This document shows, one piece after another, positions 1-64,000 of a stretch of DNA of 64,000 nt. Where the stretch lies: the NCBI RefSeq assembly GCF_000719865.1, contig NZ_JOID01000025.1, positions 72,911 to 136,910 of the forward strand. The letters run 5' to 3'. The notes beneath the pieces are model-generated. The model was not told the origin of the DNA and did no database searches. It saw only the letters and a list, made by a program, of their open reading frames with translations. The translations under genes were made by a program, and so were the position numbers. This DNA comes from Streptomyces albus subsp. albus. GTDB taxonomy: Bacteria > Actinomycetota > Actinomycetes > Streptomycetales > Streptomycetaceae. Numbering within the stretch: the first letter of the stretch is position 1; each line of letters opens with the position of its first letter.

Positions 1-268
1 CGGCCCCGCGGCTCCGCCCGTCTCCGGCGGGGGAGCGGCGGGCGTACCCGGTCCGGCGGCCAGGGGCGCGGCCGCCGGACCCGTCAGTCTCAGCACCGCC
101 ACACTCGAGCAGCTGGACGGCCTCCCCGGTGTCGGGCCGGTCCTGGCCCAGCGCATCCTCGAACACCGCGACCGTCAGGGGGGTTTCACCTCCGTCGACC
201 AGCTTCGCGAGGTGAACGGCATCGGCGACCGCAGGTTCGCCGACATCCAGCCCCTGGTGCGGCCATGA
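1..268 (+). CDS. comEA: ComEA-like helix-hairpin-helix DNA-binding protein, 3' part
   Basis: This is the C-terminal 88 residues of a ComEA-type protein; the 5' end lies outside the window. After a Gly/Ala/Pro-rich linker the frame reads a tandem helix-hairpin-helix domain with LDGLPGVGPVLAQRI followed by REVNGIGDRRFADI, the two G-I/V-G hairpins typical of ComEA. In competent bacteria ComEA is the membrane-anchored receptor that binds incoming double-stranded DNA and passes it to the ComEC channel. Streptomycetes keep the pair although natural transformation is not established for them. The stop codon overlaps the comEC start as ATGA (265-268), so the two genes are translationally coupled. Confidence 0.9.
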   Translation, partial: GPAAPPVSGGGAAGVPGPAARGAAAGPVSLSTATLEQLDGLPGVGPVLAQRILEHRDRQGGFTSVDQLREVNGIGDRRFADIQPLVRP

Positions 269-2157
269 GCGGGGTGACCGCACCCGCCGACGCTCCCGTC
301 CGGAGCGCTGACTCCCCGCGCCCGCGCCCAGAGGGTCTGGATCTGCGGTTGCTGCCCTGCGCTCTGGCCGCTTGGGCGGCTGCCGCCGCGGCGGTCGGAG
401 TCCGGCCCGTCGTGGCGGTGGTCGGCGCGGGCTGCTGCGCGGTGACGGGGCTGGCGGTGCTGCTCGTGGCTCTCACCCGAGGCCGGACTGCGAACCCCGG
501 CCGGGACCGTACCGCCGTCCGGACGGCCGCCGGGGAACCGTCCGGTGCGGGCCCGGTGGCGGGGCCGGCCGTGACACGGCGCCGGGGCAGCACAGGGGTC
601 GCACTGGCGGCGGTCCTCTTCTGCGCGGCGGCCGCGGCCGGCTCGGGAGCTCTGCGCGCCGCCGATCTGCACCGGGGTCCGCTGCCCGGCCTGGCACGGC
701 AGTCGGCGGGGGTCACGGCCGAGGTGACCGTCACCGGTGATCCGAGGCTCACCCGTCCGCGGGTGAACGGTCCGCGGAGCACCCCACCCGCCGTGGTGCT
801 GACGGCCGAGGCCCGGCGGGTCACGGCCGGGGACGGCACGGTCACCGAGGTCCGCACACCGGTACTCGTCTTCGTTCCGCTCCGGGCCGTCGCCGGGCGG
901 TCCGAGGACGAGCGGCGCACGGGGGTGCGAGAGCGGGCGGCGTGGCTGCGGCTGCTGCCGTCCACGCGGCTGCGGCTGCAGGCGCGGGCCGTGCCGTCGC
1001 AGGGCGGGGGCGACCGGGTGGCCGCCGTGCTGCGGGTCACCGGTAAGGGACCGCCGGTGGTGGTGCGGGGACCGACCGCCGTGCAGCGGGGGGCCGGTGA
1101 GCTGCGGGCGGGTCTGCGGAAAGCGTCCGACGGACTGTCGGCCGACGCGCGGGCGCTCCTCCCCGGACTGGTGGTGGGCGACACCTCGCGGGTACCGGCC
1201 GATCTCGACCGGGCCTTCCACGCAACCGACTTGGTGCATCTGCTCTCCGTGAGCGGCGCCAACCTCACGATCGTGCTGGCTCTGCTGATCGGCCCCCCGC
1301 ATCTGGCCATCCGGGCCGAACGGCGCGGACTGGCGCCCCGGTTCGGGATCCCGCTGCGCGGCACGGCCCTGCTCGGCGGACTGCTCACCCTGGGCTTCGT
1401 CATCGTGTGCCGGCCGGAGCCGAGTGTCCTGCGGGCCGCCGCCTGCGGTGGGATCGCCCTGCTGGCCATCGCCACCGGCCGGCGGAGATCGCTGCTGCCC
1501 GCGCTGGCCGCCGCGGTCCTGCTGCTCGTCCTGTACGACCCGTGGCTCGCCCGCTCCTACGGCTTTCTGCTCTCGGTGCTGGCGACCGGGGCGCTGCTGA
1601 CCGTCGCCCCGCGCTGGAGCGCGGCCCTGCAGCGACGCCGGGTCCCCGGCCGGCTGGCCGAGGTGCTGGCCGCCGCCGCGGCGGCACAGGCCGTGTGCGC
1701 GCCGGTGGTCGCGGTCCTGGCGGCACGGGTGAGCCTGGTCGCGGTTCCCTGCAATCTGTTCGCCGAACTCGCCGTGGCCCCGGCCACGGTGCTGGGTTTC
1801 GCCGCGCTCGCGACGGCCCCGCTCGCGATGCCGGCCGCCGAGGCGCTGGCCTGGCTCGCCGGGTGGCCGGTGGAGTGGATCGCGGCCGTGGCCCGCGCCG
1901 GCGCGGCGCTGCCGGGCGCGGAGCTGGACTGGCCGGGCGGCTGGACCGGCGGGCTGCTGCTCGCCGCCGTGACGGCGGCGCTGGTGCCGTTGGGTCCGCG
2001 GCTGGCGCGCCACCCATGGCTCTGCGCGGGCTGTGCCCTGGTCCTGCTGGTGGCCGTGGTCCGCCCGGGGCCGCTGCCGCGGTTCGTCACCGGCTGGCCC
2101 CCGCCGGGGTGGCGGCTCACCGTGTGCGACGTGTTCCCTGTTGAATCGACGTGTTGA
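265..2157 (+). pseudogene. comEC: ComEC 5' fragment, interrupted by the mobile element
   Basis: This is the N-terminal 623 codons of ComEC, the membrane channel for DNA uptake, followed by seven foreign residues and a stop supplied by the inserted element. Hydrophobic stretches near the N-terminus and the ComEC competence domain (LVHLLSVSGANLTIVLALL around residue 330) are present, followed by many membrane helices. The frame runs normally to WRLTVCDV at 2110-2133, where family members continue GQGDA, and then diverges. The missing metallo-beta-lactamase half is found 51.6 kb away at 53775-54581 in the matching frame. The product lacks the whole C-terminal hydrolase domain, so it is probably non-functional as an uptake channel. 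Confidence 0.95.
2128..2133. other. left junction core GACGTG (attL)
   Basis: GACGTG encodes the Asp-Val of the ComEC motif DVGQG. The same hexamer occurs at 53769-53774 at the other junction, in the frame that resumes comEC. A six-base core is what is known for Tn554-type site-specific recombination. A further GACGTG at 2148-2153 lies inside the terminal repeat and is not the junction, because comEC has already been lost by 2134. Confidence 0.85.
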
Positions 2158-2159
2158 AG
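2134..2159 (+). repeat. left terminal inverted repeat
   Basis: Reading inward from the left junction the sequence is TTCCCTGT, eight variable bases, then CGTGTTGAAG. The right end read inward is TTCTCTGT, nine variable bases, then CGTGTTGAAG (complement of 53742-53768). The outer eight bases match with one difference and the inner ten match perfectly, as expected of a pair of recombinase binding sites. Confidence 0.85.
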
Positions 2160-2179
2160 CCGAAGCAGGAGGGGACATT

Positions 2180-3724
2180 ATGACTGGCTGGCGCGTCTTC
2201 TGGGTGCCGAAGAGCCGTGCGGTTGATCCGCAGAGGGTGCCCGCTTTGGCAGGTTTGGGCGATCTGGCGGAGAGGGAGGACCACACGGGAATCCACGCAG
2301 GGGACCCGATCTTCTTGTCGCCTGACTACCGAATTGATGAACTGCTGAGTCTGTATCTGTGCCGGTCTTCCTTCGCCCGTCTCGCGGTGGAGACCAAGCG
2401 GAATTACACCGATGACTACGCGATCTTCTTTGACTTCCTCTGGGTCAGGGGCAAGGCGTGGAACGAGGCCACGGCCGATGATCTCTGGGACTTCGAGGAC
2501 TGGCGTACGCGCTCGCCCCGGAACCCGGAGAAGGTCGGCGCCGCACGTTGGAACCGTGGTCTTGCTGCGCTGACTCGCCTGTACAAGTGGGCTGTTGCCA
2601 CGGAGAACATGGCGAGCAACCCGATCCTGATGCATGCCGTGGCCGGCTATCAGGGCGACGTGGTGCAGACGCCGGAAGCCCGGGCGAAGGAGGCCAAGTC
2701 CAGTGATGTGCACTGGCTGACACCGCGGATGTTCCGGCTCTGGGTGGACGTAGGTCTCCGCGGCTATACGGTGGAGGGTCTGCCGTCGCCGGACTGGCGG
2801 GGACGTCTGGAAGTTCGCAATGTCGCCTTCGCTGATCTGCTCTTTTCCTCGGGGATGCGGCTGACCGAGGGAGCGTCGCTGCTGACGATCGAGGTGCCGA
2901 GGCTGCGACTTGGAGGCCCGCGCTACTACACAGGGCGGCTTGCGAAGCGGGTGACGAAGTCCAAGCGAGCTCGCACCTACTACGTGGCATCGCCTGTGGT
3001 CGGCGAGGTGGAGAGTTACATGGAGTCGCTGCGGGCCCGGGTGATCCGACGTGCGCAGGCGAGGGGCCGATATGACGCCCTGGAGGAGATGCGCCTGCTC
3101 ACGAAGGTCACCGGGCGTCGCAAGAAGATCCTGCACTGGGTCGACCGAGACGGCATGGTGGGGAGGACGCCGCTGACGGAGGCGCCGGTGGAGGAGCGGA
3201 TGACGTACTTCACCGAGGGCCCCACGGGCCCGGAACCGGTGTGGTTGTGGCTGAACGAGCAGGGACTGCCGTTCCATCCGGCATCGTGGGAGAACGTCTT
3301 CTGTACGGCTTCGGACCGGTGCGACGACGTTCTGGGACCGGTGATGGCGGAGCCGCCGTTTTGCACTCCGCACATGTGCCGGCACTCCTTCGCCCTCTAC
3401 ATGCTCGTGGTGCTACACCACGTCATGGACGTGCGTATGGGCCTCACCCCTGAGGAGAGGCGGGACTTCCGGCTTCTCTACGGCGATCCGTGGCGCATGG
3501 TGCAGGATCTGCTGGGTCACCGGGACATCGAGCTGACCCGCAAGATCTACCTGGCGCCCGTCTCGGACCTGCAGATCCGGGCGCTGATGGCCGACCCGGC
3601 ACCGCGGGACACCGAGGCCGGCGGCCTGAGCGTGTCCGATGCACGGGTCACGTCGCTGCTGGCCCGCATCGCGGAGGAGAGCGACGGCATCCAGGACATC
3701 GACACGCTGCTGGAGACGGCGTGA
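2180..3724 (+). CDS. tyrosine recombinase 1 of the Tn554-like element (TnpA-like)
   Basis: A 514-residue site-specific recombinase. ATG 2180 is preceded by a strong ribosome binding site (AGGAGGGG at 2167-2174). An N-terminal SAM-like core-binding domain (YTDDYAIFFDFLWVRG, about residues 75-90) precedes a canonical catalytic domain. Visible catalytic residues are Arg227 (SSGMRLTE), His398-x-x-Arg401 (HMCRH), His447 (LLGHRD) and the nucleophile Tyr457 (RKIYL). It is the most complete catalyst of the three recombinases and the likeliest to cut and rejoin the GACGTG core. It starts only 46 bp inside the element, so little room exists for its own promoter. The stop overlaps the next GTG start (GTGA). 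Confidence 0.92.
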   Translation: MTGWRVFWVPKSRAVDPQRVPALAGLGDLAEREDHTGIHAGDPIFLSPDYRIDELLSLYLCRSSFARLAVETKRNYTDDYAIFFDFLWVRGKAWNEATADDLWDFEDWRTRSPRNPEKVGAARWNRGLAALTRLYKWAVATENMASNPILMHAVAGYQGDVVQTPEARAKEAKSSDVHWLTPRMFRLWVDVGLRGYTVEGLPSPDWRGRLEVRNVAFADLLFSSGMRLTEGASLLTIEVPRLRLGGPRYYTGRLAKRVTKSKRARTYYVASPVVGEVESYMESLRARVIRRAQARGRYDALEEMRLLTKVTGRRKKILHWVDRDGMVGRTPLTEAPVEERMTYFTEGPTGPEPVWLWLNEQGLPFHPASWENVFCTASDRCDDVLGPVMAEPPFCTPHMCRHSFALYMLVVLHHVMDVRMGLTPEERRDFRLLYGDPWRMVQDLLGHRDIELTRKIYLAPVSDLQIRALMADPAPRDTEAGGLSVSDARVTSLLARIAEESDGIQDIDTLLETA

Positions 3725-5475
3725 GCCGGAGGGGCCGCAAGGCGGCTCTTCCTGAGGCCGGGCATCGGCGGCCGGCGGTTCTGGATACATCCGGGCTGGT
3801 GGTGCGTCACCGCAACAAGCTGGGCACCGTCAAGGAGTTCGACTTCGCCGAGTTGTCGTTCACCCCGGCGATGCGGCGGTCCTTGGCCGGACTGTTCGCG
3901 GCCAAGTGCGCTCCCGGCGGCGGCTGGGACAGCCACGACACCTCCGTCCACATCTGGCGGCTGCTGAGAGCCTTCGGCGAGTACCTGACCGAGACCGACC
4001 AACAGCCGGACGACATAGCGGACTTGACGGCCGGGACCTGGATGGCCTGGCGGCTGAGCCGCCCACAGACCCAGATGGGGTACGTCCAGATCACCTCGGT
4101 AGCGGGCTTCCTACAGCTGGACTCGCGCCTGGCACAGCCGGTACGGGTGGCCATGGCCAAGCGGGTGCCGCGGGTGAAGGTCGAGGAACACGCCTTCACC
4201 CCTGACGAGTTCGAGGAGGTCCGCCGCTCGGCCCGGCAGATGTTCCGCTCTGCGCTGCTGCGGATCCGGGAGAACGTCCAGTTGCTGGAGGCCTGGCGCT
4301 CAGGCGGCATCGAGCCCCAGGACCTGCAGAACTGGCTGATCGGTGAGGGGCTGGACTGCCTCGCCCGCACCGGCCACATACCCCGCTACCCGAGAGGTGA
4401 CGGCCGAATGCGTCCGGTCTTCCGCTACTCGAAGGCCATGGGCGGCGACGGCGCCATTTACACCTGGAGGCGCCTGTACCTCTCCCGCCGGGAGGCCACG
4501 GCACTCGGGGTCTTGCTCGCCGCGGAGCACGGCCTGAACGCCACCACGGTCGGCGAGATGCGCACGCCCAGGGCGACGCCTGACTCGGGCGAGGGCCGCT
4601 TCCCGGTCTACCGGATGGAACTGGAGAAGCGGCGCAAGGGCGAAGCCGATCACTTCGAGACCCGCAACCTTGCCGACTTCGGCGCCGATTCGCCCGGACG
4701 TCTGATCACCGAGGCATTGGAGGCCACCGCCCCGGCCCGCGCCTACCTGGCATCCGTGGGCTGTACCGCCGACAGGTTTCTGATCTGGCACGAAACCCGC
4801 CCACGTCACTGGCAGGACACCAACGAGGCACTGATCCGGGAGGGCCCCTTCGGCCTGGGCCTGACCAAGCCGGATTTCGACGACTACGGAACCCACTTCG
4901 GCCCGGACGGGGGCGGCGTCATGCGCCGGACTCGCAAGACGGCGAACGTGGTGCACCGGCGTGAGCCGGGGCAGAACAGCCAGGACACCCACGACAGCGT
5001 CTACGTCATCCCCGAACCGCAGGCCCAGCAGGCCGCCATCCCGGTCATCGCGGCAGGAGTCGAGGACGCCCTGGAGTCCGCCCGCCGCACCGTGTTCACG
5101 GCCAAGCTCACCGACGCTCCCGAGGACGGCGAGGTGGAGGCCGCCACCAACGGCTGTGCGGACTACGAGAACAGCCCCATCACCGGGCCCGGCGCCAGCT
5201 GCGGGGCATCGTTTCTGCTCTGCACCGCATGCCCCAACGCCCGCGTCCACCCCGGCCATCACTCCCGTCTGGCCCACCTGCACCGTGCCATTGGGGAGCT
5301 GGAGGCCGTGCTGCCCAAGGCGGTCTGGGACGCGGAGTGGTCCGAGCCCCACGACCGGCTGTCCGACCTCAAAAGACGCCTGGGACCTGCTCTTTGGCGC
5401 CGGGCCCTTGCCAATGTCACCGCCGAGGACCGCCAGGTCGTCGGCGACCTGCTGAACGGACTCTACGACCTGTGA
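3721..5475 (+). CDS. recombinase 2, divergent integrase-like protein with C-terminal Cys cluster
   Basis: A 584-residue protein read from GTG 3721, which overlaps the previous stop. Size, position between two recombinases and the N-terminal helical region fit the second integrase-like protein of three-recombinase transposons. The catalytic part is divergent. I find no classic HxxR, only a basic MRRTRKT stretch followed by THDSVYV, where Tyr428 could be the nucleophile. The C-terminal region has Cys479, Cys494, Cys501 and Cys504, a probable zinc site. It may be a structural or accessory recombinase rather than an independent catalyst. Its stop overlaps the next GTG, so the three genes form one coupled transcript. 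Confidence 0.75.
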   Translation: MSRRGRKAALPEAGHRRPAVLDTSGLVVRHRNKLGTVKEFDFAELSFTPAMRRSLAGLFAAKCAPGGGWDSHDTSVHIWRLLRAFGEYLTETDQQPDDIADLTAGTWMAWRLSRPQTQMGYVQITSVAGFLQLDSRLAQPVRVAMAKRVPRVKVEEHAFTPDEFEEVRRSARQMFRSALLRIRENVQLLEAWRSGGIEPQDLQNWLIGEGLDCLARTGHIPRYPRGDGRMRPVFRYSKAMGGDGAIYTWRRLYLSRREATALGVLLAAEHGLNATTVGEMRTPRATPDSGEGRFPVYRMELEKRRKGEADHFETRNLADFGADSPGRLITEALEATAPARAYLASVGCTADRFLIWHETRPRHWQDTNEALIREGPFGLGLTKPDFDDYGTHFGPDGGGVMRRTRKTANVVHRREPGQNSQDTHDSVYVIPEPQAQQAAIPVIAAGVEDALESARRTVFTAKLTDAPEDGEVEAATNGCADYENSPITGPGASCGASFLLCTACPNARVHPGHHSRLAHLHRAIGELEAVLPKAVWDAEWSEPHDRLSDLKRRLGPALWRRALANVTAEDRQVVGDLLNGLYDL

Positions 5476-7571
5476 CCGTCGCTCTCCTGGAAGACCTTCC
5501 CGACCGCCCGGGCCCCGATACGCCCGTCATCGCCGCTGACCTGATCGTCAACCCGAACGCCCCCAACGCCCGCTACAGCGACATGATCTGGCCGCTGTCT
5601 CCCCTCAACGCGAACCCGAGCGCTTCGCGGAACGCACTGCACCTGGACGCCTTCCCCGCGCCGCTTCGGGAGGAGTTCACCTACCTGGCCTGGTCGATGA
5701 TCAACCGGGCCCTGCCGGACGACTTCCTGGTCGGCCGTGTCCCTACCTGGCGGACCCGACAGAGCCCCGGCAAGCTCTACTCCACCGTGCAGCGCTGGCG
5801 AGCCCTGGCCGAGTGGCTGGTCAAACGGGACATCACCACCCTCGCGCAGTGCACGACGGAGGACGTGCGGGCGTTCGCGCTCGACAACCTGCGCACCCCG
5901 AAGTCACGCGAGTACGCGGCATCGTTCCTGACGTCGATCTCGCGGCTGTGGGCCTTCGACTTCTACGACGCCCAGCCGCTGGGGATCGGTGAACCGCCGT
6001 GGCACTGGGAGGGGATCGACGACTTCCTGCCGGCGGCAACCGCGCGCGGTGAGAACGCGACCGAGCCGATCACGGCGGCCACGATGGGACCGTTGCTGAT
6101 CTGGGCTTTGCGGGTCGTCGACGACTTCGCCGAGGACATCATGCGGGCCTGGGAGAAGGCCACGGACATGACCGCCCGGGCCGAGGCCACGGTAACCAAC
6201 AAGCTGGGCCTGGCCCGCATCAAGGACTACGTCGACGCCCGCCGCGACCGCGGCGAGCCCATCCCCAGCTGGGTCCAATCGCATGGGCGTACGGAGTGCA
6301 TCCCCTACATCTCCGCCCTGACCGGCGCCTCCATGGGCCAGGTCGACAGGGTGCTCAGACGGGGCTACCGGAGCGAGTACGCCCGCGCGAATCTCGGCCC
6401 CAGCCCCCTGAAACTCAAGATCAAAGGCCGTATCGACGGCACCCCGTGGACTAAGGCGATCGACTTCGGCGACGTCGATTCGCTGATGCGGCACCTGGGC
6501 ACGGCCTGCTTCATCGTGCTGGCCTACCTGACCGGCATGCGGCCGGGCGAGGTGCTGAGCCTGCGCAGCGGAAGCTGCCCCGAACCCGACTCAGGACCGC
6601 ACCTGATCTACGGAAACGTCTACAAGACCGCCCGCGACGAGGACGGCAACTACCTGTCCGAGGGGATGCTGCGCGAGATGCCGTGGGTCGCCATCGCCCC
6701 CGCGGTCAACGCCATCCGGGTCCTGGAGCAGATCGTCCCCGAAGGCGACCTGCTGTTCGACGCACACGCCCACGACTTCCGCTTGCGGCGCAAGTTCACC
6801 GGGTCCATCACCTACGCGACGATGAGCGATCGCATCGAGCACTTCGCCACCTGGGCCTCCGACCAGGCCATCCGCCTGGAGCGTCCGCATGAGACCGTCC
6901 CCGCCGACCCGCACGGAGCGATCGGCACCGAACGGTTCAGACGGACCCTGGCCTGGCACATCGCCCGCCGCCCCGGCGGCCTGGTAGCCCTGGCGATCCA
7001 GTACGGCCACATGCGCACGGTGGTCAGCGCCGGCTATGCCTCGCGCAGCCGCGACGGCATTCACGACCTCCTCGACATCGAAACCGCCCGGGCGACCGTC
7101 GACACCCTCGCCACACTCAACGCCGACCTGAGCGAAGGAGTCGGCATCTCCGGACCGGCAGCCCGCCGCGCGATCAACGCAGCTGCCCACGCCCCGGAGT
7201 TCCTCGGCACCGTGATCAGCGTACGGACCGCCCAAGACATTCTGGACAACGCGCAACTGTCTGTCTACGACAATCCCGGCAGCTACCTGATGTGTGTCTA
7301 CAACCGTGACAAAGCCCTGTGCCACCGTCTGGAGGGCCAACAGGATGCCCCCAGTCTGGACCGATGCCAGCCGTCCTGTGCGAACATCACCCGCACCGAT
7401 CGCCACGCCGAACAACTCATCGCCTTGGCGCGGAAGTTGGAGAAGCAAGCCGGGTCCGAACTCGTCCCCGTCCCGCTGGCTGACCGGTTCCGCCGCCGCG
7501 CCAGCCGCCTCCGATCTTTTGCCGACGAGCACTACCGCAACCGCGTCACCGTCCAGGAGGACCTGTCATGA
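5472..7571 (+). CDS. tyrosine recombinase 3 (TnpB-like)
   Basis: A 699-residue recombinase starting at GTG 5472. It has a long N-terminal DNA-binding region and a recognisable catalytic domain: Arg357 (TGMRPGE), His496-x-x-Arg499 in RRTLAWHIARRPGG, His513 in QYGHM and the probable nucleophile Tyr522 in AGYAS. The spacing and the RRTLAWHIARRPGG signature are characteristic of TnpB-type recombinases of the Tn554 family. A C-terminal Cys set (608, 617, 632, 636) probably binds zinc, as in gene 2. The length is somewhat above the roughly 630 residues of TnpB in Tn554. ATG of the next gene overlaps the stop (ATGA at 7568-7571). Confidence 0.9.
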   Translation: MTVALLEDLPDRPGPDTPVIAADLIVNPNAPNARYSDMIWPLSPLNANPSASRNALHLDAFPAPLREEFTYLAWSMINRALPDDFLVGRVPTWRTRQSPGKLYSTVQRWRALAEWLVKRDITTLAQCTTEDVRAFALDNLRTPKSREYAASFLTSISRLWAFDFYDAQPLGIGEPPWHWEGIDDFLPAATARGENATEPITAATMGPLLIWALRVVDDFAEDIMRAWEKATDMTARAEATVTNKLGLARIKDYVDARRDRGEPIPSWVQSHGRTECIPYISALTGASMGQVDRVLRRGYRSEYARANLGPSPLKLKIKGRIDGTPWTKAIDFGDVDSLMRHLGTACFIVLAYLTGMRPGEVLSLRSGSCPEPDSGPHLIYGNVYKTARDEDGNYLSEGMLREMPWVAIAPAVNAIRVLEQIVPEGDLLFDAHAHDFRLRRKFTGSITYATMSDRIEHFATWASDQAIRLERPHETVPADPHGAIGTERFRRTLAWHIARRPGGLVALAIQYGHMRTVVSAGYASRSRDGIHDLLDIETARATVDTLATLNADLSEGVGISGPAARRAINAAAHAPEFLGTVISVRTAQDILDNAQLSVYDNPGSYLMCVYNRDKALCHRLEGQQDAPSLDRCQPSCANITRTDRHAEQLIALARKLEKQAGSELVPVPLADRFRRRASRLRSFADEHYRNRVTVQEDLS

Positions 7572-7999
7572 GCCCCGCTCCCGATGAACGCGACCGCATC
7601 CGGGCCGCCATGGATCGGATCTTGGCCGACAGCCCTGAACACTCCAACGGCGCCTTGACCATCGTGGCCCTGGCCCAGGAGGCTCAGGTCCCGCGCAACG
7701 CACTCACTCAGCGCCACCTGGACCTGAAGAACGAGTTCTACGAAAAGGTCCGGGCCCGCGGCGCCATGCCGGACAGTGAGAAGCGGCTGCGGCGGCAAGT
7801 GACCAAGCTCAAGGAACTTCGGGCGGCGGACGCCAAGGAGCTTGCGGCCCTGCGGTCCGACGTCGAAGCTCTGGTCGGCGCCCTGCACCAGGTACAGATG
7901 GAGAACCGGCAACTGCGTCAGCGACTCGCCGCCCCCGACCCCACCGTACGTTCGCTGCCCACGCAGCCCCGGCCGCGAGCCGCCCGCAGGCGTTCTTGA
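7568..7999 (+). CDS. DUF6262 / TnpC-like accessory protein
   Basis: A 143-residue protein coupled to the last recombinase by ATGA. The first 60 residues form a helix-turn-helix-like segment (TIVALAQEAQVPRNALTQRH). A long charged coiled coil follows (about residues 70-115, rich in Lys, Glu, Leu), and the tail is basic and Pro/Arg-rich. Tn554-type elements carry a small TnpC at this position that influences orientation and efficiency of transposition without being a recombinase. The same size, order and coiled-coil build support that role here. A direct DNA-binding function is inferred only from the helix-turn-helix look and the basic tail. Confidence 0.8.
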   Translation: MSPAPDERDRIRAAMDRILADSPEHSNGALTIVALAQEAQVPRNALTQRHLDLKNEFYEKVRARGAMPDSEKRLRRQVTKLKELRAADAKELAALRSDVEALVGALHQVQMENRQLRQRLAAPDPTVRSLPTQPRPRAARRRS

Positions 8000-8487
8000 G
8001 CGGCAACACCAGAAAGCCGGCGCCCGCATACAAGCCCGCGGTGCCCACGCTCAGGCGGACGCCACTGCCAGTAGCGCGTGAGCCCAGGCTCGCAACGCCG
8101 ACCAGAACTGGACGGCGTCCGCTCCGGCGCACACGTACGCCGATCTGATCACCAGCGCCCTCGCCCTCGAAGGGAAGATCATATTCGTGGAGGCGGACTT
8201 CAACCGCAGCGGGCGTCGCCCCGCTGTGATGGTGGCCAGAGCGGCAGCGATACGCCCCCTGTGCCGGGCTGTCGTACGAGTGGTCAGAAAGACATTCGGA
8301 AAGCTAAGACGCCCGGCGTCATCAGCGCCGCTGATGCCACACGCCTCTCGCGGGATTCGGGAACGCTGACGGCATCGCCGCAGGCCAGAGCGGTCACGTG
8401 TGGCGACCGATACGTACGCCCTCACCGGATGTGCGCACCGCGCCAACACGCCAGACCGGTACGCGAGTTCAGTATCTGCAACGCACC
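8000..8487. other. decayed region without an intact gene
   Basis: No intact reading frame with a ribosome binding site is visible. A plus-strand frame open from 8082 to 8369 reads a protein-like stretch (HTYADLITSALALEGKIIF around 8130-8190) without an obvious start, which looks like a gene remnant I cannot identify. A short perfect inverted repeat, CATCAGCG/CGCTGATG around one central base, lies at 8320-8336. Confidence 0.5.
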
Positions 8488-8706
8488 TCAGGTTCGGGTC
8501 AGTTGCCGGGCGGCGGTTTCAAGCCGTTCATCGGAGAGGGCGGGGTTGGCGACGGCCCTGGCGATCAGCGTGGCGCCGACGAGTGCGCTGAGGGTGAGCA
8601 TGGCCTCGGCGCGCGCTTCCTCGGGGTTGTTGCCGCCGAAGCGGTCGAAGTAGCCCCGAATCCGCTTCTCGTAGGCCTCCTTCAAAACCTGGTCGCTGCG
8701 CCCGGC
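8488..8706 (-). pseudogene. C-terminal remnant of a TetR-family regulator
   Basis: The minus strand reads about 70 codons ending at the stop at 8488, with LKEAYEKRIRGYFDRFGG followed by an Ala/Leu-rich helix and ALSDERLETAARQL. This is the typical end of a TetR/AcrR ligand-binding domain. The N-terminal DNA-binding half is absent. Upstream, at about 8706, the frame runs into the broken IS256-type transposase, so the gene was cut by that insertion or by a later deletion. It cannot bind DNA as it stands. It may be the relic of a former regulator of the neighbouring cluster. Confidence 0.65.
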
Positions 8707-9493
8707 GGCAGCGCTGATGACGCGCGGCCGGGAACACCTGAGCGAGCGCGTCTCGCAGGCCCATGGCACCGTCACCGACGACGAGTTCGAGGTCCGTCAT
8801 GCCGCGCCGGCGGCAGTCGCGCAGCAGGTCGGCCCACGACTCGGTGGACTCCTGCAAACCCTCGGCCACGCGATGAGCCCCTTGGAGTCGTCCACACGCA
8901 CCCCCATCAGGACCAGGACGCAGGAGTGGGCCTTGGCCCAGGCGGACCTGGGGGTGCACGCCGTCCGCCCATACGTGCACGTAGTCGCTGCCCGACAGGT
9001 CACGCTCCTGGAACGCGGTGTGGGCCTGCTGCCACTGCTTCGTCAGCCGGGTCACGGTGGTCGGCAACAGCCCGGCCGTCGAGCCGAGGAACTGCTCCAG
9101 CGCGGGCACGAAGTCGCCACTGGACAGGCCGTGCAGGGAGAGCAGCGGCAACACCTCGGAAACGTTTGGGGACTTGCGGCACCGCGGAGGCAGGATCCTC
9201 GAGGAGAACCGTCGGCGCTCACCGGTCTCCTCGTCCACACGGCGGTCGTTCGCCCGCGGCGCACTGACCTCGACCGAGCCCGCGGCGGTGGTCACCGCCC
9301 GCTCGCGGTGGTGGCCGTTGCGGACCACCAGGCGGCGGCCCCGCTCGTCGCGCTGGTCGGCCAACTCGGCTATGTGAGCGTCGACTTCGACCTCCAGCGC
9401 GGCGGCCAGCACCCGGTTGGCGCTCTCGCGGACGATGTCGTCGATCAGTGAGCCGGTGGCGGTCGATCCGTCTTCGTTGACTACACCAAGCAC
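8707..9493 (-). pseudogene. IS256-family transposase, truncated and frameshifted
   Basis: The minus strand encodes the first 260 or so residues of an IS256-type DDE transposase (normally about 400). Recognisable parts are IDDIVRESANRVLAAALE, the VRNGHHRER region, DYVHVWADGVHP (first catalytic Asp), a segment with MGVRVDDSKGLIA, then LELVVGDGAMGL (second Asp) and VFPAARHQRC. The frame shifts near 8947 and shifts back near 8875. The C-terminus with the catalytic Glu is missing and joins a TetR remnant. The element is dead and I see no terminal repeats that would define a full IS. Confidence 0.85.
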
Positions 9494-9648
9494 GGGCGTG
9501 GCTTTCCGACCCGCGCAGCCACGCAGGCCTACTCGATGACCATCAATCGATCACTCGGGAAGGTACGCCCTTCGCGTTCAGCCCGAGGCCGATCCACAGG
9601 CCTTGAGCATGGCTCTGGCAGCTGAGCCGTAGCGGAGTGAACTGATGG

Positions 9649-11217
9649 CTACCTACTTCTGGCCGGGCCCGGAGATCGATGCCGCGCAGGTGAGCAGGCG
9701 TCACCGGGCACGCAGATCGCGGTGGCGAGAAAGCCGGACTCGGCGCCCCAGCGCCCGGTGAAGCCGTCCAGAGGGGTGCCACCGATCATAGGAGGCGGCA
9801 CCAGCAGCTTTGCCGAGATGGTCCTGGCCCGGGGATCGATGTCTATTAGTGCTTCGTCGAAGCCGAGTTCCCGGCGTGTCAACGGGTACCAGGCCTTGAA
9901 CACGGATTCCTTGGCGCTGAACAGCAGCCTGTCCCAGCGCACGTCCGGAAGCATGAGGAGCAGGCGCCGGACCAGCTCGCGTTCCGCAGGAAGCGCAATG
10001 TTGTCCAGAACCCCTTCCGGGAGGGACGAGTTGGGCTCGGCGTCGATACCGATTGAGGCGACGTGCGGAGTGACGGCGACCGCTGCCGCTCGGTAGGAGT
10101 GGCAGTGCGTCAGGCTACCGCTGACACCTTCAGGCCACTGGGGCGCGCCCCGCCGGTCGGCCAAGAGCGGGGCGGGGAGGTGTCCCAGCGTGCTGAGGGC
10201 TTTGCGAGCACAACTACGGGTCGTGGCGAACTCGCGTTTGCGTTTGTTGACCGCGCTTTCCACCATGGCCCGTTCCTCGGCGAACATATAGGTGTCCGGC
10301 GGATCTGCGGGGTCATGGAAGGTCTCGACCGTGACCACCTCGGGGGGCACCAGCTCGGCCATCAAGCGAGGGGCCGGATCTGTCGAATCGGCCCGGGGGA
10401 GGATCTGCCGCAGCAGGGGGCGGGTCGGCCGTGGCTTCCATTCGCGCGGATAGCCCAGGGACACTTCCTCGAACCGGACTCCGTCGTAGTGGGTCACCCG
10501 GGGGATGTGCAGATGCCCATAGACCACCGCGACGGCATCGAAGCGCCGGTGCCAGTCGGCGGTCAGTTCGGTGCCGCACCACTGGGCGAACTCCGGATGA
10601 TGCAGGACCTCGGTCGGATGCCGGACCAGCGGATAGTGGTTGACGAGTACGGTACGGGAGCCCGGCGGCAGTTCCGACAGCCGCTGCTCGGTCACCCGTA
10701 CCCGCTCGCGGCACCAGGCGTCCCTGCTTCCGTGGGGATCGGGATGGAGGAATCGCTCGTCCGCGCAGACGATGCCCGCGTCGTACGCGGCCTGCAGTGA
10801 CTCCTCCTTCGTACGGGTACCGGGAGCGCGGAACGAGTAGTCGTACAGCACGAAGAGCGGTGCGACCGTGACGGGCCCGCCTTCGCCCTCCCAGACCGGG
10901 TAGGGATCCTCCGGAGTGCTGATGCCCAGGTCGCGGCAGAGTTCCACCAGGGCCCGATAGCGCTGCTCGCCCCGCAGCTTGACCGGATCGCTCGGGTGCG
11001 TCCATAGTTCGTGGTTGCCCGGTGCCCAGACAACCTTCGCGAAGCGGTCGCGCAGGAGTCTCAACGCCCCCTCGATGTCGGCGTATCGCTCTGCGATGTC
11101 GCCCGCCACCAGGAGCCAGTCCTCGCCGTGCGCGGGGCGGAGCGACTCCACGATCTGCCGGTTCTCGGCATGGCCGATGTGGAGGTCGCTGAGGGCGAGC
11201 AGCCTGCCGCGGCGCAT
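9649..11217 (-). CDS. metallophosphoesterase-phosphopantetheinyl transferase fusion (PptH-PptT-like)
   Basis: A 522-residue two-domain enzyme. ATG 11217 has an AGGAG ribosome binding site. Residues 1-290 are a calcineurin-like metallophosphoesterase with its metal ligands visible: SDLHIGH (Asp11, His13), AGDIAE, GNHELW, VNHYPL and GHLHIP. Residues from about 300 are a PptT/Sfp-type transferase with GIDAEPN (about 391) and SAKESVFKAWYPL (about 432), the Mg and CoA-binding motifs. The transferase should convert apo-ACPs of the PKS to holo form. In mycobacteria the adjacent genes PptT and PptH add and remove phosphopantetheine. By analogy the first domain may strip it again, which is inference. 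The gene is the last of the minus-strand pair with the AICAR formyltransferase. Confidence 0.88.
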   Translation of the reverse strand: MRRGRLLALSDLHIGHAENRQIVESLRPAHGEDWLLVAGDIAERYADIEGALRLLRDRFAKVVWAPGNHELWTHPSDPVKLRGEQRYRALVELCRDLGISTPEDPYPVWEGEGGPVTVAPLFVLYDYSFRAPGTRTKEESLQAAYDAGIVCADERFLHPDPHGSRDAWCRERVRVTEQRLSELPPGSRTVLVNHYPLVRHPTEVLHHPEFAQWCGTELTADWHRRFDAVAVVYGHLHIPRVTHYDGVRFEEVSLGYPREWKPRPTRPLLRQILPRADSTDPAPRLMAELVPPEVVTVETFHDPADPPDTYMFAEERAMVESAVNKRKREFATTRSCARKALSTLGHLPAPLLADRRGAPQWPEGVSGSLTHCHSYRAAAVAVTPHVASIGIDAEPNSSLPEGVLDNIALPAERELVRRLLLMLPDVRWDRLLFSAKESVFKAWYPLTRRELGFDEALIDIDPRARTISAKLLVPPPMIGGTPLDGFTGRWGAESGFLATAICVPGDACSPARHRSPGPARSR

Positions 11218-11284
11218 GGGCAACTCCTGTGAACTGGAAGAGGGGACGGCTGATCCGGCGCAGCACCTTCGGACCGTTCGGCGC

Positions 11285-12439
11285 TCAGTGGTGGAACAGC
11301 CGCAGACCGGTGTGCGCGAGCGCGATCCCGTGCTCGCGGCAGGCGGTTTCGACCTCGCCGGACCGGACGGAGCCACCCGGTTCGGCGATGGCCGAGACGC
11401 CGTGTCGCTGCGCGTGGTCGACGTTGTCGCGGAAGGGCAGGGCGCCGTCGGAGACGAATGACACCCCGGTCAGCGTGCCCAGCCAATGGGCGCGCTCCTG
11501 CGGGGTCAGTGAGGTCGCCGGCGCGCGCAGCACCTGTGCGAAACGGCTCTCCTCGTCCGGGGTCAGATCGCCTTCGATGAACCGGACCTGCCAGTTGATG
11601 CGCTCCTGGCGTCGGATGTCCGGCTTGAAGTCCAGACCCCTGACGGCCGGATGGCGCCGCAACCACCACGTGTCCGTCTTCGTTCCGGCCAGTCTGGTGC
11701 AGTCGACCCTGGACTGCTGTCCGGCGCCGATCCCCAGGGCCATCCCGTCGCGCAGGTAGCAGACGGAGTTGGACTGGGTGTAGCGCAGCACCGCGAGTCC
11801 GAGCAGCAGGTCGTCCTGCTGCGCGGCCGTGATGTCTCCGTGCCGCGGAGTGAACAGGCCCCGGGTGAGCGGGAGTTGATCCCGGTCCTGTGTCAGCCGG
11901 AGCCCGAACACCTCGCGGGTCTCCCGCGGGGGCGGTGCGGCGGCGCCGTCCACCTCGAGGACGAGGAAACGGCCGTTCTTCTTCCTGCTGAGTCTTTCGA
12001 CGGTGCCCGGGGCGTAGCCGGGCGCGACGATCCCGTCGCAGATCACCCGGCTCAGCAGATCGGCAAGTTCGTCGTCGACCGGGTGGGAGACGGCGGCGAA
12101 GTCACCGTACGAGGATTTGGGGTCGGCGTCCCGGGCCCGCAGGTAGGCGCTCGCGAGTGTGCCGACAGCGGAGTCACCCAGGCCGTAGAGGTCCTCGATG
12201 ACCGCGTCCAGCGGCCCGGACACGGCGGCGCCCGCTGGTGAGACGTGCTTGAAGGAAGCCGCCGCGGGCTTGCCGAGTGCTGCGCTCGCTTCGCTGACGA
12301 GCTGCCAGGCGTTGAGCGCGTCCAGCAGATTGATGAAGGACGGTTCGCCGTTCAGAAGCCGGACGGGCCACTGCCCGGAACGTGTCGGAGACACCTCGGC
12401 GCGGCGTTGTTGAGGGTTGGTTCCATAGCGAAGCTCCAC
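11285..12439 (-). CDS. stand-alone AICAR formyltransferase (PurH C-terminal domain)
   Basis: A 384-residue protein. GTG 12439 is chosen because AAGGAG lies seven bases upstream and the protein then opens VELRYGTNPQQ, the family's first conserved motif. The catalytic Lys64-His65 pair sits in SFKHVSPAG. The IMP cyclohydrolase half of bifunctional PurH is absent. The normal reaction transfers a formyl group from 10-formyl-tetrahydrofolate to AICAR in purine synthesis. Its place in a polyketide cluster is unusual. It could be an insensitive spare copy giving self-resistance, could help one-carbon supply for the methyltransferases, or could formylate a pathway intermediate. The sequence does not decide among these. 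Confidence 0.85.
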   Translation of the reverse strand: MELRYGTNPQQRRAEVSPTRSGQWPVRLLNGEPSFINLLDALNAWQLVSEASAALGKPAAASFKHVSPAGAAVSGPLDAVIEDLYGLGDSAVGTLASAYLRARDADPKSSYGDFAAVSHPVDDELADLLSRVICDGIVAPGYAPGTVERLSRKKNGRFLVLEVDGAAAPPPRETREVFGLRLTQDRDQLPLTRGLFTPRHGDITAAQQDDLLLGLAVLRYTQSNSVCYLRDGMALGIGAGQQSRVDCTRLAGTKTDTWWLRRHPAVRGLDFKPDIRRQERINWQVRFIEGDLTPDEESRFAQVLRAPATSLTPQERAHWLGTLTGVSFVSDGALPFRDNVDHAQRHGVSAIAEPGGSVRSGEVETACREHGIALAHTGLRLFHH

Positions 12440-13089
12440 GTCATGACTCCTTGTGAGGACATCGTTGACGGGAGCACCCAGGCGGGCGGCACTCACATCG
12501 GAGTGGATGGCCGCTCCCCGGTGGTTGTCCACCCGCGCCAGTCGCGACCGTCGGCAACGATACAACGCCGACAGGGAAGTTGATCAAGGGTTGGGCAGGG
12601 ATTGTGACGAGGGCAACGCGCTCGGTGGCCGATCTCCATCCCCAAGAGATTCCCAAATCCCCTGGTGGTGGGCGAGTTGATGCGTGTAGATATTGCGGCC
12701 GTCACCTTCTCCTGCCAACAGCCGGTTTGAAGACTGCACTTGACAACTGCTTAGCGATCCCGTTGGGATCAACGGGCGCGGCGGCTCCGTCCGATGGTCG
12801 CCAGCCGTGATGTATGAACAACGCGGACTCGTTTTGTACGTGCTGACTACGGGGTGATTTAAGAATGGGAGACCTCGTCGGCGATGTGGCCGATGAGGGT
12901 GATCCGAGCCGAGTTCGTAGTCTGTTCAGATGCTGGTTACTCCGGTGTCATGCCGTCATGGCTCCTAACTCCTCATGCCGTCGATGCGGACGGCGGTTCG
13001 CCCCTGCATTCTTCGGCGACTGGACATGGTGATTCGGTCGCTGCTCAAATCGGTTTCGTATTGGTCCGGGAAGGCAGGACAGGAGTGAA
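12440..13089. promoter_or_regulatory. divergent intergenic region controlling both arms of the cluster
   Basis: These 650 bp hold no convincing gene and separate the minus-strand AICAR formyltransferase/PPTase pair from the plus-strand PKS operon. Base composition is visibly lower in GC than the coding parts. A candidate promoter with an overlapping palindrome is at 12740-12770. The AT gene downstream has an AGGAG ribosome binding site at 13081-13085, so a leader of some 300 bases is possible. I found no clear minus-strand promoter. Confidence 0.6.
12740..12770 (+). promoter_or_regulatory. candidate promoter with overlapping operator palindrome
   Basis: TTGACA at 12740-12745 is followed 18 bases later by TGGGAT (12764-12769), a plausible -35/-10 pair reading toward the PKS operon. 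The perfect inverted repeat GATCCC-GTT-GGGATC (12756-12770) covers the -10 element, where a repressor would block polymerase. The -10 match is weak. Confidence 0.4.
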
Positions 13090-13956
13090 ATGAGCACGTA
13101 TGTTTTTCCGGGGCAGGGATCGCAGCGCAAGGGCATGGGGCGTGCCCTCTTCGATGAGTTTCCTGGACTGACGGAGCGAGCTGACGAGATTTTGGGATAC
13201 TCGGTCAAGAAGTTGTGCACCGAGAATCCGAATCAGCTCCTGAACGAAACGCAGTACACTCAACCAGCCGTCTATATTGTCAATGCCCTGACGTACCTGA
13301 AGCGGACGAAGGAAACGGGGCAGGTGCCGGAGTATGTGGCCGGGCACAGTCTCGGGGAATACAACGCCCTGCTAGCCGCCGGTGTGGTGGATTTCGAAAC
13401 CGGCCTGAAACTGGTACGGAAGCGAGGCGCCGCCATGGGGCGTATCGAAGGCGGCGGTATGGCGGCGGTGACAGGACTCAGCCGTGAACGCGTTTCCCGT
13501 CTGCTGGACCAACACGAGCTCACCGAAATCGAGGTGGCGAACGACAATGCTCCGACACAAGTGGTGGTGTCCGGCCTGAAGTCGGGGATCGCCGCGGCGC
13601 GTGAGGTCTTCGAGTCGCTCCCCGGGGGCGTGGGATTCACCGAACTCAAAACGAGTGGCGCCTTCCACAGCCGACACATGGTGCCGGCCCAGAATGAGTT
13701 CGCACAATATCTCGCCGACGAGTCACCACGTTTCAACGCGCCCACCATCACTGTCATCGCGAATGTGGATGCCAAGGCGTACGACGTCTCACGGGTCGAG
13801 GCGTGCCTGACCGAACAGATAACCCAGCCCGTGCGCTGGACCGAGACGATTCGCCATCTGCTCTCCATCGGGCAGGAGCAATTCGTGGAGATAGGGACGG
13901 GGCGTGTGTTGACCTCCTTGATCGAACGCATCCGCACGGCGGAGGAAAGCGGCTGA
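13090..13956 (+). CDS. trans-acting malonyl-CoA:ACP acyltransferase
   Basis: A 288-residue discrete acyltransferase. ATG 13090 has AGGAG at 13081-13085. The protein opens with the VFPGQGSQ motif of FabD-type enzymes. The nucleophile is Ser87 in GHSLGE and the catalytic His is His193 in GAFHSR, the form seen in malonyl-specific trans-ATs. The PKS modules of the cluster contain no working AT domain, so this enzyme should load malonyl on the extender ACPs and on the donor ACP of the HMG cassette. It heads the plus-strand operon and is followed by the HMG cassette genes. Identity as the pathway's extender AT is well supported; substrate specificity is inferred from motifs. Confidence 0.92.
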   Translation: MSTYVFPGQGSQRKGMGRALFDEFPGLTERADEILGYSVKKLCTENPNQLLNETQYTQPAVYIVNALTYLKRTKETGQVPEYVAGHSLGEYNALLAAGVVDFETGLKLVRKRGAAMGRIEGGGMAAVTGLSRERVSRLLDQHELTEIEVANDNAPTQVVVSGLKSGIAAAREVFESLPGGVGFTELKTSGAFHSRHMVPAQNEFAQYLADESPRFNAPTITVIANVDAKAYDVSRVEACLTEQITQPVRWTETIRHLLSIGQEQFVEIGTGRVLTSLIERIRTAEESG

Positions 13957-14007
13957 GCCGGCTGCGGCCGGGAGCGGGGTGAGTGGCTTGGACACGAGGG
14001 GAAACCG

Positions 14008-15267
14008 ATGAGGTCTGCTGGTATCGAGGCGATGAACGTCTTCGGCGGCACGGCGTATCTGGACGTCATGCAGCTGGTCGACCATCGCGGACTGGACAGG
14101 GCGCGCTTCGAGAACCTGCTGATGAAGCAGAAGGTGGTGGCTCTGCCCTGCGAGGATCCGGTCACGTTCGGTGTCAATGCCGCGAAGCCGATCGTCGACG
14201 CGCTGTCCGACGAGGAGCGGTCACGGATCGAAATGGTCATCACCTGCACCGAATCGGGCATCGATTTCGGTAAGTCGCTGAGCACCTATATGCACCATTA
14301 CCTGGGGCTGAGTCGCAACTGTCGACTGTTCGAAATCAAGAACGCCTGCTACTCCGGAACCGCTGGATTCCAGACGGCAGTCAACTTCGTACTCTCGCAG
14401 GCATCACCCGGTGCCAAGGTGTTGGTCATCACCACCGACATCTCCCGGTTCACGGTGGTGGACGGCGGTGACGCTCTGACCGAAGACTGGTCGTTCGCGG
14501 AACCCAGTTCGGGTGCCGGTGCGGTGGCCATGCTGGTGGGCGACGAGCCGAAGATCTTCGAGGTGGACGCCGGCGCCAACGGCTATTACGGGCATGAAGT
14601 GATGGACACCTGCCGCCCGACAGCCGACAGCGAAGCCGGTGATGCCGACCTGTCACTTCTGTCGTATCTGGACTGCTGCGAGCAGACCTTCCTGGAGTAT
14701 CAGCGCCGGGTGGCCGACGCTGATTACCGGGAAACATTCCACCACCTGGCCTTCCACACGCCGTTCGGCGGCATGGTCAAGGGCGCGCACCGCACCATGA
14801 TGCGGAAGATGTCAAAGTCCTCCCGAGCAGAAATCGAGACGGACTTCCAACAGCGGGTGGAGCCGGGGATCCGCTACTGTCAGCGCACCGGGAACATCAT
14901 GGGAGGAACCGTATTCCTCTCGCTGGCGAGCACGATCGACAACTGCTCCATCGATGCTCCGCGGCGCGTCGGGGTTTTTTCCTACGGCTCCGGATGCTGC
15001 TCGGAGTTCTACAGCGGAGTCATCACTCCGGAAGGCCAGGAGAAACTGCATGGAATGCAGATCGCCCGGCATCTCGACGAGCGTCACGCGCTCACCATGG
15101 CGGAGTACGAGGGCCTGCTGACCGGTGGCGGCGCGGTGGCTTTCGGAACCCGTAACTGGAAGCTGGACCCTGCCACGCTGCCCGTCGGCATGGCGGCCGA
15201 CCGGATGGCCGGGCAGTTGGTGCTGCAGGAGATCAACGAATTCCACCGAGAGTACGTCTGGGCCTGA
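14008..15267 (+). CDS. HMG-CoA synthase-like beta-branching enzyme 1
   Basis: A 419-residue HMG-CoA synthase homologue of the polyketide type (CurD/TaC class). The catalytic triad is complete: Glu82 in CTESGIDFGKS, Cys114 in KNACYSG and His250 in FHTPFGG. Such enzymes condense acetyl from a donor ACP with the beta-keto group of an ACP-bound polyketide, beginning a beta-methyl or related branch. A second, closely similar copy is encoded at 16815-18083, so two branch types or two branch sites are likely. Spacing to the upstream AT gene is 51 bases, with GAGGGG before the ATG. The role follows from family knowledge; which branch it makes is unknown. Confidence 0.93.
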   Translation: MRSAGIEAMNVFGGTAYLDVMQLVDHRGLDRARFENLLMKQKVVALPCEDPVTFGVNAAKPIVDALSDEERSRIEMVITCTESGIDFGKSLSTYMHHYLGLSRNCRLFEIKNACYSGTAGFQTAVNFVLSQASPGAKVLVITTDISRFTVVDGGDALTEDWSFAEPSSGAGAVAMLVGDEPKIFEVDAGANGYYGHEVMDTCRPTADSEAGDADLSLLSYLDCCEQTFLEYQRRVADADYRETFHHLAFHTPFGGMVKGAHRTMMRKMSKSSRAEIETDFQQRVEPGIRYCQRTGNIMGGTVFLSLASTIDNCSIDAPRRVGVFSYGSGCCSEFYSGVITPEGQEKLHGMQIARHLDERHALTMAEYEGLLTGGGAVAFGTRNWKLDPATLPVGMAADRMAGQLVLQEINEFHREYVWA

Positions 15268-15335
15268 CCGTTCGGCAGTCGGCGCAGCAGGAAGAACCCG
15301 GCAGCCAGAACCGCAGGAAGAAGAGGAGCAGCGAT

Positions 15336-15581
15336 ATGCAGCGGGACGAGATCTTCGAAATGGTGAAGGGGCACATCTACGAAGTGCTTCCCGATCTGGA
15401 GGGGCAGCCGATCAACTGGGAGGACCGGCTGACGGACCTCGGGGCGAACTCTGTCGACCGGGCCGAGGTGGCCATGCTTGCCATGGAATCCTTGTCCCTT
15501 CAGATGGCCCGAGTCGAACTCGCCGGCGTGCAGAACATAAGCGACCTGGTCGATGCACTGCATTCGAAGTCGAATGCCTGA
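15336..15581 (+). CDS. discrete donor acyl carrier protein of the HMG cassette
   Basis: An 81-residue ACP with the phosphopantetheine Ser39 in DLGANSVDRAEV, the variant GxNSxDR typical of donor ACPs in beta-branching cassettes (AcpK/TaB/CurB class). It should carry malonyl, have it decarboxylated to acetyl by the neighbouring KS-like protein, and present it to the HMG synthases. The KS gene starts inside its last codons (ATG 15574, stop 15579-15581), so both are produced together. Only one such ACP lies next to the two HMG synthases. Confidence 0.9.
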   Translation: MQRDEIFEMVKGHIYEVLPDLEGQPINWEDRLTDLGANSVDRAEVAMLAMESLSLQMARVELAGVQNISDLVDALHSKSNA

Positions 15582-16794
15582 AGACCTCGTCATAACCGGC
15601 TGCGGTGTGGTCACCGCGGTCGGTACGGGAAAGCAGGAGTTCACGACCGCTCTGTTCTCCGGTGCCGGGAACTTCGGCGTCATGGCCCGCCCCGGCAGAA
15701 GCGGAGAACACGACTTCCTGGGCGCCGAGATCGCTGAACCGGCCCTCCCCGAACGGTTCCCCAAGAAGCTCCTGCGTACGGTCTCACTCTCCGGGAAGGC
15801 GGCGCTGCTCGCCCTGCACGAGGCATGGGAGGAGGCGCGCCTGGAGCGGGCCGACCCCGAGCGTGTGGGCCTGGTCGTCGGAGGATCCAACATCCAGCAG
15901 CGCGAGTTGGTGCTCAAGCAGGAGGCGTACCGAGGCAGATCCGCCTATCTGCCGCCCACGTACGCGTTCTCCTACCTGGACAGCGACCTGTGCGGGCTCT
16001 GCAGCGAGCAGTTCGGCATCCAAGGCATGGCGCACACCGTCGGAGGTGCCTCGGCGAGTGGTCAGATGGCCGTCATCCAGGCGGCGCAGGCCGTGCGTTC
16101 GGGAGCGGTCGACGTGTGTGTCGCGATCGGTGCCCTGGCCGATCTGTCCGCCTGGGAATGCCAGGCACTGCGCTCGATCGGCGCCATGGGCTCCGACCGT
16201 TTCGCGGACCAACCCGAGCTGGCCTGCCGGCCGTTCGACGCATCGAGCGACGGATTCATCTACGGGGAGGCCTGCGGTGCGGTCGTCGTCGAGCGTGCCT
16301 CGGCGGGCGCCGGGCGAGGAGCGCGACCGTACGCGGCGCTGACGGGATGGGGCGTCGCGCTCGACGCCAACCGGAACCCGGATCCGTCCGTCGGCGGTGA
16401 GAGCCGGGCCATCCGGCAGGCGCTCGCCCAGGCCGGTCGGCGACCGGGGGACATCGACTACGTGAACCCGCACGGCACGGGATCCGGTGTCGGTGACCCG
16501 GTGGAGCTGACGGCCCTGCGCTCCTGCGGACTTGACGGGGCGTATCTGAACGCGACCAAGTCGATCACCGGCCACGGACTGAGCGCGGCGGGAACGGTGG
16601 AGATCATCGCCACGCTGCTGCAGATGGAGGCGGCGACTCTGCATCCGACGCGGAATCTGGAAACCCCGATCGACCCGGCATGGAACTGGGTGCGGGAGCG
16701 GTCCGTGCTCCAACCGGTCACCCACGCGCTGACGTTGAGCATGGGGTTCGGCGGCGTGAACACCGCACTGTGTCTGCAGAACGCGAACGGCTGA
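15574..16794 (+). CDS. decarboxylating ketosynthase of the HMG cassette (Cys replaced by Ser)
   Basis: A 406-residue discrete KS. The usual active-site Cys is Ser160 in VGGASASG, while the HGTG and KSITGHG histidine motifs remain. This substitution is normal for the KS of beta-branching cassettes, which does not condense but decarboxylates malonyl-ACP to acetyl-ACP. The start ATG 15574 overlaps the donor ACP gene by eight bases. It sits between the two HMG synthase genes and can serve both. A chain-length-factor or condensing role is unlikely because the surrounding genes form the canonical cassette. Confidence 0.92.
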   Translation: MPEDLVITGCGVVTAVGTGKQEFTTALFSGAGNFGVMARPGRSGEHDFLGAEIAEPALPERFPKKLLRTVSLSGKAALLALHEAWEEARLERADPERVGLVVGGSNIQQRELVLKQEAYRGRSAYLPPTYAFSYLDSDLCGLCSEQFGIQGMAHTVGGASASGQMAVIQAAQAVRSGAVDVCVAIGALADLSAWECQALRSIGAMGSDRFADQPELACRPFDASSDGFIYGEACGAVVVERASAGAGRGARPYAALTGWGVALDANRNPDPSVGGESRAIRQALAQAGRRPGDIDYVNPHGTGSGVGDPVELTALRSCGLDGAYLNATKSITGHGLSAAGTVEIIATLLQMEAATLHPTRNLETPIDPAWNWVRERSVLQPVTHALTLSMGFGGVNTALCLQNANG

Positions 16795-16814
16795 GGGAGA
16801 GAGGCGGCAAGGCG

Positions 16815-18083
16815 ATGGACACAGTTCCCGTCGGCATAGAAGCGATGAACATCTATGGGGGCAGCACCTGCATCGACGTTCCCGGGCTGATGGCACACCG
16901 AGGCTTGGACACGTCGAAGTCCGCAGAGCTGATGGTGCATCAGAAGACGGTCGCGCTGCCCTTCGAGGACCCGGTGACATTCGGAGTCAACGCCGCGAAA
17001 CCGTTGGTGGACGCGCTCAGCGAGGCCGAACGGGACCGCATCGAGATGCTCGTCACCTGCACGGAATCGGGGCTCGACTTCGGGAAGTCCCTCAGCAGCT
17101 ATCTCCACCACTACCTGGGGCTCAACCGGAACTGCCGCCTGTTCGAGGTCAAGAACGCCTGCTACGCCGGGACCGCGGGCCTGCAGACGGCCGTCGACTT
17201 CATCCGGTCCCGTACTTCGCCCGGGGCGAAGGCATTGGTGATCGCCACCGACGTGTCGCGGCACGCCGTCCCCGACGACGCCGAGGCGATCACCATGGAC
17301 TGGGCCTTCATGGAACCGACGTCCGGGGCCGGGGCCGCCGCCGTCCTGGTGGGCGAGGACGCCCGGGTCCTCCACCTCGATGCCGGCGCCTACGGATCGT
17401 ACGGCTATGAGGTGATGGACACCTGCCGGCCGACACCCGCCGGAGAGGTCGGCGACGCCGATCTCGGCCTGATGTCCTACCTGGACTGCTGCGAGCAGAC
17501 CTTTCTCGCGTACCGGCGCCGGGTCCCGCAGGCCCACTACCGGGACACGTTCGGCTATCTGACCTTCCACACCCCCTTCGGGGGCATGGTGAAGGGCGCC
17601 CACCGCACCATGATGCGGAAGTTCGCCAAGGCCCCGCGCGCCCAGATCGAGGCCGACTTCCAGGAACGGGTCGCACCAGGTCTTCGCTACGCCCGGTACA
17701 CCGGGAACATGATGGGCGGCAGCGTCTTCGCCTCGCTCGCCGCGACCATCGCGCACGGCTCCTTCGACGAACCCCGCAGGATCGGCTGCTTCTCCTACGG
17801 ATCCGGCTGCTGCGCCGAGTTCTACAGCGGCGTCGCGACGGCTCAGGGGAGCGAGCTGCTGCGCGAACTGGACATCGAGCAGGCCCTGCGCGAGCGGAAC
17901 GTGCTGACGACGGAGGCGTACGACCAGGTACTGCGGGACAGCTCCGCCGTGGCGTTCGGCACCCGCAACGTCGAGCTGGACCCCGTGGGGTACGCCAAGG
18001 AACTCGGGGCCGTGCACGGCGCACCCGGACTGGTCCTGGAACGGATCAGTGAGTTCCACCGCGAGTACGGGTGGGCGGCATGA
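16815..18083 (+). CDS. HMG-CoA synthase-like beta-branching enzyme 2
   Basis: A 422-residue paralogue of the first HMG synthase, alike over the whole length and also fully catalytic: Glu84 (CTESGLDFGKS), Cys116 (KNACYAG) and His252 (FHTPFGG). Cys is followed by Ala-Gly here rather than Ser-Gly. Two HMG synthases in one cluster are rare. The best known case is myxovirescin, where TaC and TaF install different branches (methyl and ethyl precursors). Here both may use the single donor ACP or act at the two separate beta-branching ACP sites. Its stop overlaps the ECH1 start (ATGA at 18080-18083). Confidence 0.93.
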   Translation: MDTVPVGIEAMNIYGGSTCIDVPGLMAHRGLDTSKSAELMVHQKTVALPFEDPVTFGVNAAKPLVDALSEAERDRIEMLVTCTESGLDFGKSLSSYLHHYLGLNRNCRLFEVKNACYAGTAGLQTAVDFIRSRTSPGAKALVIATDVSRHAVPDDAEAITMDWAFMEPTSGAGAAAVLVGEDARVLHLDAGAYGSYGYEVMDTCRPTPAGEVGDADLGLMSYLDCCEQTFLAYRRRVPQAHYRDTFGYLTFHTPFGGMVKGAHRTMMRKFAKAPRAQIEADFQERVAPGLRYARYTGNMMGGSVFASLAATIAHGSFDEPRRIGCFSYGSGCCAEFYSGVATAQGSELLRELDIEQALRERNVLTTEAYDQVLRDSSAVAFGTRNVELDPVGYAKELGAVHGAPGLVLERISEFHREYGWAA

Positions 18084-18847
18084 CCTACCGAACCATCAAG
18101 GTCGACACGGCCGGTACCGTCTGCCGCATTCGGCTGGACCGGCCGGAGGCGAAGAACTCCCTCAACGAACTCCTCGTCGCGGAACTCCTCGACGCGCTCG
18201 ACCGGCACCAGGCATCCGTCACCGTGGTGGTGCTCGAAGGGCTGCCGGACTACTTCTGCTTCGGCGCGGACTTCCAGGAGCTCACCACCACCGCGGCCGC
18301 CGCGGGCGAGCGGACGGAGCACGGTCCCGAGCGGCTCTACGAGCTGTTCCTGCGGCTGGCCATCGGCCCCTTCGTCACGGTCGCGCACGTGCGCGGAGTC
18401 GCCAATGCCGGCGGCGTCGGGCTGGTGGCGGCCAGCGACATCGTCATCGCCGACGACACCGCGCGGTTCAGCCTCTCGGAGCTGCTCTTCGGCCTGTACC
18501 CGGCCTGCGTGCTGCCTTTCCTCATCCGGCGCTGCGGATCACAGAAGGCGCACTACATGACGCTGATGACGATGCCGTTCGACGCCGCGACGGCCGCCTC
18601 CTACGGACTCGTGGACGCGACCGGCCCGAACGGTGAGGCCCTGCTGCGCAGGCACCTCACCCGGCTGAAGTGCCTGCCGGCATCGGGGATCGCCCGGTAC
18701 AAGCGCTTCCTCCACGCGCTGGACGACGGCCTGACCGCGGCGCGGCCGTCCGCCCTGGCGGGAAACCGGGAGGTCTTCTCCGACGAGCGGAACCTGACCC
18801 TGATCCGCCGCTACACCGAGGAAGGAATACTGCCTTGGGAAGCGTGA
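18080..18847 (+). CDS. enoyl-CoA hydratase-like dehydratase ECH1
   Basis: A 255-residue crotonase-fold protein. ATG 18080 is preferred because it gives the ATGA overlap with the HMG synthase stop. The oxyanion-hole regions are visible (FCFGADFQELT near residue 60 and VRGVANAGGVGLVAASDIV near 105-120). In beta-branching, ECH1 dehydrates the HMG-like intermediate to a glutaconyl thioester on the ACP. Position directly before ECH2 supports this assignment. The GTG of ECH2 overlaps the stop, so the pair is translationally coupled. Confidence 0.9.
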   Translation: MTYRTIKVDTAGTVCRIRLDRPEAKNSLNELLVAELLDALDRHQASVTVVVLEGLPDYFCFGADFQELTTTAAAAGERTEHGPERLYELFLRLAIGPFVTVAHVRGVANAGGVGLVAASDIVIADDTARFSLSELLFGLYPACVLPFLIRRCGSQKAHYMTLMTMPFDAATAASYGLVDATGPNGEALLRRHLTRLKCLPASGIARYKRFLHALDDGLTAARPSALAGNREVFSDERNLTLIRRYTEEGILPWEA

Positions 18848-19593
18848 GCGAACCGGTCGTCGACCTTCGTGAAGTCGAGCCGGGGATCGTCCTGTTGACC
18901 ATGCAGGACCGGGTGCACAAGAACGCCTTCACCCCGGAACTGGTGGACGGACTGCTGAACGCCTTCGAGACGGTCCGCCGCGATGACACGTGCAAGGTCG
19001 TCGTCATGACCGGCTACAGCAGCTACTTCTCGTCCGGCGGAACGCAGGACGGCTTGCTCGCCATCTACGAGGGCCGAAGCAGGTTCACCGATCTGAACCT
19101 GTACAGCCTGGCGCTCGAATGCGACGTGCCCGTCATCTCCGCGATGCAGGGGCACGGCATCGGCGGTGGCTTCGTCATGGGCCTGTACGCCGACTTCGTC
19201 GTACTGAGCCGGGAGAGCGTCTACACCGCGAACTTCATGCGGTACGGCTTCACCCCCGGCATGGGCGCCACGTGCATCCTCCCCAGGAAACTGGGGCTCC
19301 CGCTGGCGCAGGAGATGCTGCTCAACGGCGCCAACCACCGGGGTGCCGAACTCGCCGCCCGGGGCGTGCCGTTCCCCGTGCTGCCGCGCAAGGACGTCCT
19401 GCCCGAGGCGCTGCGGCTGGCCAGAGAACTGGCCGACAAGCCGGCCGTGTCCTTGAAAGCCCTCAAACAGCATCTGGTGGCGCCGATCCGCCAGGCGCTG
19501 CCGGACGTCATCCAGGCCGAACTCGCCATGCACGAGCTGACGTTCCACCGCGAGGAAGTCCGGCAGCGGGTCACCGCTCTGTTCGGAGAGTGA
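18844..19593 (+). CDS. enoyl-CoA hydratase-like decarboxylase ECH2
   Basis: A 249-residue crotonase-fold protein from GTG 18844 (GTGA overlap). It contains HKNAFTPELV, FSSGGTQDGLL and the GHGIGGGFVMGLYADF oxyanion region characteristic of ECH2 decarboxylases (CurF ECH2/TaY class), which decarboxylate the ECH1 product to give the beta-methyl enoyl or exomethylene unit. It closely resembles the ECH2 domain built into PKS3 at residues 50-300. The cluster therefore holds one trans and one cis ECH2, and this copy is the likely partner of the tandem beta-branching ACPs in the KS-ACP-ACP protein. Confidence 0.9.
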   Translation: MSEPVVDLREVEPGIVLLTMQDRVHKNAFTPELVDGLLNAFETVRRDDTCKVVVMTGYSSYFSSGGTQDGLLAIYEGRSRFTDLNLYSLALECDVPVISAMQGHGIGGGFVMGLYADFVVLSRESVYTANFMRYGFTPGMGATCILPRKLGLPLAQEMLLNGANHRGAELAARGVPFPVLPRKDVLPEALRLARELADKPAVSLKALKQHLVAPIRQALPDVIQAELAMHELTFHREEVRQRVTALFGE

Positions 19594-19598
19594 GAGAG

Positions 19599-22500
19599 AT
19601 GCAGACCAAAGACCTTCTGCTGGCTCTGCGGTCCGGCAGGATCGGACTCGACGACGCCCGCAGCATGCTGACCGCCGAGTCGGCCGCCCGTCGCACCCAG
19701 GAGCCCACGACACCGCCCCCGACCGGTACGAGAGCCACGGCACAGCACGCCGTCGCGGTCATCGGCATGTCCGGCCGCTACCCCGAAGCCGAGGACCTCG
19801 GCCGGTACTGGGAGAACCTGCGCGCCGCACGCTCCTCGGTCACGGAGGTGCCCGCCGACCGCTGGGACATCGACACGCACTACGACCCCCGTCCCCGTCG
19901 GCCCGGCAGGACCGACTGCAAATGGCTGGGCGCGCTGTCCGACGTGGATGCCTTCGACCCGGCATTCTTCGGAATACCGCCGAACGAAGCCCACGCGATG
20001 GACCCCCAGCACAGGCTCTTCCTCCAAGAGGCCTTCCGGGCCTTCGAGGACGCCGGATACGGGCGGGAGCGGCTCGACGGCCGCGACTGCGGCGTCTACC
20101 TGGGCCTCGCCAGCCACGAGTACGAGACCCTGCTCGCCCGGTACGCCCCGGGCACCGGTAACGCGACCGGAACCAACGGGGCCATCGCGGCGGCCAGGAT
20201 CGCCTACCACCTCAACCTCACCGGCCCCGCCATGGCGGTGGACGCGGCCTGCACCTCCTCCCTGGTCGCCGTGCACCTGGCCTGCCAGGCGCTGCGCGCC
20301 GGCGAGACCGACCTGGCCCTGGCCGGCGGCGTCAGCCTCTATCTGGAGGCCGACCGGTACACGAGCATGAGCGCCGCCGGCATGCTCTCCACGACCGGGC
20401 AGTGCCGCCCCTTCGACAAGCGGGCCGACGGATTCGTGCCGGGCGAGGGCGTCGGGACGCTCGTGCTCAAGCGCCTCGCCGACGCGGAGCGGGACGGCGA
20501 CTCCATCCACGGCGTCATCACCGCGACCGCCGTCAACCAGAACGGCAGCACCAACGGAATCACGGCGCCGGGCAAGCGCAGCCAGGTCAAGCTGATCCAG
20601 CAGGTGTACGCGGCGCGCGGCATCGATCCCGCCGGCATCGGCTACGTCGAGGCGCACGCCACCGGCACCACCCTGGGCGACTTCATCGAACTCGACGCAC
20701 TGGCAACGGTGTTCGGCCAGTACACCGAGGAGCGCCAGTTCTGCGCCGTGGGCTCGGTCAAGGGCAACATCGGCCATGGGACCGCGGCCGCGGGAGTGGC
20801 GGGGCTGCACAAAGTGCTGCTCTCTCTGCGGCATCGCACCCTCGTGCCCACATTGCACGTGGAAGAGCCCAACCCACACTTCGATTTCGCGTCCTCGCCC
20901 TTCTACCTGAACACCCGGACCCGCCCGTGGGACGCCCGCGAGGGCCACCCCCGCCGCGCCTGCGTCAGCGCCTTCGGCTTCAGCGGCAGCAACGCCCACA
21001 TCGTGCTGGAGGAGTACGTTCCCGCCGCCGCACCACGGCCGGGCGTCGCGCGGGGCGGCCGGTACCTGTTCGTGCTGTCCGCGAAGACCTCCGACGCGCT
21101 GGCCCGACAGGCCGACCGACTGCGCCGCCACCTGGCCGACGAGCCCGGGACCGATCTCGCGGCCACGGCCCACACGCTGCAGACCGGGCGCGAGGCGATG
21201 GACGTGCGCGCGGCCTTCATCGCCGCCTCGCGCGAGGAACTGCTCGGCGCGTTGGACCGCCACGTACGCGACCACGAGGCCGGGCACGCCGTCACGGACC
21301 CGCAGCGCACCACCGCGGCCCCCGGGCGCGCTCCGGAGCGGGAGCGCCGCCGGTGGCTGCAGGAGGCGGCGCTGCCGGAGCTCGCCGACGCCTGGCTGCG
21401 CGGTGCGGACTTCACCTGCGACGAGTGGGCCCTCCTCTACGACGGCACGCCGCGCCGAGCGCACCTCCCCGGCTACCCCTTCGCACAGGACCGCTACTGG
21501 TTCACCGCCCTCGACCCGGTCGAGCCGACCGCACCGGCCGCCGAGCCCGCCGCGCGCGCAGAGCCCGATCCGCAGGCTCCGGCCGACGACACCGTCCGCT
21601 TCCACGCCGACGACCCCTACGTCCGCGACCACACCGTGGCAGGCGTGCCGACCCTCATCGGCATGACCCATGCCGGGCTGGCGCTCGACTGGTTCTTCGA
21701 CCGCTTCCCGCAGCACGACGCGGCCCAGCTGAGCAAACTCACGTTCCTGCGCGCCGTCGAGGTGCCCGCCGGGACCCGCGCCGAACTCCGGGCGGCACCG
21801 GACACGTCCGCGACCGGACCGGACCTGCGCCTGCGGGTCGTGCACCGCAGCGACGCGGGCGAGCTGTGGGCCCCGGTCGCCGAGACCCGGGTGCGCGCCG
21901 CCACCTACGAGCCGGAGACGCTCGACCGCACGGTGGTCCGGACCGGGCTGTCACCGGTGGACCCGGAGCGGCTGTACGGACGCAATCCGGCGATCGAGAT
22001 CGGGGACACCTTCAAGACCTTCGCCGAGCTGTACGCGGACGACGCAACGGTGCTGGCGGCCGTGGACGCCACGGGCGACGGGGCGCGGGGCCGCACTCTC
22101 GACCCACTGCTGCTCTACAGCGCCTTCCAGGCGGCCCTGCTGTTCCTCGACAGGGACGACGCACCGGCGGACTCCGCCGGGTACCTGCCCTTCGGCATCG
22201 AGGGCGTGCGGGCCCGGCGCACCCCGGTCACCGGACGGGTGTGGCTGACGGTGCGGCTGCGCCGTGACTCGGGCGAACTCGTGGTGTTCGACGCGGACTT
22301 GACCGACGAGGCCGGTGCGGTGGTGGCCCGGCTGACCGGCTGCTCCATGAAACGCATCCGTACGGCACCGGACCCGGTGGCCGCGGGCGACGAGCTGCCC
22401 GCCGCCATCCGGGGCTACCTCACCGACAAGCTGGCGGCACTGCTCGACGTCCCGGCACACGACATCGACCCGCGGGCCAATCTGATGGACCTGGGCGCCA

Positions 22501-25500
22501 CCTCGGACCAACTGGTCGCCCTGGCCGGGGAGATCGAGCGGGACAACGGGCTCGACCTGAGCCCCGCCCTCTTCTTCGAGTACCCGAGCCTGGCCCAACT
22601 GGCGGACCACTTCCACCAGGACCACCCGAAGGCCTTCGCGGCCCGTTCCACAGGTGCGCGGCCCGCGGCCCCGACACGGACGGCGCCCGCCCCCGCGAGC
22701 GCCGGTCCCCACGACCGTGCCGGACACGACGCCGGGCAGGAGGACATCGCGGTCATCGGGATGCACGGAATGCTGCCCGGTGCACAGGACCTCGACGAGT
22801 TCTGGCGCAACCTCGTCGACCGCAAGGACGTCATCACCGAGATCCCGCGGGACCACTGGGACTACCGCCCGTGGTTCGACGCGTCCCCGGGCGCCCACGA
22901 CAAGACGTACTGCAAGTGGGGCGGGTTCCTCGACGACGTCGACGCCTTCGACGCGGAGTTCTTCCGTGTCTCGCCCCGCGAGGCCGAGTGGATGGACCCC
23001 CAGCTGCGGCTGCTGCTGCAGAGCGTCTATGCGACGGCCGAGGACGCGGGCGCCGCCGCACGGCTGCGCGGCAGCGACACGGGCGTGTTCATCGGGGTCT
23101 GCTGTCACGACTACCTGGACGTGATCAACGAGCGGCAACTGCCCGTCGAGCCGTACGCGGGGCTGGGCAACCACCACACGGTCCTTGCCAACCGGGTCTC
23201 CTTCGCCCTGGACCTGCACGGCCCGAGCGTGGCGGTGGACACCGCGTGCTCCTCCTCCCTGGTGGCGCTGCACCAGGCGTGCCAGGCGCTGCGCAGCGGG
23301 GAGTGCACCACGGCGTTCGTCGGCGGGGTGAACCTGCTGCTGTCCTCGTACCACTACCGGTTCTTCAGCAGCGTGGGCGCTCTGTCGCCCACGGGCCGCT
23401 GCCACACCTTCGCCGCGGAGGCCGACGGATACGTACCGGGCGAATGCATCGGCACCGTGCTGCTCAAGCCGCTGAGCCAGGCGGTCGCGGACGGGGACCG
23501 GATCCACGCGGTGATCAAGGGCTCGGCGGCCCGGCACGGCGGATACACCCCGTCCTTCACCGCGCCGAGCGTCGCAGGCGAGGAGAACGTCGTCGTCAAG
23601 GCGTGGCAGGACGCCGGGATCGCGCCGGAGACGATCAGCTACGTCGAGGCGCACGGCACCGGCACCAAGCTGGGCGACCCCATCGAGATCACCGCGCTGA
23701 ACCAGGCGTTCAAGCGGTACACGGAGCGCGAGGCGTTCTGCTCGGTGGGCTCGGTCAAGGCGAACATCGGGCACACCGAAGGCGCGGCGGGCCTCGCCGG
23801 GCTGCTGAAGGTGATCCTTCAGATGCGCCACCGGCAGATCCCGCCGCTGCCCCGGCTGCGCGAGCACAACCCGCTGATCAAGTGGGACGGTGGAGCGCTG
23901 CGGGTCAACACCGATACCCAGGAGTGGCTCGCCCCGGAAGGGGCCCCGCTGCGCGCCGGGATCAGCTCGTTCGGCATCTCGGGCGCCTACGCGCACGTGG
24001 TCGTCGAGGAGTACCTGCCCGCTGCCGAGGACCGGCCGCACACCGGTACGCCCGACGCCGCGGTCCGTCCGGTGGCGGTCGTGCTCTCCGCGCGGGACGA
24101 GGAGCGACTCCGGGACCGGGCGCGGCTGTTGGCGCGAGCACTGCGTGACGGGCACCTGACCGACACCGAGCTGCCCGACATCGCGTACACCCTCCAGACC
24201 GGCCGCGAACCGATGCGCGAACGCATGGGCTGCGTCGTGTCCTCCGTCGGTGAACTGGCCGACATCCTGGAGGAGTTCGCCGCGGGCCGCACCCACGACC
24301 GAGTCCACCGCGGCCGCGCCGGCTTCGGGGACGCCGACGCGCCGACCGTGCCGCGGAACGCCGCGCCGACCCCGCAGGAGTACGCGGAGCTGCTCGACGC
24401 GTGGGTGCACGGCGCCCCGTACGACTGGGAGTCGCTCCACGAGGCGGCCCGGCCCCGGCTCATCGGCCTGCCGACGTATCCGTTCGCACGCGACCGCTAC
24501 TGGCTGCCCGCCACGGGAACGGAGGCGGCAGACCCGGCGCCGTCCGTCGCCCCCGCACCCTCGGACGGTGGCGGTCCGGCCGGTCATCCGCTGCTGCCGA
24601 CCGCGGGGCCGGACAGCGAACACACCAGGTTCCGGCCGGAGTTCTCCGGCACGGAGTTCTTCCTCGCCGACCACCGGGTGCTCGGCCGCAGCATCCTGCC
24701 GGGAGCCGCCCACCTGGAGCTGGCTAGGGCGGCGGTGCAGGCGCAGCACAGGTCCCGCGGGCTCGCGGACCGCGCCCTGCGCCTCGCCGACGTCGCCTGG
24801 ACGGCACCGGCCGAGATGGCGGAGGACCCCCTGCGCCTCGACGTCACCCTGACGCCCGGACCCGACGGCGCGACCGGCTTCACCGTGCACGGGACCCCGG
24901 ACCGGCCCGGCACGGAACCCGTCCTGCACTCTCGCGGCCGTGTGCTGCCCGTGCCGGACGAGCAGGCGGAGCGGGCGTCACTCGACGTGGCCGCGATCCG
25001 CGCCGCCTGCACCGAACGCCGGCTGACGGCGCAGCAATGCTACGAGGCGTTCCGCCGGGCCGGGATGGAGTACGGACCCGCGTTTCGCGGCATCGAGTAC
25101 ATCGGCGTCGGCACCGGCCAGGCCCTGGCCCGGCTCTCGCTGCCGGACGCCGTGCGCGACACCGCCGACGCGTACGTACTGCACCCGAGCCTGCTCGACT
25201 CGGCGCTGCAGGCGGTCGTCGGACTGATGCTGCCGCCCGCGGGCATGCCCCAGGACCTCGACGGTCCCGCTCTGCCGTTCTGCGTCGACACGGTCGACGT
25301 GCTCGCCCCGTGCCGCACTTCAGGGTGGGCCCGGGTGCGGGAACGAACCGGCACGAAGGCGCTGCGCCTGTTCGACCTGGACATCTGCGACGAGGACGGG
25401 ACGGTCTGCGTCCGGATCCGCGGCGCGGCCTGCCGCACCCTGCGGGCGGCGCCGTCCGCCGCCCCCGGGCAGCCCGCGGCCGAGGCGCCCATGGAGACCG

Positions 25501-27194
25501 TCCTCGCCACCCCGGTGTGGGACGCGCTGCCGCTCGACGCCGGTACCGGGACGGTGACCACCGAGGGCCGCACGGTCCTCGCGGGCGTCGCCTCCCGCAC
25601 CCGGCGGGGGCTCACGGACGAATTCCCCGACGCGACCTTGCTCGACCTGGCGCCGGACGCATCCGTGGCCGAGCTGCGCGACCTGCTCGACGGATGCGGG
25701 CCCATCGGACACCTCGTGTGGGCGGCGCCCAGCGGGACGGTCGAAGAAGGCGGCTGGGAGTCCGTGCCACAGGCTCAGCACGACGGCACGCTCCAGCTGT
25801 TCCGCACGGTCAAGGCGCTGCTGGAACTGGACTACGGACAGCGCGAGCTGACCTTGACCGTGGCCACCCGGCAGAGCGAGCCGTGCGGACCGTGCGACAC
25901 CGTCGATCCGACACACGCGGGCGTCCACGGGCTGGCCGGTTCGCTCGCCAACGAACACCCCGGGTGGCAGGTACGCGGTGTCGACCTCCCGGCCGACGGC
26001 CCCTGGCCCGCGGGCGCGCTGCGCCGCCTGCCCCAGCAGACCGGTACGGACGTGCTGGCCCTGCGGTCCGGTGCCTGGTACCGGCGACGGCTGATCCCGG
26101 TCGAAGGCGCCGCACCGGGCCGACGCACCGGCTACCGGCACGGCGGCGTGTACCTGGTGATCGGTGGGGCCGGGGGACTCGGCGAGACGTGGTCCGAGTA
26201 CCTGATCAAGACCTACCGCGCCCGCATCGTATGGGTCGGACGGCGGGCCCAGGACGCGGCCATCACCCGCAGCATCGAACGCCTCGCCCGCTTCGGACCC
26301 GCACCGGTGTACGTCCAGGCGGACGCCACCGACGAGACCCAGCTGCGCCGAGCGTGCCGGGTCACGCTCGACCGTTTCGGCGCGCTGCACGGAGTCGTGC
26401 ACGCGGCGATCTCGCTCCTAGACCGGAGCCTCGCGCAGATGACCGAGGAGCGTTTCCGGGCCGGCTACGCGGCCAAGCTGGACGTCGGTGTGCGCATGGC
26501 GCAGGTCTTCTCCGACGTGCCGCTCGACTTCGTCCTGTTCTTCTCGTCGGTGGTCTCGTTCGTCAAGGGCGCAGGACAGGCCAACTACGCGGCCGGCTGC
26601 GCCTTCAAGGACGCCCTCGCCCACCGGCTCGCACAGGAGTGGCCGTGCGCGGTGAAGGTCATGAACTGGGGCTACTGGGGGAGCGTCGGGGTCGTGGCGT
26701 CCGCCGCGTACCGCGAGCGGATGGCGCGCGAGGGCATCGGGTCCATCGAGCCGGCCGAGGGCATGGCAGCCCTGGAGTTCCTGCTGTCGTCCCCCTTCGA
26801 GCGACTCGCCCTGATGAAGGTGGCGGATCCCGGCCGCATCGCCGCCCTGGACATGACGCAGAGCCTGACCGCGACGGCAGGTGCGGCCGGGCCCGCCGAA
26901 CCGGTCAGTGACGCGACCGTGCTCGGACAGCTGCGCGATCTGGCCGGTGCCCGGATCGGCGGGCGGATCCAGGCGTCCGACGACGGACGCGAACTGACCG
27001 CGTACGGCTTCGCGCCCGCGCAGCTGACCGAGCTGGCCGAGCGGATCGGCGAGCACTACCGGGTGCACCTGACGCAGGCGGCATTCATCGACCACCCGAC
27101 GCTTCCCGAGCTGGCACGGTTCATCGCCGACCGGGTGCCGCGGCACGCCGCGGCCCAGACGGTGGGCGCATCCAACGGAGGGGACAAGCAGTGA
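19599..27194 (+). CDS. PKS1: KS-DH*-ACP-KS-DH-KR-ACP* (2531 aa)
   Basis: A trans-AT PKS starting at ATG 19599, five bases after the ECH2 stop. Approximate layout: N-terminal helical hairpin 1-30; KS1 52-475 (DAACTSS active site); DH-like 661-920; ACP1 933-1007 (GATSDQL); KS2 1049-1474 (DTACSSS); DH 1661-1947; KR 2181-2424 (GGAGGLG, SSVVS, QANYAAG); ACP-like 2436-2517. No AT or ER domain is present. The first DH-like domain keeps DHTVAG but has Tyr840 where the catalytic Asp is expected. The second DH has DHRVLGRSILPG and HPSLLDSALQ and looks active. The last ACP reads YGFAPAQL: Ser is Pro2473, so it cannot be phosphopantetheinylated. Chain transfer probably uses the ACP at the start of PKS2. 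The stop overlaps the PKS2 GTG. Confidence 0.92.
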   Translation: MQTKDLLLALRSGRIGLDDARSMLTAESAARRTQEPTTPPPTGTRATAQHAVAVIGMSGRYPEAEDLGRYWENLRAARSSVTEVPADRWDIDTHYDPRPRRPGRTDCKWLGALSDVDAFDPAFFGIPPNEAHAMDPQHRLFLQEAFRAFEDAGYGRERLDGRDCGVYLGLASHEYETLLARYAPGTGNATGTNGAIAAARIAYHLNLTGPAMAVDAACTSSLVAVHLACQALRAGETDLALAGGVSLYLEADRYTSMSAAGMLSTTGQCRPFDKRADGFVPGEGVGTLVLKRLADAERDGDSIHGVITATAVNQNGSTNGITAPGKRSQVKLIQQVYAARGIDPAGIGYVEAHATGTTLGDFIELDALATVFGQYTEERQFCAVGSVKGNIGHGTAAAGVAGLHKVLLSLRHRTLVPTLHVEEPNPHFDFASSPFYLNTRTRPWDAREGHPRRACVSAFGFSGSNAHIVLEEYVPAAAPRPGVARGGRYLFVLSAKTSDALARQADRLRRHLADEPGTDLAATAHTLQTGREAMDVRAAFIAASREELLGALDRHVRDHEAGHAVTDPQRTTAAPGRAPERERRRWLQEAALPELADAWLRGADFTCDEWALLYDGTPRRAHLPGYPFAQDRYWFTALDPVEPTAPAAEPAARAEPDPQAPADDTVRFHADDPYVRDHTVAGVPTLIGMTHAGLALDWFFDRFPQHDAAQLSKLTFLRAVEVPAGTRAELRAAPDTSATGPDLRLRVVHRSDAGELWAPVAETRVRAATYEPETLDRTVVRTGLSPVDPERLYGRNPAIEIGDTFKTFAELYADDATVLAAVDATGDGARGRTLDPLLLYSAFQAALLFLDRDDAPADSAGYLPFGIEGVRARRTPVTGRVWLTVRLRRDSGELVVFDADLTDEAGAVVARLTGCSMKRIRTAPDPVAAGDELPAAIRGYLTDKLAALLDVPAHDIDPRANLMDLGATSDQLVALAGEIERDNGLDLSPALFFEYPSLAQLADHFHQDHPKAFAARSTGARPAAPTRTAPAPASAGPHDRAGHDAGQEDIAVIGMHGMLPGAQDLDEFWRNLVDRKDVITEIPRDHWDYRPWFDASPGAHDKTYCKWGGFLDDVDAFDAEFFRVSPREAEWMDPQLRLLLQSVYATAEDAGAAARLRGSDTGVFIGVCCHDYLDVINERQLPVEPYAGLGNHHTVLANRVSFALDLHGPSVAVDTACSSSLVALHQACQALRSGECTTAFVGGVNLLLSSYHYRFFSSVGALSPTGRCHTFAAEADGYVPGECIGTVLLKPLSQAVADGDRIHAVIKGSAARHGGYTPSFTAPSVAGEENVVVKAWQDAGIAPETISYVEAHGTGTKLGDPIEITALNQAFKRYTEREAFCSVGSVKANIGHTEGAAGLAGLLKVILQMRHRQIPPLPRLREHNPLIKWDGGALRVNTDTQEWLAPEGAPLRAGISSFGISGAYAHVVVEEYLPAAEDRPHTGTPDAAVRPVAVVLSARDEERLRDRARLLARALRDGHLTDTELPDIAYTLQTGREPMRERMGCVVSSVGELADILEEFAAGRTHDRVHRGRAGFGDADAPTVPRNAAPTPQEYAELLDAWVHGAPYDWESLHEAARPRLIGLPTYPFARDRYWLPATGTEAADPAPSVAPAPSDGGGPAGHPLLPTAGPDSEHTRFRPEFSGTEFFLADHRVLGRSILPGAAHLELARAAVQAQHRSRGLADRALRLADVAWTAPAEMAEDPLRLDVTLTPGPDGATGFTVHGTPDRPGTEPVLHSRGRVLPVPDEQAERASLDVAAIRAACTERRLTAQQCYEAFRRAGMEYGPAFRGIEYIGVGTGQALARLSLPDAVRDTADAYVLHPSLLDSALQAVVGLMLPPAGMPQDLDGPALPFCVDTVDVLAPCRTSGWARVRERTGTKALRLFDLDICDEDGTVCVRIRGAACRTLRAAPSAAPGQPAAEAPMETVLATPVWDALPLDAGTGTVTTEGRTVLAGVASRTRRGLTDEFPDATLLDLAPDASVAELRDLLDGCGPIGHLVWAAPSGTVEEGGWESVPQAQHDGTLQLFRTVKALLELDYGQRELTLTVATRQSEPCGPCDTVDPTHAGVHGLAGSLANEHPGWQVRGVDLPADGPWPAGALRRLPQQTGTDVLALRSGAWYRRRLIPVEGAAPGRRTGYRHGGVYLVIGGAGGLGETWSEYLIKTYRARIVWVGRRAQDAAITRSIERLARFGPAPVYVQADATDETQLRRACRVTLDRFGALHGVVHAAISLLDRSLAQMTEERFRAGYAAKLDVGVRMAQVFSDVPLDFVLFFSSVVSFVKGAGQANYAAGCAFKDALAHRLAQEWPCAVKVMNWGYWGSVGVVASAAYRERMAREGIGSIEPAEGMAALEFLLSSPFERLALMKVADPGRIAALDMTQSLTATAGAAGPAEPVSDATVLGQLRDLAGARIGGRIQASDDGRELTAYGFAPAQLTELAERIGEHYRVHLTQAAFIDHPTLPELARFIADRVPRHAAAQTVGASNGGDKQ

Positions 27195-30100
27195 GGTTGA
27201 CGCAGGCGGCGCAGCAGCGGATGGAGCGGCTGCTGCAGCAATTGCTGCGGGCTCAGCTGGCGGAGCTCGGCGCCCCGGACGGGGCAGAGCTCGACGACGT
27301 CATGGCCGGCGCGGCCATCGACCCGGCCTACCGGGAGTGGACGCGCGAGACCCTCCGGGTGATCCGGGAGGGCGCCGCGGCCGACGGCACCGGGCCGGGA
27401 GCCACCGCCGGGCTGTGGCAGGAGTGGGACCGGACACTGCCCGAGTGGCAGAGCCTGCCGACGCTGCGCGGGCGGGCCGCCCTGCTCGACCGTACGGTGC
27501 GCCGGATCCCCGACATCCTGACCGGACGGGTGCCGGCCACCGAAGTGCTCTTCCCCGACTCGTCGCTGCACCTGGTGGAGGCGGTGTACAAGGACGATCC
27601 GGCCGCTGACGCCGGGCGGGAGGCGCTGGCCGCACAGGCCGCTGCCCGCGTGGCCCGGCTGGTGGACCGGCAGCCCGGCACGAAGGTGCGCATCCTGGAG
27701 ATCGGCGCCGGGACCGGAGCGACGAGCGAAGCCGTACTGGACCGGCTCGCGCCCTTCGCCGACAGCATCGAGCAGTACACGTACACCGATGTCTCCGCGG
27801 CCTTCCTGACCCACGCGGAACGCACGTACGGTGCGCGGCACGCCTTCATCGAGTGCCGGACCTTCGACGTGGAGCGGCCGCCGCAGGAGCAGGGCCTGGC
27901 CGTCGGTGCGCACGACCTGGTGATCGCGGCCAACGTGCTGCACGCGACCACATCGGTGCGCGAGGCGCTGCGGCACGCCAAGGGACTCCTCAAGCCCGGC
28001 GGACTGCTGTTGGTCAACGAACTGGTCGGCAACACCCTGTTCGCCCATCTCACCTTCGGGCTGCTGGCGGGCTGGTGGCGCCATACGGATCCGGAACTGC
28101 GGCTGCGCGGCTGCCCGGGCCTGAGCGTGGACACATGGAAGCGGGTGCTGACGGAGGAGGGGCTGACGCCCGTGCTCTGCCCCGACGTCCCCGGCGCCGA
28201 GCCGGGGCAGCAGCTCCTGGGCGCCGAGAGCGACGGCTTCGTACGACGCGGGCAGCCGCGGCGGGAGCACCGCGGACAGCCGGACACGGCGGCGCCCGTG
28301 CCGGGGCCCGCCACGGCGCGGGACGGCCACACGGCCGCCACCGCGGACAACGGGCCCGGCACGGAGTACGCGGCGGACGACACCGACGCGCTCACGGCAC
28401 GGGTGACGCCGTATCTGACGACGCTGATCGCCACCGCCCTCAAGTACCCGACCCACAAGATCGATCCGACCGAGCCGCTCCAGAGCTACGGCCTGGACTC
28501 CCTGGTCGTCACCCAGCTCAGCTCCGAACTACGCGACAAACTCGGCAAGTTGAGCAGCACGGTGTTCTTCGAGCACCAGACGGTCGCGGAACTGGCCGCT
28601 CACCTCGTCACCACGCACGGCGCCCGGCTCCCCGCGCTGCTGGGCCTGACCGAGGACGCCGCCGCCCCGGACCAGCCGCGGCGGCGGCCGACGTCGGCCG
28701 GGGAGCCCGCGGAGCGCTCTGCCGTCACCCCGGCGGCTTCCGACGCGCAGGACATCGCCGTCGTCGGATTCGCGGGCCGCTACCCCGGCGCCGAGGACGT
28801 CCACGCGTTCTGGCGCAACCTGCGCGACGGCCGCAGCGGCATATCGGAGATCCCTCCGCAACGCTGGGACTGGCGACGGTACTTCGACGCCGAGCGCGGC
28901 GCCGTCGGCACCATGTACTCCCGGTGGGGCGGATTCCTCACCGACGTCGACGCGTTCGATCCGCTCTTCTTCCGTATCTCGCCCGCTGAGGCGGAGCGGA
29001 TGGACCCGCAGGAGAGGCTGTTCCTCGAAACGGCGTACGCGGCCGTCGAGGACGCCGGATACACGCCCGCCGCGCTGTCCGGCACCCGCCAGGTCGGTGT
29101 CTTCGTCGGCGTGATGAACGGCAACTACCCCACAGGGGCGCACTACTGGTCCGTGGCGAACCGGGTCTCCCACGCCCTGGACTTCCACGGTCCGAGCCTG
29201 GCCGTGGACACCGCGTGCTCCGCCTCGCTCACCGCCCTCCACCTCGCCGTGGAGAGCCTGCGCAGCGGCGCTTGCGAGTGCGCCGTCGTCGGCGGTGTCA
29301 ACGTGATCGCCGATCCCGTCCACTACCTGCGTCTGAGCTCCCTGACCATGCTCTCCTCGGACGACCGGTGCAAGGCGTTCGGGGCGGGGGCCGACGGCTT
29401 CGTCGACGGGGAAGGCGTCGGAGCGCTCGTCCTGAAGCCGCTCGGCGCGGCACTGGCCGCGGGCGACACCGTCCACGGTGTCATCAAGGCCAGCCACCTC
29501 AACGCCGGAGGGCGCACCAACGGCTACACGGTGCCCAACCCCCGGGCCCAGTCCGCCCTCGTCACCGCATGCCTGGAGCGAGCCGGCCGCGACGCCCGGT
29601 CCATCAGCTACGTGGAGGCCCACGGCACCGGCACGGCGCTCGGCGACCCCATCGAAGTCGCCGGTCTCACCAGGGCGTTCGAGCGGCACACCACGGATCG
29701 CCAGTTCTGCGCGCTCGGCTCGGTCAAGAGCAACATCGGACACCTGGAGAGCGCGGCCGGAATCGCCGGGGTCACCAAGGTGCTGCTGCAGCTGCGGCAC
29801 GGGCAGATCGCGCCGTCGCTGCACGCGCAGTCCCCGAACCCCGAGATCGATTTCACCGCCACGCCCTTCATCCTCCAGCAGGAGGCCGGTCCCTGGCGGC
29901 GTCCCGTCCTGGAGGACGGCGAGCATCCGCGGCTCGCGGGTGTCTCGTCGTTCGGCGCGGGCGGCGCCAACGCACACGTCCTGATCGAGGAGTTCGTCCC
30001 GGCGGGCGCCTCCGGCTCGCACAGCGCCGAGGCGTCCGTCGCCGCCACCCGGTTCCCCGTCGTCCTCTCCGCCATGGACGAGGACCGGCTGCGCGAGCGG

Positions 30101-33100
30101 GCCCGGCTGCTGCTTGCGGCGCTGCGCGACCCCGACCGCGGCTATCGCGAGGCCGACCTCGCGCGCATCGCGTACACCCTGCAGACCGGCCGGGAGGCCA
30201 TGGCGGCACGGCTCGCCTTCATGACCGGTTCGCTCGACGAACTCGCCCGTACGCTCCGGAAGTTCCTCGAAGGCGACGAGACGGCCGGGCTCCACCAGGG
30301 CTTCCGTCCCCCGTACGAGGAGCAGGAGCGCGACAGGGAACGCACGGGCGGCAGCAGCGTGGCGGAACTGCTCGCGGACGGGCAGTACGACGCGGCACTG
30401 CGGAAGTGGGCGGACGGCGCCGACGCCGACTGGGAGAGCTGCTTCCCGCAGCCCCGGCCCCGCCGGATCTCACTGCCGACCTATCCGTTCGCCCGGGGCA
30501 GGTACTGGATCACGCGACAGGAGACGCCCGCACCGGCCACCGCGACGGCCACCACACCCGAGCCCGCAGGTGACCCCGCACTGCTGCTCGTCCCGGACTG
30601 GACCGCGTCCGAGGCGGCCGCATCCGGTACCGGCCCCGTGGAACGGTTCGCCCACCACGACGTCATCCTCTGCGGAGCCGGCCTGCCCGACGGCCTGCCG
30701 GACCATCCGCAGGGGCGGGACGGACGGCCACAGGTCACCGTGCTGCGCACCGCCGAGCAGCGGGCCGACCGCCGCTTCGAGGACCTCACCGTGCAGCTGA
30801 CACAGGTCCTGCGGGACGTGCTGCGCCGTGCCGTGGGCGGCCGCTCGCTCCTCCAGCTCGTCGTCGCCGGTGAGGGCCCGGACGCCGCCCTGTCCGAACT
30901 CTCCGGGATGCTGCGGTCCGTGACGCTGGAGAACCCCAGGGTGGTCACCCAGCTGATCGAGGCGGGCGACCGGGCGGACCGGCTGACTCGGGTGGTCATG
31001 GAGAACGCCGCCCACGCCCGCGACCGGCACATCCGCCACGCGGGCGGGGAGCGTCTGGTGGCCGGGCACCGCACAGCCGTCGAACCGGCGGCCGCCCCGG
31101 TGCCCTGGAAGGACCGCGGCGTCTACGTGATCACCGGTGGTGCGGGGGCGATCGGCTTGCACCTGGCCAGGGACATTGCGCGACGCACGACCGGGACCAC
31201 GATCGTGCTCACCGGGCGGTCGGACCCGGACCGGCCGGAGTGCCGGGCCGCGCTCCGAGAGCTCGGATCCCTTGGAGCACACGCCGAGTACCGAACCGTC
31301 GACATCACCGACCCGGCGCGGACCGACCGTCTGATGGCCGACATCCGCAGCAGGTTCGGCGGCCCGAACGGTGTGATCCACTGCGCGGGCGTGCTCGACG
31401 ACGGCTTTCTCATCGGGCGGACCGCTGCCGACGTGCGCCGGGTCCTGGCCCCCAAGGTGACGGGTCTGGTGAATCTCGACGAGAGCACCAAGGACGAGGC
31501 ACTCGACGTCTTCCTGGCGTTCTCGTCGGCTGCCGCCGTCGTCGGCAACGCCGGGCAGGCGGACTACGCCGCCGCCAACGGCTTCATGGGGCACTACACC
31601 GCTCGTCGCAACGAGTTGACCGCCGCTGGGGAGCGGCACGGGCATGCGTTGTGTGTCGACTGGCCGTTGTGGCGGGACGGCGGCATGTCCATGGACGCGG
31701 AGACACAGGAGCGGCTCCGCGTATCGACCGGGGTGACCGCGCTGGAGACCGAAAGCGCACTCAAGGCGCTGTATCGAGGGCTGGCCGCCGGAGCTGAGCG
31801 GCTGGCCGTGTTCGCGGGAGCCGGGGACAGGATCATGAACTACGTGAACGACACCGCCGTTCCGCGCAGCCCGCGGGCGGAACGGGCCGCCGTCGGCGAG
31901 GACACGCTGCGCGAAGCGGTGGTGCGCCGCCTCAAGCAACAGTTCGGCAGCGTCGTGAAGATGAGCGAGGAGAGCCTCGACGTGCGGGCTCCGCTGGAGA
32001 CGTACGGGATCGACTCCGTGATGATCACCCGGTGGAACCGGATGCTCGAGGACGACTTCCCCGACCTGCCCCGCACCCTGTTCTTCGAGCGGCGCACCAT
32101 TGCGCACGCCGCGGAGTACCTGCTCTCGGAGTTTCCCGCCGAGTGCGCCGCCTGGACGGGCGCGGCACCGGCACCGCTGACCCCCGGATCCGGCGCACCG
32201 GCCGAGCCGGCTCCCGCCGTCGCCGCACCGGCTGTCCGGAGCGCGGCGACGACGATGCAGCGGGAGCCGATCGCCATCGTCGGCATCTCCGGGCGGTATC
32301 CGCAGGCGGACAACGTGCAGGAGTTCTGGGAACGCCTCGCGGCGGGCAGCGACTGCATCACCGAAATCCCCTCCGACCGCTGGGAGTTGGACGGCTTCTA
32401 CGATCCGGACCCGCAGGACGCGGCCGCACACGGCAGGAGCTACAGCAAGTGGGGCGGCTTCCTCGACGGATTCGCCGCCTTCGATCCGCTGTTCTTCCAG
32501 GTGTCCCCGCGCGAGGCACGTCTGATGGACCCGCAGGAGCGCCTGTTCATCACGGCGGTGTGGGAGGCCATGGAGGACGCCGGGTGCACGCGGGAACAGA
32601 TGGCCAAGGCCTACGGGGGCGATGTCGGGGTGTTCGCCGGCATCACCAAGACCGGCTACAACCTGTACGGTGCCGAGCCCCGCGCCGCCGGATGGCGCGG
32701 GGAACTGCACAGTTCCTTCGCCTCGGTGGCCAACCGTGTCTCGTATCTGCTGGACGTCCACGGGCCGAGCATGCCGGTGGACACCATGTGCTCGTCGTCC
32801 CTGACGGCCCTGCACGAGGCGTGTGAGCACATCCTCAGGGACGACTGCCGCATGGCGGTCGCAGGCGGTGTCAACCTGTACCTGCACCCGTCCAACTACG
32901 TCGGCATGTGCGCCCATCGCATGCTGGCGGCCGACGGCCGCTGCAAGAGTTTCGGCGCGGGCGCCGATGGCTTCGTACCGGGGGAGGGCGTCGGCGTCGT
33001 CATCCTGAAGCGGCTGTCCGACGCCCTCGCCGACCATGACCACATCCATGCCCTGATCCCGGCCACGGGCATCAACCACGGTGGCCACACGCTCGGTTAC

Positions 33101-34843
33101 ACCGTGCCCAACCCCACGGCGCAGAGCGTGCTCATCCGCAAGACGCTCGACAAGGCAGGCATCGACGCCCGGTCCGTCAGCTATGTCGAGGCGCACGGCA
33201 CCGGCACGGAACTCGGCGACCCCATCGAACTGGCTGGGCTCACCGAGGCGTTCCGGAAGGACACCCAGGACGACGGGTTCTGTGCCATCGGGTCGGTGAA
33301 GTCCGGTATCGGCCACCTGGAGGCCGCGGCCGGGATGGCAGGCCTGACCAAGGTCGTCCTGCAGATGCGGCACGGTGCCCTGGCGCCCAGCCTGCACGCC
33401 GAGCGGATCAACCCCAACCTCCGCTTCGAGGGAACTCCGTTCACGCTCCAGCGGGAACTCGGCGAGTGGAAGCGGCCCGCGGTGGTGCGCGACGGCGAGG
33501 TGACGACAGCACCCCGCATCGCAGGGGTCTCCTCGTTCGGTGCGGGCGGCGCGAACGCCCATGTCCTGATCGAGGAGTACATCCCGTCGGCCGACGCGGA
33601 CGGCCGGACCCGTCCGGCCCGCCCCGTCACCCGCGAACACCCCGCCCTCATCGTTCTGTCCGCCCGCACCCCTGAACAACTCGAGGCCAGAGCAGCCCAG
33701 TTGGCGCAGGCGATCCGTGACGGGGCGGTGACGGACGAGCGGCTGCTCGATGCCGCGTTCACGCTGCAGACGGGGCGCGAGGAGATGGCGGAGCGGCTCG
33801 CCGTGACCGCGGTGAGCACGGCCGAACTGCACAGTCGGCTGACCGCCTATCTGGCGGACGGCCCGGACGCGGTGGCCGGTGTGTACCGGGGGCGTACGCG
33901 CCAGCACAAGGAAGTCCTCGACCTGCTGCTCGACGACGACGGCATCGGTGCGGCCGTCGCGGCGCTGGCCACCAACGGCGCCTACGGAAAGCTGCTGTCG
34001 CTGTGGACCATGGGGATGAAGGTGCGGTGGGAGCAGCTGTACGGGGACGTCCTGCCGTACCGGATGAGTCTGCCGACCTATCCGTTCGCGAACGAGCGGT
34101 TCTGGATCAGGGACGAACTCGCGGCAACGCAGCAGACTTCCTCCCCCGCTTCTGCGGCTTCCCCGACTTCCCCGACTTCCTCGTCTTCCTCGTCTTCCCT
34201 GTCTTCCCCGCAGCCCCGGCCCGTCCCCCTGGCGCGACGCGAGCACGCCCCTGCCCCCGCACCGGCGCAGGCCGCCGCGGTCGACCGGCGCGGCGAACCG
34301 TCGCACCGCATCCGGCTGTCGGTGCTGCCGGAGAGAGCGCGCCCGGCGACCGTGGAACCGGCGCCGACCGTGGAACCGGCAGCGACCATGGAACCAGCGG
34401 CGGCCGCGCACGAGGTGCCCGCCCCGTCGCCCCGCCCCGTCGCGATCGCCCGGCCGGAGCCCGAACAGCCGGGCCCGGTTCCGGCCGCGATCTCCGATGA
34501 GCGGTTGGAGGAGGAACTCGCGGCAGGGCTGTCCGAGATCCTGGCGGTCCCGCGTGACGAGATCGACGCGGACCGGAGCTTCGCCGACCTCGGGCTCGAC
34601 TCGATCGTGGGTGTGGAATGGGTGCAGTGGGTGAACGCCAAGTACAGCCTGTCCGTGACGGCGTCGAAGATCTACGACTACCCGACCGTCCGTGAGTTCC
34701 GCCAGTTCCTCATGCCGAAGCTGGGCCGGACGGCGCCCGCGCAGGGGCTGTCCGTCCTCGTCCAGGGCGTGCAGCGCGGCGAACTCGACGTCGACGCGGC
34801 GCAGCAGCTGTTCCAGCACCTCGACAAGGAGCCCCGCCGGTGA
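27191..34843 (+). CDS. PKS2: cMT-ACP-KS-KR-ACP-KS-ACP(beta) (2550 aa)
   Basis: A trans-AT PKS from GTG 27191. Layout: C-methyltransferase 60-350 with the SAM motif ILEIGAGTGATSEAV near 170; ACP3 403-476 (YGLDSLVV); KS3 520-936 (DTACSAS); KR 1307-1550 (GGAGAIG, LDD motif in GVLDDGFL, ADYAAAN) of B type; ACP4 1570-1646 (YGIDSVMI); KS4 1694-2130 (DTMCSSS); a long Ser/Pro linker with DNA repeats; ACP5 2435-2510; and a C-terminal helical hairpin. ACP5 has Ser2471 in GLDSIVGVEW with Trp2477 at Ser+6, the signature of a beta-branching ACP. The N-terminal cMT-ACP has no KS and should complete the module begun by KS2-DH-KR of PKS1. PKS3, which starts with an ECH2 domain, overlaps by GTGA. Confidence 0.92.
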   Translation: MRLTQAAQQRMERLLQQLLRAQLAELGAPDGAELDDVMAGAAIDPAYREWTRETLRVIREGAAADGTGPGATAGLWQEWDRTLPEWQSLPTLRGRAALLDRTVRRIPDILTGRVPATEVLFPDSSLHLVEAVYKDDPAADAGREALAAQAAARVARLVDRQPGTKVRILEIGAGTGATSEAVLDRLAPFADSIEQYTYTDVSAAFLTHAERTYGARHAFIECRTFDVERPPQEQGLAVGAHDLVIAANVLHATTSVREALRHAKGLLKPGGLLLVNELVGNTLFAHLTFGLLAGWWRHTDPELRLRGCPGLSVDTWKRVLTEEGLTPVLCPDVPGAEPGQQLLGAESDGFVRRGQPRREHRGQPDTAAPVPGPATARDGHTAATADNGPGTEYAADDTDALTARVTPYLTTLIATALKYPTHKIDPTEPLQSYGLDSLVVTQLSSELRDKLGKLSSTVFFEHQTVAELAAHLVTTHGARLPALLGLTEDAAAPDQPRRRPTSAGEPAERSAVTPAASDAQDIAVVGFAGRYPGAEDVHAFWRNLRDGRSGISEIPPQRWDWRRYFDAERGAVGTMYSRWGGFLTDVDAFDPLFFRISPAEAERMDPQERLFLETAYAAVEDAGYTPAALSGTRQVGVFVGVMNGNYPTGAHYWSVANRVSHALDFHGPSLAVDTACSASLTALHLAVESLRSGACECAVVGGVNVIADPVHYLRLSSLTMLSSDDRCKAFGAGADGFVDGEGVGALVLKPLGAALAAGDTVHGVIKASHLNAGGRTNGYTVPNPRAQSALVTACLERAGRDARSISYVEAHGTGTALGDPIEVAGLTRAFERHTTDRQFCALGSVKSNIGHLESAAGIAGVTKVLLQLRHGQIAPSLHAQSPNPEIDFTATPFILQQEAGPWRRPVLEDGEHPRLAGVSSFGAGGANAHVLIEEFVPAGASGSHSAEASVAATRFPVVLSAMDEDRLRERARLLLAALRDPDRGYREADLARIAYTLQTGREAMAARLAFMTGSLDELARTLRKFLEGDETAGLHQGFRPPYEEQERDRERTGGSSVAELLADGQYDAALRKWADGADADWESCFPQPRPRRISLPTYPFARGRYWITRQETPAPATATATTPEPAGDPALLLVPDWTASEAAASGTGPVERFAHHDVILCGAGLPDGLPDHPQGRDGRPQVTVLRTAEQRADRRFEDLTVQLTQVLRDVLRRAVGGRSLLQLVVAGEGPDAALSELSGMLRSVTLENPRVVTQLIEAGDRADRLTRVVMENAAHARDRHIRHAGGERLVAGHRTAVEPAAAPVPWKDRGVYVITGGAGAIGLHLARDIARRTTGTTIVLTGRSDPDRPECRAALRELGSLGAHAEYRTVDITDPARTDRLMADIRSRFGGPNGVIHCAGVLDDGFLIGRTAADVRRVLAPKVTGLVNLDESTKDEALDVFLAFSSAAAVVGNAGQADYAAANGFMGHYTARRNELTAAGERHGHALCVDWPLWRDGGMSMDAETQERLRVSTGVTALETESALKALYRGLAAGAERLAVFAGAGDRIMNYVNDTAVPRSPRAERAAVGEDTLREAVVRRLKQQFGSVVKMSEESLDVRAPLETYGIDSVMITRWNRMLEDDFPDLPRTLFFERRTIAHAAEYLLSEFPAECAAWTGAAPAPLTPGSGAPAEPAPAVAAPAVRSAATTMQREPIAIVGISGRYPQADNVQEFWERLAAGSDCITEIPSDRWELDGFYDPDPQDAAAHGRSYSKWGGFLDGFAAFDPLFFQVSPREARLMDPQERLFITAVWEAMEDAGCTREQMAKAYGGDVGVFAGITKTGYNLYGAEPRAAGWRGELHSSFASVANRVSYLLDVHGPSMPVDTMCSSSLTALHEACEHILRDDCRMAVAGGVNLYLHPSNYVGMCAHRMLAADGRCKSFGAGADGFVPGEGVGVVILKRLSDALADHDHIHALIPATGINHGGHTLGYTVPNPTAQSVLIRKTLDKAGIDARSVSYVEAHGTGTELGDPIELAGLTEAFRKDTQDDGFCAIGSVKSGIGHLEAAAGMAGLTKVVLQMRHGALAPSLHAERINPNLRFEGTPFTLQRELGEWKRPAVVRDGEVTTAPRIAGVSSFGAGGANAHVLIEEYIPSADADGRTRPARPVTREHPALIVLSARTPEQLEARAAQLAQAIRDGAVTDERLLDAAFTLQTGREEMAERLAVTAVSTAELHSRLTAYLADGPDAVAGVYRGRTRQHKEVLDLLLDDDGIGAAVAALATNGAYGKLLSLWTMGMKVRWEQLYGDVLPYRMSLPTYPFANERFWIRDELAATQQTSSPASAASPTSPTSSSSSSSLSSPQPRPVPLARREHAPAPAPAQAAAVDRRGEPSHRIRLSVLPERARPATVEPAPTVEPAATMEPAAAAHEVPAPSPRPVAIARPEPEQPGPVPAAISDERLEEELAAGLSEILAVPRDEIDADRSFADLGLDSIVGVEWVQWVNAKYSLSVTASKIYDYPTVREFRQFLMPKLGRTAPAQGLSVLVQGVQRGELDVDAAQQLFQHLDKEPRR
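34159..34212 (+). repeat. six 9-bp tandem repeats in the PKS2 linker
   Basis: Six imperfect copies of a nine-base unit (TTCCCCGAC / TTCCTCGTC) encode the Ser-rich linker before ACP5. The unit keeps the frame, so copy-number change alters only linker length. Confidence 0.85.
34348..34401 (+). repeat. three 18-bp tandem repeats in the PKS2 linker
   Basis: Three copies of GACCGTGGAACCGGCGCC-like units encode repeated (T-V/M-E-P-A-A) segments of the linker just before the beta-branching ACP. They are in frame, and the third copy has a few changes. Confidence 0.85.
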
Positions 34844-37800
34844 ACCCCCAGGACGTGTTCGCCGCGCTGCGAAGCGGCGACCTCACCGCCGAGGAGGCCG
34901 AGAGCCGACTGCGCGCGCTGCTGGCTCCCGCCACGGCCCCGGAGCCACACGACCGCGGTGTGCCCGAACCGAGCGGCGACGAGGACGGCGACGAGGACGT
35001 CGTGCGATGGCTGCACGCGGAGCCGGGGATCGCGCTGGTGGTGATGGAGGACCGCGCGCACAAGAACACCTTCTCGTCGGCCCTGGTCTCCGGTCTCACC
35101 CGTGCCTTCGCCCAGATCGAGGCGGACGAGTCCGTCCGGGTCGTCGTACTCACCGGCTACGACAGCTACTTCGCGTCCGGCGGGACGAAGGACGGGCTGC
35201 TCGCCATCCAGGAGGGCCGGGTCAAATTCACCGACCTGGGGGTCTACCACCTGCCGCTCGACTGCCGGCTGCCCGTCATCGCCGCGATGCAGGGGCACGG
35301 CATCGGCGCGGGTTGGTCCATGGGGATGTTCTGCGACTTCGCGGTGTTCAGCAGCGAGAGCTACTACACCAGCAACTACATGAAGTACGGGTTCACGCCG
35401 GGTGCGGGAGCCACGCTGATCTTCCCCGAGCGGTTCGGCGGCGCGCTGGCCCGGGAGATCCTCTTCGCGGGCCGCACATACCGGGGCTCGGAACTGGCCG
35501 AGCGTGGCGTGCCGTTCCCGGTGGTCCCGCGGTCCCAGGTCCGCGACACCGCGCTGGAGTTCGCGCGGGAGCTCGCGCAGGCGCCGCGTGAGTCCCTCAT
35601 CGGCCTCAAAAGCCTGCTCGCAGAGTCCGTACGCGGCCGAGTGGCGGGCTCCCTGGAACGCGAACTGGACATGCACGAGCGGACGTTCGTGAACAAGCGC
35701 GAGGTCCGCGACCGCATCCAGGCACTGTTCGGAGGCGGCGCGTCCGACGCCCCGAAGCCCGTCGACCGCACCCGGCCGACCGAGCAGAAGCCGCAGACGC
35801 CGCAGACAGCGGAGATGCCGCAGACGGCGCAGTCGGCAGAGCGGAGGAAGCGCGGGGAGCGCGGGGAGGGGGACTCCCGTCGGGCGATCGCCGTCATCGG
35901 CATGGCCGGCCAGTTCCCGATGGCGCCGGACCTCGGCGCGTTCTGGGACAACCTGGTCGCCGGGCGCGACTGCGTGTCCGAAGTTCCCCCCTCGCGCTGG
36001 CCGTTGGAGGCGTACGTCGATCCCGACCCGAAGGCGCTCGGCAAGACGTACAGCAAGTGGATGGGCACGCTGGAGACCGCGGACGCCTTCGACCCCCTGT
36101 TCTTCAACATCTCGCCGGTCGAGGCCGAGCACATGGACCCCCAGCAGCGGATCTTTCTGACCAGCAGCTGGCACTGCGTCGAGAACGCCGGGATCGCGCC
36201 ATCGGCCCTGTCCGGCACCAGGTGCGGTGTGTTCGTCGGATGCGGGCCCAGCGAATACGGGCAGTACCTGATGCGGAAGGGCGACAACCCGCAGGGCTTC
36301 ACCGGTGCGGCGTCCTCGATCCTGAGCGCCCGTATCGCCTACCTGCTCAACCTCAAGGGCCCGAACCTGGCCATCGACACGGCGTGCTCCTCCTCGCTCG
36401 TCGCCATCGCCGAGGCATGCGACAGCCTGCTCCTCGGCAACAGCGACCTGGCACTCGCGGGCGGTGTCTCGGTGCTCTCCGGCCCGTCGATGCACGTCAT
36501 GACGAGCAAGGCCGGAATGCTGTCCAGGGACGGCCGGTGCAAGACGTTCGACGCCGGCGCCGACGGCTTCGTACCGGGGGAGGGGGTCGGCGTCGTCCTG
36601 CTGAAGCGGCTGGACGACGCCGTGCGCGACGGTGACCCGATCCGCGGTGTGATTCGTGGCTGGGGCGTCAACCAGGACGGCCGGACGAACGGCATGACGG
36701 CCCCGAGCGCGGCTTCCCAGGCGCGGCTGGAGCGGGACGTGTACGAGCGCTTCGGCATCGACCCCGAGACGATCACCATGGTCGAGGCGCACGGCACCGG
36801 CACGAAACTCGGCGACCCCATCGAGGTCGAGGCGCTGACCGAGGCGTTCCGCACCTTCACGGATCGCACGGGGTACTGCTCGCTGGGCTCCGTGAAGAGC
36901 AACATCGGTCATCTGCTCACGGCGGCGGGCATCGCCGGCGTGCTGAAGGTCCTGCTCAGCCTGCATCACGGCACGCGGGCGCCGACACTGCACCTGGAGA
37001 CGGTGAACGAGCACATCGCTTTGGAGGAGGGCCCGTTCTACCTGAACACCGAAGCGGAGCCCTGGGACGCCACCGACGGCGTCCCACGGCGGGCGGCGGT
37101 GAGTTCCTTCGGATTCAGCGGCACCAACGCCCACCTCGTCATCGAGGAGTACGTGCCCGAGCCCGCGCCCCCGCGGCGGCCCGCCCTTGAGGAGCGACAG
37201 CGTCCCGTCCTGCTGGTCCTGTCCGCGAAGACGGAGCGTCAACTGCGTTCCTACGCCGCCAGGTTCCGCGACGCGGTGACGGCGGCCGACACGCTCGACC
37301 TGGCCGACTGGGCCCACACGACCCAGGTGGCCAGGGACCCGCTGAAGCACCGGATGGCGGTGGTGGCGGCCTCTCGCGCCGAACTCCTCACGGCCCTCAC
37401 CGGATTCGTCGACGGAGGCGCCCCCGGGGCGTGGGCCACGCAGCCGGGCGAACTGTCCGCCACCGGGGCGCTCGCTCGCGCCGCCGACGAATGGCTGTCC
37501 GGCGGCCGCCCCGACTGGGACCAGCTGTGGGGGGACCAGCGCCCCCGCCGGATCCCCCTGCCGGGATACCCCTTCGCCGACGAGCGCTACTGGCTGGCGG
37601 AGTTCCGGGACTCCTTCGGCTGCACCGCTCCCGAGCCCGCCGCGGACCGGCCCGCCGTGCCGGACGGCGACGCCGCCTCGCCACCCCCGGACGATGCCAC
37701 CGAGGTGCTCACCGAGGAACTGTCGCGCCTTCTGAACATCGACCGGCAGCGGCTGTCCCCCGAGACCGCCTTCCACGAGATCGGCGTCGACTCGCTCGCC

Positions 37801-40392
37801 GTGCAAAGGCTGCTGGACCGCCTGGAGGACGTATTCGGCGAGATTCCCGCCGAGGCGTTCTTCACGCACAAGACCATCGGCGCGCTGGCCGGGTTCCTGG
37901 CCGACCGCGGGCCCGCGCGGCCGACGGCCCCCCAGGCGGCGCCCGGCCCGGCTCGTCCGGACACCGGAACGCGGACCGCTCCCGCCACGGTCGGCGAGGC
38001 CTCTGCCCGTGGGGACATCGCCGTCGTCGGGGTGAGCGGCCGGTACCCCAAGGCGCCCACGCTGCAGGACTTCTGGACCAATCTGGAGTTCGCCCGCGAC
38101 TGCGTCGTCGAGATCCCGAAGGAGCGATGGGACCCCCGCGACTACGGCTCGCGACCCGGCGCCCGGCGCGGCAAGGGCGAGGGCATGTACTGCACCTGGG
38201 GCGGTTTCCTGCCCGACGTGGACCGCTTCGACGCGGACTTCTTCGGCATCTCGCCGCTGGAGGCCAAACACATGGACCCACAGGAGCGGCTGTTCCTGGA
38301 GACGGCCGCCGCCTGCCTGGAGGACGCCGGGTATGCGCGCGAGCGGCTGCACGACGCCACCGCGGCGGACGGCCGCGCCAGCGTGGGCGTGTTCGTCGGA
38401 GCCACGTTCAACAACTACCAACTGCACCAGGCGGAGTCGTACCGGGACGGGCACTTCACCCCCGTCAACTCTCAGCTGTACTCGATCGCCAACCGGGTCT
38501 CCTACCTCTACAACCTGCGCGGACCGAGCATGTCCGTGGACACCGCCTGCTCGTCCTCGCTGCTCGCCGTGCACCTCGCCTGCGAAAGCATCCGCAGTGG
38601 TGAGTCCGAGATGGCCCTGGCCGGCGGGGTGAACCTCTCGCTGCACCCGAGCAAGTACGTCTCGCTGTGCGCCGGGCAGTTCGCCGCCAGCGACGGTCGG
38701 TGCCGGTCGTTCGGCAAGGACGGCGACGGCTACGTACCGGGCGAGGGCGTCGGCGCGGTGCTGCTGAAGCCGCTGGCGGCGGCGGAGCGGGACGGCGACC
38801 ACATCTACGGCGTCATCAGGGCGACAGCGGTCAACAACGACGGCAGGACCTTCGGCTACAGCGTGCCGAACCCCACGGCGCAGGCCGAGGTGATCGGCCG
38901 GGCACTGGAGAAGGCCGGGGTCGACGCCCGGACCATCAGCTATGTGGAGGCGCACGGCACCGGCACCAAACTCGGCGACCCCGTGGAGGTCGCCGGGCTG
39001 ACGCAGGCGTACGCCAAGGACACCGAGGACACCCAGTTCTGCGCCATCGGTTCCGTCAAGTCCGGCATCGGACACCTGGAGGCGGCGGCCGGCATCGCCC
39101 AACTCACGAAGGTGCTGCTGCAGTTGAAGCACCGGCGGCTGGCGGCATCGCTCACCCACTCAGACGAGCTGAACCCGCACATCGACTTCGAGGCCACCCC
39201 CTTCCGTGTGCAGCGGGTCACGGGCGAGTGGCGGCGGCCCGTCATCACTTCCGGCGACGGCTCGGTGCGCGAGGTGCCCCGGCGAGCCGGGATCAGCTCC
39301 TTCGGCGCCGGGGGCGTCAACGTGCACGCCATCGTCGAGGAGTACACGCCCGCCGCGGCACCCGGCGCGCCGGCGACCCCCGTGATCATGCCGCTCTCGG
39401 CGCGGAGCGCGTCCGCGCTGCAGGCCCGTGCCGCGTCGCTGCGCGCCCACCTCGCCTCGGCGCGGGAACAGCCGGGCGGACTCGGCGCAGTGGCCCACAC
39501 CCTGCAAACGGGGCGGGACGCCCACGAGCACCGGCTCGCCTTCGTGGCGACGGACGCGGAGGACGCGGTGCACACCCTGGACGCCTACCTCCAGGGAACC
39601 GGCAGCGGGGCGCGCTGGTACACCGGCCAGGTCGCCGTGGACGGTACGCGGACCTCGCTCGGGGCCCCGGCCCCCGCTCGGCTTGAGGAGACCGCGCGGG
39701 CCTGGACGCGGGGTGCGGTCGTCGACTGGTCCGCGTACCAGGGCGGAACCCGTCCGACGCGGGTCCCGTTGCCGACGTATCCCTTCGAGGGGGACCGCTT
39801 CTGGACCGGGCGCACGGGATCCGGCACCGGTGCCCTGACCCGGCCACCGCGACAGCGGGAAGAGACGGCGGCGAGCGGGCACCCGGTGCCTTTGCGGCCG
39901 CACGCGTCGGCCGGCTCGGCGCCGGACGCGCCGACCGGGCCCGAAGAACCGGCCGCTGTGCCCCCGCCGGGCACGTCTGCGGTACTGGCCGCACTGGCGG
40001 AGGCGATGGAGTTCGAGCGGGACGACATCCTGACGGCCTTTCTGCGGGAGCGGCTCGCCGAACTGCTCGACTATCCGCCCTCGGAGCTGCCCGACTCGGA
40101 CCGGGGCTTCTTCGACCTGGGGATGGAGTCCGTCATGGTCGAGAAGTTCCGGCTGTCCATCGAGGCCGAACTCGGCGTCTGTGTACCGGACACGGCGATC
40201 TTCGAACACCCCTCGGTCGCGGCGCTCACCGCGCATCTGCGGGAGCTGATCGCCTGGGACGACATCGAGCGGATCGAGCAGCCGGCCGCCCCCGCGTCAG
40301 CGGCGGCCGCGGACGACAGCGCGGAACTCGCGGACGTGGCCGCGCAGTTGCGGCAGGAACTGGTCGAACTCGGCGCGATCGCAAAGCAGTAG
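34840..40392 (+). CDS. PKS3: ECH2-KS-ACP-KS-ACP (1850 aa)
   Basis: A trans-AT PKS from GTG 34840 (overlap with PKS2). Layout: N-terminal helical hairpin 1-30 (DVFAALRSGDLTAEEAESRL); ECH2 domain 50-302 (HKNTFSS, GGTKDGLLAI, GHGIGAGWSMGMFCDF); KS5 348-774 (DTACSSS); ACP6 956-1024 (EIGVDSLAV); KS6 1060-1503 (DTACSSS, HGTGTKLGD, KSGIGHL); ACP7 1727-1800 (DLGMESVMV, Asp replaced by Glu); and a C-terminal helical tail. The in-cis ECH2 faces the beta-branching ACP5 at the end of PKS2, so the branch there is probably decarboxylated by this domain before KS5 accepts the chain. No KR or DH is present, so the keto groups of both modules should remain unless acted on in trans. Confidence 0.92.
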   Translation: MNPQDVFAALRSGDLTAEEAESRLRALLAPATAPEPHDRGVPEPSGDEDGDEDVVRWLHAEPGIALVVMEDRAHKNTFSSALVSGLTRAFAQIEADESVRVVVLTGYDSYFASGGTKDGLLAIQEGRVKFTDLGVYHLPLDCRLPVIAAMQGHGIGAGWSMGMFCDFAVFSSESYYTSNYMKYGFTPGAGATLIFPERFGGALAREILFAGRTYRGSELAERGVPFPVVPRSQVRDTALEFARELAQAPRESLIGLKSLLAESVRGRVAGSLERELDMHERTFVNKREVRDRIQALFGGGASDAPKPVDRTRPTEQKPQTPQTAEMPQTAQSAERRKRGERGEGDSRRAIAVIGMAGQFPMAPDLGAFWDNLVAGRDCVSEVPPSRWPLEAYVDPDPKALGKTYSKWMGTLETADAFDPLFFNISPVEAEHMDPQQRIFLTSSWHCVENAGIAPSALSGTRCGVFVGCGPSEYGQYLMRKGDNPQGFTGAASSILSARIAYLLNLKGPNLAIDTACSSSLVAIAEACDSLLLGNSDLALAGGVSVLSGPSMHVMTSKAGMLSRDGRCKTFDAGADGFVPGEGVGVVLLKRLDDAVRDGDPIRGVIRGWGVNQDGRTNGMTAPSAASQARLERDVYERFGIDPETITMVEAHGTGTKLGDPIEVEALTEAFRTFTDRTGYCSLGSVKSNIGHLLTAAGIAGVLKVLLSLHHGTRAPTLHLETVNEHIALEEGPFYLNTEAEPWDATDGVPRRAAVSSFGFSGTNAHLVIEEYVPEPAPPRRPALEERQRPVLLVLSAKTERQLRSYAARFRDAVTAADTLDLADWAHTTQVARDPLKHRMAVVAASRAELLTALTGFVDGGAPGAWATQPGELSATGALARAADEWLSGGRPDWDQLWGDQRPRRIPLPGYPFADERYWLAEFRDSFGCTAPEPAADRPAVPDGDAASPPPDDATEVLTEELSRLLNIDRQRLSPETAFHEIGVDSLAVQRLLDRLEDVFGEIPAEAFFTHKTIGALAGFLADRGPARPTAPQAAPGPARPDTGTRTAPATVGEASARGDIAVVGVSGRYPKAPTLQDFWTNLEFARDCVVEIPKERWDPRDYGSRPGARRGKGEGMYCTWGGFLPDVDRFDADFFGISPLEAKHMDPQERLFLETAAACLEDAGYARERLHDATAADGRASVGVFVGATFNNYQLHQAESYRDGHFTPVNSQLYSIANRVSYLYNLRGPSMSVDTACSSSLLAVHLACESIRSGESEMALAGGVNLSLHPSKYVSLCAGQFAASDGRCRSFGKDGDGYVPGEGVGAVLLKPLAAAERDGDHIYGVIRATAVNNDGRTFGYSVPNPTAQAEVIGRALEKAGVDARTISYVEAHGTGTKLGDPVEVAGLTQAYAKDTEDTQFCAIGSVKSGIGHLEAAAGIAQLTKVLLQLKHRRLAASLTHSDELNPHIDFEATPFRVQRVTGEWRRPVITSGDGSVREVPRRAGISSFGAGGVNVHAIVEEYTPAAAPGAPATPVIMPLSARSASALQARAASLRAHLASAREQPGGLGAVAHTLQTGRDAHEHRLAFVATDAEDAVHTLDAYLQGTGSGARWYTGQVAVDGTRTSLGAPAPARLEETARAWTRGAVVDWSAYQGGTRPTRVPLPTYPFEGDRFWTGRTGSGTGALTRPPRQREETAASGHPVPLRPHASAGSAPDAPTGPEEPAAVPPPGTSAVLAALAEAMEFERDDILTAFLRERLAELLDYPPSELPDSDRGFFDLGMESVMVEKFRLSIEAELGVCVPDTAIFEHPSVAALTAHLRELIAWDDIERIEQPAAPASAAAADDSAELADVAAQLRQELVELGAIAKQ

Positions 40393-40403
40393 GAGGGGGC
40401 GGC

Positions 40404-43400
40404 ATGACCGTGGAAGTGAAGCCGGACGACTACCAGGCACTCCTGTCGGAGTCGCTGCGCGTCATCAGGAAACTCAGGCAGGAAGGACAGCAGGGCGCGA
40501 GGACGCGCGAGCCCGTGGCCATCGTCGGCATGGGCTGCCGGTTCCCCGGCGGCAGCAGTACGCCCGAGGCGTACTGGGAGTTCCTCAGCGGCGGCGGTGA
40601 CGGTGTCGTCGAGGTGCCCGCCGACCGGTGGGACATCGACGAGTTGTACGACCCCGAGCCGGGCAAGCCGGGCAAGGTCTACCTCCGCGAGGGCGGATTC
40701 CTTCAGGAGGACATCCGCGGATTCGACGCGCACTTCTTCGGGATCTCGCCCGTCGAGGCAGCCGAGATGGACCCCCAGCAGCGGCTGCTCCTGGAGGTGA
40801 CCTGGGAGGCGCTGGAACGGGCGGGGATTCCCGCCGACGGTCTCAGGGGCACCAGGACCGGGGTGTTCGTCGGTGTGATCGGCTCCGAGTACGCCGGCCT
40901 GCCGCGGGCCGAGCAGTACGGCAACCCCTACACGCTGACCGGCGCGATGTCCTCCATCATGTCCGGCCGCGTCTCCTACGTCCTCGGTACCCAGGGACCG
41001 TCGCTCTCGGTCGACACCGCCTGTTCGTCCTCGCTCGTCGCCGTCCATCTCGCCTGCGAGAGCCTGCTCAGGGGAGAGTCGGACACGGCTCTCGCCGGTG
41101 GCGTCAACCTGCTTGTGTCGCCCACCGGCTTCGCTTCGCTGTGCGACCTGGGCGCCCTGTCCAAGGACGGGCGGTGCAAGTCCTTCGACGCGAGCGGGGA
41201 CGGCTACGGCCGGGGTGAGGGCTGCGGCGTCGTCGTGCTCAAGCGCCTGTCCGACGCCCAGCGGGACGGCGACCCGGTCCTGGCCGTCATCAGGGCCAGC
41301 GGTGTCAACCAGGACGGCCCCGGCAGCGGCCTGACGGTGCCCAACGGTTCGGCACAGCGCGACCTGATCCGCCGGACGCTCACCGAGGCCGCCGTGTCCC
41401 CGGCCGAGATCGGCTACTTCGAGGCGCACGGCACCGGGACGGCACTGGGTGACCCGATCGAGTTCCAGGCGATCAAGGACGTGTTCGCGGGCGACCCGTC
41501 GCGCCGACAGCCACTGCGCATCGGCTCGGTGAAGAGCAACATCGGGCATCTGGAGGCCGCGGCCGGTGTGGCGGGCCTCATCAAGCTCGTGCTGTGTCTG
41601 CAGCACGGCAGGATCCCGCCCAATCTGCACCTGAACACGGTCAACCCCAAGATCCGGCTGGCCGACGTGCCCGCGGTGGTGCCCCACGACTGCGAGGAGT
41701 GGCCCGTGGGCGGGGGCCCCCGCACCGCCGCCATCAGCTCCTACGGCTTCAGCGGCACCAACGCCCACGCGATCGTCGCCGAGGCACCGCGACCGGAACG
41801 GGCCGCGCCCGGTGCGGAGCACGGTGAACGCCCCGTGCACGTCCTGGCGCTCTCGGCACGGAGCAAGGGCGCACTGCGGGACCTCGCCGACGCGTACGTG
41901 AACCACCTCGCCGGTGGCGACCTCCCGGCGCTCGGCGATCTCTGCCACACCGCGAACACGGGACGCAGCCACTGGACGCACCGCCTCGCCGTGGCCGCCG
42001 CCGACCCCGCCCAGTTGCGGCGGCAGTTGAGGGAGTGGACCCCTCCTCCCGCGTCCGGCGCACGCTCCGGTACCGGCCCCCGAGTGGCCTTCGTGTACGA
42101 GGGACGCTACGACGACCGGCTCGCCAGGGAGCTGTACGCGACGCAGCCGGTGTTCCGGGACGCGATGCGGGCCTGCGACGAGGCGGTCCGCGCCCGGGGC
42201 GGAGCGGGGATCGTCGACGGCCTCTCCGGCACGGCCGAGCGGACCCCGCCCGCGGCCGACCCGCGCCACCACGCCGTCGCGGCGTTCTGCCTGGAGTACG
42301 CGCTGGACCGGATGTGGGCGTCCTGGGGCGTGCGCCCGCAGGCGGTCGTGGGCCGAGGCAGCGGTCAGTACGCCGCCGCCTGCGGAGCCGGGGTCATGGA
42401 CCTGCACACGGCGCTGGCGTTCCTGCTGCCGGGGAAGGCACCGGCTGCCCCCGACGCCGTGCGGCTGCGCCCGCCCACGGCCCGGGTGTTCTCCGCGGCG
42501 ACGGGCGGCGCGGTGGGCCGCGCGGACCTGCTCGACTCCGCCTACTGGGCGGACGTCGACATGGCCCCGGCCGAGCCGCTCGGGCCCGTCGTGCAACGGC
42601 TCGCGGCCGATTACGACCCTTGCGTGAGGGTGGCGCCGCTCGCCGACGACGCCCGGGCGGATGCGTCTGCGGCAGCCGGTCCGCGGCAGCCGGACGCCGC
42701 CTCGCAGGCGGGCGCCTGGCCTCGACTCGCGCGGACGCTCGGCGCGCTCTACGAGGCCGGGGTGTCCGTCGACTGGGCCGGTTTCGACAGCGGCCGCGAC
42801 CACCGGAAGGTGCTGCTGCCGACCTACCCCTTCCAGCGCAAACCCTTCTGGACGCGGGAAGCACCGCCCGGGGCGGTCGCGCCGCGGCCGACCGCGGCGC
42901 GCGCAGAACTGACGGGACAGGTTCTCGACACGCCGCTGAGCCTCGACGCCGACCAGGTCGGCTTCGACGTGCCGCTGTCCGCGGTGCCCGACGTGCGCGC
43001 CACGCAGGGAGTGCTGCACGTCGGCCACTACCTGGAGCTGGTGACGCGCGCACTGCGGCTGACCGGTGACCACGGGCCCCTCACCGTCCGGTCCCTCCGC
43101 TTCCTCAGCGCCCTGATGCTGCGCGAGGACCGGGACAACCGCCTGGTGGTCACGGTGACGGACGGGCCGGACGACGGACCGGGCTTCACCGTCCACAGCC
43201 GAGGCGACCACCGCAGGGAGTGGACGCGGCACGCCGAGGGCACGCTGGCCCCCGCCGCGGACCGGCCCGAGCGCGCGGCACAAACCCCCGCACCGCAGGA
43301 CGGGCCGCTCACCCACGGCTTCCACGGGCCGACGGCGGGAGCCGACTTCTACCGTCGGGCCGCGGCCGAGCGACGCCTCGACCTGGGCCAGGACGTGCGG

Positions 43401-44948
43401 TGGCTGTCCGAGGTATGGACGCGGGAGGGAGCGGCACTGGCCCAGCTCGCCCCGCCGGAAGGCCTGGACACCTCGGGCACCCCCCTGCTGGGCTGCCATC
43501 CCGGCGTCTTCGATGCGTGCGCCCAGCTCTTCCACGCCGCGCTGCCCGCGTCCGTCCCCACCGGCCTGAAGTTCATGGTCACCGAGTGGCGCGAGATCCT
43601 CCTCGGAGGGGACGCCCCGAGCAGCGGTGACCTCTGGTGCCGGGTCACGGTCGAGACGTACGACCCGGACACCGCCGAACTGCACGGTTCACTCGCCCTC
43701 TTCGACGGGCGGGGCAAGATCGTGGCGAGCGTGCGCGACGTCACGATGAAGGGCATCGGAGCCGAGCACGACCAGCTCTTCCGGGAGCTGGCCGACCGTG
43801 GTGCAAACGAGGGCCGGGAGGCCGAACCCACCGAGATCCTGCTGGAGTTGGCGGGGACGGCCACCGATCGGCGCGCGGCCGTCCTGGAGGAACACCTGCG
43901 CGGCCGGTTCGCCGAGCTGCTGCACATGGACCGTGCGGAACTGGACCCGCAGGAGCGCCTCTCCGACCTGGGGATGGACTCCTTGGTCGGAGTCAAGGCG
44001 AAAGCGTGCATCGAGCAGGACCTGCGGACGCGACTGCCGATCGAGACCTTGATCGAGGGGCCTTCCGTGCGGGAACTCACCGCCGTCGTACTGCCCGGAG
44101 TGGAGCTCGCGACGATCCGGCCGACCCCGGCCGGCCCGCGCGGCGGCCTCCCGGCGGCCCGCTGGATCGAGCACCGCACCCCCAACCCCCGGGCGCGGCT
44201 GAAGTTGTTCTGCCTGCCGTACGGCAGCGGCGGTGGAGCCTCGGTCTACCGGGGCTGGCAGGCGCTGCTCCCGGACGACGTGGAGGTCTGCCCCGTTCAG
44301 CTGCCGGGCAAGGAGAGCCGGATCAAGGAGCGAGCCTTCGAGGACGCCGAGTCCGCGGTCGACGCCCTGTACGAGGCGCTGCTGCCCGAACTCGACCGTC
44401 CCTACGCCTTCTACGGGCACAGCATGGGCGCACTCCTGGCCTACCGGCTCGCCCACCGGCTGTGGCGGAGGCACGAGACCAAGCCGGAGCACCTCGTCGT
44501 GGGCGCGTACTCGGCGCCCAGCGTGCAGCCGAACCCCTTGGTGGCCTTCACCCGCGAGAAGTTCGCCGCGATCGGGTACGACGACATCCCCTGCCCGGCC
44601 GACCTGGCCACCGCGACATCCGACGAACGCGCGGCCATTCAGGGCGTGCTCACCTCCGAGGCCGACCTCAGCGAAGAGTTGGCGCGGGCCCTGCTGCCGA
44701 CCCGGCTCGCGGAACTGAAGCTGGTGCGCGACTACCGGGAGCCCGACGAGCCCGGCTTCGACATTCCGGTCACCGCGGTGCACGGGTTGCGCGACGACAA
44801 AGTGACCGAGGCCGACATGGCCGCATGGCAGAAGGTGACCAGCGGCGCCTTCGCCCTGCACGTGGTCTCCGGCGACCACCTCTTCCTGCGCGCCGACCGG
44901 GACCAGCACCTGCTGCTCCGGCACATCGCGGGCGCCCTGACCGCCTGA
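40404..44948 (+). CDS. PKS4: KS-AT*-DH*-ACP-TE, terminal module (1514 aa)
   Basis: Start ATG 40404 has AGGAGGGG at 40391-40398. Layout: N-terminal coiled-coil ([19 protein letters not shown]); KS7 35-460; a shrunken AT-like region 560-745; DH-like 835-1120; ACP8 1158-1232 (LGMDSLVGV); thioesterase 1265-1513 with Ser1340 in GHSMGA. The AT relic reads GRGSGQ where GHSxGE is expected, with the nucleophile replaced by Gly652, so loading must come from the trans-AT. The DH-like domain lacks the first His (DVRATQG) but keeps [12 protein letters not shown] and coiled-coil style resemble cis-AT modular PKSs, suggesting a different origin from PKS1-3. The TE resembles RifR-type thioesterases. It should release the finished chain as acid or lactone. 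Confidence 0.9.
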
Positions 44949-44996
44949 GCGGTCCTCCGTCCGATCCATGAGCCACGGCACCACAAGGAGAAGCAA

Positions 44997-45785
44997 ATGA
45001 AGCGACGGCATCTGTTCGAGTTCGAGGACCTCAAGTGGTTTCCCGACGTGTTCCGGCGGGGCACCACGGACTTTCTCTCGTTCGTCTTTTCCAAGACCAA
45101 CAGGTACGCGCCCGTCGTGCCGTTGATCGCGGAAGCGGTGGACGACCAGGACCCGGTGCGGATCGTGGACCTGTGCTCCGGCGGCAGCGGCGGCATAGCC
45201 AACCTGCAACGGGACCTGTCCGCACTGCTCGACAAGAAGGTGACGGTCACCCTCAGCGACAAGTACCCGAACCTGGAGGCATTTCAGAAGATCAAGGAGA
45301 TGTGCGAGGGCATCGAGTACGAGACCGAGTCGGTCGATGCCACGGACGTGCCCGAACGGCTCGAAGGTTTCCGCACCATCTTCACGGCGTTCCACCATTT
45401 CAAGCCGGACATGGCACAGGCGATCCTGCAGGACGCGGTGGACAAGAAGGTGCCCATCGGTGTCTTCGAACTCGGCAACAAGGGCCCCAAGGCCATTGCC
45501 AAACTCATCGTCACCGTGCCGATCGGCCTGCTCCTCGTGACGCCTTTCCTGAGGCCCCGGAGGGCTTCCCGGTTCCTTTTCACGTATCTGCTTCCGGTGA
45601 TTCCCCTCGCCACGATCTGGGACGGGGTCGTGTCCATTCTCCGGGTGTACACGCCGGACCAGTTGCGCGAACTCACGGCGAACATCGACGCGGTGGACTA
45701 CGAGTGGAAGATCGGCACCGCGGTGCACGCGGAAGGCGTCGGCAAGGGCGAGGTCCTCTATCTCATCGGCGCACCGGTCAAGTAG
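44997..45785 (+). CDS. SAM-dependent methyltransferase with hydrophobic segments
   Basis: A 262-residue protein; AAGGAG precedes ATG 44997. The nucleotide-binding motif appears as RIVDLCSGGSGG (about residues 54-65), followed by TLSDKYPN where the SAM-ribose acidic residue sits and FTAFHHF further on. Two hydrophobic stretches (about residues 175-190 and 200-220) could attach it to the membrane or form a substrate pocket. Position between the TE-bearing PKS and the acyl ligase suggests an O- or C-methylation of the starter or the released product. The target cannot be read from sequence. Confidence 0.75.
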   Translation: MKRRHLFEFEDLKWFPDVFRRGTTDFLSFVFSKTNRYAPVVPLIAEAVDDQDPVRIVDLCSGGSGGIANLQRDLSALLDKKVTVTLSDKYPNLEAFQKIKEMCEGIEYETESVDATDVPERLEGFRTIFTAFHHFKPDMAQAILQDAVDKKVPIGVFELGNKGPKAIAKLIVTVPIGLLLVTPFLRPRRASRFLFTYLLPVIPLATIWDGVVSILRVYTPDQLRELTANIDAVDYEWKIGTAVHAEGVGKGEVLYLIGAPVK

Positions 45786-45788
45786 CCC

Positions 45789-47192
45789 ATGGACTTCTTC
45801 GAGGAACTGCACCGGCACGGGGACCGGACGGCGGTGGTCGACGACGACGACCGCCGGTTCTCGTTCCGTGAACTGCACGAGTTGGCGCACGAGTTCGGCG
45901 ACAGACTGCCCCGGGGCGAACGGGCGCTGATCCTGTTGCGGACGCGGAACAGCATCGAGTCGCTGATCGGATACCTGGGCGGTGTCGCGAGCGGCCACGT
46001 GGTGCTGCCGGTCGATCACAGCCTCGACCCGGCCCTGGTCACCCGGCTCATGGACGCCTACCGGCCCGAGTATGTGTGGGGAGCGGGGCAGGCGGCGGAT
46101 CCCGCGCTGTTCTCCATCGGCGACTACACCCTGGCGCCGACCCGCTACGGGCCGGGGGGGCCGCTCCACCCAGACCTGAGCGCCGTGCTGCTCACATCGG
46201 GCTCGACCGGCTCCCCCAAGGGGGTGCGGCTGACCCGCGCGAACATCACGGCCAACGCCCGCTCCATCGCCGAGTACCTCGAACTCGACGCCACGGAACG
46301 GCCCGTGACCAGCCTTCCCATGAGCTATTCCTACGGCCTGTCGGTCATCACCAGTCATCTGCACGTCGGCGCCACCCTGCTGCTCACCGGCGAGTCCCTG
46401 GTGCGCGGCGAGTTCTGGAACTACTGCCGCAGGCACGAAGCGACGTCGTTCTCCGGGGTCCCCTACACGTACGAGATGCTGGACACGCTGCGCTTCCCGT
46501 CCGTCGAACTGCCCAGCCTGCGGTACTTCACACAAGCCGGCGGCCGACTGCCCACCGAGCGGGTCGAACGGTACGCCGCGGAGGCGGACCGCAGAGGCGT
46601 CCGCTTCTACGTGATGTACGGGCAGACGGAGGCGACGGCCCGCATGGCCTATCTGCCGCCCGAACTGCTGTCGGCCAAGCCCGGCAGCATCGGGCGGGCC
46701 GTGCCCGGCGGCACGCTGTACCTCAAGGACGAGCAGGGAGCGAGGATCGCTGCCGCGGGACGGACCGGCCGGCTCCACTACGAAGGCCCGAACGTGATGC
46801 AGGGTCACGCGAACGGACGGGGCGACCTGGCCCACGGGGACCAGCTCGGCGGCGTGCTCGACACCGGCGACCTCGCCTACGTCGACGAGGACGGCTGCTA
46901 CTACATCGCCGGCCGGAGCGGCCGCTTCGTGAAGCTGTCCGGCGTCCGCTACGACCTCGACGAACTGGAGCAGGGCCTCACACGCAGCGGTATCACCTGC
47001 GCCTGCGGCGGCAGCGACGAAGAACTGGCGGTCGCCGTCGAGGACGCCGCGCTGGCGCGGCTGGCGAAGCAGACGCTGCGCCGGACCTTCCGGGTGGACC
47101 CCACGCAGGTACGGATCGTGGTGGTGCCGCGGATCAGCCGGACGGCCAGCGGAAAGATCGCCTACGCCAAGACATTCGAGAACGGGGAGTGA
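45789..47192 (+). CDS. AMP-forming acyl ligase (ANL superfamily), probable starter activator
   Basis: A 467-residue adenylating enzyme, start ATG 45789 three bases after the previous stop. ANL core motifs are intact: LTSGSTGSPKGV (about 135-147), YGQTEAT (about 278), DTGDLAYVDEDG and the C-terminal catalytic Lys in ISRTASGKIAY. It is a little shorter than most family members (500-550). The neighbours include a discrete ACP (48032) and two methyltransferases. It most likely activates a carboxylic acid and loads it on that ACP as the PKS starter. The acid is not predictable from what I can see, and a CoA-ligase role is the alternative. Confidence 0.85.
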   Translation: MDFFEELHRHGDRTAVVDDDDRRFSFRELHELAHEFGDRLPRGERALILLRTRNSIESLIGYLGGVASGHVVLPVDHSLDPALVTRLMDAYRPEYVWGAGQAADPALFSIGDYTLAPTRYGPGGPLHPDLSAVLLTSGSTGSPKGVRLTRANITANARSIAEYLELDATERPVTSLPMSYSYGLSVITSHLHVGATLLLTGESLVRGEFWNYCRRHEATSFSGVPYTYEMLDTLRFPSVELPSLRYFTQAGGRLPTERVERYAAEADRRGVRFYVMYGQTEATARMAYLPPELLSAKPGSIGRAVPGGTLYLKDEQGARIAAAGRTGRLHYEGPNVMQGHANGRGDLAHGDQLGGVLDTGDLAYVDEDGCYYIAGRSGRFVKLSGVRYDLDELEQGLTRSGITCACGGSDEELAVAVEDAALARLAKQTLRRTFRVDPTQVRIVVVPRISRTASGKIAYAKTFENGE

Positions 47193-47197
47193 AGACG

Positions 47198-47974
47198 GTG
47201 AGCACCCATCGTGCGGTCATCGAGCAGTTCAACGAAGGAGCGGAGCATTTCGACAGCTGGTCGGTGACCAAGGACGAGCGCATGCTCCGCGGGCTCGCCG
47301 AGTTCTGTGAACTGTCCGCGGGCGACGATCTGTTGGACCTGGCCTGCGGCACCGGAGCCCTGGCCCTGTACGGCGCGCGACGGGTCCGCTCCGTCACCGG
47401 CGTGGACATCTCGGAGGGGATGATCACGGTCGCCCGCCGCAACGCGGCCGAACGCGGCCTGGCGAACACCTCGTTCGTGTGCCGCAACGTGGAGCGGCTC
47501 GACCTGGAGGCCGACCGGTTCTCGGTCGTCGTGTCCCGGTCGGCCTTCCACCACATGGCGCGCCACCGGGAGGTCTTCGCCGGGATGGTGCGCTGCTGCC
47601 GCCCCGGCGGACGACTGTGCATCCAGGACGTCATGGCGTACGGAGACGAGAAGAAGGACCGCTATTTCGAAGAGATGGAGCGGCTCATCGACCGCAGCCA
47701 CCACCTCACGTACGGGAAGCGGGAGTTCTTCGAACTCTTCAAGGGCAACGGCGTCAAGGTGACCGGTCTCTTCGAGTCCGAGTCCCTGCTCGACTTCCAC
47801 GACTACGTGGAACACGTCGCACAGACCGAGGACAGTCGCATGGCGATCGGCCGCCTCCTCACCGCCGGTCTCGCGGACTCGGACATCGCCACCGAATTCA
47901 CCGAGCACGACGGCCGGTTGATGTGGCGCCGCAAGGTCTGCACCATTCGGGGACGCAAGGCGGACCGGACCTGA
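47198..47974 (+). CDS. class I SAM-dependent methyltransferase (UbiE/COQ5-like)
   Basis: A 258-residue protein. GTG 47198 is chosen for a GGGGAG eight bases upstream; GTG 47189, which overlaps the ligase stop, is an alternative. The SAM motif LLDLACGTGALALYGA is at about residues 45-60, followed by VTGVDISEGMI and a later SRSAFHHM. The fold and length fit small-molecule O- or C-methyltransferases of secondary metabolism. It lies in the ligase-ACP block, so methylation of the starter unit is one possibility, and tailoring of the product is equally possible. Confidence 0.85.
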   Translation: MSTHRAVIEQFNEGAEHFDSWSVTKDERMLRGLAEFCELSAGDDLLDLACGTGALALYGARRVRSVTGVDISEGMITVARRNAAERGLANTSFVCRNVERLDLEADRFSVVVSRSAFHHMARHREVFAGMVRCCRPGGRLCIQDVMAYGDEKKDRYFEEMERLIDRSHHLTYGKREFFELFKGNGVKVTGLFESESLLDFHDYVEHVAQTEDSRMAIGRLLTAGLADSDIATEFTEHDGRLMWRRKVCTIRGRKADRT

Positions 47975-48031
47975 TCCGCTTCCGTACACCGCACACAAGA
48001 ATCAACTTTCACACGTAAGGACGCCGACGCG

Positions 48032-48292
48032 ATGGACGCAGTACGGAAGCAGATCAAGCAGTTCATGGAGGAATCCCTTCTGGTGACGTTCGACGCGGAG
48101 ATCACCGAGGACACCGACCTGTTCAAGGCGGGCGTGGTCGAATCACGGGACTACCTCAACATTCTCCGCTTCCTCCAGGAGGACTTGAAGGTCGAGATGA
48201 CGGACGAAGACCTCTTCATGAACGTGCTCGTGTCCCTTTCGGGGATCACCGAATTCGTTCACCAGAAGCAGGGCGGCAACCAGCCGGTCTGA
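48032..48292 (+). CDS. discrete acyl carrier protein, probable starter carrier
   Basis: An 86-residue, acidic, helical protein with the ACP pattern TDLFKAGVVESRDYLNILRFL, in which Ser38 is the probable phosphopantetheine site. It differs clearly from the donor ACP of the HMG cassette. It stands directly between the ligase/methyltransferase genes and the KS-ACP-ACP gene, which fits a carrier that receives an adenylated starter acid and hands it to KS8. An alternative is a second donor ACP used by the second HMG synthase, comparable to the two ACPs of myxovirescin. Confidence 0.8.
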   Translation: MDAVRKQIKQFMEESLLVTFDAEITEDTDLFKAGVVESRDYLNILRFLQEDLKVEMTDEDLFMNVLVSLSGITEFVHQKQGGNQPV

Positions 48293-48305
48293 GGGAACGG
48301 GGACA

Positions 48306-51089
48306 GTGGATATGACACACATGGGTGACAGCGTCGAGGGAAGCGGAAACGCTCGGGCCGAGGGGATCGCCATCGTCGGCGTGAGCCTGCGCCTCCCCGG
48401 CGCCGAGTCGATGGACGAGTTCTGGCAGTTGCTGGACGAGGGCCGCTGCGTCATAGGTGACCCTCCGCCAGAGCGCCGAGAGTCCGCCGGGCGCGCGGCG
48501 CGCGGCGGCTTCCTCGCCGACGCGGACGCGTTCGACGCCGCGTTCTTCAACATCTCGCCGCGCGAGGCCATGTTCATGGATCCGCAGCAGCGGTTCGCCA
48601 TGGAACTGGCCTGGCAGGCCATCGAGGACGCCGGGTACCGGGCCGCCGCGCTCCAGGGGTCGCGGACCGGTGTCTTCATGGGGGTTGCCAACTCCGACTA
48701 CACCGAGCTGGCCGAGACGCGGCACGGGGAAGTCGACGCGTACCTGCCGACCGGCACCTCGGCTGCGATCATCGCCAACCGGGTCTCGTACTGGTTCGAT
48801 CTGCACGGGCCCAGCATGACCATCGACACGGCGTGCGCCAGTTCGTTGGTGGCTGTGCAGCAGGCAGTGCGCGCGCTGGAGCACGGTGACTGCGAGTACG
48901 CACTGGCCGGTGGCGTGAACCTGTGCTGGTCCAGCCGTAGGTTCGAGGCGCTCAGCCGCAACGGCATGCTCTCCGACGACGGCCTGTGCCGGGCCTTCGA
49001 CAGCCGGGCGGACGGATACGTACGGGCCGAGGGCGGGGCGGTCGTACTGCTCAAGCCGCTGGCCACCGCGGTCGCCGACGGCGACGCGATCCACGCGGTC
49101 GTCCGAGGCATCGGATCAAACCACGGCGGACGGACGAACTCGCTAACGATCACCAACCCCCAGGCCCACGCCGACCTGGTCAGCGACGTCTACACACGGG
49201 CCGGGGTCGGCCCGGACACGGTCGGCTACATCGAGGCCCATGGCCCCGGCACGCCGCTCGGCGACCCCATCGAGGTGCACGGTCTCAAGAGCGCCTTCGG
49301 GCGGTTGGCCGAGCGTGCGGGTGTGGAACTGCGGCCCGGTGCCTGCGGGCTCGGCTCGGTGAAAACGAACATCGGCCACCTGGAGTCAGCGGCCGGCCTA
49401 GCCGGAATGCTGAAGGTCGTGGCAGCGATCAGACACCGGACCCTGCCGGCCACGCTGCACTTCGACAAGCCCAACCCGCTCATCAAGCTGGACGGCAGCC
49501 CCTTCCGCGTCGTGGACCGGGCACAGCCGTGGGAACCCGTCAAGGGGGCCGACGGCGAGGCGCTCCCGCGCCGCGCTGGCGTCAGTTCGTTCGGCTTCGG
49601 TGGCAGCAACGCTCACGTTCTGCTGGAGGAGTACCTGCCCGCGCAGTCCGCTCGTGACGATGACGCAGGGGCCGCCCCGCAGGCTCGGCAACTGATACCC
49701 ATGTCTGCCACGACCGGTGAACAACTGCGTTCCATGGCACGGAACCTGCTGCGTGCCATCGAGGTCGCGGCCACCGACCCCGGCTCCCTCGACGCTCCGG
49801 GCCTGCGGGACATCGCGTACACCCTGCAGACCGGGCGTACGGAGTGGCCCCACCGGGTGGCCTTCGTCGTCACTGATTTCGACGAACTCGCCGCGGAACT
49901 GCGGTCGTTCACCCGTGACGAAGGCAGCGCCCGGTGCTGGCAGGGCACGGTGGAGAACCAGCCGCGGTTGACGGTGCTGGAGAACGACGAGGACGCCGCC
50001 GCGATGCTGCGGAGCTGGGGCGCCAAGGACAAGCTGGACAAGGTCGCCGAGCTATGGACGCTCGGCGGCCCCATCGAGTGGGACGCGCTGCGCGTCGGCG
50101 GCCCCGCGCGCAGGACCCACCTGCCGACCTACCCCTTCCAGCGACGCCGCTACTGGTTGCCGACGGCACCGGACGAGGCGGCCACCGCCGACCGCGCCGA
50201 TGTGCCGGTGCACAGGGCGGACACCGAGGCGGAGCCGGCGCCGGCCGCACCGGCGGGCATCCAGCTCGCCGCACCCGCGGCGTACGCCTCGCCGAGGATC
50301 CAGCCACAGCCCGGTGTGCCCAAGCCGAGCGGGATCGGTCTGCGTGAACTGCCCGAACCGTCCGCGAGCACGGCATCGCCCGTCTCACCGGGGCACCCTG
50401 CGCAACGCGCCCCGCAGGAGGCGGACCGTGCGCTGCTGGAGCGGCGGTTGGCGAGCAGTCTCGCCGAGGTGCTGTATCTGGAGCCGCACGAGGTGAGCAT
50501 CGACGGCAAGTTCATCGACATCGGACTCGATTCCATCGTCGCAGTGGAGTGGATCCGCGTCGTCAACACCTGCTTCGGCGCCTCCTTGGAGACGGCCGAC
50601 GTGTACGAGTTCCCGACGATCCGCGAGCTCGCCGCCGAACTGGCCAGGGCCACGCGGCCGGCCGCCCCCGCCGGTGGCGCCGCGACGGCGACCGAGCCCG
50701 GCGCGGCGCGGGTGACCGAGGACATCCCGCGGAGCGTGTCGGTGGACCCGTCCTCGTTGGTGGGCGAGTTGATACAGACCCTTGCCGAGGTGCTCTACGT
50801 CCCCACCGAGGAGCTGGGCGCCGAGGACAAGTTCATCGACGTCGGACTGGACTCCATCATCGCCGTCGAGTGGATGGGCGTGGTCAACGCCCGGTACGGC
50901 ACTGATCTGCCGGTGGCCGACATCTACGAGTACCCCACCCTCCGCGAGTTCGCCGTCCATCTGGCAGGGCGGATGACGTCATCCGCGGACGACTCGGGGA
51001 TCGAGGAGGTGCTCCGCCAGGTGGTGGCCGGGAGCCTGGAAGTCGAGGAGGCCGAGCGGATGCTGGAGTCACAGACACATGTCGCGTGA
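48306..51089 (+). CDS. PKS5: KS-ACP-ACP with tandem beta-branching ACPs (927 aa)
   Basis: A single trans-AT module. GTG 48306 or ATG 48312 may start it; the same GGGG box serves both. Layout: KS8 20-445 (DTACASS, HGPGTPLGD, KTNIGHL); linker rich in Ala/Pro; ACP9 708-780; ACP10 818-890; C-terminal helical hairpin (EEVLRQVVAGSLEVEEAERML). ACP9 (Ser743, Trp749) and ACP10 (Ser850, Trp856) both show DSIxAVEW with Trp at Ser+6, the beta-branching signature. Duplicated ACPs are common at such sites and raise throughput. The hairpin matches the N-terminal hairpin of PKS1, so this protein probably acts first although it is encoded last. The downstream gene overlaps its end. Confidence 0.92.
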   Translation: MDMTHMGDSVEGSGNARAEGIAIVGVSLRLPGAESMDEFWQLLDEGRCVIGDPPPERRESAGRAARGGFLADADAFDAAFFNISPREAMFMDPQQRFAMELAWQAIEDAGYRAAALQGSRTGVFMGVANSDYTELAETRHGEVDAYLPTGTSAAIIANRVSYWFDLHGPSMTIDTACASSLVAVQQAVRALEHGDCEYALAGGVNLCWSSRRFEALSRNGMLSDDGLCRAFDSRADGYVRAEGGAVVLLKPLATAVADGDAIHAVVRGIGSNHGGRTNSLTITNPQAHADLVSDVYTRAGVGPDTVGYIEAHGPGTPLGDPIEVHGLKSAFGRLAERAGVELRPGACGLGSVKTNIGHLESAAGLAGMLKVVAAIRHRTLPATLHFDKPNPLIKLDGSPFRVVDRAQPWEPVKGADGEALPRRAGVSSFGFGGSNAHVLLEEYLPAQSARDDDAGAAPQARQLIPMSATTGEQLRSMARNLLRAIEVAATDPGSLDAPGLRDIAYTLQTGRTEWPHRVAFVVTDFDELAAELRSFTRDEGSARCWQGTVENQPRLTVLENDEDAAAMLRSWGAKDKLDKVAELWTLGGPIEWDALRVGGPARRTHLPTYPFQRRRYWLPTAPDEAATADRADVPVHRADTEAEPAPAAPAGIQLAAPAAYASPRIQPQPGVPKPSGIGLRELPEPSASTASPVSPGHPAQRAPQEADRALLERRLASSLAEVLYLEPHEVSIDGKFIDIGLDSIVAVEWIRVVNTCFGASLETADVYEFPTIRELAAELARATRPAAPAGGAATATEPGAARVTEDIPRSVSVDPSSLVGELIQTLAEVLYVPTEELGAEDKFIDVGLDSIIAVEWMGVVNARYGTDLPVADIYEYPTLREFAVHLAGRMTSSADDSGIEEVLRQVVAGSLEVEEAERMLESQTHVA

Positions 51090-52095
51090 GGTGGCCGCCC
51101 CGCTGATCCTGCCTGATGTCGCCGATACGCGGCGTCAGGCGGGGCTGCCCGCAGTCTTCATGTTCTCGGGGCAGGGCTCGCAGTACCACCACATGGGGCG
51201 CGAACTGTTCGAGACGGACGCCGTCTTCCGGGCGGCCCTGTTTCGCCATGACGCCGTGCTCGCCGAGGAGTTGGGCGAGTCCGTGCTGGACCGGGTTTTC
51301 GACCCGGCCAGGAGGAAGACGGATCCGTTCACCGACACCCGGCTCACCCACCCCGCGATCGTCATGTTCCAACTGGCGCTCGCGGAAGCCGTGCAGGCGG
51401 CCGGCGTCGAGGCACGGTACGTGCTCGGTTCGAGCCTCGGCGAGTACACGGCCGCGGCGGTGGCCGGGACCGTTGAACCGGCGGAGTGCCTGCGCCTGCT
51501 GGCGCGCCAGGGCGCGCTGCTGCACACCCGAGTGCCCGGCGGGATGCTCGCCGTCCTCGCCGATACGACGGTCTTCGACGATGCGCCGGCGCTGTACGGC
51601 ACCGACGTAGCGGCGCGGAACTACCCGGGCCATCTAGTCGTCGCCGGCGCGACGGACGTGCTCGAACGCGCGGCCGCGCAGCTGCGCGCGGCGGGCGTGG
51701 TGCATCAGCGTGTGCCGGTGGAGCACGGGTTCCACTCGTACCTGATGGATGATGTGCGTGATCCGTTCCGTGGCTCCTTCGAAGGGGTGGTACTGAGGGC
51801 GCCTGGCATTCCCTGGGTGTCGTGCGTGGACGGCCGTCTGGTCGAGAGTCCGACGGCCGGCCACTTCTGGCGTGTGGCTCGCGGCCCGATCGAGTTCGAG
51901 GAGACGATGCGGATCATGCAGGACCGCGGAGACTTCCTGTATCTCGATCTCGGCCTGTCCGGAACACTCCAGGGCTTCGCGCGCAACAACCTCGCTGAAG
52001 GCACCCGTTCACGGGCCGTCAGCCTCCTCAGCCCCTTCGACGGCGGCCGGAACGCGGTGGCGAAGGCCCTCGCGGCCGTCGCCGACAGGTCATGA
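51079..52095 (+). CDS. AT-like acylhydrolase (trans-acting proofreading enzyme)
   Basis: A 338-residue FabD-fold protein starting at ATG 51079 inside the PKS5 gene. It shows FMFSGQGSQ near residue 28, the nucleophile Ser119 in GSSLGEY (first His of the usual GHSxGE replaced by Ser) and His219 in HGFHS. Tandem trans-AT pathways often pair a loading AT with an acylhydrolase (PedC-type) that removes stalled acyl groups. The altered motif and the existence of a normal malonyl AT at 13090 favour that role. A loading AT for an unusual extender or starter is the alternative and cannot be excluded. Confidence 0.78.
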   Translation: MSREVAAPLILPDVADTRRQAGLPAVFMFSGQGSQYHHMGRELFETDAVFRAALFRHDAVLAEELGESVLDRVFDPARRKTDPFTDTRLTHPAIVMFQLALAEAVQAAGVEARYVLGSSLGEYTAAAVAGTVEPAECLRLLARQGALLHTRVPGGMLAVLADTTVFDDAPALYGTDVAARNYPGHLVVAGATDVLERAAAQLRAAGVVHQRVPVEHGFHSYLMDDVRDPFRGSFEGVVLRAPGIPWVSCVDGRLVESPTAGHFWRVARGPIEFEETMRIMQDRGDFLYLDLGLSGTLQGFARNNLAEGTRSRAVSLLSPFDGGRNAVAKALAAVADRS

Positions 52096-52108
52096 TGCGG
52101 GAGAGAGG

Positions 52109-52786
52109 GTGATCGAGGAACTGTTGCCGCCGTGGGTCCGGTCCGCAGAGGCGTTCGATGACGCGGTGGAGGCACCGCTCTGTCCGGGGGAGAGCGAGGC
52201 CGTCTCAGGCACGACACAGAGGCGTCGTCTTGAGTTCGCCACGGTGCGACGCTGCGCACGAACGGCCCTGGCGGAATTGGACGTACGGCCGGGGGCGCTG
52301 CTGCCGGACGAGCACGGCGCCCCGCTCTGGCCCCCGGCGATCGTAGGGAGCATGACGCACTGCCCCGGCTACCGGGCGGCGGCTGTCGCGCGTACGGACC
52401 GTGTGCGTGCAGTGGGCATCGACGCCGAGCCCAACGAGCCCTTGCTCGGCGGGATCCATCAGATCGCCGATGCCGCGGAGCGGCGACACCTCGACGATCT
52501 TTCGGCCAGTGGGTACCCGGTCCAGTGGGACCGGTTGCTGTTCTGCTGCAAGGAGGCGGTCTACAAGTCCTGGTTCCCGCTCGCCCGGCGCTGGCTGGGC
52601 TTCCACGATGCTGTGATCACGATCGAACCTGACCGGAACACGTTCCACGCGCAACTCCGACCGCCGCGTCGGGGCGGTCTGACACGGGCGGGCCAGGAGC
52701 CGACGGGGTTCACCGGACGGTGGCTGGCGCGTGATGGTCTGCTGCTGGCGACGATAGCGGACCCGCGCCCACCCGGCAGTCCATGA
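52109..52786 (+). CDS. second phosphopantetheinyl transferase
   Basis: A 225-residue PptT/EntD-type transferase from GTG 52109, with GGGAGAG upstream. Motifs are GSMTHCPGYRAAA (about 78-90), VGIDAEPNEPLL (about 103) and CCKEAVYKSWFPL (about 147), carrying the Mg- and CoA-binding acidic residues and Lys. It resembles the transferase half of the minus-strand fusion at the other end of the cluster but lacks the phosphoesterase. Two PPTases may divide modular and discrete carrier proteins between them, or one may be resistant to the fused hydrolase. It is the last cargo gene of the plus-strand operon. Confidence 0.9.
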   Translation: MIEELLPPWVRSAEAFDDAVEAPLCPGESEAVSGTTQRRRLEFATVRRCARTALAELDVRPGALLPDEHGAPLWPPAIVGSMTHCPGYRAAAVARTDRVRAVGIDAEPNEPLLGGIHQIADAAERRHLDDLSASGYPVQWDRLLFCCKEAVYKSWFPLARRWLGFHDAVITIEPDRNTFHAQLRPPRRGGLTRAGQEPTGFTGRWLARDGLLLATIADPRPPGSP

Positions 52787-52802
52787 CAGCAGCGCTCTGG
52801 AC

Positions 52803-52922
52803 CGCGCATCCGCGGGGTAGACCGTGAGCAGGGCGTACAACTCCTGCTCGATGCCGGGAACGGTCCTCGACCGCAGGATCCGACCGTCCAGGATGGTCGA
52901 CTTCAGCGAGAGGCAGCAGGTC
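52803..52922 (-). pseudogene. C-terminal fragment of an IS4-type transposase
   Basis: The minus strand reads about 40 codons, ETCCLSLKSTILDGRIL followed by RSRTVPGIEQELYALLTVY. This pattern is familiar from the end of IS4-like transposases of actinomycetes. No start or catalytic core is present. The fragment abuts the stop of the 215-aa gene. Confidence 0.65.
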
Positions 52923-53570
52923 TCAGTTGGCCATCCGCCGTGCGACGGTCACCACACTTCCGGTCAAAATCGGCCGCGACCGATAGGGGGTGCCATTATC
53001 TGGCACCCCCGGGTCGGGCAGGGCGGCTCGGCAGGCTTGCGGGAAGTCGGGCGGGATCTGCCCGAGGAGCTTGGACGTGCTGTGTGCCGCGAGGAACAGG
53101 TCGGCCAGCCGTGCCGCAGGAGGAAGTTTCTTGACCGGCTTGGCGGACAAGGCTCGCGTGGTCCATCCAGACACCCGTGAGCGTACGTTCTTCCCGAAGG
53201 GAAGCGGTTGATCATCTGTGCGGGTCAGGTCGGGGACCGTGATCGGGACCGGAGTTGCGGGATCTTCGTCGAAGAGAGCGTCGCCGATCTGCCAGCCCAG
53301 GCTGCGAAGGGCGTCGACGGCTTCGCGTGCATCGCTGAGCCGCAGAGCGGACAGGTCTGCCCCGGTGAGGTTGCCGACACCACCACGTGCGGCCCGGATG
53401 GCCACCACCACGGCGACGAGCTGAGCGTCAGGACCAGGCAGCGCGAGGGCGGACGCGTAACTCAGCAGCGTTCGCGCGGCTTCCCCTTGTGTGGAACTCA
53501 GCAGGAACGGCTGCAGCGTATTGGCCGGGACGGCGCTGATATTGCTGGCGGCGGATGCATTCTTCGGCAC
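52923..53570 (-). CDS. unrecognised 215-aa protein at the right end of the element
   Basis: An open frame from GTG 53570 to the stop at 52923 with normal high-GC codon use. I do not recognise the family. Residues 20-110 are Ala/Leu-rich and helical (LLSYASALALPGPDAQLVAVV), then LSDAREAVDALRSLGWQIGDALF resembles a winged-helix turn. The second half is basic with Pro, ending VARRMAN. No ribosome binding site is clear, so the true start may lie further in. It is the outermost gene of the element, reading inward from the right end, a position where transposons often keep a transposition helper or a toxin-like passenger. Confidence 0.5.
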   Translation of the reverse strand: MPKNASAASNISAVPANTLQPFLLSSTQGEAARTLLSYASALALPGPDAQLVAVVVAIRAARGGVGNLTGADLSALRLSDAREAVDALRSLGWQIGDALFDEDPATPVPITVPDLTRTDDQPLPFGKNVRSRVSGWTTRALSAKPVKKLPPAARLADLFLAAHSTSKLLGQIPPDFPQACRAALPDPGVPDNGTPYRSRPILTGSVVTVARRMAN

Positions 53571-53768
53571 GACGGCGCCAACGCGTATGGAGGAGGCTGG
53601 TCACTATCCCTGCTCCATCTGGAGCAGACCAGAAAGAGAGTGCCCTGTTCCTGCCTGTGTGAGTGGTCCGAACCCTCGATGCAGGCTGGACGGCACCACC
53701 CGGACGGGCAGCCTCCGCCAGAGTCCGCGCAGACTGCAAGACTTCAACACGCTGAACTTGACAGAGAA
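53571..53768. other. right-end non-coding segment of the element
   Basis: No gene is visible. A perfect palindrome, CTGCTCCA-TC-TGGAGCAG, lies at 53610-53627 and could be a protein-binding site or the stem of a small hairpin near the recombination end. Confidence 0.5.
53742..53768 (-). repeat. right terminal inverted repeat
   Basis: Read inward on the minus strand the sequence is TTCTCTGT, nine variable bases, then CGTGTTGAAG. It matches the left end (2134-2159) in 7 of the outer 8 and all of the inner 10 bases. Confidence 0.85.
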
Positions 53769-53774
53769 GACGTG
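53769..53774. other. right junction core GACGTG (attR)
   Basis: GACGTG directly precedes GGCCAGGGGGAAGCC, in the frame Asp-Val-Gly-Gln-Gly-Glu-Ala of ComEC. It is the same hexamer as at 2128-2133. Confidence 0.85.
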
Positions 53775-54581
53775 GGCCAGGGGGAAGCCCTGGTCCTCAC
53801 GGCGGGCGGGGACCGGGCCCTGGTCGTCGACGCGGGGCCGGAGCCGGAGGCGGTGGACCGCTGTCTGCGGAGTCTCGGCGTCCGGCGCATCCCGCTGCTG
53901 GTCCTGACCCACTTTCACGCGGACCATGTGGCCGGCCTGCCCGGTCTGCTGCGGGGCCGCTCGGTCGGCGCCATCGAGACGACGACACTCGACGAACCGC
54001 CGGACCAGGCGGCCTTCGTGCGGCGGACCGCGGCGGCCGCGGGGGTCCGGGTGCTGCGGACCGCGCCGGGGCCGCGGCGGCTGGGCGCGATCGCCTGGGA
54101 GGTGCTGTGGCCGTTGCCGGGTCCGGTCGCCGGGGGTGGTGCCAACGACGCGAGTGTCACGATGCTGGTGCGCACCGGAGGGCTCACCGTGCTGCTGCTC
54201 GGTGATCTGGAACCGCCGGCCCAGCAGCGTCTGGCGATGTCCGCCGAACTGCCGCCCGTCGACATCCTGAAGGTCGCCCACCACGGCTCCGCCTACCAGG
54301 ACCCGGGCCTGCTGGCCCGCCTGCGGCCCCGGATCGCTCTCATCTCCTGTGGCGCGGACAACGATTACGGGCACCCGGCCCCGCGGACGCTGGCCGCTCT
54401 CCGCGCGGGGGGCGCGGTCGTGCTGCGGACCGATACGGACGGGACGATCGCGGTGACGGGCCCGCCCTCCCGGCCCGGCGCCGCCGTCACGGCCGGCAGA
54501 GCGAGTCCGGCAGGGAGCGGTGGTCGACGCAGGGCACATGGCCGTGGGAACGCATCAGGTTCTTGGCGGTGTCGCTGTTGA
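53775..54581 (+). pseudogene. comEC: ComEC 3' fragment (metallo-beta-lactamase domain)
   Basis: These 268 codons continue the interrupted ComEC frame: GQGEALVLTAGGDRALVVDAG, then the metal-binding motif THFHADHVAG (about 53908-53937) and HHGSAYQD. The domain is thought to degrade the non-transported DNA strand. The open frame runs back into the element to 53208, but no start with a ribosome binding site is evident, so a separate product is doubtful. The end overlaps the convergent PstS-like gene by 95 bp. Joined to codons 1-623 at 265-2133 it gives an ordinary 891-residue ComEC. Confidence 0.95.
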
Positions 54582-55968
54582 GATAGGCCAGGAATTCGGC
54601 GGTGAGACCGTCGTCTTGGGGGCTGCCGTAGGTATAGGCGTACTCGACGGTCCAGTACGGGTAGCGGTCCCGCTTCACCGGTTCGATGTCCGGCTCGTAG
54701 CCGTCGAGCTGGACCCGTTCCACGCCGGGGTGCCGGGTGGCGGCCGACATCTCCGTGTAGCCGATCGCGCCCTCGACCGTGCCGACCTCGGCGAGCAACT
54801 GAGCCGTCCCGCCGCGTTCGCAGCGGATGACCCGGGCCTTCCGGTCGCGGTCCCTGCTGGTGCAGTCGTCGGAGGAGACCGCCGGTTCGGAGCCGCCCAG
54901 CACGCTGTCCTCGAAGGCCTGCCGGGTGCCGGAGTCCGCGCTGCGGCTGACCAGGCTGACCGGCACGTCGTTGCCGCCCAGCTGCCGCCAGTTGGTGATC
55001 CGGCCGGAGTAGAGGTCGCGGAGTTCGGCGCGGGTGAGGTTGTGCACCCCCGCCTCCTTGTTGACGACCACGCTGAAGATCACCACGCCGAGCGGACGGC
55101 CCCGCAGTTCCCGGTACCGGGAGGGCGCGGGTCCGTCGGACACGGTGATCCGGGGTACGTCGCCGCCGTCCGGCGCTGCCTGGCCCGCGCTCCGCAGCTC
55201 CCGTATCCCGGACAGGCTGCCGCCGGCCCGCACCTCGATCGCGGCGCCGGGGCACTCGGCCTCGTAGGCCTCGGCGATCTCCTCCATCAGCGGCTGGAAG
55301 GCCGTGGAGCCGTCCACGGTCAGCTCGCCGGAAGCGCACCGGCTCTTCGCCGGCGCGGTGCCGCCGTTGAGCCACAGGCCGCCGAGCACACCGAGGAGCG
55401 TGACGAGGAAGGCGCCGAGGCCCAGATAGATCTTGCGCGGGCCGCGCCGCTGCTGGTTGCGGCGGATACGGCCACCGCTCAGGAAGCCGTCCACGGTCAC
55501 CTCGCCGCGCGGCTCGCCGGTGAGCAGGACGAGCAGCTTGAAGTGGTCCTTCCGGTTCAGCGGCACCCTGGGCAGGACGAGCCGGCCGCCGTCGTGGCGC
55601 AGCCCTCCGTTGCGCGTCAGCATGGCCGCGAGATTGGGCGGATTGGCGTCGGGTACGTCGGCCCCGACGATGGTCCGGTCGCTGAACTCGACCGACAGCG
55701 GCTCCTGGTAGTCCTGCCGGACGATGTCCTTGCTGCCGTCGTTCTCCACCCGCAGCAGCGCCAGGGTGGCGTTGCTGACCTCCTGCCCCTCCCGTATCAG
55801 CCGCAGCTGGACCAGGGTGTGGGCATCCTGCGGGTTCATGCCGATCGCGGTGTCCATCTGCACCCGGTAGCCGATCCTCTTGCGGCCGGGCATGAAGCGG
55901 TCGAAGGACCAGACCGCGAAGGTGGCGGCGATGCCGACGGCGGCGAGAACGATCTCGATCTCGGGCAT
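54487..55968 (-). CDS. membrane-anchored PstS-like substrate-binding protein
   Basis: A 493-residue protein. ATG 55968 is chosen because it puts the hydrophobic segment EIVLAAVGIAATFAVWSF at the extreme N-terminus. A cytoplasmic-looking domain follows (about 30-190), then a second membrane helix (KIYLGLGAFLVTLLGVLGGLWL, about 200). After it lies an extracytoplasmic PBP-like domain with the phosphate-binding-protein motifs LTVDGSTAFQPLMEEI, GGSLSGIREL, DLYSGRITNWRQLGG and SGTRQAFED. It resembles PstS fused to a membrane base rather than a lipoprotein. No transporter genes adjoin it, so ligand sensing is as likely as uptake. Confidence 0.8.
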   Translation of the reverse strand: MPEIEIVLAAVGIAATFAVWSFDRFMPGRKRIGYRVQMDTAIGMNPQDAHTLVQLRLIREGQEVSNATLALLRVENDGSKDIVRQDYQEPLSVEFSDRTIVGADVPDANPPNLAAMLTRNGGLRHDGGRLVLPRVPLNRKDHFKLLVLLTGEPRGEVTVDGFLSGGRIRRNQQRRGPRKIYLGLGAFLVTLLGVLGGLWLNGGTAPAKSRCASGELTVDGSTAFQPLMEEIAEAYEAECPGAAIEVRAGGSLSGIRELRSAGQAAPDGGDVPRITVSDGPAPSRYRELRGRPLGVVIFSVVVNKEAGVHNLTRAELRDLYSGRITNWRQLGGNDVPVSLVSRSADSGTRQAFEDSVLGGSEPAVSSDDCTSRDRDRKARVIRCERGGTAQLLAEVGTVEGAIGYTEMSAATRHPGVERVQLDGYEPDIEPVKRDRYPYWTVEYAYTYGSPQDDGLTAEFLAYLNSDTAKNLMRSHGHVPCVDHRSLPDSLCRP

Positions 55969-56148
55969 TCTCACAGCGGAACCTCGCAAGGACGGTCGGA
56001 CCGGTGCGAGCACTGTATGGACGGCCACCATGGCCGGAAACGGATTCCCCGACCCGTCACGCACCGTTCATCGCGGGGCTGTTCGGGATTGTCCGTTCCT
56101 CCGCGCAGGCTCCGTTCCGGCCCTGTCCGGCCTCCCGTCTGCCGGGCG

Positions 56149-56448
56149 TCACTCGGACTCGAGCCAGCCGTCGTACTCCGCCGCGAGCTCCTCCAGCGCC
56201 TTCAGAGCCGCCGGGTCCCGGCCGTCGGCCGGCTCCTCGATCACGACCAGCCACTGGGCGTCCTCGGCGTCGTCCTCACCGGCGAGCGCCTCGCGTACGA
56301 CCTCCGGTTCCCCGCCGAGGCCGAAGCGCTCCACCGCCTCGGCGGCCGCTTCCTCGGCCGCGTCCCGGTCGGGCAGCACCAGCAGGCGGTGGACGATGCC
56401 CGTCCCGGCCGGTGCGGGCTCCTCGGAGAGGGGATGTGCTCCGTTCAT
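56149..56448 (-). CDS. small acidic protein, possibly RraB-like
   Basis: A 99-residue protein from ATG 56448 with strongly acidic composition. It begins with a Pro/Ala-rich leader, then GIVHRLLVLPDRDAAEEAAAEAVERFG, a possible beta-alpha unit, QWLVVIEEPADG and a C-terminal helix ending YDGWLESE. The pattern resembles the RraB-type fold of ribonuclease E inhibitors, although similarity by eye is weak. It reads away from holA with 117 bp between the starts, which must contain both promoters. Confidence 0.6.
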   Translation of the reverse strand: MNGAHPLSEEPAPAGTGIVHRLLVLPDRDAAEEAAAEAVERFGLGGEPEVVREALAGEDDAEDAQWLVVIEEPADGRDPAALKALEELAAEYDGWLESE

Positions 56449-56565
56449 CCGCACATTGTGCGGCACCGGCGCCAGCCGTCCGGACCGCCGGAGGCCGCAC
56501 CAGGCGCCGCCCGGGCGGTCCCGCCCGGTGAGTGCTGTCGGTGCCCCGTGGGATGCTGGACCGCG

Positions 56566-57561
56566 ATGGCCAGAAAGACGACGACCGACGACCCGCTCAC
56601 CCCCGTCACGCTCGCCGTGGGCCAGGAGGAACTGCTCCTGGAACGCGCCGTGCGGGAGGTGATCGCGGCGGCGCGTGCCGCCGACGCCGACACCGATGTG
56701 CGCGACCTCACCCCCGACGTGCTGCAGCCGGGCACTCTCGCCGAGCTGACCAGCCCGTCGCTCTTCGCCGAGCGCAAGGTCGTGGTGGTACGGAACGCCC
56801 AGGACCTCTCGGCCGACACGGTGAAGGACGTCAAGGCCTATCTGGGCTCGCCCGCCGAGGAGATCACCCTCGTCCTGGTCCATGCCGGCGGCGCCAAGGG
56901 CAAGGGACTGCTGGACGCGGCGCGCAAGGCGGGCGCCCGGGAGGTCTCCTGCCCGAAGATGACGAAGCCGGCCGACCGGCTGTCCTTTGTCCGCGGCGAG
57001 TTCCGCGCCGCGGGGCGGTCGGCCACCCCGGAGGCGTGCCAGGCGCTGATCGACGCCCTGGGCAGCGATCTCCGCGAGCTGGCGAGCGCCTGTTCGCAGC
57101 TCGCCGCAGATGTGCACGGCCCGATCGACGACGCCGTCGTGGCGCGCTATTACACCGGCCGCGCCGAGGCCTCCAGCTTCACGGTCGCCGACCGGGCGGT
57201 CGAGGGCCGGACGGCCGAGGCGCTGGAGGCGCTCCGCTGGTCCCTGTCCACCGGCGTCGCCCCCGTGTTGATCACCAGCGCGCTGGCACAGGCGGTGCGG
57301 GCCATCGGCAAGCTGGCGTCCGCCCCGCGCGGGGCACGGCCCGGTGATCTCGCCCGTGATCTGGGCATGCCGCCCTGGAAGATCGACCGGGTACGACAGC
57401 AGATGCGCGGCTGGTCGGCCGACGGGGTGTCCGCCGCGCTGCGCGCCGTCGCGGAGGCGGACGGCGCCGTCAAGGGCGGCGGCGCCGACCCCGGTTACGC
57501 CCTGGAGAAGGCCGTGGTGGCGGTGGCCGGCGCGGCCCGCCCGGCCACCCGCCGGAACTGA
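56566..57561 (+). CDS. holA: DNA polymerase III delta subunit
   Basis: A 331-residue protein of the HolA family, the clamp-loader subunit that opens the beta sliding clamp. The N-terminal part has TLAVGQEELLLERAVREVI, the place of the inactive P-loop region. SLFAERKVVVVRNAQDL follows, then the lid and collar region with ALGSDLRELASACSQLAAD and the C-terminal helical collar (YYTGRAEASSFTVADRAVEG). ATG 56566 has no strong ribosome binding site, so translation from a short leader or leaderless message is possible. In the uninterrupted chromosome it would lie about 2 kb after comEC, as is usual in Streptomyces. Confidence 0.93.
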   Translation: MARKTTTDDPLTPVTLAVGQEELLLERAVREVIAAARAADADTDVRDLTPDVLQPGTLAELTSPSLFAERKVVVVRNAQDLSADTVKDVKAYLGSPAEEITLVLVHAGGAKGKGLLDAARKAGAREVSCPKMTKPADRLSFVRGEFRAAGRSATPEACQALIDALGSDLRELASACSQLAADVHGPIDDAVVARYYTGRAEASSFTVADRAVEGRTAEALEALRWSLSTGVAPVLITSALAQAVRAIGKLASAPRGARPGDLARDLGMPPWKIDRVRQQMRGWSADGVSAALRAVAEADGAVKGGGADPGYALEKAVVAVAGAARPATRRN

Positions 57562-57995
57562 CACGGCGCGCCTGACCCGATGCACCTGCCTCGGCCCACC
57601 CGGCGAGGCGGCCTCCCCGAGCGCGGCCATCCAGCCCGCCCGGCGCGGATCCCGTTCCCCGCAAAGCCCAAGGTCCCGTAACGCCGAAGGCCCCGTACCA
57701 CCCCGGGGAAGGGCGGTACGGGGCCTCGCGGTCCGAGCTGGGTGCGCCGTACCCGCGTGGCGAACGCAGGCCGCGTACGGCGCCGGTCCCGCGGCGGGGC
57801 CGCGGGAGAGTGGTGCCGGTTCGGAGCGGTTGAGAGGGCCCGCTGGGTCCGGACCGGCGGAAACCGGGAACAGGATTCCCGGGTCGAGCGAGTGCCGTAC
57901 GGCCTCCCGCGGCGTCCAGCCGGCGGAGCGGTTCCGTACCGCGAGTGAAGCGGAGGGGGGCCGAAGCCGGCCCCTGGGGGGGGCAGCCCCGGAGG
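57562..57995. other. convergent intergenic region holA/rpsT
   Basis: No gene is visible in these 434 bases. The only clear structure is the long hairpin at 57688-57726, which lies between the convergent ends of holA and rpsT and can stop transcripts from both sides. Confidence 0.6.
57688..57726. terminator. bidirectional hairpin terminator after holA and rpsT
   Basis: Perfect 12-bp arms (AGGCCCCGTACC and GGTACGGGGCCT) enclose a 15-base loop. There is no T-run, as usual for streptomycete terminators. Confidence 0.8.
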
Positions 57996-58262
57996 TCAGC
58001 CCTTGAGGGAGGCGACCCGGTGAGCCAGCGCCGACTTCTTGTTGGCGGCGGCGTTCTTGTGGATCACGCCCTTGCTGGCGGCCTTGTCCAGCTTCTTGGC
58101 GGCCTCGCGGGCGGCGGTGGTGGCCTTCTCCAGGTCACCGGCCTCCACGGCCTCGCGGGTCTTGCGGATCGCGGTCTTCAGCGAGGACTTGACGGCCTTG
58201 TTGCGCTGGCGCGCCTTCTCGTTGGTCTTGTTCCGCTTGATCTGGGACTTGATGTTCGCCAC
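57996..58262 (-). CDS. rpsT: 30S ribosomal protein S20
   Basis: An 88-residue, very basic, Ala/Lys-rich helical protein starting at GTG 58262 with [18 protein letters not shown], the classic S20 N-terminus. [20 protein letters not shown] follows near the end. S20 binds 16S rRNA early in assembly of the small subunit. It is divergent from lepA, with 214 bp between the starts. The hairpin at 57688-57726 follows about 270 bases after its stop. Confidence 0.97.
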
Positions 58263-58476
58263 GTAAAGAGCCTTTGCAGCTTCGTCGGATTCTCGGGTGC
58301 GCCGTGCTCGGTGCTCCGTGCGAACGATGCGAACGAAGAGGGCACGAGACGCGATGGACCAGGCTACCAGCAGGGCCGAGGCCTCCCAAACCGGACCGGG
58401 CGCCGCGGTCATGGGACGATGGGGGGGACTGTCACAGACCCGACCAAGCTGCGTCTCATCACCGAATGGACCCTGC

Positions 58477-60351
58477 GTGCCCGCGACCCCTACCCCTGTG
58501 CCGGAGCCGAGCCGTACCGATCCGGCGCTGATCCGCAACTTCTGCATCATCGCGCACATCGACCACGGCAAGTCGACGCTCGCCGACCGGATGCTCCAGC
58601 TGACCGGTGTGGTCGAGCAGCGTCAGATGCGCGCCCAGTACCTCGACCGCATGGACATCGAGCGTGAGCGCGGTATCACGATCAAGTCCCAGGCGGTGCG
58701 GCTGCCCTGGGCGCCCGGAGAGGGCGAGAACCAGGGCACCACCCATGTGCTCAACATGATCGACACCCCCGGCCACGTCGACTTCACCTATGAGGTCTCC
58801 CGTTCCCTGGCCGCCTGCGAGGGCTGCATCCTGCTGGTGGACGCGGCCCAGGGCATCGAGGCCCAGACCCTCGCCAACCTGTATCTGGCGATGGAGAACG
58901 ACCTCACGATCATCCCGGTGCTGAACAAGATCGACCTGCCGGCCGCCCAGCCCGAGAAGTTCGCCGCCGAGCTCGCGCATCTCATCGGCTGCGACCCGTC
59001 CGACGTGCTCAAGGTCTCCGCGAAGACCGGCGAGGGCGTCGAGGCGCTGCTCGACAAGGTCGTCGCCGAGGTCCCGGCACCGGTCGGCGACGCGGAGGCG
59101 CCCGCCCGCGCGATGATCTTCGACTCCGTGTACGACGCCTACCGCGGCGTGGTGACCTATGTGAAGGTCGTCGACGGCCATCTCGCCAAGCGCGAGCGGA
59201 TCCGGATGATGTCCACCGGCGCCACCCACGAGCTGCTGGAGATCGGCGTCTCCTCTCCCGAGATGACGCCCTCCGACGGCCTGGGCGTCGGCGAGGTCGG
59301 CTATCTCATCACCGGAGTGAAGGACGTCCGCCAGTCCAAGGTCGGCGACACCGTCACGCTGCTCAACAAGGGCGCCACCGAGGCCCTGGGCGGCTACAAG
59401 GACCCCAAGCCGATGGTGTTCTCCGGTCTCTACCCGCTGGACGGCTCGGACTACCCGGAGTTGCGCGACGCCCTGGACAAGCTCCAGCTCAACGACGCCG
59501 CCCTGGTCTACGAGCCGGAGACGTCCGCGGCGCTCGGCTTCGGCTTCCGCGTCGGCTTCCTCGGCCTGCTCCACCTGGACGTGATCCGCGAGCGGCTGGA
59601 GCGCGAGTTCGGTCTCGACCTGATCGCCACCGCGCCCAACGTGATCTACCGCGTGATCATGGAGGACGGCACCGAGCACACCGTCACCAACCCCAGCGAG
59701 TTCCCCACCGGCAAGATCGACGAGGTGCACGAGCCGGTCGTCCGGGCCACCCTCCTCGCGCCCAGCGAGTTCATCGGGGCGATCATGGAGCTCTGCCAGA
59801 CCCGCCGCGGCACGCTGCTGGGTATGGACTACCTCTCCGAGGACCGTGTCGAGCTCCGCTACACCCTGCCCCTGGCCGAGATCGTCTTCGACTTCTTCGA
59901 CGCCCTGAAGTCCAAGACCCGCGGCTACGCCTCGCTCGACTACGAGCCCACCGGCGAGCAGACCGCCGACCTCGTCAAGGTCGACATCCTGCTGCACGGC
60001 GACAAGGTGGACGCCTTCTCGGCGATCACGCACAAGGAGAAGGCGTACGCGTACGGGGTGCGGCTCGTCGCCAAGCTGCGCGAGCTCATCCCGCGGCAGA
60101 ACTTCGAGGTGCCGATCCAGGCGGCCATCGGCAGCCGGGTCATCGCCCGCGAGACCGTCCGCGCCATCCGCAAGGACGTCCTCGCCAAGTGCTACGGCGG
60201 TGATATCTCCCGTAAGCGGAAGCTGCTGGAGAAGCAGAAGGAGGGCAAGAAGCGGATGAAGATGGTCGGCAGCGTGGAGGTGCCCCAGGAGGCGTTCATC
60301 GCGGTGCTGTCCTCCGACTCCGCCGCCGGCGAGAGCAAGGGCAAGAAGTAG
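58477..60351 (+). CDS. lepA: translation elongation factor 4 (LepA)
   Basis: A 624-residue translational GTPase. GTG 58477 gives the usual actinobacterial start [22 protein letters not shown]. The G1 motif AHIDHGKST (about 24-32), [10 protein letters not shown] (G2), DTPGHVDF (G3) and NKIDLP (G4) are intact, followed by the EF-G-like domains and the LepA-specific C-terminal domain ([21 protein letters not shown]). LepA acts on stalled or late-initiating ribosomes. It is followed by a strong 20-bp hairpin. Confidence 0.97.
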
Positions 60352-60380
60352 CCCGGGTCCCCGGCTGCCCCAGCGGCGCA

Positions 60381-60423
60381 GCGCGAAGGCGCCCGTCCCC
60401 ACCGGGGACGGGCGCCTTCGCGC
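60381..60423 (+). terminator. lepA terminator hairpin
   Basis: Perfect 20-bp arms (60381-60400 and 60404-60423) enclose the three-base loop ACC, 29 bases after the lepA stop. There is no T-run. Confidence 0.9.
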
Positions 60424-60584
60424 TGGCCACGCCTGCGGCGGAGGGGGAAATTCCGCTCTGCGAACGAGTGGCTCTCAGACCCTTACAAACGAGCCGGTCG
60501 CACTCTACTCTGGGCCTGCCTGAAGGTTACTCGCCGGTTAAACAAGTTCCGTTACAGCACCTCAGCGGGGCACGGAGGATTGTC

Positions 60585-62474
<1,890 letters not shown>

Positions 62475-62483
62475 CCCCGGAAC

Positions 62484-62526
62484 GGGGCCCGGGCCCGGCA
62501 CGGACGTGATCCGTGCCGGGCCCGGG
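62484..62526 (+). terminator. terminator hairpin after the acyl-CoA ligase
   Basis: Perfect 19-bp GC-rich arms (62484-62502 and 62508-62526) with loop CGTGA, ten bases after the stop codon. Confidence 0.9.
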
Positions 62527-62527
62527 C

Positions 62528-62583
62528 CGCGCCCGGCCTCCCGCGCCCGGCCTCCCGCGCCCGGCCTCCCGCGCCCGGCGTCC
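62528..62583. repeat. four 14-bp tandem repeats
   Basis: The unit CGCGCCCGGCCTCC is repeated three times exactly and a fourth time with one change, directly after the terminator and before hemW. It is non-coding and probably a slippage repeat. Confidence 0.85.
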
Positions 62584-62675
62584 GTCCGCGCTCCGCGCCC
62601 GTCCGCGCCCGGCGTCCGTCCGGCCCGGCCCCCATCCGGTCGGGGAACCCGTGGCCATGACGGACAATGGCCGGT

Positions 62676-63908
62676 ATGCCCTCCGTACTGCCCGACGGCG
62701 AACCCGTGCCCGACGACGGGGCGCTGCCCGCCCACGCCCTCGACGGCGCCGCGGAGCGGCCCCTCGGCTTCTACCTCCACGTGCCCTACTGCGCCACGCG
62801 CTGCGGCTACTGCGACTTCAACACCTACACCGCCAGTGAGCTGCGCGGATCCGGCGGCGCCCTCGCCTCCCGCGAGAACTACGCCGAGACGCTGGCCGAG
62901 GAGGTGCGGCTGGCGCGCAAGGTGCTGGGCGACGACCCGCGCCCGGTCGAGACCGTCTTCATCGGCGGCGGTACGCCGACCCTGCTCCCCGCCGCCGGCC
63001 TGTCCCGGATGCTGAGGGCGATCCGGGACGAGTTCGGGCTCGCGGAGGGCGCGGAGATCACCACCGAGGCCAATCCGGAGTCGGTGGACCCCCGCTATCT
63101 CGACGGGCTGCTGGAGGGCGGTTTCAACCGGATCTCCTTCGGGATGCAGAGCGCGCGGCAGCACGTCCTGCGGGTGCTGGACCGCACCCACACCCCCGGG
63201 CGCCCCGAGGCCTGCGTCGCCGAGGCGCGCGCGGCCGGCTTCGAGCACGTCAACCTCGACCTCATCTACGGCACGCCGGGGGAGAGCGACGACGACTGGC
63301 GGGCCTCCCTGGACGCGGCGGTCGGCGCGGGCCCGGACCACATCTCCGCCTACGCCCTGATCGTCGAGGAGGGCACGCAGCTCGCCCGCCGCATCCGGCG
63401 CGGCGAGGTGCCGATGACCGACGACGACGTGCACGCGGACCGCTACCTGATCGCCGAGGAGCGGCTGTCGGCGGCCGGTTTCCACTGGTACGAGGTGTCG
63501 AACTGGGCGACCGACGGGGCCGCCCGCTGCCGCCACAACGAGCTGTACTGGCGCGGCGCCGACTGGTGGGGCGCGGGCCCCGGCGCGCACAGCCACGTCG
63601 GCGGGGTGCGCTGGTGGAACGTGAAGCACCCCGGGGCGTACGCCCAGGCGCTCGCCGAGGGCCGCGCCCCCGGAGCCGGACGCGAGGTGCTGTCCGCCGA
63701 GGACCGGCGCGTCGAGCGGATCCTCCTCGAACTGCGGCTCTCCGACGGCTGCCCGCTGGAGCTGCTGGCCCCGGCGGGCCTGAGCGCGGCGGCCCGCGCC
63801 GTGGCGGACGGCCTGCTGCGGCCGGAGCCCTACGAGGAGGGGCGGGCGGTGCTGACGCTGCGCGGACGGCTGCTCGCCGACGCGGTGGTCCGCGACCTGG
63901 TGGACTGA
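62676..63908 (+). CDS. hemW: radical SAM heme chaperone HemW (HemN-like)
   Basis: A 410-residue radical SAM protein. Cys39-x3-Cys43-x2-Cys46 in CATRCGYC binds the 4Fe-4S cluster; VFIGGGTPTLLP, EANPESVD, NRISFGMQS and DLIYGTPGES follow as in the HemN/HemW family. It lacks the N-terminal extension of true oxygen-independent coproporphyrinogen oxidase and so fits HemW, which inserts heme into target proteins. ATG 62676 is preferred over the in-frame ATG nine bases upstream because homologues start MPS; either is possible. Confidence 0.92.
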   Translation: MPSVLPDGEPVPDDGALPAHALDGAAERPLGFYLHVPYCATRCGYCDFNTYTASELRGSGGALASRENYAETLAEEVRLARKVLGDDPRPVETVFIGGGTPTLLPAAGLSRMLRAIRDEFGLAEGAEITTEANPESVDPRYLDGLLEGGFNRISFGMQSARQHVLRVLDRTHTPGRPEACVAEARAAGFEHVNLDLIYGTPGESDDDWRASLDAAVGAGPDHISAYALIVEEGTQLARRIRRGEVPMTDDDVHADRYLIAEERLSAAGFHWYEVSNWATDGAARCRHNELYWRGADWWGAGPGAHSHVGGVRWWNVKHPGAYAQALAEGRAPGAGREVLSAEDRRVERILLELRLSDGCPLELLAPAGLSAAARAVADGLLRPEPYEEGRAVLTLRGRLLADAVVRDLVD

Positions 63909-64000
63909 CAGTGAGGATGTGACGTGGCTTCTCCGACGGGTCTGACTCACGGACTGACCGACGTCTCGACTGTCTTGTTTGGGATTTGTCGATCCGCTCG
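63909..64000. other. window end, intergenic
   Basis: No gene start is visible in these last bases, which have visibly lower GC than the flanking coding DNA. Confidence 0.5.

Follow-up and report, generated by a model that had tools for sequence, protein, structure and literature searches.

Can a complete polyketide pathway travel between streptomycetes as the cargo of one site-specific transposon? The movement of biosynthetic clusters among actinomycetes has mostly been inferred from phylogeny, and the question is raised by the 64,000-nucleotide stretch of Streptomyces albus subsp. albus DNA analyzed here (the window), in which comEC is split by a 51,635-bp element carrying a trans-AT polyketide synthase (PKS) cluster. 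The element is likely one mobile unit and would then be a vehicle for the exchange of natural-product pathways between strains; since a whole PKS pathway lies inside precise transposon ends, at a site that relatives have reused, its transfer is directly testable.

Insertion of the element into comEC

The gene was found to be split at one base, with GACGTG both at 2128-2133 and at 53769-53774 and the element between them at 2134-53768 (forward strand; the length excludes the hexamers). The 5' part of comEC (265-2133, forward strand) encodes the membrane/competence domain (ComEC_N-term TIGR00360, 45.9 bits, cut-off 36.5) and its frame continues inside the element to 2157, while the 3' part (53775-54581, forward strand) encodes the metallo-beta-lactamase domain (PF00753, 2.7e-15), so that in ComEC the membrane domain is parted from the nuclease-like one at the DVGQGD codons. 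When the flanks were joined, a single open comEC frame was regained through ...LTVCDVGQGEALV..., and the joined flanks aligned to the uninterrupted comEC of a relative (G327) over 542 bp without a gap at 80% identity. Among 19 chosen genomes comEC was uninterrupted in 12 and split in the remaining 7, which include the window. These results bear out the original prediction that comEC is cut at GACGTG and resumes in frame 51.6 kb on, as well as its expectation of an intact gene in relatives. The role of comEC in the related Kitasatospora is stated as unknown in PMC9500057.

The element is bounded by imperfect inverted repeats, as had been predicted: the left repeat, TTCCCTGTTGAATCGACGTGTTGAAGC, lies at 2134-2160 and the right at 53741-53768 (both forward strand), and the inverted ends read TTCCCTGTTGAATCGACGTGTTGAAG (left) and TTCTCTGTCAAGTTCAGCGTGTTGAAG (right, reverse complement). 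Although 21 of 20,000 random window pairs aligned equally well, similar ends recur in all six comEC relatives that were read to both ends (left TTCYCT...TGTTG, right ...TTGACAGRGAA), and blastn matched 25-28 bp of the right repeat in three of these six. The right-end motif was present in 69 of the 392 genomes of the genus, versus one for a reversed-pattern control; together with the comEC junctions, it offers a simple means of finding further mobile pathways as well as defence cargo.

The recombinase operon

At the left end of the element is an operon (2180-7999, forward strand) of four open genes with 4-base overlaps. Gene 1 (2180-3724) encodes a tyrosine recombinase of 514 aa (PF00589, PF02899) in which R227, H398xxR401, H447 and Y457 are conserved, and gene 3 (5472-7571) a large tyrosine recombinase of 699 aa with conserved R357, K385, R488xxR491, H513 and Y522 and a weak match to the phrog_1 integrase (9.6e-05). 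Conservation, assessed over 38 rows, extended to the catalytic set of genes 1 and 3 and not to gene 2 (3721-5475), whose 584-aa product is without a recognised domain or conserved RHRY set and resembles the Tfp of SE elements by position. Comparison of the gene 2 profile with that of gene 3 gave no significant match (E 0.056, probability 1%) and with gene 1 none, and the sole match of gene 2 in the PDB was an RNA polymerase subunit at chance level (E 0.64). By sequence, gene 2 is unproven as a recombinase. As gene 2 is non-catalytic and without a profile match, the predicted trio of tyrosine recombinase-like genes is borne out only in part, for genes 1 and 3. Similarly, the predicted TnpC-like gene corresponds to gene 4 (7568-7999, 143 aa), which is like TnpC, Srap or GinD by position and size only; its match to YabA was sub-threshold and no Pfam domain scored above cut-off. 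Relatives of gene 3 were identified in 144 of the 392 genomes, many of them partial or distant.

Comparison with known transposons

Tn554 targets att554 in radC and carries a small resistance cargo. The window element differs from it in having comEC as its target and four overlapping genes, as opposed to tnpA, tnpB and tnpC without a counterpart of Tfp, and it is like Tn554 in its imperfect inverted ends and in an apparent exchange of hexamers instead of target duplication. The label Tn554-like is right as to kinship and wrong as to strict membership, given the four genes, the non-catalytic gene 2 and a target in comEC and not radC. In PMC10214605, Tn554 is described as having an ordinary and a large recombinase, imperfect inverted ends and a 6-bp footprint.

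Tn554-related transposons of actinobacteria were described in 2012 and, in the part of PMC3414803 available, comprise a long recombinase (611-828 aa), a neighbouring one of ~350 aa and mostly a TnpC-related gene, on plasmids and chromosomes, including those of Streptomyces. The 699-aa product of gene 3 falls within that range, whereas the shorter recombinase of the window is 514 aa and is separated from gene 3 by gene 2 (584 aa), a middle gene that PMC3414803 may simply not list; that part of the source mentions neither a middle gene nor comEC as a target, nor any biosynthetic cargo. Two plasmids in its table, NC_008697 and NC_009426, hold gene 3 relatives of 29% and 28% identity, perhaps not the same genes as those tabled. 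Judged by its genes, the kinship of the element is with this class, and its layout is closest to that of the SE elements (IntA-Tfp-IntB-Srap) as set out in PMC10214605. The latter comparison, one of layout, concerns the order of catalytic, non-catalytic, large catalytic and small protein; inverted ends, a 6-bp footprint and target specificity are also in common. SE elements, however, are reported from Gammaproteobacteria, and their native hexamer is on the intA side, whereas in each of the six informative comEC copies it lies at the end away from the operon; they form a strand-biased circle and do not leave an empty site.

GInts likewise have a terminal operon of four genes, carry variable cargo of up to ~70 kb and are site-specific, and they are already known with a biosynthetic cluster, that for phaseolotoxin, as cargo (PMC5385486); defence-carrying GInts are known in E. 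coli (PMC10121019). They differ in that GinA and GinB are catalytic and it is the third product, GinC, that lacks the first catalytic arginine, whereas in the window it is the second product that is degenerate, and in that their flanks are imperfect repeats of 10-17 nt. GInt recombination needs all four genes. RIT elements encode three recombinases, each 315-410 aa long and possessing the tyrosine, and have 34-bp repeats and no fourth gene, versus 514, 584 and 699 aa and a fourth gene in the window.

According to PMC10214605, transposition of GInts and RITs had not been reproduced in the laboratory, which would be in keeping with an element that moved once and is now a relic unable to excise. 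We consider this improbable for the window, in which the four genes are all open, the catalytic residues of genes 1 and 3 are conserved, and both ends match those of relatives.

The polyketide cargo

The cargo is apparently a complete set of polyketide genes with two 4'-phosphopantetheinyl transferases (PPTases). Between the operon and the cluster there is a broken Mutator-type (IS256-like) transposase (8488-9493, reverse strand; PF00872, 1.3e-30 for 8528-9493, with its end in a different frame by eye). Also on the reverse strand are a metallophosphoesterase fused to a PPTase (9649-11376; PF00149, PF17837, PF01648) and an AICAR formyltransferase-like protein (11285-12565; NF005492, 480.3 bits, cut-off 415). 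All of the remaining genes are on the forward strand, beginning with the discrete FabD-like acyltransferase AT1 (13090-13956; TIGR00128, 329.6 bits, cut-off 260.9) and a beta-branching cassette consisting of the HMG-CoA synthase-like HCS1 (14008-15267), a free-standing ketosynthase (15553-16794; NF005490, 594.7 bits, cut-off 445), a second HMG-CoA synthase-like protein, HCS2 (16680-18083), and an enoyl-CoA hydratase (18071-18847; NF005498, 361.6 bits, cut-off 250). These are followed by PKS1 (18990-27194, 2,734 aa; 2 KS, DH, KR, ACP), PKS2 (27191-34843, 2,550 aa; 2 KS, MT, KR, 3 ACP), PKS3 (34840-40392, 1,850 aa; ECH, 2 KS, 2 ACP) and PKS4 (40404-44948, 1,514 aa; KS, partial AT, DH, ACP and a terminal thioesterase). 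Further downstream are a 262-aa protein without a Pfam domain (44997-45785), which has relatives of 87-90% in Streptomyces NPDC001904 and NPDC048514, an AMP-dependent ligase (45789-47192; PF00501), a methyltransferase (47198-47974), a discrete acyl carrier protein (48032-48292; identified by reading, 72% to its G314 counterpart), PKS5 (48306-51089, 927 aa; KS, 2 ACP), the discrete acyltransferase AT2 (51079-52095; PF00698) and the second PPTase (52109-52786; PF17837, PF01648). The cluster is of the trans-AT type, AT1 and AT2 being discrete and the only AT match in the modules being the partial one of PKS4 (profile positions 15-109 of 319). The prediction that the element contains a PKS pathway and PPTases belonging to it was thus correct.

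Because the broken IS256-like transposase separates the operon from the cluster, the latter may have entered afterwards: a small element could have entered comEC first and acquired the PKS genes by IS activity or homologous recombination, such that the whole never moved as a unit. Related genes do occur elsewhere. A counterpart of the cluster in another genome (G314) is largely syntenic at 56-80% identity, and the one gene 3 relative of that genome is on a different contig, which indicates that the cluster exists outside such elements. A comparison of HCS1 with the 392 genomes, in which the highest match elsewhere was 80% (G314), revealed no second genome with operon and PKS together, and joint movement of cargo and operon therefore rests on one copy. 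Relatives of 87-91% for HCS1 or the 262-aa protein are in Streptomyces sp. NBC_01166, NPDC001904 and NPDC048514, which were absent by name from 120 listed of 482 gene 1 relatives, many rows being nameless. One gene 1 relative, at 94%, is on a metagenome contig of 27.7 kb (P0123). PKS4 matched seven loci at 29-44% in contigs of named genomes, and 1,349 plasmid records, all below 60% (42% the best of the 12 listed). Among comEC elements with both ends read, that of the window is also alone in carrying a PKS. Nevertheless, the cargo lies strictly inside the element ends, and the equal hexamers fit, albeit softly, a hop from one comEC to another; we regard late addition of the cluster as unlikely and favor the arrival of operon and cargo together.

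Related elements at the same comEC site

A related operon was identified at the same base of comEC in seven other genomes of the genus (G204, G205, G250, G294, G359, G363 and G178), in which gene 1 follows comEC residue 621-624, and the right end was at the same comEC base in all six of those whose right end was read (all except G178). Accordingly, the predicted ends at 2133 and 53769 recur, the left in seven other copies and the right in six. Since related transposons occupy this very position in seven further genomes, the element likely moves as one unit. The same recurrence, across separate assemblies, makes it extremely improbable that the block is an artefact of assembly or homologous recombination; the assembly is a draft of 126 contigs, but both junctions are inside one contig and the ends are specific to the family.

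The six comEC relatives with both ends read measure 10.5-29.2 kb and carry the operon with cargo different from that of the window, including restriction-modification, AbiJ/kinase, ABC-3C-like, Tn3 and other genes. No PKS-sized ORF was called in them with a simple ORF caller (none above 1,026 aa), 20 of their 61 called cargo ORFs having been scanned and the rest judged by length only. The suggestion of a dedicated natural-product vehicle thus went too far. At the DNA level, the sole match between the cargo of the window and the six consisted of the final 25-28 bp and involved three of the six; at the protein level its left part (the PKS part excluded from the listing) gave only short, weak matches to G204 and G205. 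The latter two have some cargo in common by eye, so cargo is not wholly private. A cargo-free member of 6.1 kb was identified on a linear S. uncialis plasmid.

Flanking hexamers and proposed mechanism

An obligatory target duplication of GACGTG was rejected, because the hexamers were unequal in each of the six further comEC copies whose two ends were read. In a set of 12 family copies with both ends, the hexamers were equal in four (the window, G241, G242 and G316) and unequal in eight (G204, G205, G236, G250, G294, G359, G363 and plasmid NZ_CP109311), a count that left out the rearranged G197, the one-ended G178 and G208 and a second right end of G241. In three further plasmid copies they were equal (NZ_CP109060), different (NZ_CP109584) or without a left end found (NZ_CP109253); the printed flanks of NZ_CP109060 are the same as those of G242. 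At the comEC site of the window, the far-side hexamer was the native one and the operon-side hexamer foreign in six of six informative copies, and a foreign hexamer takes the place of 2128-2133 in seven other comEC copies; in the window, the right hexamer is that of native comEC.

These observations are best explained by a site-specific tyrosine-recombinase transposon whose operon probably excised a circle elsewhere and integrated it into comEC with its trans-AT polyketide cargo. Together with the products of gene 2 (non-catalytic) and gene 4 (small), the catalytic products of genes 1 and 3 would make 6-nt staggered cuts beside the TTC ends, and the excised circle would keep one flanking hexamer as a spacer; upon integration the donor hexamer would be left beside the operon, with the native hexamer at the opposite end. 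The two GACGTG copies of the window may thus reflect a last hop from another comEC, a soft reading because equal hexamers also occur in three of the five copies at other sites. No transfer genes were recognised within the element, and passage between cells could be by riding plasmids, on which relatives occur.

comEC as a recurrent target

In other relatives comEC is broken at a second site, the HFHADH motif, and six of seven such breaks adjoin a distant relative of the operon, which extends rather than refutes the predicted targeting of comEC. The counts of interrupted comEC genes are lower bounds, 16 chosen genomes having been re-examined, including two controls with intact comEC. Repeated breakage at two motifs bears on whether disabling DNA uptake benefits mobile elements. 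A mefA cassette, also a mobile element although in another host, breaks pneumococcal comEC, with inhibition of transformation reported (cited in PMC4774983).

As far as was searched, two features are new, namely the use of comEC for docking, at two sites and by two distant lineages, and a cargo that comprises an entire PKS: in the literature searched, mostly by titles and abstract openings and with subscription papers excepted, no element of this type was seen to target comEC or to carry a PKS, and none was found that joins Tn554 with a biosynthetic gene cluster. We tentatively suggest, as a possibility short of an even chance, that comEC serves in Streptomyces as a permanent landing site for a large, little-recognised guild of transposons with four-gene recombinase operons, in which at least two distant lineages would target DVGQGD and HFHADH, two of the most conserved motifs of the gene, move back and forth between plasmids and this landing site, swap cargo up to complete PKS pathways, silence a DNA-uptake gene able to cure them and keep their last address in the operon-side hexamer (for this copy, comEC).

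A single origin of comEC targeting was not supported by the gene 3 tree (38 rows, seven of them comEC), which needs five label changes, three of them imposed by branches with good support; as few changes sufficed in 24 of 500 shuffles. Nor was one hexamer polarity supported for the whole family. At the second comEC site, as read by eye, five of the seven copies (G031, G430, G350, G271 and G303) have the native hexamer beside the operon, G131 has it at the far end and G214 has it at each end, and in G236, at another site, the polarity also appears opposite to that at the first comEC site when compared with G316.

Insertion of the Element into comEC

In the window, which derives from a 6.94-Mb draft genome, comEC begins at position 265 and breaks off behind a GACGTG hexamer at 2128–2133; its continuation opens with the second GACGTG, at 53769. 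The membrane portion of ComEC is thereby parted from its metallo-beta-lactamase portion. The original prediction of an exact cut with in-frame resumption was upheld: joining the flanks gave a single open frame across LTVCDVGQGEALV, and the joined flanks aligned gap-free over 542 bp with the uninterrupted comEC of G327, the closest other comEC (83% over residues 1–380 of the 381-residue piece). The predicted inverted terminal repeats (left, TTCCCTGTTGAATCGACGTGTTGAAG; right, reverse, TTCTCTGTCAAGTTCAGCGTGTTGAAG) were also supported; taken alone the pairing is only moderately unlikely, being matched by 21 of 20,000 random pairs, but similar ends were found again in related elements. The right-end pattern, allowing at most one mismatch, was present in 69 of the 392 genus genomes, versus 1/392 for a reversed-pattern control. 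Genome G040, which has no gene-3 match, carries two same-strand right-end motifs 45 kb apart (G040:C1:974631 and 1019979), possibly remnants or islands mobilised in trans.

Recurrent Interruption of comEC

In six (G250, G204, G363, G294, G359 and G205) of forty stretches around matches to gene 3 of the recombinase operon, gene 1 lay directly after comEC residue 621–623, the insertion point of the window (site 1). A comEC search of 19 selected genomes found two halves in those six and the window and an uninterrupted gene in the remaining 12 relatives. G178 is an additional site-1 case, although its contig stops within gene 3 and only the left side is readable. The elements at this site measure 10.5 (G363), 15.7 (G294), 18.3 (G250), 19.3 (G359), 26.7 (G204), 29.2 (G205) and 51.6 kb (the window), and the DNA likeness of the window's cargo to the six others is confined to the last 25–28 bp, in three of them. 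The longest called ORF in those six elements encodes 1,026 aa. Among the 20 of their 61 called ORFs that were scanned for families were type I restriction-modification (G250), an AbiJ domain with a kinase, an ABC-3C-like pair and a UDP-sugar dehydrogenase (G359), a PIN-domain protein (G294), a Tn3 transposase, a B12/radical SAM protein and an AAA protein (G205), an integrase (G204) and, in G363, a sub-threshold sigma-factor match with nothing else recognised. In G294 (G294:C1:3448633-3481593) the comEC 3' half is broken once more, about 32 kb away.

A second site lies about 48 codons downstream, at the LTHFHADH motif, where comEC is broken in G031, G131, G214, G271, G303, G350 and G430. A gene-1 relative (24–26%) directly follows the break in six of these seven genomes. 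In all but one of those six, relatives of genes 2 and 4 come next, and three of these five genomes also have a detectable gene 3. No operon relatives were detected beside the break in G430. Since six of the site-2 breaks adjoin such diverged gene-1 relatives, comEC has been chosen by at least two distant element lineages. In G219 (G219:C2:7076000-7085500), comEC is present from about residue 648 with only short pieces found upstream, and this copy is thus deleted or rearranged.

It has been argued that elements profit from breaking competence genes (PMC4774983), and PMC11472951 treats the conflict between mobile elements and transformation. That such a gain applies in Streptomyces is speculation. 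In the related genus Kitasatospora, joint deletion of comEA and comEC left DNA uptake by wall-less cells unchanged, and comEC is described there as a gene of unknown role (PMC9500057).

Recombinase Operon and Relationship to Known Elements

The four operon genes encode proteins of 514, 584, 699 and 143 aa, with four-base overlaps between genes. Domain matches of gene 1 were Phage_integrase and the associated SAM-like domain. Alignments of 38 rows each showed conserved R, HxxR, H and Y in gene 1 and R, K, RxxR, H and Y in gene 3, residues that we take to be catalytic from the known recombinase motif. Of the three tyrosine recombinase-like genes originally proposed, genes 1 and 3 thus carry such residue sets, but no comparable set was conserved in the 33-row alignment of gene 2. 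With E allowed up to 0.001, gene-3 relatives turned up in 144/392 genus genomes, many of them distant or partial. At 1e-5, 226 of the 72,556 plasmid records hold one, and Streptomyces accounts for 67 of those records. Plasmid copies include one of 10.5 kb on NZ_CP109311 (S. cyaneofuscatus) with permease, undecaprenyl-diphosphate phosphatase, DoxX, PadR and PAP2 genes, and one of 14.3 kb on NZ_CP109060 (S. globisporus; 16649–30960 of the stretch examined), whose printed flanks are identical to those of G242:C25. A 6.1-kb copy on NZ_CP109584 (S. uncialis; 16632–22725 of the stretch examined), with the operon as its sole annotated genes, is a minimal unit and the smallest member seen.

In the 7/12 intact comEC genes caught by the pattern, the site has the form TGY-GACGTG or TGY-GACGTC and then GGSCARGG. 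In G204, G205, G250, G294, G359 and G363 the far-side hexamer is native (GACGTG, GATGTC, GACGTC or GAGGTG) and the operon-side hexamer foreign, the latter as in G178; these hexamers appear to behave as coupling sequences. The identical GACGTG reported on both sides is true of the window (chance of identity at this composition about 0.0006), but the hexamers differ in the six other copies. If the one-spacer model described for SEs (PMC10214605) applied in mirrored form, the hexamer now at the window's operon side would have come from the far side of the element at its last donor site, which would make that donor another comEC. Alternatively, equal hexamers may result from heteroduplex repair, as reported for GInts (PMC5385486). 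Given this alternative, and because equal hexamers also flank elements at non-comEC sites (G241, G242 and G316), the comEC-donor reading should not be leaned on. Wherever the two hexamers differ at site 1, the foreign one is at the operon side, whereas the opposite is reported for SEs; most site-2 elements agree with SEs.

The element's mode of action is probably that of SE, GInt and Tn554 elements; for GInts (PMC5385486) and SEs (PMC10214605), circles with 6-nt spacers have been described as products of the recombinases. The designation "Tn554-like" stands as to kinship but not as strict membership: defining features of strict Tn554, GInt and RIT elements are lacking, and it cannot be classed with any of them. 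Compared with SEs on gene layout and hexamer side, the element agrees in the former and differs in the latter. Its closest resemblance is to the actinobacterial Tn554-related transposons of PMC3414803, of which it may be a related four-gene branch. Of three features compared with that class, one agrees clearly, the long recombinase (699 aa, against 611–828 aa there); gene 1, at 514 aa and set apart by gene 2, is a candidate for the adjacent partner of about 350 aa, and the 143-aa gene 4 is a candidate TnpC counterpart by position, with no Pfam match above cut-off. Two plasmids tabulated in that paper hold gene-3 relatives, which may be the genes it describes. In the literature searched there was no earlier comEC target for such elements and no PKS as their cargo, and both are new relative to it.

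Polyketide Synthase Cargo

The proposed PKS pathway with its own PPTases was found inside the element. It comprises a pair of discrete ATs, a branching cassette of the HMG-synthase type that includes two HCS proteins, and five PKS proteins, which together gave eight KS matches and of which PKS4 ends in a thioesterase, together with a ligase, a methyltransferase, a discrete ACP, an AICAR formyltransferase-like protein and two PPTases. From these parts we judge the cluster to be complete. G314 holds a counterpart in the same order (AT1 70%, HCS1 80%, KS 70%, HCS2 67%, ECH 61%, PKS1–4 56–61%, ligase 63%, methyltransferase 72%, ACP 72% and PKS5 57%), and the AICAR formyltransferase-like gene accompanying the cluster (11285–12565, minus strand) has a 71% counterpart at that cluster's other end. 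The AT2 query matched only the DNA of AT1 in G314 (30%), and PPTase matches were 46–47%. As the one gene-3 relative in G314 is on a different contig from the PKS cluster, clusters of this type exist outside such elements too. Apart from the window's own genome and G314, none of the 392 genomes matched HCS1 at more than 69%.

A 262-aa protein without a Pfam domain (44997–45785), for which no counterpart was found in G314, has a 66% relative in Priestia megaterium, and some of its relatives are named class I SAM-dependent methyltransferase. A broken Mutator-type transposase (8488–9493, minus strand) separates the operon from the PKS cluster and is possibly an entry scar.
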